Source of the DNA: Salinibacterium sp. TMP30
GTDB taxonomy: Bacteria; Actinomycetota; Actinomycetes; Actinomycetales; Microbacteriaceae
DNA: 64,000 bases
Direction: 5' to 3'
Assembly (NCBI RefSeq): GCF_038397785.1
Contig: NZ_CP151642.1
Span: 2,046,001-2,110,000 of the forward strand
The notes beneath the pieces were generated by a model that worked only from the letters and a program-made list of their open reading frames with translations, ran no database searches and was not told where the DNA came from. Below, in pieces: positions 1-64,000 of this stretch. The position numbers were made by a program, and so were the translations under genes. Positions within the stretch are counted from its first letter, which is position 1, and each line of letters starts with the position of its first letter.

Positions 1-741
1 GTCATCACCCATTCCCTCATAGGCCGCGAGAATGGCCTCCCGCGGGCTAGCAGGGAGAACCGGATCGCTGACTCGGTGAGCAGCAAAAAGAGCTACCCTG
101 CCATCGCGCAAACCATAAAGCCCGACCATGCGATCCAGCTCATCGGTTGACACTAGCGCGTCGCCCAATGTGTCGTGCAGTCGCGGAGAATCGAAAATAT
201 AGGCGCACGTGTGCATGCCCAGTTGCCGATCAAAAGCCGCCGAATCGCCAAACAGGCTGTGACGCACCGCCGAATGGATGCCATCAGCCGCCACCACAAT
301 ATCGCCAGAGATCCGCGACCCATCCGCCAACACCGCCGTCACGTAATCGGTGCGATCTTCCACATCGACCACCGCGCTTGAAAAACGCACATCAACACTG
401 TCGGGAAGTACCTCGAAGAGTGTCTGCTCAAGATCTTGGCGCATAAGACTCATAAGCTTGCCGCCCTCATTGGCGGCGACGATGCCGTAATCGACTGACC
501 GGCTGCGACCATTGGGCCGCACGAAACGTGCCTCACGAATCGGGTAATGAAGTTCACGCAGCCGCTCGAGAATGCCAATCTTCTCCGCAGCGTCAAAGCC
601 CGGGCCAAAGAAATCGATCATGTAGCCCTGAGTGCGACGCTCAGGTGCGGCCTCGAGGAGCGTCACCTCCCAGCCATTGCTCGCCAACTGACCGGCGACC
701 GTCAGCCCCGCAATTCCTGCTCCACACACTATGGCTTTAAT
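1..741 (-). CDS. FAD-dependent monooxygenase, N-terminal part (cut by window edge)
   Basis: About 247 residues of a class A flavoprotein hydroxylase are visible; the C-terminal part lies beyond the left edge. The protein opens with an ADP-binding Rossmann motif (AIVCGAGIAGL) followed by a typical acidic end of beta-2 (LLEAAPE), and further on has an AADGIHSAVR stretch that matches the DG motif of this family (FAD plus NAD(P)H binding). Such enzymes hydroxylate aromatic or other small substrates; the substrate cannot be told. It lies just downstream of the lactone-oxidase gene in a likely operon. Its start is unusual: the frame is closed by a TGA only six codons before the Rossmann strand and no ATG or GTG precedes it, so an ATT at 741 with an AAAGGG ribosome site seven bases upstream is the best choice. 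Confidence 0.8.
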   Translation of the reverse strand, partial: MKAIVCGAGIAGLTVAGQLASNGWEVTLLEAAPERRTQGYMIDFFGPGFDAAEKIGILERLRELHYPIREARFVRPNGRSRSVDYGIVAANEGGKLMSLMRQDLEQTLFEVLPDSVDVRFSSAVVDVEDRTDYVTAVLADGSRISGDIVVAADGIHSAVRHSLFGDSAAFDRQLGMHTCAYIFDSPRLHDTLGDALVSTDELDRMVGLYGLRDGRVALFAAHRVSDPVLPASPREAILAAYEGMGDD

Positions 742-756
742 AATCGCGCCCTTTCA

Positions 757-2079
757 TTACTGCCCTAACACCTGACACAAATAATCGTTCGCAAACATTC
801 GACCAGGGTCTAGTCGGTCACGAACCGCCAGGAACTCATTGAAACCCGGATACGTTGCCGCCAGCGACTCGGCATGCCGGTTATGCAGTTTTCCCCAATG
901 AGGGCGCCCATCGTGAGCAACCATAATCGCCTCAACTTCGCGAAAGTACTCGCTCGGGTCCTCGCGCCAATACCGGTGCACCGCGACATATCCGGTTGCC
1001 CGCCCTGACGCGGTTGACAGCAGCAGAGAGTCCGCCGCCGCCGAGCGCACCTCGATCGGGAATGAAACTCTCCAATTGCGGCCGGCGATCAGTTTCTGGA
1101 TGGCGCGTACGGCATCCGGCACCGCTTCCACCGGCAGGGCGTATTCCATCTCGCGAAAGCGCACGGTGCGATCTGTCACGAATACGCTGCTGGAGACGTC
1201 AGTGAATTCGCGGTTGCCCGAAAGCTTCACGGCGAGTCGGTTGATGGGAGGGATAACCGCGGGAGCTGCCGTTCCCGCAGCAACGATCGCGCGGAACACA
1301 CCGTTGGCCATGAACTCGTCATCAAACCAGCGAGAAAACTTGGTAAGTGGATGCCGCGGCGCATCTGCGGGCAAGCGCGTGTTGCTCTTGGTCAGTGCCG
1401 TCGTGGTGTGGGGCCAGACATAGAACTCGAAGTGGTCGGTTTCGGCGCTGCGTTGCAGCCACTCCTGCAGGACGGTGTCAGCGGGTTCTGGCCGTTCGAC
1501 CGCGTGCAGGAGGAAGGTGGGAACATACTCGATAGTGACGTCGACAAGCACTCCGAGTGCGCCGAGCCCGAGGGCTGCGGCCGAGAGTAGTTCTGGGTTT
1601 TCTTCGGCGTTGATGTGCAGCACCTCGCCCGCGGCGGTGGCGAGCGTGACGCCGCGCACTTGGGCGGCAATACCGCCGAAGCGTGCACCGGTGCCGTGGG
1701 TTCCCGTGGAGATCGCGCCAGCAATCGTTTGGCAGTCGATGTCTCCCATGTTGGCGAGGGCGAGACCGAGAGGTTCGAGAAGGGCAGGCAGTTGGTGGAG
1801 GTGGGTGCCCGCGCCGAGGGTGACGTGGTTTTCGTCAACCGCGATAACACCATCGAGTGCCCCAACGTCGAGGTGGAGACCGGCGGTCGCGGCAATCGAG
1901 GTGAAGCTATGGCCGGCACCCCACGCTTTCACGGTGAGCCCGCGATCGCGCGCAAAGTTCACCGCTGCGATGACCTCGTCAACGCTCGCCGGTTGGGCAG
2001 TGAATTCTGGGCGGCTGCGCTGAGAACGACCCCAATTGCTCCATTCGGTGCCGGGGCGAATGCCCACAGGTGCCGTCAC
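757..2079 (-). CDS. FAD-linked oxidase of the D-arabinono-1,4-lactone / L-gulonolactone oxidase type
   Basis: A 440-residue protein with an N-terminal FAD_binding_4 (PP-loop) domain, including the GHSFTS and STGTHGTG motifs, and a C-terminal D-arabinono-lactone oxidase domain that ends with the family signature HWGKLH. Members oxidise aldonolactones or alditols with FAD. The GHS motif has the histidine that carries covalent FAD in many relatives. The gene start overlaps the stop of the upstream aldolase-like gene by four bases (ATGA), so the two are translationally coupled. The exact sugar substrate is unknown; alditol oxidase is an alternative. Confidence 0.85.
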   Translation of the reverse strand: MTAPVGIRPGTEWSNWGRSQRSRPEFTAQPASVDEVIAAVNFARDRGLTVKAWGAGHSFTSIAATAGLHLDVGALDGVIAVDENHVTLGAGTHLHQLPALLEPLGLALANMGDIDCQTIAGAISTGTHGTGARFGGIAAQVRGVTLATAAGEVLHINAEENPELLSAAALGLGALGVLVDVTIEYVPTFLLHAVERPEPADTVLQEWLQRSAETDHFEFYVWPHTTTALTKSNTRLPADAPRHPLTKFSRWFDDEFMANGVFRAIVAAGTAAPAVIPPINRLAVKLSGNREFTDVSSSVFVTDRTVRFREMEYALPVEAVPDAVRAIQKLIAGRNWRVSFPIEVRSAAADSLLLSTASGRATGYVAVHRYWREDPSEYFREVEAIMVAHDGRPHWGKLHNRHAESLAATYPGFNEFLAVRDRLDPGRMFANDYLCQVLGQ

Positions 2080-3302
2080 AGGAAGGCCTTTCCTTCTCCA
2101 CGGTAAGTGGGCACCGTTTCGATGATGCGACCGGTGTCGACCACCGCAAACTCGTTCAAATGCTCAGACAGCTCACCCGCTTTGGTGTGGCGAAACCACA
2201 CCCTGTCTCCCACCTCTAAGGCTTCGGCTGCGGGCCCAGTGAGCGGTGACTGCACTTCGCCTGCGCCCTCGCGGGGCAAATACTTGAGACCCGCGGGCCA
2301 CACCGGCTGGGGCATCCGGTCGGGGCCCGGTTCTCCGGAGGCGATCCACCCACCACCGTGAACCGTGGCGATGTGTGGCGAGAATTTGCGGTCGACGGAC
2401 AGCGCGAATGCGGCAGCTGGGGCCGGAGCGAAGTGGCTGTACTGGTCGAAAAGGTGTGGGCCGAACAACCCGCTGCCGGCAGCGACTTCGGTAACAGCGG
2501 GATCGTCGGCAGTGGATTCCAGCGATCCCGTGCCTCCCCCGTTGACGAACTCAAGCTCGGCTATCTCGCGGATCGAAGCGACGATCTCACCGCGGCGCGT
2601 ACGCAACTCCTTAGCCGATGACCGCTGAACGACATCAAGCATTTGCCCATAGAGAGGTCGGCTCGGCGGACGATTGCCGACACCCGCGATTTGCGCTTCG
2701 TAAGCCATAACACCCACGAGAGTGAAGCCGTCACGATCAACCACCGTGCTCGCGAGGCTGCGCGCTTGAGCCGCCGAGTGCACCGGCGAACGGTGTGCAC
2801 CGACGTGGCCGAGCAGAGGAGACTGCCACGAGGCATCAATGTCGATGCACACCCGAATCGTTTCGCGATGGTGCGGTGAAAGAACCGAATCAACAAAGTC
2901 GAGGTGCTCAACAGAGTCGATCATGATGGTGACGCGTTCCGCGAGCGCCGGGCTTGTGCCGAGTGCAGCGATAGCGGCACGATCCACTGTGGGATAACCG
3001 ACCACGACATCGTCGATGGTGTCGGCAAGCCAGAGTGCCTCGGCGAGGGTGTAGGCGAGAACGCCCCGGTAGTCATCGAAGGCGAGTACGGCATCCATTA
3101 CTTCGCGGACACGAATCGATTTACTGGCGACACGGATGGGGAGACCGGATGCTCGTCTCACCAGATCGGCAGCGTTGTGCGAGAGCGCATCGAGTGACAG
3201 CACACCGTAGGGTGTGTCGAGGGCTGCGGTTGCTTCGCTGAGTTGCTTCCAGTAGTGCTCGGGTGTGCGCCAGGGGCTTGCGGGAGTGCTGAGCAGCTTC
3301 AC
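2076..3302 (-). CDS. PLP-dependent D-threonine aldolase / D-serine deaminase-like protein (type III fold)
   Basis: A 408-residue protein with the alanine-racemase N-terminal barrel fold. The PLP lysine lies in RVASKSIRV near residue 63, after the usual LDTPYGVLSLDAL strand. The C-terminal half matches the D-serine dehydratase-like domain, with a late HTKAGE/HLNEF segment that in relatives carries metal-binding residues. Database annotations usually call this group amino acid deaminase/aldolase. It starts at GTG with an AAGGAA ribosome site and overlaps the lactone oxidase gene by four bases, so it heads a probable three-gene operon ending in the monooxygenase. Substrate unknown. Confidence 0.75.
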   Translation of the reverse strand: MKLLSTPASPWRTPEHYWKQLSEATAALDTPYGVLSLDALSHNAADLVRRASGLPIRVASKSIRVREVMDAVLAFDDYRGVLAYTLAEALWLADTIDDVVVGYPTVDRAAIAALGTSPALAERVTIMIDSVEHLDFVDSVLSPHHRETIRVCIDIDASWQSPLLGHVGAHRSPVHSAAQARSLASTVVDRDGFTLVGVMAYEAQIAGVGNRPPSRPLYGQMLDVVQRSSAKELRTRRGEIVASIREIAELEFVNGGGTGSLESTADDPAVTEVAAGSGLFGPHLFDQYSHFAPAPAAAFALSVDRKFSPHIATVHGGGWIASGEPGPDRMPQPVWPAGLKYLPREGAGEVQSPLTGPAAEALEVGDRVWFRHTKAGELSEHLNEFAVVDTGRIIETVPTYRGEGKAFL

Positions 3303-3444
3303 AAAGTTCCTTCGGGTGCACGGCGGTTGGCCAGAGTGCGGAATCAGCGCCTTGGTTGTTCAACTTTCCCAGAACCACACGCGCAACACAACGACACCCG
3401 CGCACGCGGCGGGCTTTCGGCACCCGGCACCTCGGCGTCGGCTG

Positions 3445-4185
3445 CTAGGCGCTGAGTTGCCCAACCGCATGAGCGATCACGAGGGCAAGCATCACGAACG
3501 CGCCGAGGGCCTGCACCAGCAACAGACCCTTCACTCTCGGCGAGAGCGGCATCGCGGCCCCAGGGCTAAACGCCATCGAACTAATCGCCGATTCATACAG
3601 ATAGTCGACGAATGACGGAGTCCAGTCGATGCGTGCGGATGAGCGGCCCGCGACCTCCTCGATGGCGTCGTGATCCTCATCTTGAGCAAAACGGAAGTCT
3701 GCGAGCGGGAGTTCGGAGCGTTCGCTGGTGTGCCGCGTCACCGGACCACCACGATCGAGCTCCCAGTAGACGATGGCGAACGCAATCATATTGGTGAGCC
3801 ATACCTGGGTGGCCGCGATCAACATCGACGGTCCATCCTGAGTGCCGGTGGTGATGAGCTCAATGACGACAAGGACGAGTGCCGCCACATTTGCGGTTGC
3901 CAGCAGCAGCCCGAGCCCCACTGATAGCGCGCGCGACCACGACGTTTGTTTCACCAAGCGCACAGGGTTGAGGGCGATCACGGGGATCAGCATGGCGAGC
4001 CCGAGCGTCACGACCACGATTCGCACAGGCAGCGGCATGATCGCGGTCGGAAGAAATGCGTAGCTGGCAAGAACAACAAGCACTCCGGCTGCGGCCGGCC
4101 ACCGGTGCTCGCCTCGCGCATGCCGTTTGATGAGCTTGTCTTGCTGAGCATCCACATCAGCTTCAGCGCGTGATTTCTTGGCCAT
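3445..4185 (-). CDS. conserved actinobacterial membrane protein
   Basis: A 246-residue protein with a charged N-terminal tail (about 25 residues) and four or five hydrophobic segments (about 30-48, 55-72, 88-110, 122-140 and 220-242). A soluble loop of about 75 residues leads to a conserved hairpin reading DYLYESAISSMAFSPGAAMPLS, which resembles the pore-like hairpin seen before the last helix in a widespread family of uncharacterised actinobacterial membrane proteins. No enzymatic motif is visible. It is transcribed divergently from the ABM-domain gene that starts 55 bases away. Function unknown. Confidence 0.65.
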   Translation of the reverse strand: MAKKSRAEADVDAQQDKLIKRHARGEHRWPAAAGVLVVLASYAFLPTAIMPLPVRIVVVTLGLAMLIPVIALNPVRLVKQTSWSRALSVGLGLLLATANVAALVLVVIELITTGTQDGPSMLIAATQVWLTNMIAFAIVYWELDRGGPVTRHTSERSELPLADFRFAQDEDHDAIEEVAGRSSARIDWTPSFVDYLYESAISSMAFSPGAAMPLSPRVKGLLLVQALGAFVMLALVIAHAVGQLSA

Positions 4186-4240
4186 AGCTCATTATCACTC
4201 TCGACTTGACGGATTGTGGGCGGTGACCTTAGGTAAAGGA

Positions 4241-4543
4241 ATGACTTTTGCAAACGTAGGCACCCTCGGGGTACAGCCCGGCAATCGCGATGCCGTTGTC
4301 GCGATTCTCACGCGTCGCAGCACCGACCTCGATGGGGCCGGATGCCTCAGCTATGAGGTTGGCGTCAGCGACGAGCATCCCGACACTGTGTTCGTTTCTG
4401 AACTCTGGACCTCGGCCGAAGCCCACCAGGCTTCGCTGCAACTCGCGAGCGTTCAGGCAGCAATCAAGGAAGCCATGCCGTTGCTCAACGGACAAATGGG
4501 CGGCAACCGTTTTGAGGTAATTGGGTCGCCGTTGCGGGCTTAG
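4241..4543 (+). CDS. ABM-domain (antibiotic biosynthesis monooxygenase-like) protein
   Basis: A 100-residue ferredoxin-like alpha/beta barrel protein. The visible pattern is typical of the ABM superfamily: a short first strand, a long helix (GNRDAVVAILTRRS), CLSYEVGVSDEHPDTVFVSELWTSAEAHQASL and a final helix. Members are small oxygenases or binding proteins, mostly dimeric. The ATG at 4241 was preferred over an earlier GTG because an AGG-rich ribosome site precedes it and the protein then matches family length. The 3' end overlaps the convergent PLD-N gene by four bases. The substrate is unknown. Confidence 0.7.
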   Translation: MTFANVGTLGVQPGNRDAVVAILTRRSTDLDGAGCLSYEVGVSDEHPDTVFVSELWTSAEAHQASLQLASVQAAIKEAMPLLNGQMGGNRFEVIGSPLRA

Positions 4544-4785
4544 TGTTTGCGATGGGTGGCGCGAGTGAAGCCCGGCAGGCCGCTACTTTTGCGCAGCATG
4601 CGCCAAAAGATCCACGCCAGCAGCCCAAAACCAGGAAACAGGATGAGGGCCGCAACCCACAGCGCTGTCATTAGCGGCAGAACCGTGCCGTCTCGAACGG
4701 TGACAACGATCGCCCAGATAGTGACGACGTAGAACGCGATTATGCCCAGCACGATAGCGAACTGTACACCCGCGAAGTCGACCAT
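4540..4785 (-). CDS. small membrane protein with PLDc_N (phospholipase D nuclease N-terminal) domain
   Basis: An 81-residue protein with two hydrophobic helices (about 8-28 and 37-62). The second carries the PLDc_N signature WVAALILFPGFGLLAWIFWR, known from the membrane anchor of cardiolipin synthases but here found alone. Stand-alone forms are common in Actinobacteria and their job is not known. It is convergent with the ABM-domain gene and 64 bases downstream of the aquaglyceroporin gene on the same strand. Confidence 0.65.
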   Translation of the reverse strand: MVDFAGVQFAIVLGIIAFYVVTIWAIVVTVRDGTVLPLMTALWVAALILFPGFGLLAWIFWRMLRKSSGLPGFTRATHRKH

Positions 4786-4848
4786 GTTGTTTCCTCCTTG
4801 GCGAAACCCTGCTCTGACTTTGCCTTGAGGGTACTCCCGCTGCTGCGA

Positions 4849-5535
4849 CTATGCGATGCGACGCTCGGGAAATAGCCACCGCACTAGCGCAAACCCGATC
4901 GCGGCACCGATGAGTTGTGCGGCGATGAAGCCGGGAGCGGAGGTTGGCGCGATTCCGGCAAAAGTGTCGCTGAAAATGCGGCCTATGGTGATCGCGGGGT
5001 TGGCGAAACTCGTGGAGCTGGTGAAGAAGTAGGCGCCGCCGATGTAGGTGCCGACAGCGATGGGCGCGAGGTGCGAACGGCCCGTGCGTACGAGGGCGAA
5101 GATCACGACGATGAGTCCGGCGGTTGCCACAACCTCGCTGAGAAAGTGGCCCGGTGTGAGGCGCGCTGTGGTGCTGAAGCTGACGGCAGGCTGCGCAAAC
5201 ATGAGGTTCGCGAGGATGGCGCCGACGACGCATCCGAGGATCTGGGTGGGAATGTAGAAGGCGGTGTCGCGCCACGACCGCAACCCGCTGAGCGAATCGA
5301 CGATCGAGACGACCGGGTTGAAGTGGGCGCCGCTGACGGTCATGAACACGAGGATGAGCACGCCGAGCCCGAATGCGGTCGCGACGGCATTCTCGAGCAG
5401 TTGCAGCCCGACGTCGCCGGGCGACAGTTGTTGGGCTGCGATGCCGGATCCGATGACGACGGCGGCGAGGCCCGCGCTGCCCACAAATTCTGCGGTCAGC
5501 CGGCGGGCAAGGGCAAAGCGATGGGGCACGGTCAT
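4849..5535 (-). CDS. aquaglyceroporin (MIP family), probable arsenite channel
   Basis: About 228 residues with six hydrophobic segments and the two MIP half-helices: the first reads HFNPVVS (NPV in place of NPA), the second FANPAIT. It sits divergent to an arsR-arsC fusion gene and next to a second arsC, with an ArsR-type operator in the shared promoter. In Sinorhizobium meliloti an aquaglyceroporin in the ars operon (AqpS) lets arsenite made by ArsC leave the cell, and the same role is inferred here. The start at 5535 fits a leaderless mRNA: -10 TATGAT at 5547-5542 and -35 TAGACA at 5569-5564. An upstream ATG at 5556 lies inside the operator and is less likely. Confidence 0.8.
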   Translation of the reverse strand: MTVPHRFALARRLTAEFVGSAGLAAVVIGSGIAAQQLSPGDVGLQLLENAVATAFGLGVLILVFMTVSGAHFNPVVSIVDSLSGLRSWRDTAFYIPTQILGCVVGAILANLMFAQPAVSFSTTARLTPGHFLSEVVATAGLIVVIFALVRTGRSHLAPIAVGTYIGGAYFFTSSTSFANPAITIGRIFSDTFAGIAPTSAPGFIAAQLIGAAIGFALVRWLFPERRIA

Positions 5536-5569
5536 GGGGTGATCATACCGAAACATTGATAACTGTCTA
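5535..5569 (-). promoter_or_regulatory. promoter of the aquaglyceroporin gene
   Basis: On the minus strand a TAGACA box (5569-5564), a 16-base spacer and a TATGAT box (5547-5542) are followed after six bases by the ATG at 5535, so the transcript is probably leaderless. The ArsR-type operator at 5554-5571 covers the -35 box and part of the spacer, which suits repression by ArsR. Read from sequence only. Confidence 0.5.
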
Positions 5570-5571
5570 TG
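5554..5571 (-). promoter_or_regulatory. ArsR operator 1
   Basis: The minus-strand 18-mer CATAGACAGTTATCAATG is an imperfect inverted repeat and matches 15 of 18 positions of the site at 6587-6604. It lies between the divergent aquaglyceroporin and arsR-arsC genes. Two near-identical sites within one arsenic module, each upstream of a transcription unit, make it a good candidate operator of the ArsR domain encoded at 5602. Confidence 0.6.
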
Positions 5572-5601
5572 AATCAGCGTTCGGCGTTTAGACTGCTTGC
5601 T

Positions 5602-6549
5602 ATGTCAGCGACCGCACCCCAAGCCTCCGAACGCGCCGTCGCCCAGCGCATCGCTCAGAGCATGCGGGCGATTGCTGATCCGACCCGGGTGCAGATTCTT
5701 CGACTGCTGATGGATGCCCCGGATGGCCGCCGCGGGGTTACCGACCTCGCCGGTCGCTTAGGTCTCACCCAACCGACCGTGAGCCATCACGTGCGCATCA
5801 TGGCCAACGATGGCATTCTGCAGAGCACGCAGGAGGGTCGCCAGGTCTGGTATTCACTTGTGCAATCGCGGCTCGCTGACGTGTTCGACTTTGTGCAGCG
5901 CTCCCCCGCGGATGCCCCGGCCGCTGCCGTCGATCCGATCGTGCTCGAGCGCATCACAAACGACCTCGCGTTGCGTTTTGCCGGAGTCTTTTCTCGCGAA
6001 ACTGTGGCCAAATATGTCGCCAGCAGCTACAAACTGTTGCGCCAGGGGGCTCCGCACGATCGCCACTTGTCGTCGCATACGTCGCGGTTCGCCGCCGACC
6101 GACTGGGGTCTCTTTCCGCAGCGGATGCCGCAGCAGCCGGTTCTGTCACTGACGTGCTGTTCGTGTGCGTGCAGAATGCGGGCCGTTCGCAACTGGCATC
6201 CGCGATTCTGCGCTCTCTGGCCGGAGATCGGGTGCGGGTATTGACTGCCGGATCGCAGCCGACCGAAACCATCAACCCGAAGATTGTGGCGGCACTCGAC
6301 GAAATCGGCGTTTCGGTCAATGGCGAATACCCGAAGCCGCTGACCGATGAGGTCGTGCGTGGTGCGGATGTCGTTATCACGATGGGTTGCGGCGACGCCT
6401 GCCCCATCTACCCCGGTCGTCGCTACCTCGATTGGGAACTGCCCGACCCTGCCGCCATGTCGATGGATGGCGTGCGTGCCGTGCGCGATGACATCGATCG
6501 ACGGGTGCGCGAACTGTTGCAGTCGCTGCCGCCGGTGAACGCTGGGTAA
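5602..6549 (+). CDS. ArsR repressor fused to an ArsC/LMW-phosphatase-type arsenate reductase
   Basis: A 315-residue fusion. Residues about 10-100 form an ArsR winged helix (recognition region LTQPTVSHHVRIM). Residues about 115-170 form a helical linker (DLALRFAGVFSRETVAKYV), similar to the three-helix N-terminal domain of some actinobacterial ArsC proteins. Residues about 180-312 form a low-molecular-weight phosphatase-fold reductase with the CX5R loop at Cys189 (VCVQNAGRSQ) and the DP pair in ELPDPAA. One protein may thus sense arsenite and reduce arsenate. No strong ribosome site precedes the ATG at 5602; a start at 5569 would overlap the operator. It is divergent from the aquaglyceroporin and followed by a separate arsC. 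Confidence 0.85.
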   Translation: MSATAPQASERAVAQRIAQSMRAIADPTRVQILRLLMDAPDGRRGVTDLAGRLGLTQPTVSHHVRIMANDGILQSTQEGRQVWYSLVQSRLADVFDFVQRSPADAPAAAVDPIVLERITNDLALRFAGVFSRETVAKYVASSYKLLRQGAPHDRHLSSHTSRFAADRLGSLSAADAAAAGSVTDVLFVCVQNAGRSQLASAILRSLAGDRVRVLTAGSQPTETINPKIVAALDEIGVSVNGEYPKPLTDEVVRGADVVITMGCGDACPIYPGRRYLDWELPDPAAMSMDGVRAVRDDIDRRVRELLQSLPPVNAG

Positions 6550-6586
6550 ACTCATCGCAGCCAGCATCGTTGCCGCTCGCGCAATG

Positions 6587-6604
6587 CATAGACACTCATC
6601 TATG
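6587..6604 (+). promoter_or_regulatory. ArsR operator 2
   Basis: An inverted repeat with 7-base arms (GCATAGA, six bases, TCTATGC; full span 6586-6605) lies directly before the second arsC gene. Its 18-base core matches operator 1 at 15 positions. A TATGCT hexamer inside its right arm could be a -10 box, seven bases before the ATG at 6613, so binding would block the polymerase. Inferred from symmetry and repetition. Confidence 0.6.
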
Positions 6605-6612
6605 CTTAGGTC

Positions 6613-7035
6613 ATGACCACTGAGACTGTCGCACCCCAGAAGCCTGTTGTTCTTTTCGTCTGCATTCATAACGCGGGTCGCTCGCAAATGGCTGCCGGCT
6701 ACATGAACGCGCTGTCGAATGGCGCTGTCGAGGTGCGTTCGGGCGGTTCCGAGCCGGGTAATGAGATCAACCCGACCGCAATCTTGGCTATGGCCGAAGA
6801 GGGCATCGATATTTCGCAGGCAGTCCCTCAGCTGATGACGACCGACCAGGTGCAGTCGTCGGATGTTGTCATCACGATGGGCTGTGGCGACGTCTGCCCC
6901 ATCTTCCCCGGCAAGCGCTACGAGGACTGGGAACTCGTCGACCCCAAGGGCAAAGGCCTCGACGAGGTGCGCCCCATCCGCGACGACATCAAGGCGCGCA
7001 TCCAGAAGCTCCTCGCGGAGATTCTGCCCGTCTAA
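6613..7035 (+). CDS. arsC: arsenate reductase (arsenate-mycothiol transferase type)
   Basis: A 140-residue LMW-phosphatase-fold protein. The catalytic loop is CIHNAGRSQ with Cys17; a typical MGCGDVCPIFPGKRYEDW segment with two further cysteines and the aspartate-proline pair LVDP follow. In Corynebacterium, enzymes of this type join arsenate to mycothiol and mycoredoxin completes the reduction; the same chemistry is inferred from the actinobacterial setting. It is transcribed from its own operator-bearing promoter after the arsR-arsC fusion and resembles the fusion's C-terminal domain closely, so one probably arose from the other by duplication. No arsenite pump gene (acr3, arsB) is nearby. 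Confidence 0.85.
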   Translation: MTTETVAPQKPVVLFVCIHNAGRSQMAAGYMNALSNGAVEVRSGGSEPGNEINPTAILAMAEEGIDISQAVPQLMTTDQVQSSDVVITMGCGDVCPIFPGKRYEDWELVDPKGKGLDEVRPIRDDIKARIQKLLAEILPV

Positions 7036-7083
7036 GTACCGCTAGGTGCGCACAAAGTCGCGCCGTCGTGCGATAAAAAAGGG

Positions 7084-7156
7084 TACCCCGACAGGGACTC
7101 GAACCCTGACTGGGATGATTTTAAGTCATCTGCCTCTGCCATTGGGCTACCGGGGC
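7084..7156 (-). tRNA. tRNA with anticodon UAA (Leu?), class I shape
   Basis: A 73-nucleotide cloverleaf folds by eye. The acceptor stem has seven pairs including G1-U72 and G7-U66 wobbles; the D-stem has three pairs; the anticodon stem GATGA/TCATC encloses loop CTTAAAA with U34-A35-A36. The variable loop has five bases (CCAGT), the T-stem CAGGG/CCCTG encloses TTCGAGT, and the discriminator is A73 with no encoded CCA. The anticodon reads UUA (leucine), yet leucine tRNAs are normally class II with a long variable arm, so the amino acid is uncertain. Confidence 0.75.
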
Positions 7157-7190
7157 GCACCCCACGCAGTGCGTGGGGTACAGCATCACA

Positions 7191-8507
7191 CTACTTGGGG
7201 CGTGACGCGAACTCTTCGAATGCGCGGCGCGGTTCTTCCCGTGCCTCAAGCGAAATTGTGTCGCGACCCCAGAAGAAGTTGGTGATCCAGTTGCTGAAGA
7301 CGCGAGCCTTGCGCTCGAACATCGGCATTGCCAAGCCGTGGTATCCACGGTGCATGATCCACGCTGGGAAGCCCTTGACTGCGAGCTTTCCGGACTGGAA
7401 GACACCCTCGTACAGGCCAAGGCCGGCAACGGCACCCTGGTTCTTGTGGAAGTAGTCCTTGGTGCCTTCTCCACGAAGCGACGCAGTAATGTTCTTGGCC
7501 ATGAGCTTGGCCTGACGAACAGCGTGCTGAGCATTCGGAACACAGAAACCGCCAACGCCACCACCGGTGAGGTCCGGAACAGCACACACGTCGCCAGCAC
7601 CCCAAGCACCCTCGACAACACCGTCGTCGTTGATGACACGGAGGTCAGCCTGCACGCGCATGCGTCCGCGCTCGTCGGTGGGAAGGTCGGTGCCACGCAA
7701 CACTGGGTTAGCCATTACGCCTGCAGTCCACACGATGGTGTCTGACTCGAAGCTTTCGCCGGTCGACAACTCAACCACGCCATCCACCGCAGACTTCAGC
7801 TGGGTTTCAAGGTGAATCTTGGCGCCGCGCTGATCAAAGTTCTTGATAACCCACTTGCTGGTTTCAAGCGAAACCTCGGGCATAATGCGACCCATAGCCT
7901 CGATGAGGTGGAAGTGGGTGTCTTCAAACTTGAGGTTGGGGTAAAGCGGCAGTAGCGACGAAGCAAGGCTGCGCATCTCACCGAAGGCCTCGATACCGGC
8001 GAAGCCGCCACCGACGACAACGAAGGTCAGGAGACGATCGCGCTCAGGGCCAGCAGGCAGGTTAGCGGCATTGTCGAAGTTGGTGAGGATGCGGTCCCGC
8101 ACCTCAATGGCCTCTTCGATAGTCTTCATACCAATCGCCTGGTCCGCGACTCCCGGAATCGGGAACGTGCGCGACACAGCACCGGCAGTAACGACGACCA
8201 GGTCGTAGTCAATCTGCCAGGAGTCGCCCACTTCGGGCTGAATCGTTGCAGTCTTCGTTGCGTGGTCAATTCCGGTGACCTTCGCCGTGATGACCGTGGT
8301 GGTCTTCAGGTGGCGACGGTGGGGAACAACCGCGTGGCGAGGCTCGATCGAGCCTGCAGCGACTTCAGGCAAGAATGGCTGATACGTCATGTAGGGAAGC
8401 GGGTCAACCATGGTGACCTCAGCTTCGCCGCGGCGCAGCCATTTTTCGAGCTTACGGGCAGTGTAAAAACCGGCGTAACCGCCGCCGACAATCAAGATTT
8501 TTGGCAC
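7191..8507 (-). CDS. ndh: type II NADH dehydrogenase (NADH:quinone oxidoreductase)
   Basis: A 438-residue flavoprotein with two Rossmann motifs: N-terminal ILIVGGGYAGFYTA for FAD and VVVGGGFAGIEAFGEM near residue 170 for NADH. It also carries the family segments PLPYMTYQPFLPEVAAG and, near residue 310, WGAGDVCAVPD (second FAD contact). The C-terminal region with hydrophobic and basic residues is the usual membrane anchor. It feeds electrons from NADH to menaquinone without pumping protons. The gene is monocistronic, with the tRNA gene just downstream. The family assignment is secure. Confidence 0.9.
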   Translation of the reverse strand: MPKILIVGGGYAGFYTARKLEKWLRRGEAEVTMVDPLPYMTYQPFLPEVAAGSIEPRHAVVPHRRHLKTTTVITAKVTGIDHATKTATIQPEVGDSWQIDYDLVVVTAGAVSRTFPIPGVADQAIGMKTIEEAIEVRDRILTNFDNAANLPAGPERDRLLTFVVVGGGFAGIEAFGEMRSLASSLLPLYPNLKFEDTHFHLIEAMGRIMPEVSLETSKWVIKNFDQRGAKIHLETQLKSAVDGVVELSTGESFESDTIVWTAGVMANPVLRGTDLPTDERGRMRVQADLRVINDDGVVEGAWGAGDVCAVPDLTGGGVGGFCVPNAQHAVRQAKLMAKNITASLRGEGTKDYFHKNQGAVAGLGLYEGVFQSGKLAVKGFPAWIMHRGYHGLAMPMFERKARVFSNWITNFFWGRDTISLEAREEPRRAFEEFASRPK

Positions 8508-8545
8508 GAGTTAGAGTCTCCTAAAAGGGAAGTTCGCCACCAAAC

Positions 8546-9793
8546 TTACTCTGTCTCGCGCGTACTCCTAAACCGACGCCAACCGGCAAGGCCCCACACG
8601 GCCATAATCGCCAGAAATATGCCATAAACAGCAAGCGGTACGCCCACGTTGCGAAGCATGCTCACGGTAGGAAGCAGGGTTCCGAGCGGGCTGACGGGGC
8701 CAGCAGCATCCGGTGCAGCATCCGGAACCGGCGCTGGGGTCGGACTAAACGTGGGTAGCGGCACGGCCGGTGACTCTGCGCGACGGTAGATCGTGATCCA
8801 CTCGGCAAGACTGCCCATGGGGTTGCGCGAAACGAGCGGCACTTGTGCCTTCACCGCATCCTCGGCATCGATCAGCCCGAAACCGTAAATCGCATCGGTG
8901 CCCGGAGCACCAGTATCGTGGGCGGTCTTCACGATTCGGTTGATTACGTTGGCCGCATCGAGCTCCGGATGCGCAGCACGCACCAGCGCAACAATGCCCG
9001 CCACAATCGGGGTTGCCCCACTTGTTCCATTCCAGAGCACATGCGACCCACCAGGGGCAACCCCCACAAGGTCTTCGCTCGGCGCCGAGACACCGATCGT
9101 GATGCCCTGAGTGGATGCGTTGAAACTCGCCACACCGTTAACATCAACGCCGGCAACCGTAAGAACTCCGGGCATCGTTGCGGGCGCACCAACCGAGGTA
9201 GTTCCGCTTCCGCGGTTTCCTGCAGCCGCAACAACAACAACATCGTTGTCCATGGCATAGAGGAACGCGCTGTCCCAGCTGAGGGGCCAATCCAAAGTTT
9301 CGCGAGTGAGCGACAGGTTGATGACATCCGCCCCCTGATCCACGGCGTAACGCACGGCCTGTGCAATCTGGTCGTCTGAACTAATTTCCCCGCCCGTGAA
9401 CCCGATCGAGATGGCCATAATGTTGGCTTCGGGTGCTGCACCGATCACGCCAGTGCCGGCCCCCGTGCCACGTCCGGCAGCCAGCGACGCAACAAGTGTG
9501 CCGTGTGCGGGATTCTCATCGCCAACAGGCTTCTGCCCATTGGGTGCGCCCTTACCCGAGAAGTCGGTACCACCCGTCACTGCGCCCACGAGCTCTTTGA
9601 CACTTCCATCAACTCCGGTATCAATCACCGCAATCGTGACGCCGGCACCCTTCGTGGTCTGCCACGCAGCCTCAATACCGTACTCCTGAAGCCAATACTC
9701 TTGGTCGCGAACCGCATCCGCAGAGGCAGGTGTAGCCACCAACAGCGACGCCAAGCTCGCCATCAGTACAGCGCCGACCGCCCACCGCTTCAT
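8546..9793 (-). CDS. secreted, membrane-anchored subtilisin-like serine protease (S8, mycosin-like)
   Basis: A 415-residue protein with a Sec signal peptide (cleavage near ASA, residue 26), a subtilisin domain and a C-terminal membrane helix (about 388-408) with a basic tail. The catalytic triad is visible: Asp58 in DTGVD, His97 in HGTLVAS and Ser in NGTSGATP. A proline-rich linker (PLPTFSPTPAPVP) precedes the anchor, as in mycosins of type VII secretion. It overlaps the DUF501 gene by four bases and so belongs to the eno operon. No ESX core genes are near; extracytoplasmic protein processing is inferred. Confidence 0.8.
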   Translation of the reverse strand: MKRWAVGAVLMASLASLLVATPASADAVRDQEYWLQEYGIEAAWQTTKGAGVTIAVIDTGVDGSVKELVGAVTGGTDFSGKGAPNGQKPVGDENPAHGTLVASLAAGRGTGAGTGVIGAAPEANIMAISIGFTGGEISSDDQIAQAVRYAVDQGADVINLSLTRETLDWPLSWDSAFLYAMDNDVVVVAAAGNRGSGTTSVGAPATMPGVLTVAGVDVNGVASFNASTQGITIGVSAPSEDLVGVAPGGSHVLWNGTSGATPIVAGIVALVRAAHPELDAANVINRIVKTAHDTGAPGTDAIYGFGLIDAEDAVKAQVPLVSRNPMGSLAEWITIYRRAESPAVPLPTFSPTPAPVPDAAPDAAGPVSPLGTLLPTVSMLRNVGVPLAVYGIFLAIMAVWGLAGWRRFRSTRETE

Positions 9794-10374
9794 TGGCCCA
9801 TCTCCTCTGGCGCCTTCGCCGAAACCGCGTTCGCCACAGCACTGTCAGTCGCAGCACTGTCAGTCGCAGCTTCCGAGTAGTCGGGGCACTGGCACACGGA
9901 GGGGCTCCACGAGGCACGCTCAAGAGCAATATCGCCAATAGGGTTCACTCCGGGGCCCGCGGCGAGCGAATGCCCGACGAGCGCGTGAAGACACTTCACG
10001 CGAGTGGGCATGCCGCCAGCAGAAACCCCAGCAAGCTCGGGAACGACCTCTACACCTTCGCGATCAGCAATGTACGCATCATGTGCTGCCTGATATTGCT
10101 CACCGATTGTGCCCTCAAGCAGTGCAGCCAGTTCAGGCATGTGTCCTTCGGCCTCAAGCGTTGACACGGATGCCGTAGCAGCCGGGTGACAGAGGTAATA
10201 GATGGTGGGGAATGGCGTTCCATCGCTCAACCGCGGCTTCGTCGAGACAACGGTCGGCGCGCCACACACGCAGCGTGCGGCGATTCCGATCACATCACGG
10301 GCCGGGCGACCCAGTTGACGCGACACAATGCGCACATCTTCATCGCTGACGGTGTCAAACGGTGGGGTGGTCAT
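9790..10374 (-). CDS. DUF501 domain-containing protein
   Basis: A 194-residue soluble protein of the DUF501 family. The conserved features seen are RQLGRPARDVIGIAARC, several cysteines (CVCG, YLCHP), the central EGHMPELAALL helix and GGMPTRVKCLHALVGHSLAAGPGVNPIGD. The family sits next to eno and ftsB across Actinobacteria and its biochemical role is unknown; conserved His and Cys residues hint at metal binding. The C-terminus carries a short repeat (ATDSAATDSA) coded by a repeated 15-base unit. It overlaps both neighbours by four bases. Confidence 0.85.
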   Translation of the reverse strand: MTTPPFDTVSDEDVRIVSRQLGRPARDVIGIAARCVCGAPTVVSTKPRLSDGTPFPTIYYLCHPAATASVSTLEAEGHMPELAALLEGTIGEQYQAAHDAYIADREGVEVVPELAGVSAGGMPTRVKCLHALVGHSLAAGPGVNPIGDIALERASWSPSVCQCPDYSEAATDSAATDSAVANAVSAKAPEEMGQ

Positions 10375-10877
10375 TGCGTTGGTCCTTCAATAACGGGAAC
10401 TGTGAGCTCAGCAGGGGCGTCTTCGGTGAGACCGGCAGTGTAGATCGACGACACGAGAGTCTGCACCCAATCGATCTTGGTGGTCTGGATGCTCGTGCTC
10501 ACCGGTACCCCATCGTTGGTGGTTACGTCGGCAGCATCACCGGTCACCAGGTAGCTCACTTCGCCGGGATACACGTAGTACAGCCGGTCGCGAGCTTGGG
10601 ACTCAATGTAGGCTCGGTCGTCCCACCGGGCGACATTCTCGTTGAGGCTGTCGACGGACTCTTGGGCCTCATCCACTTCTGTCTGCAACTGGGCGATGGT
10701 CTGCTGTTGCTCTATGAGAATGCGCAGGTTGGGGGCGAGAACGATCACGGCGAGTATGAGTAAACCAAGCATGAGCACGGTGAAGCCCGAGAAGCGGATC
10801 GTGCGCAACCAGTGTTCGGGCGCGCTCTCCTCGGGCAGCGCTACCGCTACCTTTTTTGCTCGCACTCGCCTAGCCAT
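10371..10877 (-). CDS. ftsB: FtsB/DivIC-type septum formation initiator
   Basis: A 168-residue bitopic membrane protein: a basic cytoplasmic N-terminus, one transmembrane helix (about 32-52), then a coiled coil (about 55-90, EQQQTIAQLQTEVDEAQESVDSL) and a small extracellular domain with DDRAYIESQARDRLYYVYPGE, the FtsB/DivIC signature. It acts with FtsL and FtsQ in activating septal cell-wall synthesis. The gene follows eno by 30 bases and overlaps the DUF501 gene by four, the usual actinobacterial order. Confidence 0.85.
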   Translation of the reverse strand: MARRVRAKKVAVALPEESAPEHWLRTIRFSGFTVLMLGLLILAVIVLAPNLRILIEQQQTIAQLQTEVDEAQESVDSLNENVARWDDRAYIESQARDRLYYVYPGEVSYLVTGDAADVTTNDGVPVSTSIQTTKIDWVQTLVSSIYTAGLTEDAPAELTVPVIEGPTQ

Positions 10878-10907
10878 GCGTTCGATGCTAGACGACGCTG
10901 ATGGGCG

Positions 10908-12200
<1,293 letters not shown>

Positions 12201-12249
12201 TCAAGAAAGATTGTTTGGACTATTAGTGGTGGATGTCCGAGCGACAAGC

Positions 12250-13209
12250 CTACTCCGAGCCAGCAAGCGATGCCGACTCCGCAGGTAACGCGGAGTCTCG
12301 CGCTGCGGGGGCGCGAAACTGACCCGTTGCTAACAAAACAGTGACAAGGAGAAGAGGAACTAACCACCCGGTCCAGCCAAGAATGGTTGCTTCGAGTGGA
12401 CTAAAGGTTTCGCCCGCCATAACAAACACCAGCGAGAACCCGGCCGCAGCGTTGAACGCACCGTGAGCTAGAGCCGCGGGCCATACAGACTCCGAGCGGA
12501 TGCGCAGCCACGAGAACACCGCACCGATCACGATTGTCATGCCCACCATTGCCGCGAGCGCGAGCGCGCCGGGAGCATCACCGTAGTTGTAACCGAGCAG
12601 GATGAGCGGCGCGTGCCACAGCCCCCAGATCACGCCTGAGATCAGGATCGCCGGAACGACTCCTAGCGGTAGAAGTTTGGGCAGAAGCCAGCCACGCCAT
12701 CCAAGTTCTTCACCGAGGGCGGGAATAACGTTCACGATCGAACCGATCAGCACATTGAGGAACTGGGCTGCGACGAGAAGACCAATGGGGATGGCAACGG
12801 GTGCCTGCCCGAATGCCTCAAGTTGGGCATCCACGGTCTCTTGAAAGCCGGAAAAGTTCACGAAATCCGCTGGATAGACACCGAACACCACACCGACAGC
12901 CAGCGCAGCGAGAATGAGTGCCGGCGGCACCACGAGGGCAAGCCCGAGATAGCGCAAGAACCGCCCCACCGGCCGAACCGAACCCAAGCCGAGCGCGCGA
13001 CGTCGCGAGCGCCCATCCGGGTGCTTCTCGACAAAGAACACCACAATGAGAGCGGCGATTGCGGGAGTAAACATCATCGCGACTGTCACCCCATAAAACA
13101 GTGGCAGTGGGCTAGCGAGGCCCTCGCCCAGCCACAACGGGATTGCGATGAGCCACGACAGCCCAAAGCTGATGACCACATAGGTGACGATCGGAGCGGA
13201 CTTGCGCAT
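12250..13209 (-). CDS. CPBP-family intramembrane metalloprotease
   Basis: About 319 residues with roughly eight transmembrane helices. The three CPBP (Abi/Rce1-like) motifs are clear: EELGWRGWLLP (EExxxR), GLWHAPLIL and ALAHGAFNA, which place two glutamates and histidines in the membrane. Homologues cleave prenylated or other membrane substrates; some give bacteriocin immunity. The ATG at 13209 was chosen because GGGGGAAGAAG precedes it. It ends 61 bases upstream of eno but the two need not be co-transcribed. The target protein is unknown. Confidence 0.8.
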   Translation of the reverse strand: MRKSAPIVTYVVISFGLSWLIAIPLWLGEGLASPLPLFYGVTVAMMFTPAIAALIVVFFVEKHPDGRSRRRALGLGSVRPVGRFLRYLGLALVVPPALILAALAVGVVFGVYPADFVNFSGFQETVDAQLEAFGQAPVAIPIGLLVAAQFLNVLIGSIVNVIPALGEELGWRGWLLPKLLPLGVVPAILISGVIWGLWHAPLILLGYNYGDAPGALALAAMVGMTIVIGAVFSWLRIRSESVWPAALAHGAFNAAAGFSLVFVMAGETFSPLEATILGWTGWLVPLLLVTVLLATGQFRAPAARDSALPAESASLAGSE

Positions 13210-13262
13210 TACAACTTCTTCCCCCAAGTGAGCTGCCGCGTGCTGAGTTGTTGTGCTCTGAA

Positions 13263-14555
13263 CTACTGCCCACTGAGCGGCTTGAATTCAAGGCTAGCAA
13301 CGCTGAGAGTATCTGTGCGCACTGTTGCGAAACTCGTGAATCCGCTCTCACTCAGCTGATCGAGTAGCTGCGGCAACTTGCGTGGCCGCAGCTCGAGTCG
13401 CACACGTTTGCCATCCCGAATGAGTTCAGCTTGCAGACGCACGAGAGTCGCCGCGTCGACATCCGCGTCGTAGACGAGAGCAACCTGATCGTCGCTGTCA
13501 GCGTCATCCAATTCGACGAGATCAACGAGGCGCTCGAAGCCAAGCGAGAACCCGACGGCGGGAACTTCGCTGCCGAGGAAGCGACCGATCATGCCGTCGT
13601 AGCGACCACCACCACCCAGCGAATAGCCGAGAGAGGGGTGAGCCACCTCAAAGATTGCCCCCGTGTAGTAGCCCATTCCGCGCACCAACCATGGATCGAA
13701 CTCGATGAGGGCCCCCGAAGTGCCTCGACCGGCTTCGACCGCGTGACCAATAGTCGCGATTTCGGCAATGACCGCCTCGTTGACGCCCGCGGGGAGGGCA
13801 GCCCGGATGGCATCCGCCGTGAATTCTGGCGTTGTCTCTGGCTGCGGGCGTGTGAGAAATTCGGCGAGCGCCGCAACCGGTGCATCGGGGAACGCACGTT
13901 CGCGTAGTTCTGCGACCACGCCGTCAGCGCCGAGCTTGTCGAGCTTGTCGACGGTGATCAACACGGACTCGTGTTCCTTCGACGGGAACCCCAGCGCAGT
14001 GAGCGCACTCGTGAGAAGGCGACGGTCGTTGATTCGAATGGTGCACCCCTCGATACCGAGGGCGTCGAGCGTTGCGGCAGTGGCTGTGATCAGCTCGATC
14101 TCGGCGCTCGCGCCAGGCTCCCCCATGATGTCGATGTCGCACTGCACGAATTGGCGGTAGCGCCCCTTTTGCGGTCGTTCAGCTCGCCACACCGGGGCAA
14201 TCTGAATTGCCCGGAACACTTTTGGCAGTTCAGCACGGTGGGTGGCGTAGAACCGGGCGAGCGGCACCGTGAGGTCGAAGCGTAACCCTAGGTCGGCAAG
14301 ATCGAGAGCTTCGGATGCCGCCTGCAGCTTGTCAGCGGTGAGCCCCCGCTTCATGACAGCGAACGCGAGCTTCTCGTTGTCGCCGCCCAAACCGGAGTGA
14401 AGCCGTGAACTGTCTTCCATCACCGGGGTCTCGATTTCATCGAACCCGTGTGCGCGATAGCTGCCCCGGATCACACCGAGCACCCGCTCACGGTGGGCTT
14501 TATCTGCGGGGAGGAAATCGCGCATGCCGCGAGGAGGGTTAACAGTTGACGCCAT
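13263..14555 (-). CDS. hisS: histidyl-tRNA synthetase
   Basis: A 430-residue class II synthetase. Motif 1 region PPRGMRDFLP, motif 2 (FRAIQIAPVWRAERPQKGRYRQFVQCDIDIMG), the histidine-binding loop LVRGMGYYTGAIFEV and motif 3 (VGFSLGFERLV) are all present, followed by a short alpha/beta anticodon-binding domain. It charges tRNA-His in the cytoplasm. The ORF is complete and ends 54 bases upstream of the CPBP protease gene. Confidence 0.96.
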   Translation of the reverse strand: MASTVNPPRGMRDFLPADKAHRERVLGVIRGSYRAHGFDEIETPVMEDSSRLHSGLGGDNEKLAFAVMKRGLTADKLQAASEALDLADLGLRFDLTVPLARFYATHRAELPKVFRAIQIAPVWRAERPQKGRYRQFVQCDIDIMGEPGASAEIELITATAATLDALGIEGCTIRINDRRLLTSALTALGFPSKEHESVLITVDKLDKLGADGVVAELRERAFPDAPVAALAEFLTRPQPETTPEFTADAIRAALPAGVNEAVIAEIATIGHAVEAGRGTSGALIEFDPWLVRGMGYYTGAIFEVAHPSLGYSLGGGGRYDGMIGRFLGSEVPAVGFSLGFERLVDLVELDDADSDDQVALVYDADVDAATLVRLQAELIRDGKRVRLELRPRKLPQLLDQLSESGFTSFATVRTDTLSVASLEFKPLSGQ

Positions 14556-14591
14556 GATTTCTATTCTCTCGTACGTGGCAATTTTTCGTGG

Positions 14592-15191
14592 CTAGCGTGT
14601 TACTTCGCCAATGTGGGATTCGATGCGGTCTCGATGATGCTGCACCGCAGCGTTAAAGACGGCGTTTGAGGCGACAAGGTTCTCGTTCACCATGAGATCG
14701 AATTGCATTCCCTGCAACGTATTGACGAGCAGTCGAGACTCGATTACCGCCTGCTCCCGGTCGACGCCTAATGCGACGAGCGCACGGGCACCAAGGTCGA
14801 CCCATTGATGGAAAGAGTGGCGTGTGACGGCGAACTGGTCGCGCTCGACTGCTTCTAGCAGTCCTGCCTCCAGTTCAAGCCGTTGGCGGTGCAGGTTTTC
14901 GGGCAGCTGAGTCCACTGCCACGCCGAGTAGAGACTCGCTATGTACTCGTCGACGGTAGCGGCCGGCAAATCCGCGGCATCCTGTGCTGTCATTCCCCTC
15001 ACGTTGGCACGAACGATCTCGCGCACGAGTTCAGCACGGGTGCCGAAATGGTAAACAAGCGTGAAGGTACTGACGTCGAGAGCTTTCGCGAGCGAACGGA
15101 AGGTGAGGCTAGACAGCGGCCGATCAACAAGGAATTCGAGTGCTTGCTTAATCAGTGCTGGCTTGCGGGTCGGGTCGGGTTTGCGAGCCAT
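14592..15191 (-). CDS. TetR-family transcriptional regulator
   Basis: About 199 residues from the ATG at 15191. The N-terminal helix-turn-helix reads SSLTFRSLAKALDVSTFTLVYHFGTRAELVREIV; the C-terminal ligand domain is all-helical and not recognisable. Upstream in-frame ATGs at 15197 and 15203 exist, but a -35 TTGATA (15223-15218) and a weak -10 at 15200-15195 place the start of transcription near 15191, so the mRNA may be leaderless. An inverted repeat around the -35 box suggests autorepression. Regulated genes are unknown; the downstream neighbour is hisS. Confidence 0.8.
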   Translation of the reverse strand: MARKPDPTRKPALIKQALEFLVDRPLSSLTFRSLAKALDVSTFTLVYHFGTRAELVREIVRANVRGMTAQDAADLPAATVDEYIASLYSAWQWTQLPENLHRQRLELEAGLLEAVERDQFAVTRHSFHQWVDLGARALVALGVDREQAVIESRLLVNTLQGMQFDLMVNENLVASNAVFNAAVQHHRDRIESHIGEVTR

Positions 15192-15200
15192 AATCATTAA

Positions 15201-15239
15201 CATAACGGGTGTTTGCTTATCAAGTCGGTAACGGTTATG
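15201..15239. promoter_or_regulatory. candidate TetR operator (spaced inverted repeat)
   Basis: CATAACGG at 15201-15208 and CGGTTATG at 15232-15239 form an inverted repeat (six perfect outer bases, one inner mismatch) with centres 31 bases apart, about three helical turns. The arms flank the TTGATA -35 box of the TetR gene, which suits an autoregulatory site. The 15240-15468 stretch holds no gene that I can see. Confidence 0.35.
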
Positions 15240-15415
15240 ATTTCTCCTTGTGCCAACAGTCCGCTTGCGGCGCCCATTCAACTAGAAATCCCTTCACCAG
15301 GGGCTTCTCCAACGCTGGATCGGTTGGCCGGGTAATCCCACCGATCCCTCAGCGCGCGATGCCATAACTAGATGATCGACGTGCGATCACATGTCTCATC
15401 TACGGGTGTCGCGCC

Positions 15416-15448
15416 GGTGCCCTCTCTATTCGGGTTAGGGAGGGCACC
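15416..15448 (-). terminator. hairpin downstream of mazG
   Basis: A perfect 9-base stem (GGTGCCCTC / GAGGGCACC) with a 15-base loop lies 21 bases after the mazG stop. No U-tract follows on the minus strand, so it may act as an mRNA-stabilising hairpin or a factor-assisted terminator. Confidence 0.45.
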
Positions 15449-15468
15449 ACCCTTTACCCGGGGCCCCG

Positions 15469-16164
15469 CTAGTTGTCGTCTGTCGTCGGCGATGTGAGGT
15501 CTGCCCGCGCAGACTCACCCTCGTGCGCCTGAATCTCATTGCTCAACCCGCGCAAAGCTGTGCGCAGGGCCCGCTCCGAATCAAGACCGTTAGCTTTCGC
15601 GGATGCCACAATTGCCAGCAATAGCGGGCCGAGTTCGTCTTCTTCCGTGACGTTGATCGCCCCCGGCGCTGTGGCATCCAACAGTCCCACTTTGTGGGCC
15701 CGCCCCAGAAGTTTGTCCGCGAGTGCAAGCGCGGGCATCCCCTGAGGAATACCATCGACGACACTCGTGCGATGCGGTTTCTCGGTTTTCTTCAGGTCGT
15801 CCCACACCGCGATGACGTCGTCAGCCGTTTCTGCGGTCGTGTCGCCAAAGACGTGGGGGTGGCGGCCGATCATTTTGGCGGTCATGTTCGCCGCAACATC
15901 TTCGAGGGTGAATTTTCCTGCTTCAGCTGCAATGTCGGAGTGGAAAAGCACCTGATAGAGAACATCGCCGAGTTCTTCGACCATGTCGGCCGGGTCTCCC
16001 GCCTCAATTGCCTCGACGAGTTCGTAAGTCTCTTCGACGAGGTACTGCACGAGAGACTCATGGGTTTGTTCGCGATCCCATGCACAGCCGCCAGGCGCAC
16101 GAAGTCGCTCTAGCGTGCCGATCAATTTCTCAAGCTCGGGGTGGGGTGCGGAAGGCTCGGTCAT
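15469..16164 (-). CDS. mazG: MazG-family nucleoside triphosphate pyrophosphohydrolase
   Basis: A 231-residue protein with the MazG fold. It begins with LIGTLERLRAPGGCAWDREQTHESLVQYLVEE, has the EExxE metal site (EETYELVEAIE ... DMVEELGDVLYQVLFH) and a typical KMIGRHPHVFGD signature. It hydrolyses non-canonical or excess NTPs to NMPs. The C-terminal part is shorter than in the tandem-domain E. coli enzyme, as is usual in Actinobacteria. It is divergent from the broken SGNH hydrolase gene. Confidence 0.92.
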   Translation of the reverse strand: MTEPSAPHPELEKLIGTLERLRAPGGCAWDREQTHESLVQYLVEETYELVEAIEAGDPADMVEELGDVLYQVLFHSDIAAEAGKFTLEDVAANMTAKMIGRHPHVFGDTTAETADDVIAVWDDLKKTEKPHRTSVVDGIPQGMPALALADKLLGRAHKVGLLDATAPGAINVTEEDELGPLLLAIVASAKANGLDSERALRTALRGLSNEIQAHEGESARADLTSPTTDDN

Positions 16165-16243
16165 GGCACTATCTTCCCACCTTCAAAAATAAGTGAAAGT
16201 CACGTACGGATTCGAGTATGTCGCACTCAAAAACGACTGCGAG

Positions 16244-17058
16244 ATGAGCCACCATGTGGGTGTGGCCGCGACGAATAAAAACCCTTCGGCCGCCGCGCGT
16301 AAACCTCCAACGCGAAAATCGAGGAGCCGGATTGCTGGCGTTCTGATTCGTCTTGTTCGACCGCTGCTCAAGGTCAACCTGTTGGGCTATCGCGCTGAAA
16401 TGGCCAATTCGCTCTTTCCTGATGGGCCGCCCGAGGGCGAGGTTCCCGGAGCCAATCCGATACGAATGCTCTTCATAGGGGACTGCGCCGCATCTGGCTA
16501 TGGTGTGCTCAACCACGGACTCGCCGTCGTCTCCCAGACCGCGCGCTATGTCGCAAGCGACCACAACCGAGGGTGCTCGTGGACGACCATCACCGACCCA
16601 GAACTCACAGCCATCCGCAGTGCAACACAACTCGCCAGTGTCACGACCGACATCACCTTCGATGTTGTGGTTGTGCTCCTCGGGCCCCCGATGTGCTGGT
16701 GGGAACAGCGGCGGAGGAATGGGCGTCGAGCCTGACACGCGTCGTCGAGCAAGTGCGAAAGGCCCCCGACTCCAACTGCCCGGTGGTTCTAGCCGCAATT
16801 CCGCCGATGTACCGGTTTCGCCCCATGCCGGACTTTGTTCGGCGCGTCTTCGCGCTTCAAACCCATCGCCTCAACCGCACCTCACGCGCGGTCGCAGACA
16901 CGCTCCCCCGGGTCAGCTATTCTCGGTTTCCCCCGATGGGCTCTGACGGGACTTTCATCATGGAAGTGTTGAGCTGGCGCACAATTCATTCTCTTTGGGG
17001 CAAGCAGCTGGGAAGAGATGTCTCACTGGTTGTGGGTTCGGGCGACCAAGCAAACTAG
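16244..17058 (+). pseudogene. SGNH/GDSL-family hydrolase, broken by a frameshift
   Basis: Two overlapping frames together make one SGNH hydrolase of about 270 residues. The first (to about 16690) has the block I motif GDCAASGYGV (cysteine in the usual serine position) and FDVVVVLLG. The second continues with PDVLVGTAAEEW, VVLAAIPPMYRFRPMPDF and a C-terminal helix. They join if one base is restored in the GGGCCCCC run near 16683, giving a GAPDVLVG block III. A one-base deletion, or a sequencing error in that run, explains the break. The family includes esterases and lipases of unknown specificity. The true start is uncertain (16193 or 16244). Confidence 0.65.
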
Positions 17059-17126
17059 CCCCTCCGCGCCGTTGACCTCACCAGGACCATGCAGTCGATC
17101 TGGCCGAGGCGTGCGAGAATCATCCG

Positions 17127-17765
17127 GTGGCCGACCAGCACAAACGCCCCCGACGTGTCGCTGCCGCTATCGCTACTGCGGTCGTCGGAATCGTCGTGAT
17201 CACCGGATGCTCCGGAGTTTCAGTGCCGGGATTCCCTGACACCCATAGCGGATCTCCCAGCGCACCAGCGACATCCGCCGATCCAGAGTCTGACAGCGAA
17301 ACAGGCGACGGCGATGCCGTGTCTGAGGGCTCCTCATCCGGGATCCCCTCTGGCGCTTTCGAGGCGACCGTCAACTATGTGCGCGATGGCGACACCCTCT
17401 ACCTCGATAACGGAAACACCGAGCTGAAGGTACGACTGATCGGAATCGATACCCCCGAACTCGACAGCCAGTACAACCCCGATGCCGGCGAATGCTATGG
17501 CGAAGAGGCACGCCAACTTCTCCGCGACTTTCTCCCGGTAGGCACAACGGTCTGGGCGCTCGAGGATCGTGAGTCTGAAGACCGTTACGGCCGCTCGCTG
17601 CTCTATGTGTATCTCAACGACGGGACCTTCGTAAACCTTGCCATGATTGAACTGGGCGCCGCCGAATCGCTCAAGGTGGGGCTCAACGACCGCTTCTGGC
17701 CTCAGTTGCGCGAGGCCGAAGACCAGGCCTACGCTGCGCAACGGGGAATGTGGGGTACCTGCTAG
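17127..17765 (+). CDS. lipoprotein thermonuclease (SNase domain)
   Basis: A 212-residue secreted nuclease. A lipobox (VITGC, Cys near residue 28) follows an N-terminal hydrophobic segment, then a Ser/Thr/Asp-rich linker of about 45 residues. The SNase domain shows RDGDTLYL, VRLIGIDTPEL and DRYGRSLLYVYLNDGTFVN, including the arginine and acidic residues that bind calcium and the phosphate in the staphylococcal enzyme. It probably degrades nucleic acids at the cell surface. The start is a GTG. Confidence 0.85.
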   Translation: MADQHKRPRRVAAAIATAVVGIVVITGCSGVSVPGFPDTHSGSPSAPATSADPESDSETGDGDAVSEGSSSGIPSGAFEATVNYVRDGDTLYLDNGNTELKVRLIGIDTPELDSQYNPDAGECYGEEARQLLRDFLPVGTTVWALEDRESEDRYGRSLLYVYLNDGTFVNLAMIELGAAESLKVGLNDRFWPQLREAEDQAYAAQRGMWGTC

Positions 17766-17800
17766 CCGGCAACTCAGCCAACGCATGGCACGATTGGTGG

Positions 17801-18664
17801 ATGCTCGACCCCTCCAATCCCGTCATGCTCGTGCTCTTGTGGCTCACCCTCGTCGGGGTGCTTGCAGCACTTGCCCTGCGCACGTTCCGCCGGGATCAGC
17901 GCGAGTATCGCCGCTTCAAGAGATTTCGCACCACGAAACGTCGCCAACTCATGTTGCGTCGCTGGCTGATCATCTCGTTTACCCTGTTCGGTGGAATGGC
18001 TGCGGTGACGCTCGTAGCCAGTGGCAGTTTCGCCGCTCCCCTACTGGCAGAGGTGCAGGCCTGGCCCTGGGTGTCGTGGCTACTTTCTGTGCTCGCCGCC
18101 AGGCCATCGGTGACGTCCGGCGTCATCATCGGCGTCATCATCGGCGTGGTCGGCCTCACGGTCGTCGGTGTCGTCGCGGTGCGAAAAGAGGGTGATGAGA
18201 TCGTCAGCGTTGGTGACATTCAGGCGATCCTGCCACGTAACCGCCAAGAGCTTGTGCTGGGCGGGCTCCTGTCGATCAACGCCGGGGTGGTCGAAGAACT
18301 TCTCTTTAGGCTCGCCCTGCCCGCACTGCTCTTCGCGACAACCGGCAACGCCATTGTTGCGGTTGTGGGAAGCCTGCTGCTGTTTGGTCTCCTGCACTCG
18401 TATCAGGGGGTTGCGGGCATCGTCATCACGACGGTGATCGGAGCGCTCTTCATGGCACTCTATGTGCTGAGCGGCAGCATCCTCGTTGCTATTATCGCCC
18501 ATGCTGTGGTCGATTTGCGGTCGCTCGTCGTGATTCCGATGGCTGTTAGCCGCGTCCACCTCATCGACGGACGCCTCAATCCGTTCGCATTCACTCCGAA
18601 AAGGGAAACGGCTGCCAGTGGTGCACGCGCTGAGCCACCAGCCGTCACCCCGACCGAAAACTGA
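17801..18664 (+). CDS. CPBP-family intramembrane glutamic endopeptidase
   Basis: About 287 residues with six to eight membrane helices. The motifs VVEELLFRLALPALLF (EExxxR) and LLHSYQGVAGIV identify the CPBP family; this protein differs from the one at 12250-13209 in using H-S-Y in motif 2. A GTG at 17750, overlapping the nuclease gene by 16 bases, is an alternative start and would add 17 residues. Substrate unknown. It is convergent with mfd, with 22 bases between the stops. Confidence 0.75.
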   Translation: MLDPSNPVMLVLLWLTLVGVLAALALRTFRRDQREYRRFKRFRTTKRRQLMLRRWLIISFTLFGGMAAVTLVASGSFAAPLLAEVQAWPWVSWLLSVLAARPSVTSGVIIGVIIGVVGLTVVGVVAVRKEGDEIVSVGDIQAILPRNRQELVLGGLLSINAGVVEELLFRLALPALLFATTGNAIVAVVGSLLLFGLLHSYQGVAGIVITTVIGALFMALYVLSGSILVAIIAHAVVDLRSLVVIPMAVSRVHLIDGRLNPFAFTPKRETAASGARAEPPAVTPTEN

Positions 18665-18686
18665 CTTTCGCCACTGACGTCACGCA

Positions 18687-21600
18687 CTACGACTTTGCGG
18701 AATCTGCCTCTGTAGCTACGGTTTCGTCCACTGCAGCTTTCTCAGCTGCCGCAAGCTCGGCAAGCTCTGTGGCGGTGTCTCGCCCACCAAAGATTGATAT
18801 CAGCAGGTCGTTGGTCCACTCGATCAACTGACCATCGTTGGCACCTGGCGGCAGCGGGATAATCGCCGCCGATGCTGCGGCGTGATACTTCGATCCCGGA
18901 TACATGCGCTGCAATCGCACCTGAATGGAGTCGAGAAGGTGTGCCGGCGCAACGCGAAGCTTGTCGCCCATCACGACCACCTCGCTGAGGCTCGCCTTCT
19001 GTGCCATGCGGCGCAGTCGGGATACCGCAATGAGATGCTGCACTTGCTCGGGCGGCTCTCCATAGCGGTCGCTCAACTCTTCGAGCACACGATCAATGCT
19101 GTCAGGGGATGCCGCGGGTGCACTGGCCGTCGATAGCTTTTGGTATGCCTCGAGTCGCAGTCGCTCGCTCTCCACATAGTCTTCGGGAATGTTCGCGTCT
19201 ACCGGAAGCTCGAGGCGCAGCTCGGTTTGCCCCTCGGCAACGTCTCCCCGGAAGGCCGACACGGCTTCACCGATCATCCGCAAGTAGAGGTCGAATCCGA
19301 CCCCGGCAATGTGGCCTGACTGTTCGCCACCGAGCAGGTTTCCGGCTCCCCGAATTTCGAGGTCCTTGAGTGCGATCTGCATTCCAGCACCGAGCTCATT
19401 ATTGGCCGCGATGGTGTCGAGGCGTTCATGAGCGGTTTCACTCAGCGGCTTTTCTTCGTCATAGAGGAAGTAGGCGTATGCCCGTTCGCGACCACGACCG
19501 ACACGTCCCCGCAGCTGGTGGAGTTGGCTCAGCCCATACTTGTCAGCACGGTCGATGATCAGCGTGTTCGCGTTAGCGATGTCTAGTCCGGTCTCAATGA
19601 TGGTCGTTGACACGAGAACATCGAATTTGCGCTCCCAGAAATCGACCATCACTTGCTCAAGCACTGCCTCAGGCAGTTGCCCGTGGGCAACAGCGATGCG
19701 AGCATCCGGAACCAACTCGGCAAGCTTTGCCGCCACCCGGTTGATCGAGCTCACTCGGTTGTGCACATAGAACACTTGGCCTTCGCGCAGCAGTTCGCGC
19801 CGAATTGCTGCAGAAACCTGGCGCTCGGAGTAGGGCCCGACGAAGCTCAAGATAGGGTGTCGGTCTTCTGGCGGTGTCGCCAGGGTCGACATTTCGCGGA
19901 TTCCTGTGACAGCCATCTCGAGGGTTCGAGGAATCGGGGTTGCCGTCATCGCCAAGATATCGACGTTGGTCTTGAGCTTCTTGAGAGCATCTTTGTGCTC
20001 AACGCCGAAGCGTTGCTCTTCATCGATGATTACGAGCCCGAGGTCTTTGAATGAGATGTTTTTCGACAGCAGACGGTGGGTGCCGATGACGACATCCACG
20101 GTTCCGTCGGTGAGACCGGCAATGGTTTCGCGAGCCTCTTTGTCGGATTGGAAACGGCTGAGCGCTCGCAAGTGCACGGGAAAACCGGCAAAACGGTCAG
20201 CAAAGGTCTCTATATGCTGGCGCACGAGTAGCGTAGTCGGCACAATCATCGCCACTTGCTTGCCATCCTGAACGGCCTTGAATGCGGCGCGCACGGCAAC
20301 CTCGGTCTTGCCGTAGCCCACGTCACCGCTCAGCAGCCGGTCCATCGGAACCGGGCTCTGCATGTCGGCCTTGACCTCATCGATCGTGGTCAGCTGGTCG
20401 GGGGTCTCGGCGAATGCAAACGCTTCTTCGAGTTCGCGCTGCCACGGAGTGTCCACCGAAAACGCGTAGCCTCTGCTGGCCATACGCGCGCTGTACAGCT
20501 TCACGAGTTCGACCGCGATGTCGCGCACAGCCTTGCGCGCCTTCGTCTTGGCGGCCGACCAGTCGCTGCCACCCATCTTGTTAAGCGTGGGAGCTTCACC
20601 ACCGACGTAGCGCGACAACAGGTCAAGCTGATCTGTCGGAACATACAATTTGTCTCCGGGGTATCCGCGCTTGTTTGGTGCGTACTCGAGCACCAGAAAT
20701 TCGCGCTGAGTCTTGACCGCATTGCGGCCACCGGTGCTCACCTGGCGGGTCACCAGCTCACGGAACTTGCCGATGCCATGAGTGTGGTGCACCACAAAGT
20801 CGCCACTCTTGAGCTGAATCGGATCGACAACGTTTTTGCGTCGCGTCGCCAACTTGCGCGTCGGGCGTGACGCATAACCCGCCGAACGACCAAAGAACTC
20901 GCCCTCGCTCAGCACCGCCAACTTGATGCCGTCAACTGAGAAACCGTAATCGATGGATGCTTGCAACAGGTATGCAACGCCCGGTTCCGCCGCGGCAGGG
21001 AACGACTCCACGGCACGCCCCGATAGCTCGCGTTCAGCCAGCAGGTCGGCGGTGCGCTCTACGAGACCGCTGCCCTCGGCAATGATTCCCACCGTCCACC
21101 CATCGGTCAGCAACTGGGCAACATGATCGAGAGCGCCATCGACTGTTCCGGCAAATGAGGGCATCGCTGAGGCATCAATGCGCACGTACTCGGATGCTTC
21201 TTCGGCAGAATCGAGCAGGCTTGTGGCATCCGCCTCACCAGAATCGAAGGTGCTGAGCGTCCACCACGGGCGCGAGCCAGCAGCTTCACGAAGCGAGTTG
21301 AGGGTGAGAAAATCACCGGCATCCAAGTCGATGGGTGCTTCGGCTCCAGCAGTTGCCGCGTTCCAGGCGGCACTCAAGAATTCGCGGTTCGTTTCAGCGA
21401 GATTCACCGCACGCGAGGCGACCTTTTCTGGGGACAGGACCGCGATTGCTGCATCCGCAGGGAGGTAGTGAGTGAGCGGCACCAGCTTGTCGACGAGAGC
21501 GGGCGCGAGCGACTCCATTCCATCAACAGGGATGCCCTCGGCAATCTTGGCGAGCATCGTCGACAGGCTGGGAAACTCGTGTTGCATCTCGCGGGCACGT

Positions 21601-22328
21601 TGGCGCACCGACTCGCTCAGCAGAACTTCGCGGCTGGGCACCAGCTCAGCAGACATAATCTCGCCCTCGATGGAGCGCTGATCGGCAACGGAGAACTCAC
21701 GCAGTTGTTCAAGCTCATCACCAAAGAATTCCAGCCGCAGTGGATGCTCGTGGTTGGGTGCAAACACGTCGAGGATTCCGCCGCGCACCGCAAATTCTCC
21801 ACGACGCGTGACCATGTCCACGCGGGAATATGCCAATGCGATAAGACGTTCGGATAGCGCTGAAAGATCGTAGTTGCGGGCACCGGCCGTTAATCCAATG
21901 GGCTCAATCTCGGTGAGGTTGTCGGCGATGGGCTGGAGCGCTGCTCGCACAGAAGCCACCAACACAAACTGCCCGACAGGGTTCTGTTGCCAGCGTGCCA
22001 GATCGCGCAGTGCCTGCATCCGCTTTCCGACAGTCTCAGCGCTCGGGCTCAATCGCTCATGAGGGAGAGTCTCCCACGCCGGAAACTCGACAATCTGGGC
22101 TTCGGGAAGGTAACTGGTGAGCGAACGGCGCAGCGATTCGGATTCGCGGCCCGTCGCGGTGATGGCGAGAAGAGATCGTGGCGCAGCCGTCTTCGTGAGC
22201 AGACCACCTAACAGGGGCGCCCGTAAGCCCTCAACGAGTGAGAAGTCTGCGCTCTGCTGAGAAAAACGAAGTGCGTTCTCCACAGTTTGGGCGCGCGAGA
22301 GCGCTGAGATAAGTCCGTCGAGAGTCAC
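18687..22328 (-). CDS. mfd: transcription-repair coupling factor Mfd
   Basis: A 1213-residue Mfd. In order: UvrB-like domains (1-350, FPAWETLPHERLSP), the RNA polymerase-interacting CarD-like domain (about 500-570, GDFVVHHTHGIGKF), a superfamily 2 translocase with Walker A-like GDVGYGKTEVA, DEEQRFGV (DEEQ box) and the RecG-like TRG region (LIIDRADKYGLSQLHQLRGRVGR), and the C-terminal TRCF domain (about 1050-1150). It removes RNA polymerase stalled at lesions and recruits UvrA. The acidic, alanine-rich tail is lineage-specific. The start is a GTG without an evident ribosome site. Confidence 0.97.
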   Translation of the reverse strand: MTLDGLISALSRAQTVENALRFSQQSADFSLVEGLRAPLLGGLLTKTAAPRSLLAITATGRESESLRRSLTSYLPEAQIVEFPAWETLPHERLSPSAETVGKRMQALRDLARWQQNPVGQFVLVASVRAALQPIADNLTEIEPIGLTAGARNYDLSALSERLIALAYSRVDMVTRRGEFAVRGGILDVFAPNHEHPLRLEFFGDELEQLREFSVADQRSIEGEIMSAELVPSREVLLSESVRQRAREMQHEFPSLSTMLAKIAEGIPVDGMESLAPALVDKLVPLTHYLPADAAIAVLSPEKVASRAVNLAETNREFLSAAWNAATAGAEAPIDLDAGDFLTLNSLREAAGSRPWWTLSTFDSGEADATSLLDSAEEASEYVRIDASAMPSFAGTVDGALDHVAQLLTDGWTVGIIAEGSGLVERTADLLAERELSGRAVESFPAAAEPGVAYLLQASIDYGFSVDGIKLAVLSEGEFFGRSAGYASRPTRKLATRRKNVVDPIQLKSGDFVVHHTHGIGKFRELVTRQVSTGGRNAVKTQREFLVLEYAPNKRGYPGDKLYVPTDQLDLLSRYVGGEAPTLNKMGGSDWSAAKTKARKAVRDIAVELVKLYSARMASRGYAFSVDTPWQRELEEAFAFAETPDQLTTIDEVKADMQSPVPMDRLLSGDVGYGKTEVAVRAAFKAVQDGKQVAMIVPTTLLVRQHIETFADRFAGFPVHLRALSRFQSDKEARETIAGLTDGTVDVVIGTHRLLSKNISFKDLGLVIIDEEQRFGVEHKDALKKLKTNVDILAMTATPIPRTLEMAVTGIREMSTLATPPEDRHPILSFVGPYSERQVSAAIRRELLREGQVFYVHNRVSSINRVAAKLAELVPDARIAVAHGQLPEAVLEQVMVDFWERKFDVLVSTTIIETGLDIANANTLIIDRADKYGLSQLHQLRGRVGRGRERAYAYFLYDEEKPLSETAHERLDTIAANNELGAGMQIALKDLEIRGAGNLLGGEQSGHIAGVGFDLYLRMIGEAVSAFRGDVAEGQTELRLELPVDANIPEDYVESERLRLEAYQKLSTASAPAASPDSIDRVLEELSDRYGEPPEQVQHLIAVSRLRRMAQKASLSEVVVMGDKLRVAPAHLLDSIQVRLQRMYPGSKYHAAASAAIIPLPPGANDGQLIEWTNDLLISIFGGRDTATELAELAAAEKAAVDETVATEADSAKS

Positions 22329-22388
22329 CGGAGGAGTCTACTCGCGGCTGCCGACAGCACGGTGCGAGTTCACCCACAGCGCAGCAAA

Positions 22389-22970
22389 CTACCGCGGTCC
22401 GTGGAAGCGCTGTTGTGCGGCTTCGAGGCCTTCGCTCGCGACGAGAGCAACGGCATCCGCTGCATCGCTGAGAAGGTTGGGCAGCTCGCTGCGCTCATCA
22501 CTGGAGAAGTCGCGCAAAACAAAGTCGGCGGCAGGCTGACGGCCAGGAGGCCGACCAATGCCCACCCTTACGCGCGTGAAGTCTGGCGAGCCAACAGCAG
22601 CAGCGATATCGCGGATGCCGTTGTGACCGCCGTGGCCGCCACCGCTCTTGAGCTTCACAGTATCGAAATCGATATCGAGCTCGTCGTGCACCACAATGAG
22701 GCGTTCGATCGGAATCTTGTAAAACCGCATGAGTGCAGCTACCGGCCCACCCGAAAGATTCATGAACGAATGGGGTTTAGCCAGAATCAGCTTGGGCCCC
22801 TCACCAAAACTGCGGCCCTCAGCAACCGCTGCGTTGGCTTTGTGGTTCTTGAAAGTGGCAGACAGCTCGTCTGCCAAGTGGGCCAACACCATGTGGCCCA
22901 CGTTGTGGCGATTACCGGCGTAGCCGGGCCCGGGGTTACCGAGCCCGACTACTAACCATTGGTCATCCAC
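22389..22970 (-). CDS. pth: peptidyl-tRNA hydrolase
   Basis: A complete 193-residue Pth. It shows [22 protein letters not shown] with the catalytic histidine (His22 region), [39 protein letters not shown] and [10 protein letters not shown]. It releases peptides from prematurely dropped peptidyl-tRNAs. It lies 27 bases after rplY and before mfd, the usual actinobacterial order rplY-pth-mfd. Confidence 0.96.
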
Positions 22971-22996
22971 GATTTCTCGCTTGCGAAAGAATCGAA

Positions 22997-23620
22997 TTAT
23001 TCGGATTCCTCGGTCGCTACAGCCTCGGCAGCAACAGCCGCGGCTTCTTCTTCAGCAGCTTCAGCCTCGACCGACGAGCGCGGGGTGCTCACGCCGATAA
23101 CGAGAAGCTCTGGGTCGGAAAGCAGGACCGAACCGGTAATAAGGGTGACGTCCTTGGCGTAGATGTGCTCGCCCTCTTCAAGGCCCTCAATGTCGACGGT
23201 GAAGTACTCAGGAATATGAGTTGCTTCAGCCTCAACCGAGACGGTCGGTGCGTCGAGGTTGGCGATGGTGCCGGGAGCCGACTCACCAGTGACGTGGATC
23301 GGTACGTCAACGATGACCTTCTCACCCTTGCGGATGACAACGAGGTCGATGTGTTCGATGATCTGGCGAACCGGGTCCTTCTGCACGTCCTTGACCAGAG
23401 CAAGCTGGCTCTTGCCGTTGATGTCGAGGTCCAAAATCTGGTTCGACTTGCGCAGGATGAGCCCGATCTCGTGACCCGGGAGGGCAACGTGGATGGGGTC
23501 GGTGCCGTGACCGTAGATCACTGCGGGAATCTTGCCTGCAGCGCGAAGCTTGCGGGCTGCGCCCTTACCGAAGGCGTCACGGGCATCCGTGACGACGTGG
23601 TTGACGGTTGGCTTAGCCAT
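22997..23620 (-). CDS. rplY: ribosomal protein bL25 (Ctc/TL5 type)
   Basis: A 207-residue protein with the N-terminal 5S-rRNA-binding L25 domain (about 1-95, containing [15 protein letters not shown]) and the C-terminal TL5/Ctc beta domain (about 100-185), followed by an alanine- and glutamate-rich tail. In Bacillus the homologue is a general-stress protein. An AGGAG ribosome site lies eight bases before the ATG. It leads the rplY-pth-mfd cluster. Confidence 0.95.
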
Positions 23621-23633
23621 TGTTGTCTCCTAA

Positions 23634-23682
23634 AGGACCAGTGGTCCGTGGGTGGGCACAGTGCGTGTTGGCGCAGTGCCCA
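23634..23682 (-). promoter_or_regulatory. structured 5' leader of rplY
   Basis: Two inverted repeats lie just before the rplY ribosome site: GGACCA-G-TGGTCC at 23634-23646 and a longer hairpin at 23653-23682 (TGGGCAC ... GTGCCCA with an inner TGCG/CGCA). Both could fold in the rplY mRNA leader and might affect its translation. No known ribosomal-protein leader family is recognised. Nothing else is seen between 23683 and 23866. Confidence 0.3.
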
Positions 23683-23866
23683 GATCGATGTCTGTAATTC
23701 AACTCGAACGCCGGCAGACTTTTCGTCTGCCACGTGAGGAAAAGCCCTGTGACTTGCCCGCCGCGTCGATAACGGAACTCGAAAGTTCCCTCGCCGAAGT
23801 TCAACGCCTTAGTGTACACGGTCGCGCTGCCAAAGAATCGTTGACACAAACCAGTACTCTTGGAGC

Positions 23867-24583
23867 ATGTCCGGAGGTCTTCACGCACGCGTGCTCAACG
23901 AACTGGGACTACACATCGTCTCGGGTGAGATTGACCCCGAATCCATAGTCCTCGCCGAACAGCTTGAGGAACGCTACGGAGTCTCCCGCTCGGTCATGCG
24001 CGAAGCCGTGAGAGTGCTCCAATCACTCGGAATGGTTGCCTCGGTGAAGCGGGTCGGGATGCGCGTGCAGCCCATGTCACGGTGGAACCTCTACGACCCA
24101 CTCGTCATCCGCTGGCGACTTGAACAGGCCGAGAACGGCCAGCAACTGCGCTCCCTCACTGAACTGCGCAATGCCATCGAACCTCAGGCCGCACAGCTTG
24201 CCGCCACACATGCCTCCGACGACGCGGCCAGCGAGTTGCTGTCGCTGGCCGCGCGAATGCGGTCAGTGGGTCGCTCAGGTGACCTCGAACTGTTTCTTGA
24301 GCTCGACATCCGCTTTCACTCACTCGTTCTTGCAGCAAGCGGCAACGAAATGTTTGCACGGCTCGATCGTGTGATCGCCGAAGTGCTGACGGGCCGCACC
24401 AATCGCGGACTCATGCCATCGACACCACACGAAGAGGCACTGCAATGGCACGTGGATGTTGCTGACGCCATTCAGGGTAAGCGCCCCGCAGACGCCTACA
24501 CCTCAATGGCGCAAATCATGAACCGCACTAGTGACGAGGTTGAACCTATTTGGGCGGGCGAACCGCGCATCTTCCTCGACTAG
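23867..24583 (+). CDS. GntR/FadR-family transcriptional regulator (probable gluconate regulator)
   Basis: A 238-residue regulator. The winged helix (about 5-70) contains EQLEERYGVSRSVMREAVRVLQSLGMV, and the all-helical FCD effector domain (about 95-225) has the metal-type residues Asp and His (LDIRFHSLVLAASGN, ALQWHVDVADAI). It sits convergent to a gluconate-type SDR-gntP-gntK operon, so control of gluconate use is inferred. The ATG at 23867 gives the normal length, and the two convergent stops are only 11 bases apart. Confidence 0.8.
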   Translation: MSGGLHARVLNELGLHIVSGEIDPESIVLAEQLEERYGVSRSVMREAVRVLQSLGMVASVKRVGMRVQPMSRWNLYDPLVIRWRLEQAENGQQLRSLTELRNAIEPQAAQLAATHASDDAASELLSLAARMRSVGRSGDLELFLELDIRFHSLVLAASGNEMFARLDRVIAEVLTGRTNRGLMPSTPHEEALQWHVDVADAIQGKRPADAYTSMAQIMNRTSDEVEPIWAGEPRIFLD

Positions 24584-24594
24584 CTCGTGGTGAG

Positions 24595-25368
24595 CTAGAC
24601 GACGACCGACATGCCACCATCGATAAAGATGACCTGGCCGTTGACATAGTCCGAGCCACTCGAGGCTAGCCACACTGCGGGGCCGCCGAGGTCGACGGGA
24701 GTTCCCCAGCGACGAGCAGGCGTACGGCCCAGAATCCAGTTGTTGAAGGTGTCATCGTCAACGAGCGCCTGCGTCATCTCGGTGTGGATATAGCCAGGGG
24801 CGATCGCGTTGATCTGCAATCCGCCGCTCGCCCACTCGGCCGTCATGGCACGAGTGAGATTGCGGATGCCGCCCTTCGAGACCGTGTACGGCCCGATAGT
24901 GGGGCGAGCAAGGTCGGCCTGCACCGACGCAATGTTGATGATCTTGCCCTCGCCACGCTGAAGCATGTGACGCGCAACCTCGCGACCGACGAGGAACGCG
25001 CTCGTGAGGTTGGTTGCGATAACCCGGTTCCAATCCTCCACGTCGAGATCGAGCATCGGTTCGCGGTGCTGGATGCCCGCGTTGTTCACGAGCACACCGA
25101 TCGGACCAATGGATGCCTCGATCTCGGCAATAGCGGTGGCGACAGCCGCGGCATCCGCAACGTCAAACGCTCGAGCGTAGACGCGTTCGGCCCCGAATTC
25201 CGCGCTGAACTCGTCGCGCGCTGCGGCGAGCCGCTCTTCGTCACGACCGTTCAGCACGATCGTTGCACCGGCGTCAGCCAAAGCCTTGGCGATAACACGG
25301 CCAATTCCTCGGCTGGATCCGGTAACGAGGGCAATGCGCCCGCTGAGGTCAAACAGCGTGGATGCCAC
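24595..25368 (-). CDS. SDR oxidoreductase, probable gluconate 5-dehydrogenase
   Basis: A 257-residue classical short-chain dehydrogenase. It has the cofactor motif TGSSRGIGRVIA, NNAGIQHREPM, a catalytic Ser-Tyr-Lys set (IASVQAD, YTVSKGG) and the C-terminal VNGQVIFIDGGMSV. The HREPM and RPTIGPYTVSKGGIRNLT segments resemble gluconate 5-dehydrogenases, which interconvert gluconate and 5-ketogluconate. Lying nine bases after the gntP stop, it is probably the third gene of a gntK-gntP-SDR operon. Confidence 0.8.
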   Translation of the reverse strand: MASTLFDLSGRIALVTGSSRGIGRVIAKALADAGATIVLNGRDEERLAAARDEFSAEFGAERVYARAFDVADAAAVATAIAEIEASIGPIGVLVNNAGIQHREPMLDLDVEDWNRVIATNLTSAFLVGREVARHMLQRGEGKIINIASVQADLARPTIGPYTVSKGGIRNLTRAMTAEWASGGLQINAIAPGYIHTEMTQALVDDDTFNNWILGRTPARRWGTPVDLGGPAVWLASSGSDYVNGQVIFIDGGMSVVV

Positions 25369-25377
25369 GGCTGCCTC

Positions 25378-26784
25378 CTAGAACATTCCGGCGGCGATGA
25401 AAATGACGAACGCGATCGCGAAGCCCATAACACCGATCAGTGCTTGACCGACAGTCCAGGTGCGGAGCGTGGTCTGGGTGTCCATACCGAAGAAGCGGCT
25501 GACCAACCAGAAACCAGAGTCGTTCACGTGACCAGCAAAAACCGATCCGGCGGCAAGTGCGAGCACGATAGCCGCGAGCTCTACCGGGTTGAGGCTTGAG
25601 TCAGCCAGAACGACAGGCTGAACGAGCGCTGCCGCGGTGGTGAGGGCGACCGTTGCTGAACCCTGTGCGACGCGAATAATGGCGGCGATCACGAATCCGG
25701 CAACGATTAGCGGCATGCCGATTGAGTCAAGCGAAGCAGCAATGCTCTGACCGATTCCGCTGGCGCGCAATACGCCACCGAACATTCCACCGGCACCGGT
25801 GATCAGGATGATTGAGCTAACTGGGCCGAGAGCACTATCGACGATGGTCTCGACGAGTGAGCGCTTCTTGTTGCGCTTCCACCCGAGCAGCCACATTCCG
25901 AAGACGACAGTGATGAGCAAAGCGATCGGAGTTTCTCCCAGTAGACGAAGAACCTGAACGATGGGGTTCTCGAGGTCGACTGCTCCGGCTGTTGCTAGTG
26001 CGTTGAGTCCGGTATTCATGAAGATTAGGACGAGCGGAAGAAGAAGCAAGAAGAGGATGGTTCCGAGCTTGGGGTCTGACTTGAACTCTGCTGCCTTCTC
26101 GTCATCCGCATTTCCGAACAGGATGTCGGGGATGGCAATGTCGAAACGCTTACCGGTCCAGGTGCCGAACTTGTAGCCGACGACGTACCAGGTGGGGATG
26201 GCGACGATGAGTCCGAAGATCAGTACTAGGCCAACGTCAGCACCGAGCAGTCCGGTTGCGGCGACGGGGCCTGGGTGCGGCGGAACGAAGATGTGCATGA
26301 CCGAGAATGCAACGGCGGCGGGGAAAGCGTACAGCAGCAGCGAACCACCGAGGCGACGGGCAACGGTGAAGATGATCGGCAGCATGACAACGAGTCCAGC
26401 GTCGAAGAAGATGGGGAAACCCATCATGAGCGAGGCTACGGCCAAGGCCAGCGGCGCCCGCTTTTCTCCGAAGCGTCGGATGAGTGAGTCGGCGAGCACT
26501 TGAGCTCCACCACTCATTTCGAGCATCCGACCCAGCATTGCGCCCAGACCGACCAAGAGGGCAACGCTGGCGAGGGTACCCCCGAACCCCGACGAGAGTG
26601 TCGGGATTATCTGGTTCGTGGGGATACCTGCTGCTACCGCGGTCACGAGGCTCACGATGATCAGCGAGAGGAACGCGTGTACGCGCCCCACGATAATCAG
26701 CAGCAGCAGCAGCGCGATAGCTCCCGCGGCAAGAAGGAGAAGGCCCCACGTGGGCAACTCCCAGAGCAATTGGAGGTCGGTCAT
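25378..26784 (-). CDS. gntP: gluconate:H+ symporter (GntP family)
   Basis: A 468-residue integral membrane protein with about 12-13 hydrophobic helices. Family features are GFGGTLASVALLVGLGAMLGRMLEMSGGAQVLADSLI, MGFPIFFDAGLVVMLPI, FVPPHPGPVAATGLLGAD and AGHVNDSGFWLVSRFFGM near the end. It imports gluconate or related sugar acids. It is followed by the SDR and preceded by gluconokinase, so the three form a gluconate operon. The second of two ATGs has the better ribosome-site spacing. Confidence 0.9.
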   Translation of the reverse strand: MTDLQLLWELPTWGLLLLAAGAIALLLLLIIVGRVHAFLSLIIVSLVTAVAAGIPTNQIIPTLSSGFGGTLASVALLVGLGAMLGRMLEMSGGAQVLADSLIRRFGEKRAPLALAVASLMMGFPIFFDAGLVVMLPIIFTVARRLGGSLLLYAFPAAVAFSVMHIFVPPHPGPVAATGLLGADVGLVLIFGLIVAIPTWYVVGYKFGTWTGKRFDIAIPDILFGNADDEKAAEFKSDPKLGTILFLLLLPLVLIFMNTGLNALATAGAVDLENPIVQVLRLLGETPIALLITVVFGMWLLGWKRNKKRSLVETIVDSALGPVSSIILITGAGGMFGGVLRASGIGQSIAASLDSIGMPLIVAGFVIAAIIRVAQGSATVALTTAAALVQPVVLADSSLNPVELAAIVLALAAGSVFAGHVNDSGFWLVSRFFGMDTQTTLRTWTVGQALIGVMGFAIAFVIFIAAGMF

Positions 26785-26810
26785 CATTGTCCTAATTTCT
26801 GTTGTGCAGC

Positions 26811-27332
26811 TCAGTCGACAAAGTTGTCGGTGAGGTCTTTGTTAATCGACCGGATAATGTCGTCCGGAGTCTGGGTGAGGTCGACACGGATGCCGCGCTC
26901 ATCGCTCGATAGCGGTTCAAGCGTGCTGAACTGCGAGTCGAGAAGGCTATTGGGCATGTATTCATGGTTGCGGTGCGATTGGCGTTCAGCGATGACCTCT
27001 TGATCACCCTGCAAATGCACGAAGACAGTGGATGGGGCGTGGGAGGTGAGGAGCTGCCGGTATGAGCGCTTTAGCGACGAGCAGGCCACGATTATCGGAT
27101 TGCCTTCGGCGAGTTCGGCGCCGATTCTGTCGGCGATGATTTCTAGCCAGGGTGCGCGGTCTTCATCAGTTAGAGCGTGCCCCGCGGCCATCTTTGCCTT
27201 GTTGGCACTCGGGTGCAGGTCGTCACCATCGATGAACTTCATGCCGAGCGTCTTCCCGAGGGCAGCGCCGACCGTCGACTTTCCAGAACCGGAGACGCCC
27301 ATGACGATCAGGGGCGGAAATTTCGAAGCCAC
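26811..27332 (-). CDS. gntK: gluconokinase
   Basis: A 173-residue P-loop kinase of the GntK/shikimate-kinase type. It begins IVMGVSGSGKSTVGAALG (Walker A), then has FIDGDDLHPSANKAKMAAGHALTDEDRAPWL and CSSLKRSYRQLL, all typical of thermoresistant gluconokinases. It phosphorylates gluconate to 6-phosphogluconate, which Gnd (28507-29964) oxidises in the pentose phosphate pathway. It is the first gene of the operon, and a possible operator lies 65 bases upstream. Confidence 0.93.
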   Translation of the reverse strand: MASKFPPLIVMGVSGSGKSTVGAALGKTLGMKFIDGDDLHPSANKAKMAAGHALTDEDRAPWLEIIADRIGAELAEGNPIIVACSSLKRSYRQLLTSHAPSTVFVHLQGDQEVIAERQSHRNHEYMPNSLLDSQFSTLEPLSSDERGIRVDLTQTPDDIIRSINKDLTDNFVD

Positions 27333-27396
27333 ACTTTTCCTTACAGTCGACGCGACGTTACGTCTGATATCAATCTGACCAGTGTGCCTTAAAGCA

Positions 27397-27412
27397 GACT
27401 TATTACAAAGTC
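27397..27412. promoter_or_regulatory. candidate operator upstream of gntK
   Basis: A perfect inverted repeat, GACTT-ATTACA-AAGTC, lies in the intergenic region between gntK and the PNPOx-like gene. Its size suits a GntR-family dimer, and the GntR regulator at 23867 is the obvious candidate. Short repeats of this size also arise by chance. Confidence 0.35.
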
Positions 27413-27543
27413 AGGCAAAAGATATCTCCGTAACTCGGGGATTTGATGCTGCGCCTACCAGCATCCCAGCGCCTGCCTATTCGCTCAAACACTGGTAGAA
27501 CACCGAGCACCGTGGGAGGATGACGACACGGAAGGATGACGCC

Positions 27544-27969
27544 ATGAGCGAGAACCTGAATGACCCAGTCGAGGTATTAGAACTGGAAACCTGCTGGGAG
27601 CTACTGCGCACTGCCAGTCTGGGCAGGATTGCAGTCAGCTTTCGGGGAGAGCCAGAAATCACACCGGTCAACTTCATCGCGGTCGGTAATCGGCTACTGC
27701 TGCGCACTGCGCAAGGAACCAAACTGCTGAAGCTCACGATCAACGACAAAGTCGCGCTAGAGACTGACTCGGTGGGGGAAGAAACGGCGTGGAGCATCGT
27801 GGTCAAGGGAACCGCGCGAGTGATCGAGTCTCAGGAAGAGATCTTCGAGGCCGACCAGTTGCCGCTGCAGCCGCTCATCCCCACCCTCAAATACGTGTGG
27901 GTTGAGGTCACTCCCACCGAGATCTCGGGCCGCCGCTTCACGCTGGGACCTGAACCTGAACGGTACTGA
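27544..27969 (+). CDS. pyridoxamine 5'-phosphate oxidase-like split-barrel protein
   Basis: A 141-residue protein of the flavin-binding PNPOx-like fold. The features seen are LLRTASLGRIAVSFRGEPEITPVNFI, LLLRTAQGTKLLKL, VALETDSV and WSIVVKGTARVI near residue 90, as in the Mycobacterium Rv-type PNPOx-like proteins that bind FMN or F420. A GGAAGGA ribosome site precedes the ATG at 27544. No partner gene indicates a substrate. Confidence 0.75.
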   Translation: MSENLNDPVEVLELETCWELLRTASLGRIAVSFRGEPEITPVNFIAVGNRLLLRTAQGTKLLKLTINDKVALETDSVGEETAWSIVVKGTARVIESQEEIFEADQLPLQPLIPTLKYVWVEVTPTEISGRRFTLGPEPERY

Positions 27970-28029
27970 GCGCCAAACGGTAGTGAGCGCCAAACGACGC
28001 TGAACTCGAACGGGTGCTTACCTGGCCCC

Positions 28030-28347
28030 CTAAAGCGTCCCCTTCGCCGGGGTGCCCATCGGAATCGCGGTCAGCCGAGTGACGTCTACCGGAGCCGTAA
28101 GGTGCTCCCCAATTTCGGCAACGAGGGCTGCAACAGCAGGGCTTGAGCCGTGGGCATCCAACAACTCCACCGACCCCCACTTCTCGATCATTACGAGAGA
28201 ACCATCGGCAGCTTCGTGAATCGCATACAGCTCACAGCCGCGTTCATCGTGCACGCCGGCAATGGCCGGGCGGAGTGCAGCAAGCACAACGTCGCGACTC
28301 TCGGGGCGAAAGTGGAATACGGCAGTAACGATCACAGGCTGGCTCAT
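28030..28347 (-). CDS. ABM-domain putative quinol monooxygenase (YgiN-like)
   Basis: A 105-residue protein with the dimeric alpha/beta-barrel ABM fold: VTAVFHFRPESRDVVLAALRPAIAGVHDERGCELYAIHEAADGSLVMIEKWGSVELLDAHGSS matches the YgiN-like pattern with its conserved EKW and helix HxxS region. Relatives oxidise quinols or small metabolites, but many have no known substrate. It is divergent from gnd, with 159 bases between the two starts. Confidence 0.75.
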   Translation of the reverse strand: MSQPVIVTAVFHFRPESRDVVLAALRPAIAGVHDERGCELYAIHEAADGSLVMIEKWGSVELLDAHGSSPAVAALVAEIGEHLTAPVDVTRLTAIPMGTPAKGTL

Positions 28348-28506
28348 ATCTTCACGCTACTCCCTAGTTTCTCAACAATCACGCTTCCCAATCGACGTGC
28401 ACAATGCCAGCTGAAGGGATGCCGCAAACCCTGCCCACGCGGTGCCCTAGGCTTGATGATTGGGCCACGACCCACCACTTTGTCCCTGAGCCAAGGAGTG
28501 CACCAC

Positions 28507-29964
28507 ATGACCGCTGCTGAGCAAGCAACCGCAAACATTGGCGTAGTAGGGCTCGCAGTTATGGGCTCTAACCTCGCCCGCAACCTTGCAAGCCGCGAAG
28601 GCAACACCGTTGCGATCTACAACCGCTCCCACTCGAAGACAGAGACGCTGCTCACTGAGCACCCCGAGGCAGGATTCGTTCCAGCATCCACTTATGAAGA
28701 GTTCGCCGCATCGCTCTCGACGCCGCGCACGGCAATCATTATGGTTCAGGCCGGCAAAGGAACTGACGCCGTGATCGACGCCCTCACCGAAGCCTTCGAG
28801 CCCGGCGATATCATCGTCGATGGGGGCAACGCGCTCTTCACTGACACCATCCGTCGCGAGAAAGCGGTACGCGAAACGGGTATCAACTTCGTCGGTGCCG
28901 GCATCTCTGGCGGCGAAGAAGGCGCACTTCTCGGCCCCTCGATCATGCCCGGTGGTTCTGCCGAAGCGTGGCAAACTCTGGGCCCGATCCTCAAATCGAT
29001 CGCCGCCGTTGCCGAAGGCGAGCCGTGCGTTACCCACGTCGGCACCGACGGTGCAGGCCACTTCGTCAAAATGATTCATAACGGCATCGAATACGCCGAC
29101 ATGCAACTGATCGCTGAAGCCTACGACCTCATCCGTCAGGGCACCGGCGCTACCCCCGCCGAGATTGCCGACATCTTCGCCGAATGGAACAAGGGCGAAC
29201 TCGAAAGCTACCTCATCGAGATCACGGCAGAAGTTCTGCGCCAGATTGACGCGAAGACCGGCAAGCCGCTCGTGGATGTCATCCTGGATCAGGCCGGATC
29301 CAAGGGCACCGGCGTGTGGACCGTGCAAACTTCGCTCGATCTGGGGGTTCCCGTCTCAGGAATTGCCGAAGCCGTGTTCGCGCGCGCCGTCTCCTCGAAG
29401 CCCGCCCAGCGTGCGGCATCCAGCGCACTGCCAGGCCCCAGCACAATTCCGGCCGTTGCTGACAAGGTTGCGTTCATTGAAGACGTTCGCCAGGCCCTCT
29501 ACGCATCAAAGATCATCGCGTATAGCCAAGGCTTCGACGCCATCGTTGCCGGGGCTGAAGAGTACAACTGGGACATCAAAAAGGGCGAAATTGCCAAGAT
29601 CTGGCGCGGAGGGTGCATCATTCGTGCACGCTTCCTGAACCGCATCACCGAGGCGTATGCCGAAAACCCCGGCCTCGTGGCACTCGTCGCAGCACCATAC
29701 TTCACTGACGCGATTGGTGGCACGCAGGATTCTTGGCGACGTGTTGTTGCTGGGGCAGCCGCTGCCGGCATCCCGACCCCCGCGTTCTCGTCATCGCTCG
29801 CATACTACGACAGCCTGCGCGCACCGCGCCTGCCTGCTGCCCTCGTTCAGGGTCAGCGTGACTTCTTCGGCGCTCACACGTACAAGCGCACTGACATGGA
29901 TGGCACTTTCCACACGCTATGGTCGGGCGATCGCACCGAAATCGAAGCGAACGACTCGCACTAA
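28507..29964 (+). CDS. gnd: 6-phosphogluconate dehydrogenase, decarboxylating (NADP-type)
   Basis: A 485-residue long-form enzyme converting 6-phosphogluconate to ribulose 5-phosphate and CO2. It has the Rossmann motif IGVVGLAVMGSNLARNL with AIYNRSHSKTE, GISGGEEGALLGPSIMPGG, the catalytic lysine in GHFVKMIHNGIEYADMQLIAEAY, and the C-terminal DFFGAHTYKRTD signature. An AAGGAG site sits seven bases before the ATG at 28507, so the longer upstream frame is not the start. It completes the gluconate route begun by gntP and gntK. Confidence 0.96.
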   Translation: MTAAEQATANIGVVGLAVMGSNLARNLASREGNTVAIYNRSHSKTETLLTEHPEAGFVPASTYEEFAASLSTPRTAIIMVQAGKGTDAVIDALTEAFEPGDIIVDGGNALFTDTIRREKAVRETGINFVGAGISGGEEGALLGPSIMPGGSAEAWQTLGPILKSIAAVAEGEPCVTHVGTDGAGHFVKMIHNGIEYADMQLIAEAYDLIRQGTGATPAEIADIFAEWNKGELESYLIEITAEVLRQIDAKTGKPLVDVILDQAGSKGTGVWTVQTSLDLGVPVSGIAEAVFARAVSSKPAQRAASSALPGPSTIPAVADKVAFIEDVRQALYASKIIAYSQGFDAIVAGAEEYNWDIKKGEIAKIWRGGCIIRARFLNRITEAYAENPGLVALVAAPYFTDAIGGTQDSWRRVVAGAAAAGIPTPAFSSSLAYYDSLRAPRLPAALVQGQRDFFGAHTYKRTDMDGTFHTLWSGDRTEIEANDSH

Positions 29965-30009
29965 ACCTGCTGGCGGCGGGCCGCCTGCGCGCCACCTCCC
30001 TCGTGGCCA

Positions 30010-30056
30010 CCAGCGCCCTCACAGCGCTGGGACTGCACGCAGAACACAGCGTGCAG
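30010..30056 (+). terminator. two adjacent hairpins after gnd
   Basis: CCAGCGC-n7-GCGCTGG (30010-30030) and the perfect 8-base stem CTGCACGC-n8-GCGTGCAG (30033-30056) follow the gnd stop by about 45 bases. There is no U-tract, so factor-assisted termination is the most one can claim. The second hairpin ends 26 bases before the next gene. Confidence 0.45.
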
Positions 30057-30081
30057 CGCGCGGTGACAGAATGGGTGAACG

Positions 30082-30453
30082 ATGAGCGAATATGACGACG
30101 AGCCGGAACTGGCTGGCTATGTGCCACACGGTGATCGCCCGTTGCGCTCACGCGCCTACATGAACGTCATACGGGTCGTTGTGGTACTCGGGCTTGTGGG
30201 CCTCGTAGTGCCCGGTATCGTGTCTGCTGTCGGCACCGCCAACAACACCGCGACGCGAACGTGTGGTGTCTACACCGAGTATCTGGCGCCTCAAGCGGTG
30301 TCGTTCGACATCCGCTTTGAGCTATTCGGGCAGGGAGAACCTGGCTGGAAATGCTACGCAATCGCGTTCAACGGCACCGAAACTCTGCTGCGCTCGATGG
30401 GGCTCATTCCCGGGCCCGCCGTGATTCCAACAGGCCCGGCAGACAAGACCTAG
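30082..30453 (+). CDS. hypothetical protein with one membrane helix
   Basis: A 123-residue protein: an acidic N-terminus, one transmembrane helix (about 30-50) and an extracellular part with two cysteines (RTCGVY, GWKCYAI), likely a disulfide. No family is recognised. Its stop codon touches the left end of the IS481-family element (30455), and the last bases CTAGG recur just past the element's right end, so the insertion happened at or directly after this gene's end. Confidence 0.55.
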   Translation: MSEYDDEPELAGYVPHGDRPLRSRAYMNVIRVVVVLGLVGLVVPGIVSAVGTANNTATRTCGVYTEYLAPQAVSFDIRFELFGQGEPGWKCYAIAFNGTETLLRSMGLIPGPAVIPTGPADKT

Positions 30454-30454
30454 G

Positions 30455-31506
30455 TGTAGTTCCCAGGGACGTTGTGATCGTTTGAGTTAGCGAGGACCTC
30501 CGGCAGGATGTGGGTTACCACACTCATATCTCTAACCGGAGGTCCTCGTGACTCACAGTAATGCTCCCTTTGCCCCGCAAGGACGCCTTCGTCTTGCGCG
30601 GCTGATCGTCGAGGACGGTTGGTCGTCCCGACGCGCCGCGGAACGATTCCAGTGCTCGCCAGCGACGGCAGCAAAGTGGGCTGCCCGTTTCCGGGCTGGC
30701 CAGCCGATGACGGACCGATCCTCACGGCCGAGATACTCACCCGCTCGCACCCCGATTCGCATCGAGCGACGCATCATTGCCCTCCGGTTCACTCGTCGCT
30801 GGGGACCACACCGGATCGGCTATCACCTGCATCTGAATCGATCGACGGTGGAACGGGTGTTGGCCCGATATCGGATGCCGAGGTTGGCGTGGCTGGACCA
30901 AGCGACCGGGCTTCCTGTTCGGCGGCCGAGGCCGGTCCGCTACGAGAAGGCCATCGCGGGAGAGCTGGTACATGTCGATATTAAGAAACAGGGCCGCATC
31001 CCAGACGGTGGCGGTCACCGGATGCTCGGCCGCGCGGTCGGCCGTCCCAACAAGGGACACCACGGCGGCCGCGGTTATTCGTTCCTGCACCATGCCGTCG
31101 ACGACCACTCCAGGCTTGCCTACTCTGAGATCCTTACCGACGAGAAGAAGGAAACCGCAGCAGGTTTGGATCCGCGCCAACAAGTTTTTCGCCGCGGCGG
31201 GCATCACTGTCACCGCCGTGATGACCGACAATGGCGCCTGTTACCGGTCACAACACTTCGCGGCTGCTCTCGGCGAGATCACACACGTTCGCACGCGTCC
31301 CTACCGGCCGCAAACCAACGGAAAAGTTGAACGATTCAACCGAACACTCGCCACGGAATGGGCCTACGCCGCTACCTACCTCAGCGACGAAGCTAGAGCC
31401 GCTGAATATCCGATCTGGCTCCACCACTACAATTTTCACAGACCCCACACCGGCATCGGCGGCCAAACACCATCAGACCGCGTCCACAACCTCAGTGGGA
31501 ACTACA
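30455..31506 (+). mobile_element. IS481-family insertion sequence, about 1.05 kb
   Basis: The ends are inverted repeats: left TGTAGTTCCCAGGGACGTTGTG and right, read inward, TGTAGTTCCCACTGAGGTTGTG match at about 19 of 22 positions. The sequence CTAGG flanks both sides (30450-30454 and 31508-31512), one base offset on the right, and may be the target duplication. It carries one transposase gene with a frameshift, so the copy is probably inactive on its own. Confidence 0.8.
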
Positions 31507-31511
31507 ACTAG
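30548..31511 (+). pseudogene. IS481-family transposase, frameshifted
   Basis: Two frames make one DDE transposase of about 320 residues. The first (30548 to about 31160) has the helix-turn-helix segment WSSRRAAERFQCSPATAAKWAARF and the first catalytic Asp in LVHVDIKK. The second (about 31160-31511) has the second Asp in AVMTDNG and the Glu in GKVERFNRTLATEW, then HHYNFHRPHTGIGG. The switch falls near 31163 after KKETAAG, where relatives read on into an FW-R segment; the shift fits one extra base or two lost bases. The stop codon is partly supplied by flanking DNA. Confidence 0.8.
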
Positions 31512-31769
31512 GACGCGGCCGGCGAGTAGCTCTATGAGGTGTGCGGCGATCTGGGTGAAGGTTGGGGCGTCCACAACATCAGAAGCACGGATCTGATGGA
31601 TGCGCTGCGGACCGAGGTCACGCTGCGGATTGACGAGTGTCTCCCATCGTCCTTCGACAGTTCCTTCGGCGTCGACATGGACCACCGCAATTTCAATGAC
31701 GCGGTCGTGCCCACCAGCGAACAGCCCCGTCGTCTCAAAGTCGATTACCGCGAACCCAGGTCCGGCCAT
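31473..31769 (-). pseudogene. DEDD exonuclease (DnaQ/epsilon-like), 3' part lost at the IS boundary
   Basis: The first 87 residues are a DnaQ-like 3'-5' exonuclease: FAVIDFETTGLFAGGHDRVIEIAVVHVD (ExoI motif) and ETLVNPQRDLGPQRIHQIRASDV. After LLAGRVL the frame enters the IS481-family element and ends with about ten element-encoded residues. The ExoII (HNxxFD) and ExoIII (HxAxxDA) motifs are missing, so the protein cannot be catalytic. The missing part is not found beyond the left IS end, which points to loss of DNA and not to a simple insertion. Confidence 0.75.
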
Positions 31770-31859
31770 GTGCGCCCCCTATCAGTCTCGTGACACTGTA
31801 GAGAAAGTCGCCGACTCGCCGGTGGCGCGCGCAAAGGCACGGTTGCGCCTCTGCCTGCG

Positions 31860-32054
31860 TCAGTAGTCGAGTGGTGACACTGCGGCACTCGCATCACCTT
31901 CCCCGACCGTCGCACCGCAGCGCCAACAAGGGGCAGGCAGTTCGACTTCGACGAGGGCACCACACTCAGCGCAGACTTGCGGCAGCCAGCACGCCGAGTC
32001 GCCATGTCTGACGTGGGCACCGCCATCCGCGCTGTCGTCGGCAAATTCGCTCAC
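31860..32054 (-). CDS. small zinc-ribbon protein
   Basis: A 64-residue protein from a GTG at 32054. It carries two CxxC pairs (VCAECG, PCWRCG) spaced for one zinc ribbon, a conserved-looking N-terminus (DGGAHVRHGDSACW) and an acidic tail. Similar short zinc-ribbon proteins are found in Microbacteriaceae without an assigned function. It is divergent from the response regulator gene, 70 bases away. Confidence 0.55.
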   Translation of the reverse strand: MSEFADDSADGGAHVRHGDSACWLPQVCAECGALVEVELPAPCWRCGATVGEGDASAAVSPLDY

Positions 32055-32124
32055 GCATCTATTGTGCACCCAACACGCCGACACCTATCAGGTGCCATTC
32101 AGGAAACACGCAGATAATGAGAAG

Positions 32125-32817
32125 ATGGCTGACGGACCCAAAATTCTGATTGTTGACGACGAACCCAACATTCGCGACCTCCTCACCACGAGCCTGCGCT
32201 TCGCAGGATTCGCAGTGCGTGCGGTAGGGAGCGGGGCACAGACGATCTCGGCAGTTCTTGAAGAAGAACCCGACCTCATCATCCTCGACGTAATGTTGCC
32301 CGACATGAACGGGTTCGGGGTGACAAAACGGCTGCGTGCATCTGGGTACACCTCCCCCATTCTTTTCCTCACCGCTAAGGACGACACCGAAGACAAGATC
32401 ATGGGCCTCACCGTTGGTGGGGACGACTACGTCACGAAGCCGTTCAGTCTCGACGAGATCGTTGCGCGCATCAAGGCAATCCTCCGCCGCACAATGGCCG
32501 ATGACGAAGAAACGATCATCCGTGCCGGCGACCTCACCATGGATCAAGACACCCATGAGGTCTCGATCGGGAGCGAGCAGATCGAGCTCAGCCCCACCGA
32601 GTTCAAACTTCTGCGTTACCTCATGCTTAACCCCAATCGCGTGCTCTCGAAGGCTCAGATTCTCGACCACGTGTGGGAATACGACTTCAACGGCGACGCC
32701 GGCATTGTGGAGAGCTACATTTCTTACCTTCGCCGCAAGCTCGACATCCATACCGAAGAGCCGCTCATCCAGACGAAGCGTGGCTTTGGTTACATGTTGA
32801 AAGCAGCCAAGGTCTAG
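32125..32817 (+). CDS. OmpR-family response regulator
   Basis: A 230-residue response regulator. The receiver domain has the acidic pocket DDEPN, phosphoacceptor Asp in LIILDVMLPDMNG, Thr in LTAKDD and Lys in TKPFSL. The winged-helix output domain (about 130-228) has LSPTEFKLLRYLMLNPNRVLSKAQILDHVWEYDF and ends QTKRGFGYML, like TrcR/PrrA-type regulators. The ATG at 32125 gives the standard length. It precedes its histidine kinase by 91 bases; the regulated genes are not known. Confidence 0.9.
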   Translation: MADGPKILIVDDEPNIRDLLTTSLRFAGFAVRAVGSGAQTISAVLEEEPDLIILDVMLPDMNGFGVTKRLRASGYTSPILFLTAKDDTEDKIMGLTVGGDDYVTKPFSLDEIVARIKAILRRTMADDEETIIRAGDLTMDQDTHEVSIGSEQIELSPTEFKLLRYLMLNPNRVLSKAQILDHVWEYDFNGDAGIVESYISYLRRKLDIHTEEPLIQTKRGFGYMLKAAKV

Positions 32818-32908
32818 CTAAACCTTGTGGCCAGCCCGACTCATGTGAGTCGTCAGCTGGCCATATCTGGTTCCCGATTCCCAGCCACGCAAGGTACCGT
32901 TCACTATC

Positions 32909-34621
32909 ATGCAGGAGAACATCCCCGACGCGTGGAGCCGCATCTCGCTTCGCACAAAAGTCACCGGCGTCACGGTGCTTCTGCTCACCATGGGACTCCT
33001 CGTTGCCGGTGTCGGCACCGCCGCAGTCTTGCGCGACTATCTGCTGCAACAAACGGATGAAAAGATCACCGCCGCCGCCGATGGGCTCGATGGCCGAATC
33101 CAATACACCGGAACAACACGTGACCCCCAGTGCAGCGTTTCTCGCCTGCCCAACGACCTCTATTTTGCGGTTCTCAACCACGATGGAAGCATGCGGTGCA
33201 ATAGCCGCGAAGAGGATGCCGCACGCCCCATCCTTGAAGGCATAACGATTGCGGTAGCCAACGCTCAGACCGGCGCATTCACGCTCCCGAGCACCGCCGT
33301 CGGAGGCCAATGGCGCGTTATTGCTTACCCCGCGATCAGCACCATCGGGCCCGATTTTGTGACAATCGTGATTGCACGGGATTTGGTTGATTCCAATGGG
33401 ATCGTCGCCCGCTATGCCGCAATCTTTCTCTTCTTTGGCCTGACGGTCGTGATCGTCGGTGGCGCCCTCACCCGCCTTCTGGTGACCTCCACCTTTGCGC
33501 CACTACGTGAAGTCGAAGCCACCGCTGCGCGCTTCGCTGACGGTGACTTCGACCAGCGACTCTCAGGAGCAACGCCCAATACCGAAGTCGGACGCCTCAA
33601 CCGCTCCCTCAACTCGATGCTTGGCCGAATCGATCGCGCCTTCGCCGACCGGGCACGCACCATCGACCAGATGCGTCGTTTTGTCGGTGACGCCAGCCAT
33701 GAACTGCGCACCCCCTTGGTTACGGTGCGCGGTTACGCCGAGCTCTACCGCATGGGCGCCATCACCCAACCGGATGACGTCTTGCAGGCGATGGAGCGAA
33801 TCGAAAAAGAAGCCATCCGCATGGGTGGACTCGTCGAAGACCTTCTTGAACTAGCCCGCATCGATGAGACCAAGCCACTACAACTCACCGAGGTCGACCT
33901 GCTGCCGCTGGCAAACGATGCCGCTATGGATGCCCTCGCCTCCGCCGGACGCACTGTTAACGTCATCAACACCCACCCCACAATCAGCGCACACCCCCAG
34001 GTCACGCCCGAACCCGGCACCGGCACCCTAGACATTGAGTTGCCCGAACTTTCGCAGCCTCAACCGGGCACTCCGGCGCGCGGTGTCGCCGCTCTCGCAA
34101 CCGGCTCCATCGCCGCTGCCGGCGCCCGTCTTTCGCGCCTTGCCTCGCGCAAGAAATCCGTCGCGGCTGCCAAGGCTGCGGCACGGATCACGCAGGTAGC
34201 TGCCCCACCACCAAAAGATCTGCATGCCGTGGTGATGGCAGAAGAGAACAAAATCCGCCAAGTGCTCACCAACCTTGTAACAAACGCCTTACGCTTCGCC
34301 TCGCCTGATACTCCGGTGGAAATTGGTGTCGGCGTTGATCGCGAACGCCAAATGGCTGTGCTGTCTGTGATTGACCATGGCGAGGGCATCCCAGCGCAGA
34401 TTCGCGACAAAGTATTCGAACGGTTCTGGCGCGCAGATAGCTCCCGCAACCGCGATACCGGCGGCAGTGGCCTCGGACTCGCGATCGTTGCTGCGATAGT
34501 GCACGCCCACAAGGGCACCGTGCAGGCGCTGGAAACCCCTGGCGGCGGCGCAACGTTCCGAGTGGAGCTTCCCCTCCTCCCCAGCCCGCCAGACACCCCA
34601 GAGGGCACCGAAGAGGACTAG
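32909..34621 (+). CDS. membrane sensor histidine kinase with an inserted linker
   Basis: A 570-residue kinase: a first membrane helix (about 18-40), an extracellular sensor of about 120 residues, a second helix (about 170-190), a HAMP domain, then HisKA with His264 (DASHELRTPL) and HATPase_c with N box (NKIRQVLTNLVTNALRF), DHGEGIP, FERFWR and GGSGLGLAIV. Between HisKA and the N box lies an unusual stretch of about 80 residues, rich in proline then in alanine, arginine and lysine (about 355-430). It is paired with the response regulator and followed by a WXG100 gene. The signal is unknown. Confidence 0.9.
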   Translation: MQENIPDAWSRISLRTKVTGVTVLLLTMGLLVAGVGTAAVLRDYLLQQTDEKITAAADGLDGRIQYTGTTRDPQCSVSRLPNDLYFAVLNHDGSMRCNSREEDAARPILEGITIAVANAQTGAFTLPSTAVGGQWRVIAYPAISTIGPDFVTIVIARDLVDSNGIVARYAAIFLFFGLTVVIVGGALTRLLVTSTFAPLREVEATAARFADGDFDQRLSGATPNTEVGRLNRSLNSMLGRIDRAFADRARTIDQMRRFVGDASHELRTPLVTVRGYAELYRMGAITQPDDVLQAMERIEKEAIRMGGLVEDLLELARIDETKPLQLTEVDLLPLANDAAMDALASAGRTVNVINTHPTISAHPQVTPEPGTGTLDIELPELSQPQPGTPARGVAALATGSIAAAGARLSRLASRKKSVAAAKAAARITQVAAPPPKDLHAVVMAEENKIRQVLTNLVTNALRFASPDTPVEIGVGVDRERQMAVLSVIDHGEGIPAQIRDKVFERFWRADSSRNRDTGGSGLGLAIVAAIVHAHKGTVQALETPGGGATFRVELPLLPSPPDTPEGTEED

Positions 34622-34659
34622 CCTTCAGGATGCCTGCGGCCGCCGCTTACCGTCGAGAC

Positions 34660-34950
34660 ATGACTCGATACCAAGTAGATAGCGATGCCGTCCTCAGCGC
34701 GACCGGAGCAGTGCAAAACTCCATCGGCCGCATCCAAGCAGAAGTTGCCGGCTTACACGGCCAACTCACTAACCTTCAAGGGTCATGGACGGGTCAGGCC
34801 GCGACAGCCTTCTCCACCGTCGTCACCGATTGGAAGGCAACCCAGCAGCGGGTAGAAGAGAACCTCGCAGCCATCAATCACGCCCTCACGCAGGCCGGTC
34901 AACAGTATGCGGAGATCGAGGCAGCCAACGCTCGCCTCTTTGCACGCTAA
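34660..34950 (+). CDS. WXG100-family (ESAT-6-like) protein
   Basis: A 96-residue helical hairpin. The turn carries the SWTGQAA (WxG) motif near residue 44, flanked by two amphipathic helices (SIGRIQAEVAGLHGQL and TDWKATQQRVEENLAAINHAL). No C-terminal YxxxD/E signal is seen apart from QQYAEIE, which fits the YxxxE form. Members are secreted as dimers by type VII systems. Here it is a single copy after a two-component system, with no ESX ATPase or membrane genes in the window. A strong hairpin follows it. Confidence 0.85.
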   Translation: MTRYQVDSDAVLSATGAVQNSIGRIQAEVAGLHGQLTNLQGSWTGQAATAFSTVVTDWKATQQRVEENLAAINHALTQAGQQYAEIEAANARLFAR

Positions 34951-34981
34951 AAGGTCTCTGGCGGCTTGCAGTCGTTAACAC

Positions 34982-35017
34982 CAGAATGGGCGCCTCCCGA
35001 AGGAGACGCCCATTCTG
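34982..35017. terminator. strong hairpin between the WXG100 gene and groEL
   Basis: An 11-base stem CAGAATGGGCG/CGCCCATTCTG is extended through one mismatch by CTCC/GGAG around a CGAA tetraloop. It lies between two convergent transcription units, so it may terminate both. There is no clear U-tract on either side. Confidence 0.65.
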
Positions 35018-35085
35018 TGTACTGCGGTGAAGCTCTGTACTGCGGTAAAGCTCTGTGCAGCGGTAAAGCTCTGTGCAGCGGTGGG
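35018..35085. repeat. 18-base tandem repeat, nearly four copies
   Basis: Units at 35018, 35036, 35054 and 35072 share TGT(A/G)C(T/A)GCGGT(A/G)AAGCTC; the last is cut after 14 bases. Neighbouring copies differ by one or three bases. The array sits directly after the shared terminator and ends two bases before the groEL stop. Replication slippage explains it; no function is evident. Confidence 0.7.
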
Positions 35086-35087
35086 AC

Positions 35088-36785
<1,698 letters not shown>

Positions 36786-36787
36786 GG

Positions 36788-36819
36788 TCAAAATTAGCAC
36801 TCGATAGGGGCGAGTGCAA
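36788..36819 (-). promoter_or_regulatory. groEL promoter
   Basis: On the minus strand TTGCAC (36819-36814), a 17-base spacer and TAATTT (36796-36791) form a good vegetative promoter. CIRCE element 2 overlaps both boxes and CIRCE element 1 starts right after the -10 box, so HrcA would block polymerase binding. Confidence 0.6.
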
Positions 36820-36820
36820 G
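36794..36820. promoter_or_regulatory. CIRCE element 2 (HrcA operator)
   Basis: TTAGCACTC-n9-GAGTGCAAG: the left arm is identical to the CIRCE consensus and the right arm differs at two outer bases. It overlaps the promoter boxes. A third, degenerate copy with the same spacing (GCACTC-n9-GAGCTC) lies at 36831-36851. Confidence 0.85.
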
Positions 36821-36867
36821 ACGGCGCAGCGCACTCGACAGGGGCGAGCTCGTGGAGGTGACGTCAG

Positions 36868-37464
36868 CTATTCGGTGGGTTCTTCGCTTGGTGCTGCGGC
36901 GGGGGTGAGGTAGTCGGAGCCGAGCACGATGGTGAGTTGTGCGGCGGGGAATACGTCGGGTTCGACGAATCGGATTGTTCCGACTCCGAGGGCGGTGACG
37001 AGGCCGGAGGCTACGTCTTCGTCTTCGGGGTTGCTGTAGTAGACGTAGGTGGTTTCGATGTCGCGGGCTGAGGCTGGTGCGGCGCTTCCCATGGGCCATC
37101 CGGCGGTGGTGAGTTCGTCGAGCACGGTTGTTTGTAGTCCGCTTTCGGCGCTTCCGTTGAGTATGTCGATGGTGAGTGTGCGGGCGGGGTCGATGGTGGT
37201 GGGGTCGGTGATGGGTTCTACGGTTTCGACGGGTTCGGGGGTTGCCGCGGGTTCTGTGGGGGTGGCGAAGAAGGGGATTCCGAGGTCGTCGTCGAGGTAT
37301 TGGCTGAGGGCGAAGAGTCCTCCGAAGACCAGTATGCCGGTGGCGAGTAGTGCCCAGGCAAAGCCGATCCAGCCGCGTCCGCGTCGTTTGGGTCCGCGGT
37401 GTGCGCCTATGCGTTCGACGTCTTCGGGTGTTTCGTCGAATCGGTCTTTCGGGTAACTCGCCAT
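36868..37464 (-). CDS. LytR C-terminal domain protein
   Basis: A 198-residue protein: a charged cytoplasmic N-terminus, one membrane helix (about 33-53), a Pro/Glu/Thr-rich linker (about 65-95) and a LytR_C domain (about 97-185; LTIDILNGSAESGLQTTVLDELTTAGW and the late ITIVLGSDY-like strand). LytR_C domains sit outside the cell and are linked with cell-wall polymer attachment, though this protein lacks the catalytic LCP domain. It starts three bases after the DUF3263 stop, so the two are co-transcribed. Confidence 0.85.
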   Translation of the reverse strand: MASYPKDRFDETPEDVERIGAHRGPKRRGRGWIGFAWALLATGILVFGGLFALSQYLDDDLGIPFFATPTEPAATPEPVETVEPITDPTTIDPARTLTIDILNGSAESGLQTTVLDELTTAGWPMGSAAPASARDIETTYVYYSNPEDEDVASGLVTALGVGTIRFVEPDVFPAAQLTIVLGSDYLTPAAAPSEEPTE

Positions 37465-37467
37465 TGC

Positions 37468-37767
37468 TTAGTTTGTCGCTTCTTCGTTGTGGTGGTTGGT
37501 TGTGCGTACTGCGCGGGTGTTCGTGCGTGTGTCTCTGTTGCGGAGTAGTCGTGAGACCAGCATGGGGTCGTATTTCACGGCGTCTTGTGTGTCGATTACG
37601 GCGTTGAGCATTTGATAGTAGCGCGCACTTGATACGTGAAACTGGGTGCTGATGGCTTCTTCTTTGGCTCCGACGTGTCGGGTCCATTCGCGTTCGAAGT
37701 CGAGGATGTGGATCGAGCGTTCGGGCAGGTTGCTCGGGGTGTGTGATGTGGATTCGGTTTCAGACAC
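37468..37767 (-). CDS. DUF3263 protein
   Basis: A 99-residue protein of the actinobacterial DUF3263 family. The core ILDFEREWTRHVGAKEEAISTQFHVSSARYYQMLNAVID reads like a helix-turn-helix (sigma-factor-like) and is followed by DAVKYDPMLVSRLLRNRDTR, the family's strongest signature. The function is unknown; a DNA-binding role is suggested by shape. It is co-transcribed with the LytR_C gene and divergent from hmuT. Confidence 0.85.
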   Translation of the reverse strand: MSETESTSHTPSNLPERSIHILDFEREWTRHVGAKEEAISTQFHVSSARYYQMLNAVIDTQDAVKYDPMLVSRLLRNRDTRTNTRAVRTTNHHNEEATN

Positions 37768-37856
37768 GACAAGACCTCCAATATGCTGGCAATCCTAGGG
37801 TGTTCTTGCTAGGTGATTGCCTAACGACGCGGCTTAGGAGACCAATTTGCGGTCGT

Positions 37857-37875
37857 CAAGGTTAGGATTGCCTTA
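37857..37875 (+). promoter_or_regulatory. DtxR/IdeR-type iron box
   Basis: CAAGGTTAGGATTGCCTTA matches about 13-14 of 19 positions of the IdeR/DtxR consensus (TTAGGTTAGCCTAACCTAA), with AGG and CCT at the right spacing. It lies 27 bases before the hmuT start, so iron-dependent repression of haem uptake is likely. Confidence 0.6.
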
Positions 37876-37901
37876 CTACCCGATGTCTCCGATTGGCCTT
37901 C

Positions 37902-39008
37902 ATGCGCGTACGATTTTTTGCCACTGCTGTGGTGCTGTCTGGCGCGCTGTTTGCGACTAGCGGGTGCACAGCGGCGACTATTGCCGAGAATCCGGCGGTG
38001 ACCGTGACGGCTGATCTCGGCGCTCCTCTGGCTCAGTTAGCGACTCTGACTGATGCGAAGGATTACAGCGGTCTAGTGCGCGCTGCATTGCCGACATCGG
38101 GGATTTCTGCGCCGGCTGTGACGCCTGACCAGGTGTTGCCGACGACGGTGATTTCGCATGACCTCAGTGGCGATAGGTCTGTGACGGTCGAGTCAACTGA
38201 GCGCGTGATCGCGATGGACATTTCGGGGTCGATTGCGGCGACGATTGCGGGGTTGGGCTTGCTCGATTCTCTTGTTGCGCGTGACATTTCGACGACGTTC
38301 GATGAGGCTGCGTCGCTACCGGTGATTACGTCGAATGCGCACACTGTTAACAGTGAGGCAATTTTGGCGTTGCGGCCAGATCTCGTTCTGACCGATGGCT
38401 CGATTGGCCCCATTGATGTGGTGTTGCAGTTGCGTGATGCGGGCATCCCTGTGGTGTTCGTTGAGACGTCCCCGTCTGTTGATGGGGTTGCCGAGTTGGC
38501 ACGTCAGGCTGCAGCGGCGTTGGGTGCTCCCGCTGCGGGTGCGGTGCTTGCGACGCAGTTGAGCACTGAGATTGAGGCGAAGATCAGCGAGATCGCGGGC
38601 ATTGTTCCGCGCGGGGATCGCTTGCGCATGATGTTCCTCTACCTGCGCGGCACCTCGGGGGTCTATTACTTGTTTGGCCAGGAGTCGGGTTCTGATGTGT
38701 TAATTGGTGCGCTTGGTGGTGTGGATGTTGCGGCCGAGATTGGCCTGGAGGGCATGCGGCCGATGACAGATGAGGCAATGGTTGCGGCGAACCCTGACCT
38801 TATTTTGGTGATGACGAATGGTCTTGCGAGTGTTGGCGGCGTGGGCGGACTGCTTGAAGCTCGTCCCGCGGTTGCTCTCACTGAGGCCGGCAAGAATCAG
38901 CGTTTTGTTGAAATGGATGACGGGGAAATTCTGAGCTTCGGGCCGAGAACGGTGACGGTGCTTGATGCTCTCGCTCGGGCTATCTATGCGCCGGGTTCTG
39001 GGTCGTAG
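37902..39008 (+). CDS. hmuT: haem ABC transporter substrate-binding lipoprotein (HmuT-like)
   Basis: A 368-residue lipoprotein (lipobox ATSGC near residue 22) with the TroA/BtuF-like fold: RVIAMDISGSIAATIAGLGLLDSLVARD, ILALRPDLVLTDGSIGP, and the C-terminal MTDEAMVAANPDLILVMTNGLASVGGVGGLL, a pattern typical of HmuT. It binds haem outside the cell for an HmuUV permease, which is not next to it. The ATG at 37902 was chosen over a TTG nine bases upstream. The 3' end overlaps the convergent htaA-like gene by 25 bases. Confidence 0.85.
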   Translation: MRVRFFATAVVLSGALFATSGCTAATIAENPAVTVTADLGAPLAQLATLTDAKDYSGLVRAALPTSGISAPAVTPDQVLPTTVISHDLSGDRSVTVESTERVIAMDISGSIAATIAGLGLLDSLVARDISTTFDEAASLPVITSNAHTVNSEAILALRPDLVLTDGSIGPIDVVLQLRDAGIPVVFVETSPSVDGVAELARQAAAALGAPAAGAVLATQLSTEIEAKISEIAGIVPRGDRLRMMFLYLRGTSGVYYLFGQESGSDVLIGALGGVDVAAEIGLEGMRPMTDEAMVAANPDLILVMTNGLASVGGVGGLLEARPAVALTEAGKNQRFVEMDDGEILSFGPRTVTVLDALARAIYAPGSGS

Positions 39009-39790
39009 ACCGCGCCCCGTCGGCGAGTTACATAGAACACTACGCCGGCTCCGAGAGCTAAAGCGCTGACTGCGACTAACGCTATCGCGTTCCGTTCGAG
39101 CGCCGTGGTGGGTGCGCGGGGTGCGGGCATGCAGTCACTGGTGGCGCTGAACGACACGGTGATGGGGTCAAGCTTTTCGCCTGCCGGGTAGGTGCCGAAT
39201 GCGGCGGACCCGGCTTCGGTGAGGGTCACGGGTGCTGCATCCAGTGTTGCTGTGTCGTTGGTGACGGTGAGTTCGGAGGTGTCGATGTCGGCAAATTTGA
39301 CGCCGCTTTCGTCTACCGGGGTTCCGTCTTGGGTGGTTCCCGATACGTCAAAGATGAGATGCGCGGTGGTGCTGCCGTCAAAGCGCAGTTCTAGACCGCT
39401 GAGTGTGGTGTCGAGAATTCCGTCGTGGCCCATGAATCGGAGGCTTCCGGCGAACGCGAGAGTGCCGTTACCGACGTCGAGCTCGCCCGAGCCTGCACTC
39501 CAACCAAAGTTGGGGGTCTCGTAGGTGGCGCCGTCGCTCACCGACCAGGCGCCATTCGCGATGGTGCCGCTGATGTATGACCGCAGTGTCTCTTTAACGC
39601 CCCAAGTGACTGCAGCATCCGAAACTTGACAGATGCTCTCGCCAGCGGCGATGGTGACGTCGGCTGCTGAGGTACGAGCGCCGGCGGCACCCCGTTCCGC
39701 GGCATTACCTACTATCGGCGTGAGCGCAATAACAATGGCGGTGAGGATGAGCGCGGCGGGGCCGAGCACGCACACGCTAAGTCCGCGCAT
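38984..39790 (-). CDS. HtaA-domain haem-binding surface protein
   Basis: A 268-residue exported protein: a signal segment (about 8-30), one HtaA domain (about 58-215; VTWGVKETLRSYISGTIANGAWSVSDGA and FAGSLRFMGHDGILDTTLSGLELRF) and a C-terminal membrane helix (about 232-254) with basic residues. In Corynebacterium, HtaA proteins take haem from haemoglobin and pass it to HmuT. The conserved Tyr (SYI or TYE) and His (MGHDG) are candidate haem ligands. It overlaps the elaA stop by one base (TAATG). Confidence 0.85.
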   Translation of the reverse strand: MRGLSVCVLGPAALILTAIVIALTPIVGNAAERGAAGARTSAADVTIAAGESICQVSDAAVTWGVKETLRSYISGTIANGAWSVSDGATYETPNFGWSAGSGELDVGNGTLAFAGSLRFMGHDGILDTTLSGLELRFDGSTTAHLIFDVSGTTQDGTPVDESGVKFADIDTSELTVTNDTATLDAAPVTLTEAGSAAFGTYPAGEKLDPITVSFSATSDCMPAPRAPTTALERNAIALVAVSALALGAGVVFYVTRRRGAVYDPEPGA

Positions 39791-40254
39791 TAGCGCCCCG
39801 CGCGGTACATGGACTGGTGCATGATGGTGGCTTCTTCGTAGAGGTCACCGAATGATTCGAATCCGAATTTCAGGTAGAGGGGCACAATGTATTCCTGCGC
39901 GTGCAGCATCATGCTTTCGGCTCCAAAGTCTTCGACGATGCGCTTCATGATGATCTGTGCGAGGCCTTCGCCGCGACGGTCTTCGCGCACGACAACACGG
40001 CCGATGACGCGGTGGCCATCCGAGTATTCGGCGGTTTCGTTGTAGAGAACACGGATGTAGGCGACGACTTCGTCACCGTCGGAGATCCAATAGTGGCCCG
40101 TGGCGTCTTCTTGATCGCGGTTGTCGAGTTCTTCTTCGTCGACTTTTTGCTCAACAAAAAATACGTCGGTGCGCAGTTTCATGATCGAGTAGAGCTCGGT
40201 TGTTGTTAATTCGCCCCAAGACTTGGCGATCACGGAATCATTAGGCACAACCAC
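39790..40254 (-). CDS. GNAT acetyltransferase, ElaA family
   Basis: A 154-residue single GNAT domain. ElaA features are LYSIMKLRTDVFFVEQKVDEEELDNRDQEDATGHYW, the acetyl-CoA loop RVVVREDRRGEGLAQIIM (RxxGxG/A type) and LHAQEYIVPLYLKFGFESFGD. The acceptor is not known. It is translationally linked to the htaA-like gene, but this looks like chance operon membership. The start may be the GTG at 40254 or a GTG a few codons later. Confidence 0.88.
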   Translation of the reverse strand: MVVPNDSVIAKSWGELTTTELYSIMKLRTDVFFVEQKVDEEELDNRDQEDATGHYWISDGDEVVAYIRVLYNETAEYSDGHRVIGRVVVREDRRGEGLAQIIMKRIVEDFGAESMMLHAQEYIVPLYLKFGFESFGDLYEEATIMHQSMYRAGR

Positions 40255-40302
40255 GAGTTTAATGTACTGGGCAGTGGAAGCTGACGATCTAAGGAGACCA
40301 CT

Positions 40303-40701
40303 ATGGCTTACAAGGTGAATAAGACAGAAGAGCAGTGGCGTGAAGAGCTTGGGCTCAAGTATTCGGTACTGCGCGAGGCTGGCACCGATCGCCCGTGGTC
40401 TGGTGCCCTTCTCGACGAAAAGCGTCAGGGAACCTACCGCTGTGGCGCGTGTAGTGCTGAACTCTTTAAGAGTGGAACGAAGTTTGATTCCGGTTCGGGG
40501 TGGCCGAGCTTTTATGAAGCGATCAACCCGGATGCTGTGGAGCTTCGCAAAGATAGCTCACTGGGCATGGTTCGCACTGAAGTTCTCTGCGCAACGTGTG
40601 GCTCACATCTGGGTCACCTCTTTGATGACGCCTACCAGACTCCGACGGGCGACCGTTTTTGCTTGAACTCGACGTCGCTGGAGTTTGAGGAAGACAACTA
40701 A
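40303..40701 (+). CDS. msrB: peptide-methionine (R)-S-oxide reductase
   Basis: A 132-residue MsrB that repairs oxidised methionine. Two CxxC zinc motifs (YRCGACSAEL, LCATCGSHLGHLF) and the block SGSGWPSFYEAI are present, and the catalytic residue lies in RFCLNSTSLEF. An AAGGAG ribosome site precedes the ATG. A perfect hairpin follows the gene. Confidence 0.95.
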   Translation: MAYKVNKTEEQWREELGLKYSVLREAGTDRPWSGALLDEKRQGTYRCGACSAELFKSGTKFDSGSGWPSFYEAINPDAVELRKDSSLGMVRTEVLCATCGSHLGHLFDDAYQTPTGDRFCLNSTSLEFEEDN

Positions 40702-40714
40702 TTCGACCGCGGCA

Positions 40715-40737
40715 GGCCACCCCTCCACGGGGTGGCC
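40715..40737. terminator. perfect hairpin between msrB and the E2 gene
   Basis: A 9-base GC-rich stem (GGCCACCCC / GGGGTGGCC) with a 5-base loop lies between two convergent genes, 13 bases after the msrB stop. No U-tract; probably bidirectional. Confidence 0.65.
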
Positions 40738-40747
40738 GTGCTGGTGA

Positions 40748-42058
40748 CTAGACGAGCATCCTTAGGGGATTCTCGATGTGACGAACGAATGCGGCAAGCC
40801 ATTGAGCTGCCAGCGCGCCATCAAGCACTCGATGGTCTGCGGAGAGCGTCACGGTCATGATTGTTCCGACTTCGATCGCTCCGTCGACGACTACGGGCTG
40901 TTGGCGCGCGAGTCCGACGGCGAGGATGGCCGACTGCGGAGGGTTGATAATTGCGGAGAACTCTGTCACGCCGTACATACCGAGATTGCTGACGGCGAAG
41001 CTGCCGCCCTCAAGCTCATGCTGCTTAATCCGGCCTGCTTTGGAGCGTTCGGCCAGATCGGCAACTCCGCGAGCGATTTCTGTGAGAGTTTGGCGTTCCA
41101 CTGACCGCAGAACCGGAGTTAGTAGTCCGCCGTCAATTGCTACGGCAACCGACATGTCGACGCTTGAGTAGCGCGTTATGGCGCTCTCCCCCCAGGTTGC
41201 GTTGGCGTCCGGCACATCGACGAACGCCATTGCAGACGCCTTGAGCACGAAATCGTTGATCGAGACTTTGACCGACGCGGACTCGTTGACTTCCTTTCGC
41301 AGCGCCACTAATCGGTCCACTCGGCAGTCGGCTACCAAATAGAAATGTGGCACCGTCGACTTGCTCTCGGTGAGCCGACGGGCGATCGCCTTGCGCATGC
41401 CGGTGTGGGGCACGTCGGTGGTCGTGGCGCCAGTGGATACCACCGGGGCCGCTGTCGCTGCCTGGGTAGTTGCGGGTGCCGACGACTCTGGTGCAGACTC
41501 TGGCACCGCTGCCGTTGCCTGCTCGGGAGCGCTGAGCCCCTCGAGGTCGCGGCGAACGATGCGGCCGCCCGGGCCCGATCCAGTAACGTCACTGAGATCG
41601 AGACCTTGCTCTTTAGCGAGGCGGCGAACGAGAGGGCTGGTGAACCTTCTGCTCGAGTCTGCAGGTGCGGCTGGTATTTGGCTTGTTTCGGAAGCAGAGG
41701 CTTGCGAAACAGAGGACTCGGATGCGGCGCTGTCCTCTGCGGGAACAGCCTGGGGAGGGTTCGCCTCTGGAGAGCTTTCTCCTCCCGAGCCGTTGAGTTC
41801 AGCATTGTCGGCGCTCTCGCCTTCAGCACCGACCAGCAGAATTGGATCGCCGACGCGCACGTCTTCTCCCTCGGCCACCACAAGCTTCAGTACCGTGCCT
41901 TCGACCTCGGAGGCGTACTCGACGTTCGCCTTCTCAGTTTCCACCTCGGCTAGCGGCATGCCAACGGTGATCTTCTGGCCAACGGCGACCATCCACGTTT
42001 GAATTGCGGCTTCGGTTGTGCCGGCAAGCACTTCAGGCATCCGTACGACGGTCGACAT
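40748..42058 (-). CDS. dihydrolipoamide acyltransferase (E2) of a 2-oxoacid dehydrogenase complex
   Basis: A 436-residue E2: one lipoyl domain (1-76, lipoyl Lys43 in EVETEKANVEY), an Ala/Pro/Ser/Glu-rich linker, a peripheral-subunit-binding domain (about 138-175; PLVRRLAKEQGLDLSDVTGSGPGGRIVRRDL), a second linker and a catalytic domain (about 210-436) with the active-site SADHRVLDGAL. One lipoyl domain is typical of acetoin or branched-chain complexes. It overlaps the E1 gene by one base (TGATG). No E3 (lipoamide dehydrogenase) gene is present in the window, so E3 must be shared. Confidence 0.9.
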   Translation of the reverse strand: MSTVVRMPEVLAGTTEAAIQTWMVAVGQKITVGMPLAEVETEKANVEYASEVEGTVLKLVVAEGEDVRVGDPILLVGAEGESADNAELNGSGGESSPEANPPQAVPAEDSAASESSVSQASASETSQIPAAPADSSRRFTSPLVRRLAKEQGLDLSDVTGSGPGGRIVRRDLEGLSAPEQATAAVPESAPESSAPATTQAATAAPVVSTGATTTDVPHTGMRKAIARRLTESKSTVPHFYLVADCRVDRLVALRKEVNESASVKVSINDFVLKASAMAFVDVPDANATWGESAITRYSSVDMSVAVAIDGGLLTPVLRSVERQTLTEIARGVADLAERSKAGRIKQHELEGGSFAVSNLGMYGVTEFSAIINPPQSAILAVGLARQQPVVVDGAIEVGTIMTVTLSADHRVLDGALAAQWLAAFVRHIENPLRMLV

Positions 42059-44244
42059 CAGTTTCCTCCCATTCCCCGGCGCACCCGTTCTAGGCCGGCG
42101 ACGACTTCTTCAGTGCCGGCGATTGCCGCGCGTTCAAGCACACGGGAGATGCTGGGGCTTGCCTCGCCTCCAGTTACCCGATCAATGGGCTGATCAAGCC
42201 AGTCAAAGAACCGGCGCTGCAACTCGTCGGCGAGCCACCCACCATATGAGGTGCCCTGAGCTCCCTGCTCGACGATCAGCACGCTGTTCGTCTTCTTGAT
42301 GCTGTTACCTAGCGTCTCCCAGTCGATCGACGCCCGATCCAGCCAGCGCAGGTCGATAACCTCGGCGTCGATTCCGGTCTGCTCGACTGCCTCGAGTGAG
42401 TGGCGAACCATAGAGAGGTAGCTGATGACGGTCACATCCGAACCTTCCCGTTTGATCCCCGCCTTTCCGAACGGCAATTGGTAGTCGAGGTCGCCGGCGG
42501 GAATTTCTTCGGTCTGACCGTAAAGATCGACGTGCTCGATGACCAACACCGGGTCTTGAAGTGCGAGCGCAGTGTTCATCAATCCGATGTAGTCCGCAGC
42601 GGACGAGGGGGCAACGATGCGCCACCCTGGGCTGGTCGCAAAAATGCCGGCTGGATCCATGAGGTGTTGTGAGCCATAGCCAGACCCCATGGCGACCTTT
42701 GTACGCAGTACAAGCGGCACCGGGTTCACTCCGCCGAACATGTGGCGAGCCTTGCCGATCTGGTTGAAGACTTGATCGGCCGCAACCCACAGGAAGTCTG
42801 GGTACATGAACTCGACAACGGGGCGAAATCGGCCGTCCAGCGCGAGGCCACCGGCGAGTCCGGTGAAAGCGTTTTCGCTGATGGGCGTGCCAAGAATGCG
42901 ATCGGGGAACTTCGCGGCAAGACCTTTTGTCGCGCCGTTGGTGCCGCCCTTGAGGCGATGCACGTCCTCGCCCATGACGACGATGCGCTCGTCTTCGGCC
43001 ATGCGACGAGCCATCACAGATGCGATGGCTTCGACGAATTTTACGGTTTCGGTTTCGCCGGTTGCACCGAGTGGTTCTAGTGTTCTGGCATCCGAAAGCT
43101 CGCTGGTGTCCCCTCGCACGCCAACATTGACGAAGTCGACGTCTGGCCACAACTCTGGACGAATTCTGCGTTTGCCTGCTGATTCCGGATCCGCCTCAAG
43201 CAGCGGTGCAACTGCCGCGGTCATTGCCGTCTGCGCTTGCTCGCGCACCGAGCTAACGCCGGCTTCATCTATCAGGCCGCGAGCGATCATCTTCCTCGCC
43301 ATGAGCAGCAGCGGGTCGCGCTCGCGCCACTCTGCCTCTTCCTTCTTTGAGCGATAGCCGAAGGCACTTCCCGGGACCGAACCGTTCTGGTGGAAGAAGC
43401 GGTAAACCTCGGCCTCAACGACGGCCGGGCCACCACCCGAGCGCATGACCTCTGCGGCCTGTTGCATTGCGAGATAGACGGCAAGTGGATCCATTCCGTC
43501 TACCCGCCAGGACGGGATCGAGAAACCTTGGCCGCGCACAGACAGCCGGGTGTCAGCGACACTTTCCGAAATATTCGTAGCGACTGCATAGACGTTGTTC
43601 TCGATGAAGAAACACACCGGCAGCTTCCAAGCGGCAGCAAGGTTCATGGTCTCAAGCACGGAACCGATCTGGCTGGCACCGTCTCCGAAGTAGTTGATGG
43701 TGAGGTCGGTAGTGTCCGAGTGCATCTGCGCCCAAGCGTTGCCTGCCGCCATGGGGGCTCCTCCCCCGACAATGGCGTTGGTGCCGAGCGCTCCTGCTTC
43801 GAACCACTGGAGGTGCATCGAGCCGCCTCGCCCAGCGCAGTAGCCCTGCGAGAGCCCGAGGATTTCGGCGAGCGTGCGCTGGAGCACGGTCTGGATTGGT
43901 TCCGTCACCAGCGACCCGAGATCGAGGTTGCCGTCTGAGACGTGCGTGATTGCCTTCGCGAGGAACTGGTGGTGGCCCCGATGAGATCCGTTGACTGCGT
44001 CACTAGAGCGGAGCCCGACGATGGAACCTACAGCGCCACCCTCTTGACCGATGCTGGAGTGCGCGGGGCCGTGAACTAGGGATTCTCCTGCGAGCTCAAG
44101 CACCGTTTCTTCGAACGCACGAATGAGGTGAAGCTCGCCGAGCATCGTTGCCAGCAGGGCAGGGTCCGCAGACTTCCAATCAGCTGCGGTGGTGGTGAGC
44201 TCTACCCAAGGTTGACCAGTTTCAAGACGTCGCTGTTTTGGCAT
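42058..44244 (-). CDS. 2-oxoacid dehydrogenase E1, alpha and beta subunits fused
   Basis: A 728-residue fusion. The alpha half (about 20-340) has HSSIGQEGGAVG, GRGGSMH and the thiamine diphosphate motif GDGASQIGSVLETMNLAAAWKLPVCFFIENN. After a linker, the beta half (about 395-725) has RIVVMGEDVHRLKGGTNGATKGL, PISENAFTGLAGGLALDGRFRPVVEFMYPDF and DPVLVIEHVDLY. The substrate may be acetoin or a branched or other 2-oxoacid. The start at 44244 fits a leaderless transcript (-10 TATTGT at 44257-44252, -35 TTGGAT at 44280-44275). It is divergent from the VOC-GntR genes. Confidence 0.88.
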   Translation of the reverse strand: MPKQRRLETGQPWVELTTTAADWKSADPALLATMLGELHLIRAFEETVLELAGESLVHGPAHSSIGQEGGAVGSIVGLRSSDAVNGSHRGHHQFLAKAITHVSDGNLDLGSLVTEPIQTVLQRTLAEILGLSQGYCAGRGGSMHLQWFEAGALGTNAIVGGGAPMAAGNAWAQMHSDTTDLTINYFGDGASQIGSVLETMNLAAAWKLPVCFFIENNVYAVATNISESVADTRLSVRGQGFSIPSWRVDGMDPLAVYLAMQQAAEVMRSGGGPAVVEAEVYRFFHQNGSVPGSAFGYRSKKEEAEWRERDPLLLMARKMIARGLIDEAGVSSVREQAQTAMTAAVAPLLEADPESAGKRRIRPELWPDVDFVNVGVRGDTSELSDARTLEPLGATGETETVKFVEAIASVMARRMAEDERIVVMGEDVHRLKGGTNGATKGLAAKFPDRILGTPISENAFTGLAGGLALDGRFRPVVEFMYPDFLWVAADQVFNQIGKARHMFGGVNPVPLVLRTKVAMGSGYGSQHLMDPAGIFATSPGWRIVAPSSAADYIGLMNTALALQDPVLVIEHVDLYGQTEEIPAGDLDYQLPFGKAGIKREGSDVTVISYLSMVRHSLEAVEQTGIDAEVIDLRWLDRASIDWETLGNSIKKTNSVLIVEQGAQGTSYGGWLADELQRRFFDWLDQPIDRVTGGEASPSISRVLERAAIAGTEEVVAGLERVRRGMGGN

Positions 44245-44251
44245 GTTCACT

Positions 44252-44280
44252 ACAATACCGCAGTATTGAATCCAATCCAA
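44252..44280 (-). promoter_or_regulatory. E1-E2 operon promoter with palindromic operator
   Basis: TTGGAT, 17 bases, TATTGT are followed by eight bases and the ATG at 44244. A perfect palindrome CAATAC-CGCA-GTATTG (44253-44268) covers the -10 box and spacer. The nearby GntR regulator (44889) is the natural candidate to bind it. Confidence 0.5.
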
Positions 44281-44314
44281 GGGAATTCTTCGGAAAAACC
44301 TCGAACTAATCGTG

Positions 44315-44343
44315 TTGATGAGTCATAATGTATCCAATAGAAT
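44315..44343 (+). promoter_or_regulatory. promoter of the VOC-GntR operon
   Basis: TTGATG (44315-44320), a 17-base spacer and TAGAAT (44338-44343) are followed by the AAGGAG ribosome site of the VOC gene. The spacer contains TGTATCCAATA, which resembles GntR/FCD operator halves and recurs in part (ATCCAAT) in the E1 promoter, so both promoters may be under one regulator. Confidence 0.5.
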
Positions 44344-44361
44344 CTGTGCAAAGGAGCGAGC

Positions 44362-44892
44362 ATGAGCGTGGGTCTACCAGGAATGCGGGGCATCGACCAC
44401 ATCGGGGTGACCGTGCCCGATCTAGACGAGGCGGAGCGGTTCTTTGTTGACGTGCTCGGCGCAGAGCTCATCTATACTCTTGGCACAAAGCAGGCCGACG
44501 ACGACTGGATGCAGGTAACGCTCGGAGTACATCCGCGCACTGTCATTCGCGAGATCCGGTTTCTCCGCCTTGGCAATGGAAGCAATCTTGAGCTGTTTAA
44601 ATATGACTCCGCAGACGGTCAAGCCGACGAACCGCGAAACAGCGATATCGGTGGACACCACATCGCCATCTATGTTGACGATCTCGACGAGGCTCGTGAA
44701 CACCTCCGCATTCACGGGGTAGAGATCATGGGAGAACCAGTCGCAAGCCAACGATCAGCAGAAGGGCAGCGCTGGCTGTACTTTCGCAGCCCGTGGGGGA
44801 TGCAATGTGAACTCGTCAGCTTCCCCGGAGGCAAGGCTTACGAGCGAAGTTCCCCGCGCCGACTGTGGAACCCGGCGCGTCCGGCAGAATGA
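44362..44892 (+). CDS. VOC-family (glyoxalase/dioxygenase fold) protein
   Basis: A 176-residue protein with two beta-alpha-beta-beta-beta modules: MRGIDHIGVTVPDLDEAERFFVDVLGAELIY and HHIAIYVDDLDEAREHLRIHGVEIMGEP, then WLYFRSPWGMQCELVSFPG. The metal-ligand positions are His (GIDHIG), Glu (LELFKY), His (GGHHIA) and Glu (CELVSFP), all present. Members include glyoxalases, epimerases and ring-cleaving dioxygenases. An AAGGAG site lies six bases before the ATG. It overlaps the GntR gene by four bases. Confidence 0.85.
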   Translation: MSVGLPGMRGIDHIGVTVPDLDEAERFFVDVLGAELIYTLGTKQADDDWMQVTLGVHPRTVIREIRFLRLGNGSNLELFKYDSADGQADEPRNSDIGGHHIAIYVDDLDEAREHLRIHGVEIMGEPVASQRSAEGQRWLYFRSPWGMQCELVSFPGGKAYERSSPRRLWNPARPAE

Positions 44893-45560
44893 GAACCATG
44901 ACGACCACTCAGCTCCCCACCCACGGCGGCGCGGGAATCCGCATAGCGGACGACCTGCGTACAGCTATCCTCGATGGTCAGTACGCACCAGGTGCACGAA
45001 TTCGACAGGAGCATCTCGCAGACCGTTACGGTGCAAGCCGGTTGCCGGTTCGTGAGGCACTACGCATGCTCGAGGGCGAAGGGCTTGTCAGGCTCGTGGC
45101 GAATACGGGGGCTTGGGTAACCCACTTGAGCCTTGCCGACTGCGAGGAAATGTATCAGATTCGAGAGCGAATCGAACCACTTCTCCTTCGCTACAACGTT
45201 CCTTTACTCAGCGCTGCTCAGATCGACCATCTCGACGCCCTCGCGACTCAGATGGAGCGCGGCGACGACGTCGAGCATTTTCTCGCCCTTGACCGCGAGT
45301 TCCACCTCGGATCTTATGAGGCTGCCACAACGACACTGCTCACGAACACGGTGCACCAACTCTGGAATCGCACACAGCATTACCGACGTGCGTTCATGCA
45401 GGTGTTCAGACCGAGTGACCGCAGCGTCCACCACGAACACCACCTTCTGGTTGCGGCGCTTCGACGTCGCGACGTCGACGAAGCAGAGCGCATTCTCGCT
45501 GCCCACATCCGGCGCACACGTTTTGAGCTCTCGCGGCATCCCGAAATCTTCGCGGACTAA
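44889..45560 (+). CDS. GntR-family regulator with FCD domain
   Basis: A 223-residue regulator: winged helix (about 15-80; YAPGARIRQEHLADRYGASRLPVREALRMLEGEGLV) and FCD domain (about 88-210; EMYQIRERIEPLLLRY, LDREFHLGSYEAA, HHEHHLLVAALRRRDVDEAERIL) with the three histidines and aspartate that bind metal in this class. The ATG at 44889 overlaps the VOC stop; another at 44898 is possible. It probably controls the divergent E1-E2 promoter and its own operon. Confidence 0.85.
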   Translation: MRTMTTTQLPTHGGAGIRIADDLRTAILDGQYAPGARIRQEHLADRYGASRLPVREALRMLEGEGLVRLVANTGAWVTHLSLADCEEMYQIRERIEPLLLRYNVPLLSAAQIDHLDALATQMERGDDVEHFLALDREFHLGSYEAATTTLLTNTVHQLWNRTQHYRRAFMQVFRPSDRSVHHEHHLLVAALRRRDVDEAERILAAHIRRTRFELSRHPEIFAD

Positions 45561-45604
45561 TCTTCGCGATTCTCTACCCACCATCGAATTTGAGGAGCAC
45601 CCCA

Positions 45605-46981
45605 ATGGCCATCGCCACGACAAATCCCACAACGGGAGTCATCGAGAAGACCTTCGAGCCGCACACCACCGACGAGGTCGAGCGCAGGATTTCCGCAGCC
45701 CAGAGCGCGTTCGTTGAGCTGAAATTGACCAGTTACACCCAGCGCGGGCAGTGGATGCGAGCGGCCGCCGACCTGCTCGACGCTGAGGTCGACGAGACCG
45801 CGCGGATGCTCACGATCGAGATGGGCAAGCCCATTGCCCAGTCAAAGGCTGAAGTGCTCAAGTGTGCCAAGAACATGCGGTTCTACGCCGACGAGTCCGA
45901 AGGTTTCCTTGCCGAAGAGAAGCTCGCCGACCCGAGCGCCGTCAACGCGTCGAGCGCTTGGACTAGGTACGACCCCCTCGGCGTTGTCCTCGCAGTGATG
46001 CCGTGGAACTACCCGCTGTGGCAGGTCATTCGTTTCGCTGCTCCCGCACTCATGGCTGGAAACACCGGGCTTCTCAAACACGCCTCCAACGTGCCACAGT
46101 CTGCGCTGTACCTTGACACGCTCTTCGAACGCGCCGGGTTCCCCGCTGGAGCGTTCACGACACTGCTCATCGGATCAGCCGAAGTCAAAGCGGTCCTAGA
46201 AGACCGCCGCGTGAAGGCTGTCACCCTGACCGGGTCAGAACCCGCCGGGCGGTCCGTCGCATCCACGGCTGGTGAGCAGATCAAGAAAGCGGTACTCGAG
46301 CTCGGAGGCTCTGACCCGTTCCTCGTCATGCCCTCGGCCGATGTGGATGCCGCGGCGACGATGGCGGTCAAGGCGCGCATCTCTAACAATGGCCAATCAT
46401 GTATCGCGGGCAAGCGCTTCATCGTACACACGGATGTGTACGACGAGTTTGCTCGCGTGTTCAGTCAGAAGATGGCAGCGCTCGTCGTCGGAGACCCGCT
46501 CGACCCAGCAACCGAGATCGGTCCCATCGCGACAGAGTCTGGCCTCAACGACTTGGCAGAACTCGTCGATGACGCAGTCGCCAAGGGGGCTGAGGTGCTC
46601 GCGGGAGGAAGCGCGCCAGATGGCCCCGGCTTCTACTACTCCCCCACAGTCCTGGCCGGCCTCACTGACGATATGCGTATCGTCATGGAGGAAACCTTCG
46701 GACCCGTGGCTTCGCTCTACCGGGCAGCGGACCGCGCCGACGCACTTGCCATCGCCAACCAGACCACCTTTGGTCTGTCGAGCGCCGTCTGGACCCAGGA
46801 TGCCGAAGAACAAGAGTGGTTCACGCGCAACCTCGACGCCGGTGCTGTGTTCATCAACGGCATGACCATCTCCTACCCCGAGTTGCCCTTCGGCGGCATC
46901 AAAGACTCCGGCTACGGGCGCGAACTCGCTGCGGCCGGAATCCGCGAATTCTGCAACCTAAAAACGGTCTGGAAGGCGTAA
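45605..46981 (+). CDS. NAD(P)-dependent aldehyde dehydrogenase, succinate-semialdehyde-dehydrogenase-like
   Basis: A 458-residue aldehyde dehydrogenase of the short GabD/YneI type. It has AVMPWNYPLWQVIRFAAPALMAGNTGLLKHASNVP, the catalytic Glu in LELGGSDPFLV, the catalytic Cys in SNNGQSCIAGKRF and FINGMTISYPELPFGGIKDSGYGREL. Relatives act on succinate semialdehyde or similar short acid aldehydes. A GAGGAG ribosome site precedes the ATG at 45605. It follows the GntR gene by 44 bases in the same direction and precedes the ketopantoate-reductase-like gene, giving a catabolic operon. Confidence 0.88.
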   Translation: MAIATTNPTTGVIEKTFEPHTTDEVERRISAAQSAFVELKLTSYTQRGQWMRAAADLLDAEVDETARMLTIEMGKPIAQSKAEVLKCAKNMRFYADESEGFLAEEKLADPSAVNASSAWTRYDPLGVVLAVMPWNYPLWQVIRFAAPALMAGNTGLLKHASNVPQSALYLDTLFERAGFPAGAFTTLLIGSAEVKAVLEDRRVKAVTLTGSEPAGRSVASTAGEQIKKAVLELGGSDPFLVMPSADVDAAATMAVKARISNNGQSCIAGKRFIVHTDVYDEFARVFSQKMAALVVGDPLDPATEIGPIATESGLNDLAELVDDAVAKGAEVLAGGSAPDGPGFYYSPTVLAGLTDDMRIVMEETFGPVASLYRAADRADALAIANQTTFGLSSAVWTQDAEEQEWFTRNLDAGAVFINGMTISYPELPFGGIKDSGYGRELAAAGIREFCNLKTVWKA

Positions 46982-46999
46982 CGTCCGTCCAGAGTGAAC

Positions 47000-47030
47000 G
47001 TGGCCCGCGTGCCAGAGGCGGGCGGGCCAC
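47000..47030 (+). other. intercistronic hairpin
   Basis: GTGGCCCG / CGGGCCAC form an 8-base stem with a 15-base loop between the aldehyde dehydrogenase and the ketopantoate-reductase-like gene. An A-run, not a T-run, follows, so mRNA processing or stability is likelier than termination. Confidence 0.4.
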
Positions 47031-47054
47031 AAAAAGAGACAGGAGAAAAATCGC

Positions 47055-48098
47055 ATGGCAGGAATGAGAATCGCGGTGCTCGGCACCGGCGCGATTGGCG
47101 CATCGCTTGGTGCTGACATGATCCGCGCCGGGCTCGATGTGACGTTCATCGATCAGTGGCCGGCCCACGTCGAGGCCATGCGAGCGAGCGGGCTGAGTGT
47201 GCATCTTCCCAACGGAACAACCGAAGTCACCCCGGTCACCGCCTACCACTTCTGTCAGGTTACCGAGATTCGCACGCCCTTTGATCTTGTCTTCACCTCA
47301 GTGAAGACCTACGACACTCGCTGGGTCACAGAGTTGATCAAGCCCCTCCTTCACAAGACTTCATTGGTCGTCGGACTTCAGAACGGAATGACTATCGATG
47401 ACATTGCAGACATCGTTGGGCATGATCGGTCTGTCGGCGCGGTACTCGGCATGGCCGCCAACCTGTTCACTCCCGGAGTGGTCGTGCGCCAGGTCGCACG
47501 GGAACAAACATGGCTGACCGTAGGATCCATGGACGGTAGTCGACCCCCCGCGCTCGAGGCTGCCGCCGAAGCACTTGGACACGCCGGCAGTATCTCTATC
47601 TCTGACGACATCCGCTCATCAAAGTGGATGAAACTCATCGCCAACATCCCCGAAATGCTCCCCTCGGCGATTCTCAACGTTCCGCTCCTCGAAGCAACCC
47701 GCATCGCGGGCGTGCGAGCCGTGATGAATGAAGCGTCCCGGGAGGCCTACCGCACGGCAAAAGCGCTCGGCATCACGATGGTACCGATCTTTGGGAAAAC
47801 CGCCGAAGACGTGCCCGACTCAGATCAGTACGGTATCGACCTGCTCGACGCCGTACTAGAGCACTACTCATTGCCCGACACCCGCGTGGCTGTGCTTCAG
47901 GACTGGGACAAGAGCCGGCGCGCCGAACTCGATGCCTTCAGCGGCTATGTCGTTGGCCAACAGCACAAGCTCGGAACCCGTGCCCCCGTGAACGAAGCGA
48001 TCCTGAAGATCGCCGAACGCATCGAGCGGGGGGACCTCGCACCCGATCCGGCCAACGCCGCCCTCCTCATCGAGGCTGGCGCGAACGCCCAGCCCTAA
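47055..48098 (+). CDS. ketopantoate reductase (PanE/ApbA)-family dehydrogenase, copy 1
   Basis: A 347-residue protein: N-terminal Rossmann domain with RIAVLGTGAIGASLGADM and a KTYDTRW segment (Lys near residue 76), LVVGLQNGMTIDDIADIVG, and a C-terminal helical domain with the catalytic-type lysine in SSKWMKLIANIPEMLPSAIL. True PanE proteins are about 300 residues and make pantoate; this longer branch in a catabolic cluster probably reduces or oxidises another 2-oxo/hydroxy acid. A paralogue with closely similar motifs starts at 63361. An AGGAG ribosome site lies nine bases upstream. Confidence 0.85.
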   Translation: MAGMRIAVLGTGAIGASLGADMIRAGLDVTFIDQWPAHVEAMRASGLSVHLPNGTTEVTPVTAYHFCQVTEIRTPFDLVFTSVKTYDTRWVTELIKPLLHKTSLVVGLQNGMTIDDIADIVGHDRSVGAVLGMAANLFTPGVVVRQVAREQTWLTVGSMDGSRPPALEAAAEALGHAGSISISDDIRSSKWMKLIANIPEMLPSAILNVPLLEATRIAGVRAVMNEASREAYRTAKALGITMVPIFGKTAEDVPDSDQYGIDLLDAVLEHYSLPDTRVAVLQDWDKSRRAELDAFSGYVVGQQHKLGTRAPVNEAILKIAERIERGDLAPDPANAALLIEAGANAQP

Positions 48099-48113
48099 TT
48101 CGAACAGACCAAA

Positions 48114-48247
48114 GACTCGGTAACATGGGCAGCGCGATGGTTGGGCGGCTCACCGCCACCGGTCGGGACATGACCGTGTGGAACAGCTCACCGGAGGCGG
48201 CTGACGTTCTCGTGGCGGCCGGAGCTGCACGTGCGTCAACGGCCTGA
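48114..48247 (+). pseudogene. 5' remnant of a 3-hydroxyisobutyrate-dehydrogenase-like gene
   Basis: The frame reads LGNMGSAMVGRLTATGRDMTVWNSSPEAADVLVAAGAARAST and then stops. It aligns with residues about 10-50 of the intact dehydrogenase at 62007 (VGLGTMGIEMVRRLIAAGHPVTVWNRS). The start codon, first strand and about 85 percent of the gene are missing. As in the intact locus, it neighbours a ketopantoate-reductase-like gene. Confidence 0.75.
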
Positions 48248-48334
48248 TCGAGATCGCCAAGCTGGCTCGTCGCTCCGGGGAATGATACTGAGTGGTCTGC
48301 AAAGACTATTGACACGCCCGCAACCATCGCTGGT

Positions 48335-48380
48335 TTCGCGAATCTCGCGCACACTAAAAACGGTATGGAAAAGCCATGCC
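48335..48380 (+). pseudogene. possible 3' remnant of an aldehyde dehydrogenase gene
   Basis: CTAAAAACGGTATGGAAA resembles the end of the aldehyde dehydrogenase gene at 46960-46977 (CTAAAAACGGTCTGGAAG), and the frame gives RTLKTVWKS against CNLKTVWKA. The match is short, so this is tentative. The rest of 48248-48407 holds no readable gene. Confidence 0.35.
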
Positions 48381-48407
48381 GCCACAAAAGTAACGTCGGT
48401 CGTTCAC

Positions 48408-49694
48408 TTAATACTTGTTAGCGACAAAGAGCTCTTGTGCCGGGAACTTCGTCAACACCTGCGCTCCAGTGCGCGTGATCACCACTTCCTCTTCAATGCG
48501 AGCCGCTGAAATTCCGTCAGAGGCAGGGCAATAGGTCTCCAGCGCGAACACCATACCCGCCTCAATCTCGACCGGATTGGTCAGTGAATTGAGTCGGGAA
48601 ATGATCGGGCGTTCATGGAGGCCAAGCCCCAAGCCGTGACCAAACTGCAGCCCAAAGCCTTCCATTTCATTCGCGATCCCGATGTCGGTGGCTTTTGGCC
48701 ACAACTTGGCGATCTCGTCTGTGCCCACCCCTGCTCGCACCGTCTCGATCGAGGCATCCATCCACTCACGAGCGCGCGAGTATGCATCGTGCTGAGCTGG
48801 CGTGGAACTGCCGACGGAGAAGGTGCGGTAGTAACAGGTGCGATATCCGTTGAACGAATGAATGATGTCAAAGAAGGCTTGATCACCGGGTCGAATAATT
48901 CGGTCAGTGAAGTTGTGGGGGTGCGGATTGCAGCGCTCCCCGGAGACGGCATTGATTGCCTCAACTTGCTCAGAACCCATCTCATAGAGTTTTTTGGATG
49001 CGAGAGCGACAATCTCGTTCTCGCGTATTCCGGGTCGCAGCGCGTTTGCGATGTCATCGTAAACCCCATCGACCATTGCTGCTGCTTGGCTGAGCAGCAT
49101 GATCTCGTCGACGTTCTTTATGGCGCGGGCATCAAGCATCGACTGTTGGATATCGACAACTGTTAAGCCCTGTGCTTGCATCTCAAAGAGGAAAGCGGGC
49201 TCGACGAGGTCGACGCCAATAGGCATGTTGGCCACCCCTGCGTCGGACAGCAACCCCTTGATAGTCTTGACAGCTTCCTTCATAAGGCCGACGTCTGGGT
49301 GCACTGCGCCGCGGAGCCCGAGCATGCCCGCGTGGCTATGGCCTTCAGCCAGCCAAGGCGAGAAGAGAGCATGGTGCTTCGCCGCGGATCCGAAATCCCA
49401 CACATGCGGCTTGCCGTCTCGGGTCAGCAGCGCGTACCTCGACATTTTGTCACCGAGCGCGCCACCAATCCACGTCTGGGTTGTGTAACGGATGTTGTAC
49501 TGGTCAAAGAAGAGGAACGCGCCACACTCGCTCGCTTCCAGCGACTGCATGCTGCGCGCAAGGCGATAATTGCGAAGCCGGTCGAAGTCGACGCGTTGCT
49601 CGAAGTCCACCCCCATGTGGCCGTGCGCTGGAATCATCCGATTATCGAAGTCCAACGCTGGCGTAAGCGGCTGGGGTTCGATGTTCTTGGTCAT
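48408..49694 (-). CDS. M24-family metallopeptidase-fold protein, copy 1
   Basis: A 428-residue creatinase/Xaa-Pro-peptidase-like protein. The N-terminal domain has FEQRVDFDRLRNYRLARSMQSLEAS and NIRYTT; the pita-bread domain has AFFDIIHSFNGYRTCYYRTF, GHGLGLGLHERP, LETYCPASDG and ARIEEEVVIT. Of the five metal ligands of the M24 fold, Asp, His, Glu and Glu are visible, but the second Asp is Cys. So it may be a non-peptidase member (as are creatinase, ectoine hydrolase and DddP). The ATG at 49694 has an AGGAG site; a longer start at 49748 is less likely. A paralogue lies at 50688. Confidence 0.82.
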   Translation of the reverse strand: MTKNIEPQPLTPALDFDNRMIPAHGHMGVDFEQRVDFDRLRNYRLARSMQSLEASECGAFLFFDQYNIRYTTQTWIGGALGDKMSRYALLTRDGKPHVWDFGSAAKHHALFSPWLAEGHSHAGMLGLRGAVHPDVGLMKEAVKTIKGLLSDAGVANMPIGVDLVEPAFLFEMQAQGLTVVDIQQSMLDARAIKNVDEIMLLSQAAAMVDGVYDDIANALRPGIRENEIVALASKKLYEMGSEQVEAINAVSGERCNPHPHNFTDRIIRPGDQAFFDIIHSFNGYRTCYYRTFSVGSSTPAQHDAYSRAREWMDASIETVRAGVGTDEIAKLWPKATDIGIANEMEGFGLQFGHGLGLGLHERPIISRLNSLTNPVEIEAGMVFALETYCPASDGISAARIEEEVVITRTGAQVLTKFPAQELFVANKY

Positions 49695-49803
49695 GACTGT
49701 GTCTCCTGAAAAAGGTTTCGGAATCGGGCTGTTCTGATTGAACGACAAAACGACTGCTCCTTCGAATCGGTTCTCATCGCGAGGTCAAGGAATTGCGAAT
49801 CAC

Positions 49804-50511
49804 TCATGGGAGACTGAGTTTGTTGTTCATTTCAGTCAGCACGGGTATCCGGCCTAAAGCTCCCAAGATGTCCACGGCCGAGTTCATAGGTTGCAACCCG
49901 GGCGCCATCGGGCGAGTTTCACGAGACCTGCCGAGGACGAACCAGACCCCCTTCGCCATTGATTCCGTTCGATTCTCGTAGAGATGAGGTCTGTTGGAGT
50001 CGAAACACATCGAGTCGCCCGGGCGCAAGACAAAGGTGTCGAATCCAAGCTTGAGGGTGACCTCGCCCTCAATCACGTAGCCATATTCAATGCCGGAGTG
50101 TCTCATCTGTTTTCCCTCAACGGAACTTGAACTCCCCGGGTCGTAGCTAGTCAAGAGGGCGTCCACGAATCCAGCGCCCTCCACGGCAAGCCGCTCCCAC
50201 GTCACACCGTTCTCCATCACGATGGTCGGGTTATCCTCGGCGCGTTGAATCGGGTTGGCGGAGATCGGATCGTGGCGAGCATCTTCCGCATCTGCTGAGC
50301 GATTCTCCCACTGTGCCCTCCCCAGCAGCTCGTCAAGTGAGACTTCAAGGATGTTGACCAACGCATAGAGAGTTCCCACAGAGGGTTGGGTCTTTCCCGT
50401 CTCAACCTGGGAAAGCAGGCTTGGCGAAATATCGGCAGCGGTCGCAACTGATCTCAAGCTCTTGCCAGTACGTAGTCGAGCGGCACGAATTGCCGCACCA
50501 AGGTCTTCCAT
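49804..50511 (-). CDS. XRE-type regulator with cupin domain
   Basis: A 235-residue regulator: N-terminal helix-turn-helix (about 5-62; LRSVATAADISPSLLSQVETGKTQPSVGTLYALVNIL) and a C-terminal cupin barrel (about 130-205; YGYVIEGEVTLKLGFDTFVLRPGDSMCFDSNRPHLYEN). Such proteins sense small metabolites. It lies between the two M24 genes, divergent from the second; tandem TGTACA-containing repeats in the shared promoter region are the likely binding site. Confidence 0.85.
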   Translation of the reverse strand: MEDLGAAIRAARLRTGKSLRSVATAADISPSLLSQVETGKTQPSVGTLYALVNILEVSLDELLGRAQWENRSADAEDARHDPISANPIQRAEDNPTIVMENGVTWERLAVEGAGFVDALLTSYDPGSSSSVEGKQMRHSGIEYGYVIEGEVTLKLGFDTFVLRPGDSMCFDSNRPHLYENRTESMAKGVWFVLGRSRETRPMAPGLQPMNSAVDILGALGRIPVLTEMNNKLSLP

Positions 50512-50594
50512 GATGTCCCCATCTCTGCAGTTCTCAACGCCTCAAATATTTCAAGGATTTCGACGATTTCCACGGGTGTCATCGATCGACATTC

Positions 50595-50629
50595 AGTGTA
50601 CAGTGAAAGTGTACAGTAAGAGTGAACAT
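50595..50629 (+). promoter_or_regulatory. three tandem operator-like repeats
   Basis: AGTGTACAGT (50595), AGTGTACAGT (50608) and AGTGAACAT (50621) repeat every 13 bases between the divergent XRE-cupin and M24 (copy 2) genes. A TATGAT hexamer follows at 50629-50634. The segment 50615-50628 also matches 13 of 14 bases of a repeat at 63305-63318. A regulator site is likely, probably for the XRE-cupin protein. Confidence 0.55.
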
Positions 50630-50687
50630 ATGATGCCGTTGAGGCACCGCGAGTGCAGGCACCGTCTAATAAGAGAGTCAAGTAATC

Positions 50688-52067
50688 ATGAACATCGACA
50701 CCGCGACTGTAGGGATGATGGGCGTTGATTGGGAGAACCGCATCGACTACGACCGCCTCCGCACTCAGCGGCTGGCGCGGTTGCGTGCCCAGCTGGAAGC
50801 CTCCGATCTTGGCGCGCTACTTGCATTCGACTTCGGAAATATTCGCTACATGACTTCGACCCACATCGGCACTTGGGCCATGGACAAGTCAATTCGGTTC
50901 GCCCTAATCACAAGACACTCAGACCCGATTTCGTGGGATTTTGGATCGGCCGCACGCCACCACGAACTTCACAATCCTTGGCTCGGACAGACAACCATGG
51001 AACTGGATGCTGACCCGCACTCGCCTCACCACGGTGCAACACGTCCACGCGCGGAATCTGGTGCCCGGCCCGGACTCTCTGTGCTCCGCGGCGCATTGCA
51101 CCCCGATGCTGGTATAGCAGAATCGCTCGCCGCAAAAATCCGTCGTGAACTCGACAAATTCGGTGTTCTCAACGAGCCTCTCGGCGTTGACATTGTCGAG
51201 ATGCCAGTTCTTTCTGCGCTTCAAGCGGCAGGGATTACCGTGGTCGACGGCCAGCAAGTCTTCATGGAAGCTCGTCGCATCAAGACTGGTGACGAGATCT
51301 CGCTCCTGACTACTGCAGCGTCGATGGTTGATGCGGCGTACGAAAAGCTCTATGAGTTCCTGCGTCCCGGCGTGCGCGAGAACGAAACTGTGGGCCTGGT
51401 AGCTAAAACTCTGTATGACCTCGGCTCAGAGTACGTTGAGGGTGTCAATGCAATCTCCGGCGAGCGTTGTTCACCACACCCTCACGTGTTCTCTGATCGC
51501 CTCATACGTCCCGGAGATCCCGCATTCTTCGACGTCCTCCATAGTTTCAATGGGTACCGGACCTGCTACTACCGCACGTTTGCGGTTGGTTCAGCCACCC
51601 GTGCACAAAAAGACGCGTACACCAGAGCGCGGGAGTACATGGATAATTCGATCGCACTGGTAAGGCCAGGCGCTACAACTGCTGACATAGTTTCCGTTTG
51701 GCCGACCGCGCAGGAATTCGGATTTCCTGACGAGGAAGCGGCCTTCGCCTTGCAGTATGGGCACGGCGTCGGGTTATCGATCTGGGAGAAACCTATTTTC
51801 TCTCGACTAGTTTCGTTCGATCATCCTGAGGTACTTGAGGTGGGTATGGTGTTCGCGCTCGAAACCTACTGGCCATCGGCGGATGGCATCGGAGCAGCTC
51901 GGATCGAAGAGGAAGTTGTGGTCACAAACACCGGGTGCGAAGTGATTACTAAATTCCCCGCGCAGGAGCTCATGGTCGCTGGTGGTCACCGCTACTTCAC
52001 CATTGACGGTCCGATGAACCTCACAACCGAGCCATTCACCCACGTCGCCGCAGAATCTCCCGCCTAG
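50688..52067 (+). CDS. M24-family metallopeptidase-fold protein, copy 2
   Basis: A 459-residue paralogue of the protein at 48408-49694: the same GVDWENRIDYDRLRTQRLARLRAQLEAS start, AFFDVLHSFNGYRTCYYRTF, ALQYGHGVGLSIWEKP, LETYWPSADG and ARIEEEVVVT. It shares the Asp-to-Cys change in the metal site, and the LHE motif of copy 1 is IWE here. An extra segment of about 25 residues (HSPHHGATRPRAES region) is inserted after residue 105. It is followed 16 bases later by the alcohol dehydrogenase gene, so the two form an operon. Confidence 0.82.
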   Translation: MNIDTATVGMMGVDWENRIDYDRLRTQRLARLRAQLEASDLGALLAFDFGNIRYMTSTHIGTWAMDKSIRFALITRHSDPISWDFGSAARHHELHNPWLGQTTMELDADPHSPHHGATRPRAESGARPGLSVLRGALHPDAGIAESLAAKIRRELDKFGVLNEPLGVDIVEMPVLSALQAAGITVVDGQQVFMEARRIKTGDEISLLTTAASMVDAAYEKLYEFLRPGVRENETVGLVAKTLYDLGSEYVEGVNAISGERCSPHPHVFSDRLIRPGDPAFFDVLHSFNGYRTCYYRTFAVGSATRAQKDAYTRAREYMDNSIALVRPGATTADIVSVWPTAQEFGFPDEEAAFALQYGHGVGLSIWEKPIFSRLVSFDHPEVLEVGMVFALETYWPSADGIGAARIEEEVVVTNTGCEVITKFPAQELMVAGGHRYFTIDGPMNLTTEPFTHVAAESPA

Positions 52068-52083
52068 ACATAAGGAGCCGACG

Positions 52084-53112
52084 ATGATGCGCGCCGCAGT
52101 TTTTCACGGATCCCGTGATATTCGCATTCACGAGGTCCCGATCCCTATTGCGGGCCCCGATGATGTGCTGGTTCGCGTGCTGCGATCTGGCCTGTGTGGC
52201 ACTGACGTCACAGAGTGGGTCAGCGGACCGCTCATGATTCCTCTGCACAAGCCTCACCCTCACTCCGGTCACGTTGGTCCCATGATTCAGGGTCATGAAA
52301 TCGTCGGAGAAGTTGTGGCAGCACCAGTCGGCTCTTCGTTGGTGCCCGGCCAGATCGTCACGTCAGGGGCACAAGTCTTCTGTGGAAAGTGCCAACGCTG
52401 CTTGGAGGGCAGAGTGAATGTCTGCCAGCGCCTTTACACCCTCGGTCTCAACGCCAATGGCGGCCACGCTGAGTATGTATCCGCCCCGCGCAGATCCTGG
52501 GTCCCCGTTCCAGCATCGCTAAGCCTTGAGCACGCTGGTCTTGCCCAGCCACTGGCAGTAGGAATCCATGCCGCGCGACGTTCAGGAGCAGTCTCTGGAG
52601 ATTCTGTACTCATCTCAGGGGCCGGCGCGATTGGAAGCTTCGTGTTAGCTGGTCTGCGTCATCTGATTCCGGAGATCACCGTAACCGTCACTGATGTCGA
52701 TCCTGTCAAGTTGGAACGGGCGACACGTCTCGGCGCTACGAGGGTGAGCCTTGCAGGTCAGCTAGCCATCAACGATTTTGATGTAACCATCGAGGCAAGC
52801 GGTGCCCCAGGAACTCTTACTTTGTGCATCGGCAGCACGCGCGTTGGCGGACGGGTCCTCGCGGTGGGCATGCCTTCGCGTAAAGTCGAGCTCAATATCT
52901 ACGACCTAGTCCTCCGCGAAATTACACTGGAAACTACGGTTGCGCTGATCACCGATGAGGACATGAAGCCGGCTCTCGATATCCTTTCCACGACCAGTCT
53001 TGGGGCGGAACTCCTAGACTCAGTTCAGCCTCTGGACCAGATCAGCAAGATTCTTGATGCCATGGCATCAGGCGCGGTAGGGGGAAAAGTCCTTCTCGAC
53101 CCGAGCCGATGA
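52084..53112 (+). CDS. zinc-containing alcohol dehydrogenase (MDR, threonine/butanediol-dehydrogenase-like)
   Basis: A 342-residue medium-chain dehydrogenase. Catalytic zinc ligands are Cys in GLCGTDVTEW and His-Glu in QGHEIVGEVV; four cysteines for structural zinc lie in VFCGKCQRCLEGRVNVC. The Rossmann motif is ISGAGAIGSFVLAGL with the acidic TDVDPVKL, pointing to NAD. The AAGGAG site sits six bases before the ATG. It lies downstream of M24 copy 2. Its last 16 codons recur, diverged, at 55718-55765. Confidence 0.88.
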   Translation: MMRAAVFHGSRDIRIHEVPIPIAGPDDVLVRVLRSGLCGTDVTEWVSGPLMIPLHKPHPHSGHVGPMIQGHEIVGEVVAAPVGSSLVPGQIVTSGAQVFCGKCQRCLEGRVNVCQRLYTLGLNANGGHAEYVSAPRRSWVPVPASLSLEHAGLAQPLAVGIHAARRSGAVSGDSVLISGAGAIGSFVLAGLRHLIPEITVTVTDVDPVKLERATRLGATRVSLAGQLAINDFDVTIEASGAPGTLTLCIGSTRVGGRVLAVGMPSRKVELNIYDLVLREITLETTVALITDEDMKPALDILSTTSLGAELLDSVQPLDQISKILDAMASGAVGGKVLLDPSR

Positions 53113-53141
53113 ATGAGCTGAGTCTGCCTCCAACACCACGT

Positions 53142-54110
53142 TCAGAGAGCCACATTTCGCTTTAAGAGCTGAGACGCGTTTTTGTATTCGATTGATTGAA
53201 CCTCGCGGTCGCTTAGTCCAGCAGCGCGAATGTAATGGACCGCGTCATCCCACATGGGTTCGGGAAGGTACGGAAAATCTGTTCCGAACATCACGCGGTC
53301 GGCACCATAGACGTCAACCGCGTACTTCAAAGAGCGTGGATCGGAGTTGACCGTGTCGTACCGAAGCGCCGACACCCTGCTGCTGGGAACTTTTACATTC
53401 TTCCCCAGCGTGCGGACTCGAAACTGATCGTCGATTCGCTGCAAGATGAAGGGCACGACACCACCCAGATGAGGCACGACAATCTCTATCCCCGCATGGT
53501 CATCGAGCCAGGAAGATGTCAGTAAGTCGGTCACGAAGGCGGCGTCCTCAAATACTGCGCCTACCAGCCAGGTTTGGTCGAACTGCGCTGGATAAAAACC
53601 ACATGCATTACCGACGGGGTGCACAAACACAATGATTCCGAGGTCGCGGATTCGTTCGAGAACACAGTCGTATTCTGGATCCACAAGCGACCTGCCGAGG
53701 CCAGTGACCCCAAACGCACAGCCATACACGCCTGGCAGATTACCGACACGTGTGAGCTCGGCGAGGGACTCGTCTATGTGCGGGAATGGAAGCACAATAA
53801 ACCCGCCGAATCGCCCCTGAGACGAAGCCACGAATTCGATCAGTTCGTCATTGTGCAGGGTCGCCGCTTCTGCGGCAACTTCCGCGTTGTCAAACGTCGG
53901 GAATAAAGGCGCACCAGACACAATTTGGAACTCGATTTCAGCTTCGTCCAGCAAGCGAAGCCTCTCAACCATTCCGCCAGCACTCGCGAGTGAATTGCGG
54001 CCAAGCCGTGTATCTACATCCTGATCCTCGAGAAATCGAAGATAGCGCTCACCGAAATAGTGCGCGTGGATATCGATTTTGGGAGCACCACCGAGATTCT
54101 CAAGCGTCAA
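53142..54110 (-). CDS. amidohydrolase-family protein, ACMSD type
   Basis: A 322-residue TIM-barrel metal enzyme of the amidohydrolase_2 group. Metal and catalytic residues are visible: HxH in KIDIHAHYF, His in IVFVHPVGN, His in VVPHLGGV and Asp in MFGTDFPYLPEP. The group holds decarboxylases of aromatic and related acids (ACMS, gamma-resorcylate) and some hydrolases. It overlaps the upstream aldehyde dehydrogenase gene by four bases, so the two act together, as in pathways where the product of a decarboxylase is a semialdehyde. Confidence 0.85.
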   Translation of the reverse strand: MTLENLGGAPKIDIHAHYFGERYLRFLEDQDVDTRLGRNSLASAGGMVERLRLLDEAEIEFQIVSGAPLFPTFDNAEVAAEAATLHNDELIEFVASSQGRFGGFIVLPFPHIDESLAELTRVGNLPGVYGCAFGVTGLGRSLVDPEYDCVLERIRDLGIIVFVHPVGNACGFYPAQFDQTWLVGAVFEDAAFVTDLLTSSWLDDHAGIEIVVPHLGGVVPFILQRIDDQFRVRTLGKNVKVPSSRVSALRYDTVNSDPRSLKYAVDVYGADRVMFGTDFPYLPEPMWDDAVHYIRAAGLSDREVQSIEYKNASQLLKRNVAL

Positions 54111-55618
54111 TCTGTGGCCGCCCTAAATCCCAGTAGCGGCACCGGCGATAGACCGTTCGAGCTACGGACAGACTTGACGCGGCTGAATTCATTGAGAGTC
54201 TCAGCAGTGTGCTCGCGCCCGTACCCGCTCGCGCGGTTGCCCCCGAACGGGGTTGTGGGCAGAAAAGATCGATTGTAATTGTTGACGAAAACTACGCCAG
54301 CATCGATGGCATCCGATGCCTTGCGTGCTGTGATCGGGTCCCCTGAGAATACTCCAGCGACCAGCGCGAAACTCGTGCTATTCGCGATCTCAATAGCCTC
54401 ATCAAAGTGGGAAAACGGCATGATCACGACCACTGGACCGAAGATTTCCTCCTGCGCTACTCTCATCTTCTTCGTCACACCAGCGAATACCAGCGGGGCG
54501 ACGAAAAAACCAGCCGCAAGTTCTTTATCAACGGGAACAGTGCCCTGATATGCGATCGTCGCACCCTCAGAGAGACCGATTTGTGTGTACGACTCGATAC
54601 GAGACCTGTGCTCCGCGGTCACGACGGGGCCGAGGTCGCTCTCAGGGTCAAGAGCGTGACCCAGCTTCAGCCTGGCGGTCGCTGCAACGAATCGCGTGGT
54701 GAATTCATCTACTACGCTTTCGTGGACCAATAGTCGTGATGCAGCCGTACACGCCTGCCCCTGATTCATGAACGCACCCTCCACAGCAGTAAGCACCGCC
54801 AGATCGAGGTCGACATCGGGAAAGATGAGTAGCGGGTTTTTCCCGCCCAGCTCAAGCAGCGCTCCTGTGAAGTTCTCGGCAGCGGCGTGCAATACATTTT
54901 TCGCTGTCGCGGGCGATCCCGTGAAAGAGATACGGTCTACGCCGGGATGACTGATGAGCGCGTTACCCGTAACAGCGCCGACTCCCGTCACCGCCTGCAC
55001 AACGCCAGGCGGAAAGAGGTGCGCGATTGCGTCGATTATCAGAAGCACAGCTAGCGGACACTGCTCCGGAGGTTTGAGCACGACAACATTCCCCGCTGCT
55101 AACGCGGGCGCGAGCTTAGCGCCAGTGTGGATAGGTGGCCAGTTGAAGGGGATTACCCCGGCAACCAGCCCGTACGGCTCTCGGACCGAGTAACTATCGA
55201 CCGCCACTCCTGGAAAATAGGTGCCACGTTCGCTCTCGATGAGTGAGCCGAAAAACTCGAACGATTGTGCACAGACCTCCATGTCGTATGACCGTGACGT
55301 CAAATACGTCTTGCCTACCTCCAGAGACTCGATCGTCGCAATCTCATCGGCCTTATCCCGCAGAACCTCCGCGGCCGCCTTCAACAGTCGACCGCGTTCT
55401 CGATTTGGCGTCGACCGCCACTCTTGTGCGGCCTCCTTCGCGAACAAAATCACGCGATCGATGTCGTTTGTGTCGCACGTTGGAAATGACCCTAAGAAGG
55501 CACCGGTCGACGGATCGTTGACCTCGAACGAATCCTGCCCCTCAACTGGAGCGTATTTCGCAGCCAGAGACTTATATAGGTTCGTTGGGTCGCTAGCCGC
55601 TAATTTCACACTCTTCAC
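54107..55618 (-). CDS. aldehyde dehydrogenase, copy 2
   Basis: About 503 residues. It shows AGVIPFNWPPIHTGAKLAPALAAGNVVVLKPPEQCP, TGVGAVTGNALISHPGVDRISFTGSPATAKNV, catalytic Glu in LLELGGKNPLLIF, catalytic Cys in MNQGQACTAASRLL and NRSFLPTTPFGGNRASGYGREHTAE. It is distinct from the GabD-like copy at 45605 and closer to semialdehyde dehydrogenases of aromatic meta-cleavage routes. The GTG at 55618 has a GGAG site five bases upstream; the GTG at 55636 is an alternative. It precedes the amidohydrolase gene in one operon. Confidence 0.86.
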   Translation of the reverse strand: MKSVKLAASDPTNLYKSLAAKYAPVEGQDSFEVNDPSTGAFLGSFPTCDTNDIDRVILFAKEAAQEWRSTPNRERGRLLKAAAEVLRDKADEIATIESLEVGKTYLTSRSYDMEVCAQSFEFFGSLIESERGTYFPGVAVDSYSVREPYGLVAGVIPFNWPPIHTGAKLAPALAAGNVVVLKPPEQCPLAVLLIIDAIAHLFPPGVVQAVTGVGAVTGNALISHPGVDRISFTGSPATAKNVLHAAAENFTGALLELGGKNPLLIFPDVDLDLAVLTAVEGAFMNQGQACTAASRLLVHESVVDEFTTRFVAATARLKLGHALDPESDLGPVVTAEHRSRIESYTQIGLSEGATIAYQGTVPVDKELAAGFFVAPLVFAGVTKKMRVAQEEIFGPVVVIMPFSHFDEAIEIANSTSFALVAGVFSGDPITARKASDAIDAGVVFVNNYNRSFLPTTPFGGNRASGYGREHTAETLNEFSRVKSVRSSNGLSPVPLLGFRAATD

Positions 55619-55717
55619 AACAACTCCAATCTTCACCCTCTGGTTTGCTCAACAAAAGCAGTCATCAAATCCCGTAACCTGCTTGTTCACACTGCACATA
55701 CTTGTCGTCATTCCATC

Positions 55718-55765
55718 GCATCAGGCGCGGTACGAGGGAAGGTTCTCCTCGACCCAAGCCGATGA
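55718..55765 (+). pseudogene. 3' tail of a second zinc alcohol dehydrogenase gene
   Basis: The plus strand reads ASGAVRGKVLLDPSR and a stop, against ASGAVGGKVLLDPSR at the end of the intact gene (53068-53112). The DNA differs mostly at third codon positions, so the source was a diverged gene and not a fresh copy. Both tails are followed by ATGA. The remnant lies antisense in the 3' end of the LacI-family gene. Confidence 0.75.
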
Positions 55766-56836
55766 ATGATCTGTTTCCACCTCGGCGACCGTGGGAGACC
55801 TCGGCGGCCCAGTCGACGCACGGATGATCAGCTCAGGTACCAGCGAAAGCACAGGCTCTACACGGGCGCTGTCAGACATGACCGCGAGTACGGTTCGCGC
55901 CGCTTCGCGCCCCATGCGGTCAATTTGGAGCCGAATCGTCGTCAACCCGGGATTGAGATGCCCGGTGAGCGGATTGTCGTTGTAGCCGACCACAGATATC
56001 TGGTCAGGGCAATCGAATCCCGCCCGAGTGAGCGCATCAAGCGCTCCAACAGCGAGCAAATCGTTGTGCGCAAAGACCGCCGTCGCGCTAAGCGGCGTGC
56101 CTGAGTTGAGCACCTCGGCCATTGCGCGGTTCCCCTCCTCCACAGACGGACTCGATGACGATGCAATTTGATGTACGAGCGTCGCCGACGACTCTGCGAG
56201 CACCCCGTGAAACCCCCGGGCGCGCTCCGCAAACGTACTGATGTCCGTCGGGCCGGTAATTTCTAAGATTGAGGTATGCCCAAGGCTCAGAAGGTGGCGT
56301 GCTGCTAGTGCACCGCCGAGGGCGTCATCGTTCACAATCCGTGCGATTCCGGTTGCCTCAATCCACCGCAGGCAGAGCACAACGGGCAAGCCACTTTCTG
56401 ACACCGAGCGCAAGATCTCGGTGTCACGACCTCGGGCAGCGGCACAGATCAGGCCGTCTATTCGCCTAGAGCTCATCATCTCAATCACATTGGAGAACCT
56501 GTGTTCGTCTGCATCGTCTGGCAGTTCAGCGATCAACAAGTGATATCCGAGGGGCTCAAGTTCGCCACTGATCCCGTGGAGCATCTCACCATAAATGGGG
56601 TTGCTGAAGCTGGAAATTAGCACGCCGATTGTATTGCTGCGCCGTCGACGTAGGCTGCTCGCCGTCATATTGGGCCGGTAACCGAGCTCGGCTGCGACCT
56701 GTAGAACACGTTCGCGCGTTGCCGCTTTAACTTGATTCCGCTTGAGCGGGTCGAGACTACGGCTAACAGTCGATGCGTGAACACCGGCGGCCCTCGCGAC
56801 ATCGGCAGCAGTCGCCACAGGGAGTCGCATCATCAT
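55721..56836 (-). CDS. LacI-family transcriptional regulator
   Basis: About 371 residues: the LacI helix-turn-helix (ATAADVARAAGVHASTVSRSLDPLKRNQV) with hinge (NMTASSLRRRRSNTIGVLI) and a periplasmic-binding-protein-like effector domain with FAHNDLLAVGALDALTRAGFDCPDQISVVGYNDNPLTGHLNPGLTTI. The last 15 or so residues are read antisense through a dehydrogenase remnant, so the native C-terminus has been replaced. A GTG at 56875, overlapping the livM stop, is an alternative start. It is the last gene of the transporter operon and probably regulates it. Confidence 0.85.
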   Translation of the reverse strand: MMMRLPVATAADVARAAGVHASTVSRSLDPLKRNQVKAATRERVLQVAAELGYRPNMTASSLRRRRSNTIGVLISSFSNPIYGEMLHGISGELEPLGYHLLIAELPDDADEHRFSNVIEMMSSRRIDGLICAAARGRDTEILRSVSESGLPVVLCLRWIEATGIARIVNDDALGGALAARHLLSLGHTSILEITGPTDISTFAERARGFHGVLAESSATLVHQIASSSSPSVEEGNRAMAEVLNSGTPLSATAVFAHNDLLAVGALDALTRAGFDCPDQISVVGYNDNPLTGHLNPGLTTIRLQIDRMGREAARTVLAVMSDSARVEPVLSLVPELIIRASTGPPRSPTVAEVETDHSSAWVEENLPSYRA

Positions 56837-56867
56837 CGGCTGACCCCGTTCTCGGTCGGATCCACGA

Positions 56868-57920
56868 TCAGACACTGATCTGCTTTCCGCGCCGCTTTGT
56901 CAAGAGGCCGACGACCCCGCGTCTGATAAAGAGCGCAAAGACAATCAGGATGATTCCTAGCACCAGGCGATTGGTTTCATTGGGGAGTCCCATTCCAAAC
57001 AAGTCGACTCCAGGAAGGGTTACTCGCAGGAACTGCTCGAGCCCAACAACGAAGAACGATCCGATGAGCGGACCGAGCCAACTTCCTAGACCACCAATCA
57101 CGCAGACTAGGACGATATCGAGCGCAACCTTGACGCTGAACGCACCGGTCGGTTCGATATATCCAGTCAGGAATGCCCAAGCTGCCCCAGCAAGACCACC
57201 GAGGGCTGCGCCAATAACGAGTGCCCGGAGCTTAACCTGAACGGTCTTAACACCAAGTACCTGCGCGGCAGGCTCATCTTCACTGATCGCCCTGAGGGCA
57301 TAGCCGAAGTTCGAGTGCTCCACGGAATACGTGACCAGAGTCGCGATGAAGGCGAGACCAAGCATGAGGTAGAAGAACATCGCGGCGAGATTCCGGGAAC
57401 TAATATCGTTGTCGACCGACACGAACAGCCCAGTTGCACCACCCAGCTCAGGGGTATTCTTCACGATGGTCAGCGCCAAGAACGTCAATATCAGCGTGAA
57501 TACTGCGAAGTAGTGGCTCCGCAATCTCAGAGTCGCGTAGCCAATCACGATCGACACAACGATGGCGGCCAGCGCTCCAGGGATCAGAGTAAACCACACC
57601 GGCCAGTCCCAAGCGTTGTTCAGCCATGCCGCCATGTAGGCGCCCGAACCAACGAAGATTGCAGCACCGAAGTTCAGGTAGCCACCATAGCCGCCCAAAA
57701 GGTTCCATCCCTGAGCAACAACCACGTAGAACAGAATGGATGTCAGGGTGGTTAGAAGACCAAGCGCGCTAACGTACCCGAGTGGGGCGAGCACTAGGAA
57801 GATCGCGCCTCCGATGGCCGGAAGCACCCACCTCGGGAGCGAACGAGTCGCCACGGCGGACGATTTAGCCTGAGCGAGAGCGATATTCTCCGTCGGAGAT
57901 ACTTCGTGTCTTTCGTTCAT
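56868..57920 (-). CDS. livM: branched-chain-amino-acid-type ABC transporter permease, LivM
   Basis: A 350-residue permease with about ten hydrophobic segments. LivM features include LLGGYGGYLNFGAAIFVGSGAYMAAWL, GYALRAISEDEPAAQVLGV (the EAA-like loop that touches the ATPase) and LALDIVLVCVIGGLGSWLGPLIGS-like sequence. The ATG at 57920 overlaps the livH stop (TGATG). Transporters of this class also carry aromatic acids, urea or amides, so leucine is not implied. Confidence 0.9.
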   Translation of the reverse strand: MNERHEVSPTENIALAQAKSSAVATRSLPRWVLPAIGGAIFLVLAPLGYVSALGLLTTLTSILFYVVVAQGWNLLGGYGGYLNFGAAIFVGSGAYMAAWLNNAWDWPVWFTLIPGALAAIVVSIVIGYATLRLRSHYFAVFTLILTFLALTIVKNTPELGGATGLFVSVDNDISSRNLAAMFFYLMLGLAFIATLVTYSVEHSNFGYALRAISEDEPAAQVLGVKTVQVKLRALVIGAALGGLAGAAWAFLTGYIEPTGAFSVKVALDIVLVCVIGGLGSWLGPLIGSFFVVGLEQFLRVTLPGVDLFGMGLPNETNRLVLGIILIVFALFIRRGVVGLLTKRRGKQISV

Positions 57921-58798
57921 CAGATTGTCCTCTGCTTTGCTCCGCCGATACCTTCGCTGCGGACGAGCAGAGCCACAGCCAGGATTCCGTATAGGACGAG
58001 ATAGGTGTATTGGAACGGAATAAAGATTCCGACCATGGTCTCCACAATGCCGACGATGAACCCTGCCACGAGTGTGCGTAACGCAGACCCCAGCCCACCC
58101 AAAATCACAACAAGGAAGGCCCACGCCAACCATCTGTAGTGCTCCTGAGGGTTGAAGGACTGCACCATCGCGAGGACGATCCCGCCGAATGCAGCGAACG
58201 CAATTCCTACCGCGAACACTCGTCGAGAGAGGGTCGTTACATCGATTCCCACCATCGCGGCCACGTCACGGTTTTGAGCCAGTCCCCGAATCGCCGATCC
58301 TGTCAGTGTTCTGGTCAGGAAAAAGTGGAGAGCTACGAGCACCACGACGGTGATGCCTGCTCCGACGAGACGCGCAATGGGAACCGAGATCGAACCGAAG
58401 TTCACGACCTCCGACAAATAACCGAGAGAGACGGTCCTAGTGTCGGTTGTCCAGATCATGACGGCCACGCTCTCAAGGATGACGAGGAGGCCGAAGAACG
58501 CGAGCATCACGGTAGGGCCACTGTCTTTCACAAGGTGCTGCGCAATGCCGCGGTGTATGACAAGACCGAACAGGTAGCCGATGACGACGACCGGCGCGAT
58601 CATGAGCAAAGGGTCGAGCCCCAGGCCATTCACGAACTCCCAGTAAAGGAGGCCGGCAAAAATGATGATGGCGCTGTGCGCAAGGTTCAAAACCCTGAGC
58701 ACTCCCAAAATCAGGCTAAGCCCAATAGCGAGACCACCGTACACGCCGCCGAGAAGTATCCCGTTGACGAATGACTGTGCGATTAAATCAAAGCTCAC
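57920..58798 (-). CDS. livH: branched-chain-amino-acid-type ABC transporter permease, LivH
   Basis: A 292-residue permease with about eight membrane segments. It begins LIAQSFVNGILLGGVYGGLAIGLSLILGVLRVLNLAHSAI, the classic LivH N-terminus, and has the ATPase-contacting loop IRGLAQNRDVAAMVGID followed by GGIVLAMVQSFNPQEHYRWLAWAFLVVILGGLGS. It forms the channel with LivM. The gene begins 13 bases after the livF stop. Confidence 0.9.
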   Translation of the reverse strand: MSFDLIAQSFVNGILLGGVYGGLAIGLSLILGVLRVLNLAHSAIIIFAGLLYWEFVNGLGLDPLLMIAPVVVIGYLFGLVIHRGIAQHLVKDSGPTVMLAFFGLLVILESVAVMIWTTDTRTVSLGYLSEVVNFGSISVPIARLVGAGITVVVLVALHFFLTRTLTGSAIRGLAQNRDVAAMVGIDVTTLSRRVFAVGIAFAAFGGIVLAMVQSFNPQEHYRWLAWAFLVVILGGLGSALRTLVAGFIVGIVETMVGIFIPFQYTYLVLYGILAVALLVRSEGIGGAKQRTI

Positions 58799-58811
58799 GA
58801 GTCTCTGCCTT

Positions 58812-59567
58812 TCACAAGTTCAACCATTGTTTAATCAGCTCGTCCAACTGACCCTCGAATTCGTCTCGAGCACCGTCGAGGTGATTCTTTCCATACGCAA
58901 GGGTGTAGACGTAGTCGGCCATGTCGACCGCAGCCTTAACGTTCTGATCGACTAGAAGAATTGTGCGACCTTCTTCCTTCAGCCGCTCCAATTCGTCGTA
59001 TACCCCGTCGACAAGCACTGGCGCTAGGCCGACTGACGGCTCGTCGATGAGCAGCACACGGGGCTCGAGGATCAGCGTGCGCGCGAATTCGACGATTCGC
59101 GCCTGGCCTCCGCTCAGGCTGCCCGCGAGTTTGTGGCGCATGGGCTTGATCGTCGGATAGCGCTCGAACATCGCCTCTAATGCACCCACAAACCGATCTC
59201 GATCACGTCGGATCTGCCATGCTCCCAGCCTGAGGTTCTCTTCCACAGTGAGTTCAGGGAAAATTGAACGGCCTTGTGGAAGAACGGAAATACCTAAGGC
59301 AAGGCGATCCGCTGGCCCCTTGTCCGAAATGTCTTCTCCGCCCAACAGCACCTGACCTACGCGGGGCTTGAGGAATCCCCCCATGATGCGCAGCAGAGTC
59401 GATTTTCCACTACCGTTTGGCCCGAGCAACACCGTCACCTTGCCTGGTTCAACAGTGATGGAGACGTCTTCAAGGACCACGTCATTTGTGAAGTATCCAG
59501 CAGTGACGCTGGATACCGACAGCGCGACTTTCGTGTCGACATTGACGGGACTTTTCTTGGGGTTCAT
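58812..59567 (-). CDS. livF: branched-chain-amino-acid-type ABC transporter ATPase, LivF
   Basis: A 251-residue ATPase with Walker A LLGPNGSGKSTLL, signature SLSGGQARIVEFARTL and Walker B VLLIDEPSVGLAP; the typical LivF segment LPQGRSIFPELTVEENLRLGAW is present. It overlaps livG by four bases and drives transport together with it. Confidence 0.92.
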   Translation of the reverse strand: MNPKKSPVNVDTKVALSVSSVTAGYFTNDVVLEDVSITVEPGKVTVLLGPNGSGKSTLLRIMGGFLKPRVGQVLLGGEDISDKGPADRLALGISVLPQGRSIFPELTVEENLRLGAWQIRRDRDRFVGALEAMFERYPTIKPMRHKLAGSLSGGQARIVEFARTLILEPRVLLIDEPSVGLAPVLVDGVYDELERLKEEGRTILLVDQNVKAAVDMADYVYTLAYGKNHLDGARDEFEGQLDELIKQWLNL

Positions 59568-60304
59568 CCGCGCTCTCCTCGTCCAGCGGGTCCGTGACCG
59601 AGATATGCTTCGATCACTTTGGGGTGCGAGATAACTTCAGCAGGAGTGCCTGCCGCGATCACCGCTCCATCAGCCATGCAGATGATGGTCGAGCACAGCC
59701 TGGTCAAGTCAGGTATCTCATGACTCACGATGAGAAATGCAGTGCCATTGCGGTTGCGCTCCAGGATTCGATCGCGCATGACCTCTTTGACGCTGGGATG
59801 AACGCCGGCGAAAGGTTCATCCATGAGAACAATCTTGGGATCCGTCATTAGTGCTCGCACGAATTCGAGAAGTTTCTGTTGCCCACCGGAGAGTTCACTT
59901 GCTGGCGTGTCGCGGTGGCTAGATAGCCCAACGAAACCAAGAAGTGCAGCCGCCTTTTCGACCCAACGACCTTTTGCACCCTTGCTGTGGAGAACGGGAA
60001 TGAGCATATTCTCAATCGCGGTGATCGTAGAGAACACCCTGGTGTTTTGAAAAGTGCGAGTTACGCCCGCCTTGACCAGCGCAGTACTGGACTTACCCGC
60101 CTGTTCAGTTCCGTCGACCTTGATCGATCCAGAATCGGGCGCAATCACACCATTAAGAAGGTTGAGCGTAGTCGTTTTGCCGGAACCATTTGGCCCGATA
60201 AGTCCAACGATGGAACCTTCGGGAATTTCAAAAGACGCTCCGTTCACTGCAGTCACACCACCAAAACTCTTGGCGAGGGACCCTACTTCAATGATCGACG
60301 ACAT
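59564..60304 (-). CDS. livG: branched-chain-amino-acid-type ABC transporter ATPase, LivG
   Basis: A 246-residue ATPase with Walker A LIGPNGSGKTTTLNLLNG, the LivG-type RTFQNTRVFSTITAIENMLI, signature ELSGGQQKLLEFVRAL, Walker B IVLMDEPFAGVHP and His switch VSHEIPDL. It follows the binding-protein gene by 34 bases and overlaps livF by four. Confidence 0.92.
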   Translation of the reverse strand: MSSIIEVGSLAKSFGGVTAVNGASFEIPEGSIVGLIGPNGSGKTTTLNLLNGVIAPDSGSIKVDGTEQAGKSSTALVKAGVTRTFQNTRVFSTITAIENMLIPVLHSKGAKGRWVEKAAALLGFVGLSSHRDTPASELSGGQQKLLEFVRALMTDPKIVLMDEPFAGVHPSVKEVMRDRILERNRNGTAFLIVSHEIPDLTRLCSTIICMADGAVIAAGTPAEVISHPKVIEAYLGHGPAGRGERG

Positions 60305-60338
60305 ACGCTCAACCTCCTATGTTCTAGCTACTGCGCGA

Positions 60339-61580
60339 TTATCGAAGCGGCATGATTGCCGTGGCCGTGGCCGCATCTATCGGCCAGATGAGCTGATTGC
60401 CACCATCTTCCTGGTACTGCAACAGGATCTGGCTGAAGTCGATCGTGCCGTCTTCGTTGTACGTGATGTCACCAACTGCAGTGCTGAAGGTGTTGTTCGC
60501 TATGTAGTCTCGCAACTCGTTCGAATCGAGCGTTCCCGCTCCCTCGATCGCCTGCTGGATCACCTGACCAGCCGCGTACGCGACTGCTGAGTATGCCGGA
60601 GCACCAGGTACGCCCTGTTGCTCAGCAACGTAGTCAGACACTTCCTGCAGACCGGGGTAGCCCTGTGTTGGGAAGGCCGTTGAGCTTGCGAAAACGTTGA
60701 TTCCCGCAACACCAAGGTCAGGCCAGTTAGGAAGCGACGTCACCTGTGAGCCGCACGAGCAGTAGACGTCAGGGTTGTAACCTGCCTCATTCACAGTGTT
60801 CGCGATGAGCGCTGCGTCATTCGGGAGGCTGAGAGCCACGAACATGTCCGCACCAGAGGCCTTGACAGTCTCGATGAGGCTGGATACGTCGGTCGCTGTC
60901 TGGTCATACTGTTCGTTGACGACCACCTCGATACCGCGCTCTTCTGCATAGTTCAGAACCCCGCCTTCGCCATCGAAGCCTTCGAGTGCAGCCAGCGTGA
61001 ATGGATTCTGAGCTGTGACGACCGCCAGGGTCTTAGGCATCTCTGATTCAGGAAGCGTGTCCAAGTACTCGAACATGCCTAGTGAATACTCAATATCTTG
61101 ATACGGCCACGTGCTCACGAGCAGATCGGCGGTTTGATGGATCTCCTTCCCCACAAAACCGGCGTTAATCATGAGAACTCCGGCTCGTTCGGCGATTGGG
61201 ACTACCGCACCGCCAACAGCTGTCGTGTACGGAGCGAGAAGCAAATCAACGTCATCCTCATTGATTAGTCTCTGATAAAGCTGTTGCGCCACAGTCGGCG
61301 TACTCTCATCGTCATAGATGATGAGTTCGACCTGCCGGCCGTCGATTCCACCTGAAGCGTTCACTTCGTCTAACCAGAACTCATATGCGAGCACATAACC
61401 TGCGGATGGTCCGGAGAACACACCCGTGAGACCCAGAGTCCCTCCGATCACGATGGGGTCTTCGCTGGAATCACTTGGGGTGCCGGCGTCTGGGCTACAG
61501 CCGACTAGCGCGAGGGCCATTGCCGACGCAACGGCAACTGGCGCAAAGAAACGGGACCGCCACTTCTTGGAGATATTCAT
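60339..61580 (-). CDS. ABC transporter substrate-binding lipoprotein (Leu/Ile/Val-binding-protein fold)
   Basis: A 413-residue lipoprotein (lipobox LALVGC, Cys near residue 28) with the type I periplasmic binding fold: VIGGTLGLTGVFSGPSAGYVLAYEFWLDEVNASGGIDGRQVELIIYDDES, QRLINEDDVDLLLAPYTTAV and VVTAQNPFTLAALEGF. It delivers the substrate to LivHMGF. The second of two adjacent ATGs (61580) has the better spacing to the AAGGAG site. The pocket cannot be read well enough to name the ligand. Confidence 0.88.
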   Translation of the reverse strand: MNISKKWRSRFFAPVAVASAMALALVGCSPDAGTPSDSSEDPIVIGGTLGLTGVFSGPSAGYVLAYEFWLDEVNASGGIDGRQVELIIYDDESTPTVAQQLYQRLINEDDVDLLLAPYTTAVGGAVVPIAERAGVLMINAGFVGKEIHQTADLLVSTWPYQDIEYSLGMFEYLDTLPESEMPKTLAVVTAQNPFTLAALEGFDGEGGVLNYAEERGIEVVVNEQYDQTATDVSSLIETVKASGADMFVALSLPNDAALIANTVNEAGYNPDVYCSCGSQVTSLPNWPDLGVAGINVFASSTAFPTQGYPGLQEVSDYVAEQQGVPGAPAYSAVAYAAGQVIQQAIEGAGTLDSNELRDYIANNTFSTAVGDITYNEDGTIDFSQILLQYQEDGGNQLIWPIDAATATAIMPLR

Positions 61581-62006
61581 CATTGAACTCCTTGTTTTCA
61601 ACACTACTTGGATGTGTGAGTTGTGCCTCTGTCTTAACGGTTAGCCATGTGATTTCCTGTAGAAATTCAAGGTACAAAGCCATAACTCGGGTTCTCTCTC
61701 AGCAAGTGCTTCTTTGCATTCGATTGCAGTGATGTTCGCACAGGCCACAATCGCGTGTCAAGTCACACTGAACAATTGCAGCCAAATCGTACAGTCCGGG
61801 CAGTCAGGAACCGCCCATCCACCGAAACGCCAGTGCCCCAAGCCTCAGGAGAAGCCACCAGTGAACGAGTGTACTGCTTGAGTAGTCCTCGAATGAGCGG
61901 GATTAGACCAGGAGCCTTGAGTTTCGCGAGACAGCGCAACCCAAAAGATTGATGTGTAGTCTAGTTGAACAAATATTGTGTGCCCATGAGCCCTTTTGGA
62001 GAAATC
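61581..62006. other. intergenic region upstream of the transporter operon
   Basis: About 425 bases between the divergent binding-protein gene and the dehydrogenase gene. A small inverted repeat ATTTC-n5-GAAAT lies near 61659-61673. A 65-codon open frame at 61755-61952 has no ribosome site or family resemblance. Promoters for both sides must be here, but I see no clear pair of boxes. Confidence 0.4.
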
Positions 62007-62918
62007 TTGACCTCAATCGCCTACGTTGGCCTCGGAACCATGGGCATCGAAATGGTTCGGCGACTGATCGCTGCAGGACACCCAGTCACCGTCTGGAACC
62101 GCTCCGACAGCGCGGCCATCGATGAGTTACTGCGTAGTGGAGCGACACGAGTCACGGACATTGGTGACGCAATGCACGCAGACGTTGTCTTTTCGATGCT
62201 CTCCAATGATGCCGCTGTCGCGGAGCAATTTACCGCCGACATTATTTCCCAAGCAAGCCCGTCGACGATCCACGTCAATATGTCGACTGTGAGCATTGCC
62301 CTTGCGGATGTAATGGAAGATGCGCATAAGAGAGCCGGAGTCTCTTACATCGCAGCGCCTGTCTTGGGACGACCACACGTAGCCGCGTCCGGGCAGCTGA
62401 ACATAGTCGCTGGTGGTGCACGGGAGCTGATAGCCACCCTTGAGCCAATTCTCAAAATTCTCGGAAAGCGCACGTGGATCGTTGGGGAACGACCCCGTGA
62501 CGCGAATCTCGTAAAGATCGCGGTGAACTACAACATCATTCACGCGATTCAAGCTCTCGCGGAGTCCATTTCTCTCGTCGAGCAAGGCGGAGTTGACGGT
62601 AACCAGTTCGTTGACATTCTTACCGATGTTGCTTTCACTGGTTCTGCCTACACCGGGTACGGCGCCATGATCGCCGAGAAGCGGTATTCGCCGGCGTCCT
62701 TTCCCGTATCGCTGGGTCTCAAAGATCTCAGCCTCGCTGAACAGGCTGCAGAATCCTTCGAGATCTCGCTCCCCGTTGCTGAAGTGCTTCGAGAAGTTTT
62801 CGAACAAGCCTTGGCTAGGCCGGAACTCGCCTCGCTTGACTGGTCTGCGGTAGCAGAGATCACCCGCGGCAGCGTGAGGCGCCATGCAAAATTACCGAAG
62901 ACTCCCTTAGAGCACTAG
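62007..62918 (+). CDS. NAD(P)-dependent dehydrogenase of the 3-hydroxyisobutyrate/6-phosphogluconate superfamily
   Basis: A 303-residue beta-hydroxyacid dehydrogenase: IAYVGLGTMGIEMVRRLIAAGHPVTVWNRS (Arg suggests NADP), HVNMSTVSIALADVMED, APVLGRPHVAASGQLNIVAGG and the catalytic lysine in DANLVKIAVNYNI. A TTG start at 62007 follows a GGAG site by five bases and gives the normal N-terminus; an ATG at 61986 would add seven residues. A decayed 5' fragment of a similar gene lies at 48114. It shares the island with the transporter and the second ketopantoate-reductase-like gene. Confidence 0.85.
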   Translation: MTSIAYVGLGTMGIEMVRRLIAAGHPVTVWNRSDSAAIDELLRSGATRVTDIGDAMHADVVFSMLSNDAAVAEQFTADIISQASPSTIHVNMSTVSIALADVMEDAHKRAGVSYIAAPVLGRPHVAASGQLNIVAGGARELIATLEPILKILGKRTWIVGERPRDANLVKIAVNYNIIHAIQALAESISLVEQGGVDGNQFVDILTDVAFTGSAYTGYGAMIAEKRYSPASFPVSLGLKDLSLAEQAAESFEISLPVAEVLREVFEQALARPELASLDWSAVAEITRGSVRRHAKLPKTPLEH

Positions 62919-62955
62919 AGTTCGCAGGATCGCGGGATTCCTGACAGCGCGCTAG

Positions 62956-63267
62956 CTAGCCTGCCGCAACGATCTCGTAGTCGACGGTCGTCCTCTCGGC
63001 AACCACAGTGCGGCCGAAGGCCGCCGCCTGTACATGCAAGGGGTGGGCTTGGTACGCCTCAAGATCGGCGTAGCTGAGGTGTTTGCTCGTCAAAACCATG
63101 TCAGCGTGGTCGCGGAGCAGTCCAACGTCGATTCCGACCTCCACGCTCAACAGCCCCGTGACCTTACCCTCAAGCGCACCTAACCGAGCTCCGAACTCCG
63201 ATGCATCTCGAAACTTCGTTGCAGGGTCTTCAGCGGACAGCCGAAATACAACAATATGCACGATCAT
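62956..63267 (-). CDS. Dabb-family (stress-responsive alpha/beta barrel) protein
   Basis: A 103-residue protein with the dimeric A/B-barrel pattern: MIVHIVVFRLSAEDPA, LEGKVTGLLSVEVGIDVG, HADMVLTSKHLSYADLEAYQAHPLHVQAAAF. The HIVVF start and the YQAHPLH motif are diagnostic. Relatives include olivetolic-acid-cyclase-like enzymes and proteins of unknown role. The ATG at 63267 has a GGAGA site six bases upstream. It is divergent from the second ketopantoate-reductase-like gene and shares its promoter region. Confidence 0.8.
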   Translation of the reverse strand: MIVHIVVFRLSAEDPATKFRDASEFGARLGALEGKVTGLLSVEVGIDVGLLRDHADMVLTSKHLSYADLEAYQAHPLHVQAAAFGRTVVAERTTVDYEIVAAG

Positions 63268-63284
63268 GATCCATCTCCAAAAAG

Positions 63285-63318
63285 TGTTCATTCTAACTAC
63301 ACACTGTTCACTCTAACT
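63285..63318 (-). promoter_or_regulatory. paired operator-like direct repeats
   Basis: TGTTCATTCTAACT (63285-63298) and TGTTCACTCTAACT (63305-63318) differ by one base and start 20 bases apart, about two helical turns. Read on the minus strand, the second is AGTTAGAGTGAACA, almost the same as 50615-50628 before M24 copy 2. A shared regulator is inferred. Confidence 0.55.
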
Positions 63319-63360
63319 CTGCTAATCTCCTTACACGAGCGTTTGAATGGAGAAGGTTTC

Positions 63361-64000
63361 ATGACTCGAATCGCGGTTCTTGGTGCGGGAGCGAATGGCG
63401 CCTCAATCGGTGCCGACCTAACAGTCGCGGGACTAGACGTGACTCTAATAGAGCAATGGCCGGCCCACGTGAAAGCGATGCGCGCCAATGGGGTCCTGAT
63501 CAGGACTCCCTCGGAGTCGTACCGCGTCCCCGTGCGTGCATATCATCTTTGCGAGATAGCGACACTGCGTGCACGCTTCGACATAGTTCTCATGCTGGTC
63601 AAAGCATACGATTCGCGCTGGGCTGCCGAGCTAATCAAGCCTCTGCTCAGCCCCGAGGGATTGCTGATCGGTGTGCAAAATGGCATGACCATCGATGACA
63701 TCGCCGATGTCGTCGGCGAGGAGCGAACGCTCGGCTGCGTAATTGAGATCTCGTCCATGATGTTTGAGCCCGGCATCGTCGAGCGACACTCTGGTAAAGA
63801 CCGCTCGTGGTTCGCGGTCGGGTCGCTCTCACCACGTACAGCCCACCGCGAAGAGGAGGTCGCTTCCTTATTGCGCCACGCGGGCACCGTCGAGGTAGTC
63901 GATGACATTCGTGCAACCAAATGGATGAAGCTTGTCAGCAACGCAACTACTTTGGTCACCACGGCGATCTTGGGCGTCCCGATGCTTGATGCTGCCGAGA
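63361..64000 (+). CDS. ketopantoate reductase-family dehydrogenase, copy 2 (cut by window edge)
   Basis: The first 213 residues are present. RIAVLGAGANGASIGADL, EQWPAHVKAMRANG, KAYDSRWAAELIKPLLS, VQNGMTIDDIADVVGEERTLG and ATKWMKLVSNATTL align closely with copy 1 (47055-48098), including the odd QWPAHV and NGMTIDDIAD stretches. So the two arose by duplication. A GGAGAAGG ribosome site lies five bases upstream. The C-terminal third lies beyond the right edge. Confidence 0.85.
   Translation, partial: MTRIAVLGAGANGASIGADLTVAGLDVTLIEQWPAHVKAMRANGVLIRTPSESYRVPVRAYHLCEIATLRARFDIVLMLVKAYDSRWAAELIKPLLSPEGLLIGVQNGMTIDDIADVVGEERTLGCVIEISSMMFEPGIVERHSGKDRSWFAVGSLSPRTAHREEEVASLLRHAGTVEVVDDIRATKWMKLVSNATTLVTTAILGVPMLDAAE

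Follow-up and report, generated by a model that had tools for sequence, protein, structure and literature searches.

Gene content and extent of the cluster

The window, i.e. the whole 64,000-nucleotide stretch that was analysed, corresponds to bases 2046001–2110000 of the single-contig 2.685 Mb genome of Salinibacterium sp. TMP30 and contains a gene cluster (Table 1) bounded on one side by an E2 gene (40748) and on the other, outside the window, by an MFS gene at approximately 69.0 kb (window numbering). Beyond the window, the ketopantoate-reductase-like gene KPR2 is followed by genes for a bicupin and an OsmC-like protein, by a third KPR-like gene (KPR3) and by the MFS transporter gene. Approximately 7 kb past the cluster end are genes which we take to be rlmB- and cysS-like, named by eye from the sequence without an HMM call. 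Profile searches of the cluster proteins back every named family with Pfam or NCBIfam matches, and all genes named in an earlier sequence-only reading of this DNA are present. That inventory needs two corrections: the E2 gene (40748–42058) is located just outside and before the interval 42058–64000 assigned to the cluster, and the third gene beyond the window brings the KPR-like genes to three, not two. Substrate-specific NCBIfam models are passed by the aldehyde dehydrogenase ALDH1, and not by most other cluster enzymes; the family names therefore say little on the substrate.

The fused E1 protein consists of an E1_dh, a transketolase pyrimidine and a transketolase C-terminal domain (Pfam). 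The genes for ALDH2 and the Amidohydro_2 protein, an ACMSD-superfamily member, share four overlapping bases. The LivM reading frame as listed (56868–58133) appears over-long, and its likely ATG is at 57920.

Table 1. Genes of the cluster, in window coordinates
Feature	Position	Strand	Evidence
E2 dihydrolipoyl acyltransferase	40748..42058	-	lipoyl, E3-binding and catalytic domains: PF00364, PF02817, PF00198
Fused E1 alpha/beta, 2-oxoacid- or acetoin-dehydrogenase-like TPP enzyme (core)	42058..44280	-	PF00676, PF02779, PF02780
VOC-superfamily protein (core), divergent from E1	44362..44892	+	Glyoxalase_4 PF13669
GntR/FCD regulator	44865..45560	+	PF00392, PF07729
ALDH1, succinate-semialdehyde-dehydrogenase (SSADH)-type	45590..46981	+	NF006915, 754.9 bits, cut-off 730
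KPR1, ketopantoate-reductase-like dehydrogenase	47055..48098	+	PF02558, PF08546; TIGR00745
M24b, DddP-like M24 protein, Cys for metal-ligand Asp	48408..49748	-	PF00557, alignments
XRE-cupin regulator, divergent from M24a	49804..50511	-	PF01381, PF07883
M24a, DddP-like M24 protein with Cys293 (core)	50688..52067	+	PF00557
Zinc-dependent medium-chain dehydrogenase (threonine / idonate / scyllo-inosose DH-like)	52084..53112	+	PF08240, PF00107
Amidohydro_2 (ACMSD-superfamily) protein, apparent local addition	53142..54110	-	PF04909; no NCBIfam family
ALDH2 aldehyde dehydrogenase, apparent local addition	54107..55636	-	PF00171
LacI-family regulator	55721..56875	-	PF00356, PF13377
LivM-type permease	56868..57920 (likely start)	-	PF02653
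LivH-type permease	57920..58798	-	PF02653
LivF-type ATPase	58812..59567	-	PF00005; nearest NCBIfam UrtE/LivF, under cut-off
LivG-type ATPase	59564..60304	-	PF00005, PF12399
Liv-type substrate-binding lipoprotein	60339..61604	-	PF13458
HIBADH-like beta-hydroxyacid dehydrogenase	61965..62918	+	PF03446, PF14833
Dabb-domain protein	62956..63291	-	PF07876
KPR2, ketopantoate-reductase-like	63361 (likely start)..64395, past window end	+	PF02558; open frame in L006

Conservation in other genomes

Genomic contexts were compared for the best 80 of at least 576 confirmed M24a relatives in a genome collection, with member genes called by tblastn at a minimum of 45% identity. Many of the loci are from Microbacteriaceae, so the set is not independent, and 20 of them span less than 19 kb. 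The GntR regulator is encoded in 49 loci, the VOC protein in 48, the XRE-cupin regulator in 46, the HIBADH-like protein in 49, E1 in 46 and E2 in 32. The zinc alcohol dehydrogenase (ADH) gene is found in 21, ALDH1 in 15 and M24b in 8 of the 80, and the KPR2, KPR3 and KPR1 genes in 17, 13 and 10, respectively. The LacI regulator and the Dabb protein are each encoded in 2/80 loci, the Liv proteins in 1–3, with tblastn counts of 2, 2, 2, 2 and, for the binding protein, 1; the Liv transporter is, judging from these contexts, a swappable component. The ACMSD-like gene and ALDH2 each occur in 0/80 loci at this threshold and therefore look like local additions; among 148 genomes of the class, the ACMSD-like gene was detected at E<=1e-60 in a single one, the source genome itself. 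A PRK08204-type amidohydrolase cluster is present in 34 of the 80 loci. Gene order varies across loci, and membership persists. The 80 loci do not conserve a palindrome at window position 50597, in the gap between the XRE-cupin and M24a genes; its pattern gave one match, elsewhere.

The nearest syntenic locus, L007, contains genes for E2, E1, VOC, GntR, ALDH1, M24b, XRE-cupin, M24a and ADH, together with LacI, LivMHFG, binding-protein, KPR and OsmC genes, and lacks the ACMSD-like/ALDH2 pair. The proposal that the whole 22 kb forms one unit is thus contradicted by the ACMSD-like and ALDH2 genes, missing from L007 and from all 80 loci, and by the Liv genes, present in about two of the 80.

In a sample of 149 genomes of the same family, M24 is present in 29 and E1 in 33, with both in 27 (Fisher p 1.2e-21; with the source genome left out, both in 26, p 4.8e-21); M24 alone is found in two genomes and E1 alone in six. 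The KPR gene is present in 21 of the 149 genomes, 20 of which contain M24, and the HIBADH-like gene in 26, of which 22 contain M24. In 22 of the 26 other genomes with both genes, M24 and E1 are on one contig, never more than 20 kb apart (median 4.5 kb), and in the remaining four they are on separate contigs. At the genus level, 18 of 19 genera with M24 also have E1, which occurs in 22 of 78 genera overall (p 6.1e-13). Of two same-genus genomes, one lacks both M24 and E1 and the other has only E1 (62% identity), and the module has therefore been gained and lost. The link is weaker in the class sample (148 genomes: M24 in 20, E1 in 8, both in 6; p 6.9e-5), where E1, at the threshold applied, is missing from 14 of the 20 genomes with M24, and M24 from two of the eight with E1, so that the M24–E1 pair is not obligatory.

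Together, the comparisons show that a core of M24, E1/E2, VOC, GntR, XRE-cupin and HIBADH-like/KPR dehydrogenases is co-conserved outside this strain, and that this core survives rearrangement and transporter exchange. The expectation that the parts would be conserved elsewhere is borne out for M24, E1, KPR and HIBADH-like genes in the 149 family genomes. Of the two co-occurrences proposed for checking, that of M24 with the KPR-like genes holds (20/21 family genomes) and that with the ACMSD-like gene does not (0/80 loci).

Related contexts on plasmids and in distant genomes

Twenty-seven annotated plasmid regions were examined, originating from 49 M24, 166 E1, 8 KPR and 12 binding-protein records. 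In Streptomyces sp. YIM 121038, consecutive genes encode a HIBADH-like protein, M24, an SSADH-type ALDH, VOC, E1 and E2. All three Roseobacter plasmids viewed encode an SDR, M24, E1a, E1b, a lipoyl/E2 protein, an SSADH-type ALDH, E2 and a ribose-type transporter, and one of the three also carries lpdA; their M24 relatives share 53–54% identity and are encoded upstream of E1a/E1b. The Roseobacter plasmids represent a second M24–E1 pairing, drawn from a different E1 lineage. The VOC gene adjoins E1 in Streptomyces and on proteobacterial plasmids too. In another genome, G128, genes for M24, ADH, XRE-cupin, GntR, VOC, E1, E2, a HIBADH-like protein and ALDH occur together, and its ribose-type transporter resembles a rhizobial one. 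On Paenarthrobacter plasmids, RidA, amidase or flavin-reductase genes are added near M24. M24 is absent from the gene lists of nine proteobacterial or Citricoccus E1 regions, for which the plasmid gene tables are incomplete; seven of these regions have SDR genes beside E1 and four have a shikimate-dehydrogenase-like gene.

KPR relatives on four alphaproteobacterial plasmids are encoded together with Gfo/Idh, zinc dehydrogenase, YciI, dioxygenase and maleylacetate reductase genes, and the rhizobial operon ends with an intradiol dioxygenase and a maleylacetate reductase. The rhizobial proteins share 56–68% (ribose-type transporter) and 51–52% identity (butanediol-dehydrogenase-like and zinc dehydrogenase) with those of some M24 loci, the overall range being 50–68%. 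Rhizobial-type genes for these three functions are found in 15–24 of the 80 best M24 loci; Gfo/Idh, intradiol dioxygenase and maleylacetate reductase genes were detected by tblastn in 0/80. The ribose-type transporter is not encoded in the window's own cluster.

M24 proteins with Cys at a metal-ligand position

M24a keeps four residues of the five-ligand set of M24 metallopeptidases (D, D, H, E, E), the second Asp being replaced by Cys293. When 88 M24a/M24b sequences, two from the window and 86 from the loci, are aligned, Cys occupies this position in 88/88, while D282, H359, E392 and E407 are retained in 87 or 88 of 88 (H359 at 97% or more). Alignments match the Cys293 column to the Asp of solved prolidases and to Asp307 of DddP. 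One relative each from Phaeobacter, Streptomyces, Paenarthrobacter and a haloarchaeon has the Cys as well, and Asp is retained in the source genome's remaining three M24 proteins. The alignments show M24a and M24b to belong to a subfamily in which Cys takes the place of one metal-ligand Asp.

A structural model of M24a reached a pLDDT of 79.1 with 56 rows (55.8 with 25 rows), with low confidence at residues 259–266 and 362–364, near the active site. In Foldseek searches, the best match of this model was DddP (4s00/4b28; E 2.7e-25, 22–23% identity), followed by prolidases, creatinase and ectoine hydrolase. No curated NCBIfam model reaches its cut-off with the M24 proteins: the best, DddP NF043017, gives 110.9 bits for M24a and 114.2 bits for M24b against a cut-off of 600, and the DoeA models TIGR02993 and NF038259 give 49.5–60 bits against 613 and 575.

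The DddP study PMC4108388 describes six invariant metal ligands, including Asp307; Asp377, the candidate base, and Tyr366 count as catalytic residues of DddP. In pairwise alignments, the D-x-x-R motif of DddP corresponds to C293-Y-Y-R296 of M24a, Asp377 to an insertion and Tyr366 to Ala, in a stretch where the alignment is loose. DddP membership of M24a and M24b was rejected on score, on the ligand Asp307 and on the candidate base Asp377; the fold agrees.

The E1–E2 proteins and the dehydrogenases

The domains of the broad 2-oxoacid dehydrogenase complexes are present (E1_dh, transketolase and lipoyl-E2). On average, the window E1 is 36.0% identical to the acetoin E1s and 28.9% to three further split E1s encoded in the same genome. 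A tree of 39 E1s sets the fused clade of the window E1 apart on a long branch, with flags for long-branch attachment at several joins; it is by identity, and not by the tree, that the window E1 is nearer to acetoin-dehydrogenase E1 than to those three. The Roseobacter M24-linked split E1s cluster with AcoC-adjacent E1s (support 96/95), AcoC neighbours of the reference E1s being defined as proteins over the NF011457 cut-off. The window E2 is not of the AcoC type (NF011457 66.3 bits versus 307).

KPR1 narrowly exceeds the cut-off of the broad subfamily TIGR00745 (144.1 versus 141.35 bits). Strand beta 2 ends with an acidic residue in KPR1, and with Glu or Asp in 36/36 motif-matching KPR-like sequences, nine of the 45 tried not matching the motif. 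An acidic residue at this position favours NAD and the oxidising direction, and the motif favours the view that the KPR-like enzymes are NAD-type and work in the oxidising direction. The HIBADH-like protein is under every HIBADH-type cut-off shown (105.5 versus 291.6), as is the zinc ADH for every NCBIfam cut-off shown (IolM 116.3 bits versus 450). The Amidohydro_2 protein does not reach the curated ACMSD model, its PDB neighbours are mixed decarboxylases, and a plasmid search with it returned three records at 30–36% identity; the Liv-type binding protein had no plasmid match at E<=1e-40.

A candidate catabolic module and its alternatives

The best explanation, offered tentatively and falling somewhat short of probable once mechanism and polyol-like substrate are included, is that the genes form a catabolic module, conserved in actinobacteria and directed at a single compound or a few related ones. 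NAD-linked oxidations and the formation of acyl-CoA by E1–E2 are known for the families concerned. The substrate would be imported by a Liv or a ribose-type ABC system, and its hydroxyl groups converted to keto or semialdehyde groups by NAD-dependent dehydrogenases (KPR-like, zinc ADH, HIBADH-like). The M24 enzyme, not acting as a peptidase, would then cleave or open the oxidised intermediate. The fused E1 and E2, with an E3 supplied from elsewhere in the genome, may act on the resulting acyloin, alpha-diketone or 2-oxoacid and release an acyl-CoA together with either an aldehyde or CO2; the SSADH-type ALDH would oxidise the aldehyde. Of the sequence-only reading, which saw a catabolic cluster, this retains transport, dehydrogenases, M24 and an acyl-CoA-forming E1–E2, and drops the idea that all parts form one unit. 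Evidence against such a module comes from the M24 genomes of the class sample that lack E1 and from the nine E1 regions with no M24 listed nearby.

The shared transport and dehydrogenase genes, and these alone, hint at a polyol-like substrate, perhaps a cyclitol, as the leading guess; a nitrogen compound is the main rival substrate class. Against a polyol speak the absence of the rhizobial ring-cleaving genes from the 80 loci, the lack of a ribose-type transporter in the window's own cluster, and the RidA, amidase and amidohydrolase genes near M24 elsewhere, which suggest a nitrogen compound. For the amide- or acid-like substrate first envisaged, these neighbours are compatible, while the ribose-type transporters and cyclitol-style dehydrogenases point elsewhere.

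In the corresponding alternative, which is unlikely yet credible, an amide, imide or N-heterocycle is imported, M24 hydrolyses a C–N bond, and alcohol, aldehyde and 2-oxoacid stages lead to acyl-CoA. C–N cleavage is known from the non-peptidase M24 enzymes creatinase and ectoine hydrolase, both structural matches of the M24a model, and some relatives have RidA, amidase or amidohydrolase genes beside M24; the PRK08204-type amidohydrolase cluster is present in 34/80 loci. However, the scores for creatinase and ectoine hydrolase are far under the cut-offs, as the DoeA values illustrate, many other M24 loci adjoin ribose-type sugar transporters and polyol-type dehydrogenases, and the window cluster has no amidase. 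A more specific form of the polyol proposal is rather unlikely: here, the Cys-variant M24 protein would be a new non-peptidase, cleaving C–C or C–O bonds to open an oxidised cyclic polyol or a beta-dicarbonyl like it. The pathway, of cyclitol type and spread among Actinobacteria and Roseobacters, would pass the acyloin or diketone on to a TPP complex that depends on CoA, and would avoid both the iol route and aromatisation.

It is quite improbable that there is no joint pathway, and that independent catabolic operons have accumulated at a chromosomal hotspot, with M24 as an ordinary peptidase or housekeeping protein. The Liv/LacI and ACMSD-like/ALDH2 blocks are clearly separable and the loci of some relatives adjoin cysS/rlmB-like genes, but M24, E1, KPR and HIBADH-like genes are jointly present or absent across genomes, and the M24–E1 pairing recurs on Roseobacter and Streptomyces plasmids.

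A branched-chain acid or pantoate-like route carries little probability. It would assign KPR to pantoate-type hydroxyacids, E1–E2 to branched-chain 2-oxoacids and the HIBADH-like protein to 3-hydroxyisobutyrate; the family names fit and KPR1 narrowly passes TIGR00745, but the route leaves no place for three KPR paralogues and M24. Branched-chain/pantoate degradation was rejected on the HIBADH-type score and on the E1 identity of 28.9% to the three further split E1s in this genome. Scarcely credible is a DMSP or related sulfonium lyase pathway with the M24 proteins as DddP-like lyases, for while DddP is both their best NCBIfam model and the best Foldseek match, the scores are far under 600 bits, Asp307 is replaced by Cys293 and Asp377 lacks an aligned counterpart.

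If the joint reading as a catabolic module holds, a common but unassigned module becomes testable. In many genomes its M24 gene is annotated only as Xaa-Pro peptidase, whereas the module leads one to predict a non-peptidase enzyme with Cys in the metal site. Once the substrate is found, several generically named families would receive specific names together: the KPR-like, HIBADH-like, VOC and fused E1 proteins.

Comparison with known systems

As far as a keyword search of the open-access literature reaches, the M24–E1 pairing is undescribed, the gene families themselves being known. The same search found no assigned pathway with this gene set, in agreement with the sequence-only reading, and no paper on this cluster.

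DddP resembles M24a as its best structural match, in the N-terminal and pita-bread domains and in most metal ligands, but differs in the low identity and score, in Cys at Asp307, in the lack of Asp377 and in its gene neighbours. Xaa-Pro dipeptidase, ectoine hydrolase and creatinase share the fold and the ligand positions D282, H359, E392 and E407 with M24a but differ at the fifth, which is Cys293, and their curated cut-offs are not reached.

Acetoin/2,3-butanediol operons (AcoABC plus butanediol dehydrogenase) likewise lack kinase, thiolase and aldolase genes and combine diol-type dehydrogenases with E1–E2 and ALDH. In contrast to these operons, the window E2 is not of the AcoC type, M24, KPR, HIBADH-like and VOC genes are extra, and the fused E1 clade is distinct. 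The rhizobial KPR operons, for which no characterised pathway was found, and some of the M24 loci have orthologous ribose-type transporter, butanediol-dehydrogenase-like, zinc dehydrogenase and KPR genes in common; the operons list no M24 or E1, and contain ring-cleavage genes that are absent from the M24 loci.

The inositol pathway proceeds via a cyclic diketone and employs IolE, the TPP enzyme IolD and an IolM-type zinc dehydrogenase. No iol genes are among the family matches of the cluster, and E1–E2 stand in place of IolD, but the logic of ring polyol oxidation coupled to a TPP enzyme is alike, and the ADH is weakly similar to IolM.

Possible operator site and a gene pair near M24a

The gap that separates the divergent genes for M24a, a DddP-like M24 protein, and the XRE-cupin regulator contains a palindromic site, which is a possible operator. 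A search for its pattern 5' of M24a in the best 80 of at least 576 loci did not find it. Further along, the ACMSD-like (Amidohydro_2) gene shares a 4-base overlap with ALDH2, and judged from gene order against L007, the nearest syntenic locus, this pair looks like an insertion between the zinc dehydrogenase gene and LacI.

Coordinates of features in the window and on two plasmids
Feature	Replicon	Position
Palindromic site	Window	50597-50615
ACMSD-like and ALDH2 genes	Window	53142-55636
M24a relative with RidA and HIBADH-like genes (L088)	Paenarthrobacter sp. R1 plasmid	12205-17237
Haloarchaeal M24 protein (L093)	Halorussus salilacus plasmid	11971-13245

Relatives in other gene neighbourhoods

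In six loci (L045, L048, L062, L073, L076 and L081), relatives of M24b, the second M24 protein, are accompanied by another Liv transporter and an Amidohydro_3 protein that forms a cluster across these loci, an association suggestive of a related module that handles some other compound. No more than 3 kb separates the Paenarthrobacter M24a relative (77% identity) and its RidA and HIBADH-like companions from a flavin reductase whose annotation is SulR, a sulfonamide-degradation protein. The haloarchaeal protein, with approximately 35% identity, has Cys at the same position and an unrelated gene neighbourhood; a search of plasmids gave matches at 31-35% in 23 haloarchaeal records. A Shinella sumterensis plasmid (L128) combines a ribose-type transporter, acetoin-type E1/E2, a carboxymuconolactone-decarboxylase family protein, an FGGY kinase and two SDRs in a single operon, which is another putative polyol-like pathway using an acetoin-type complex.
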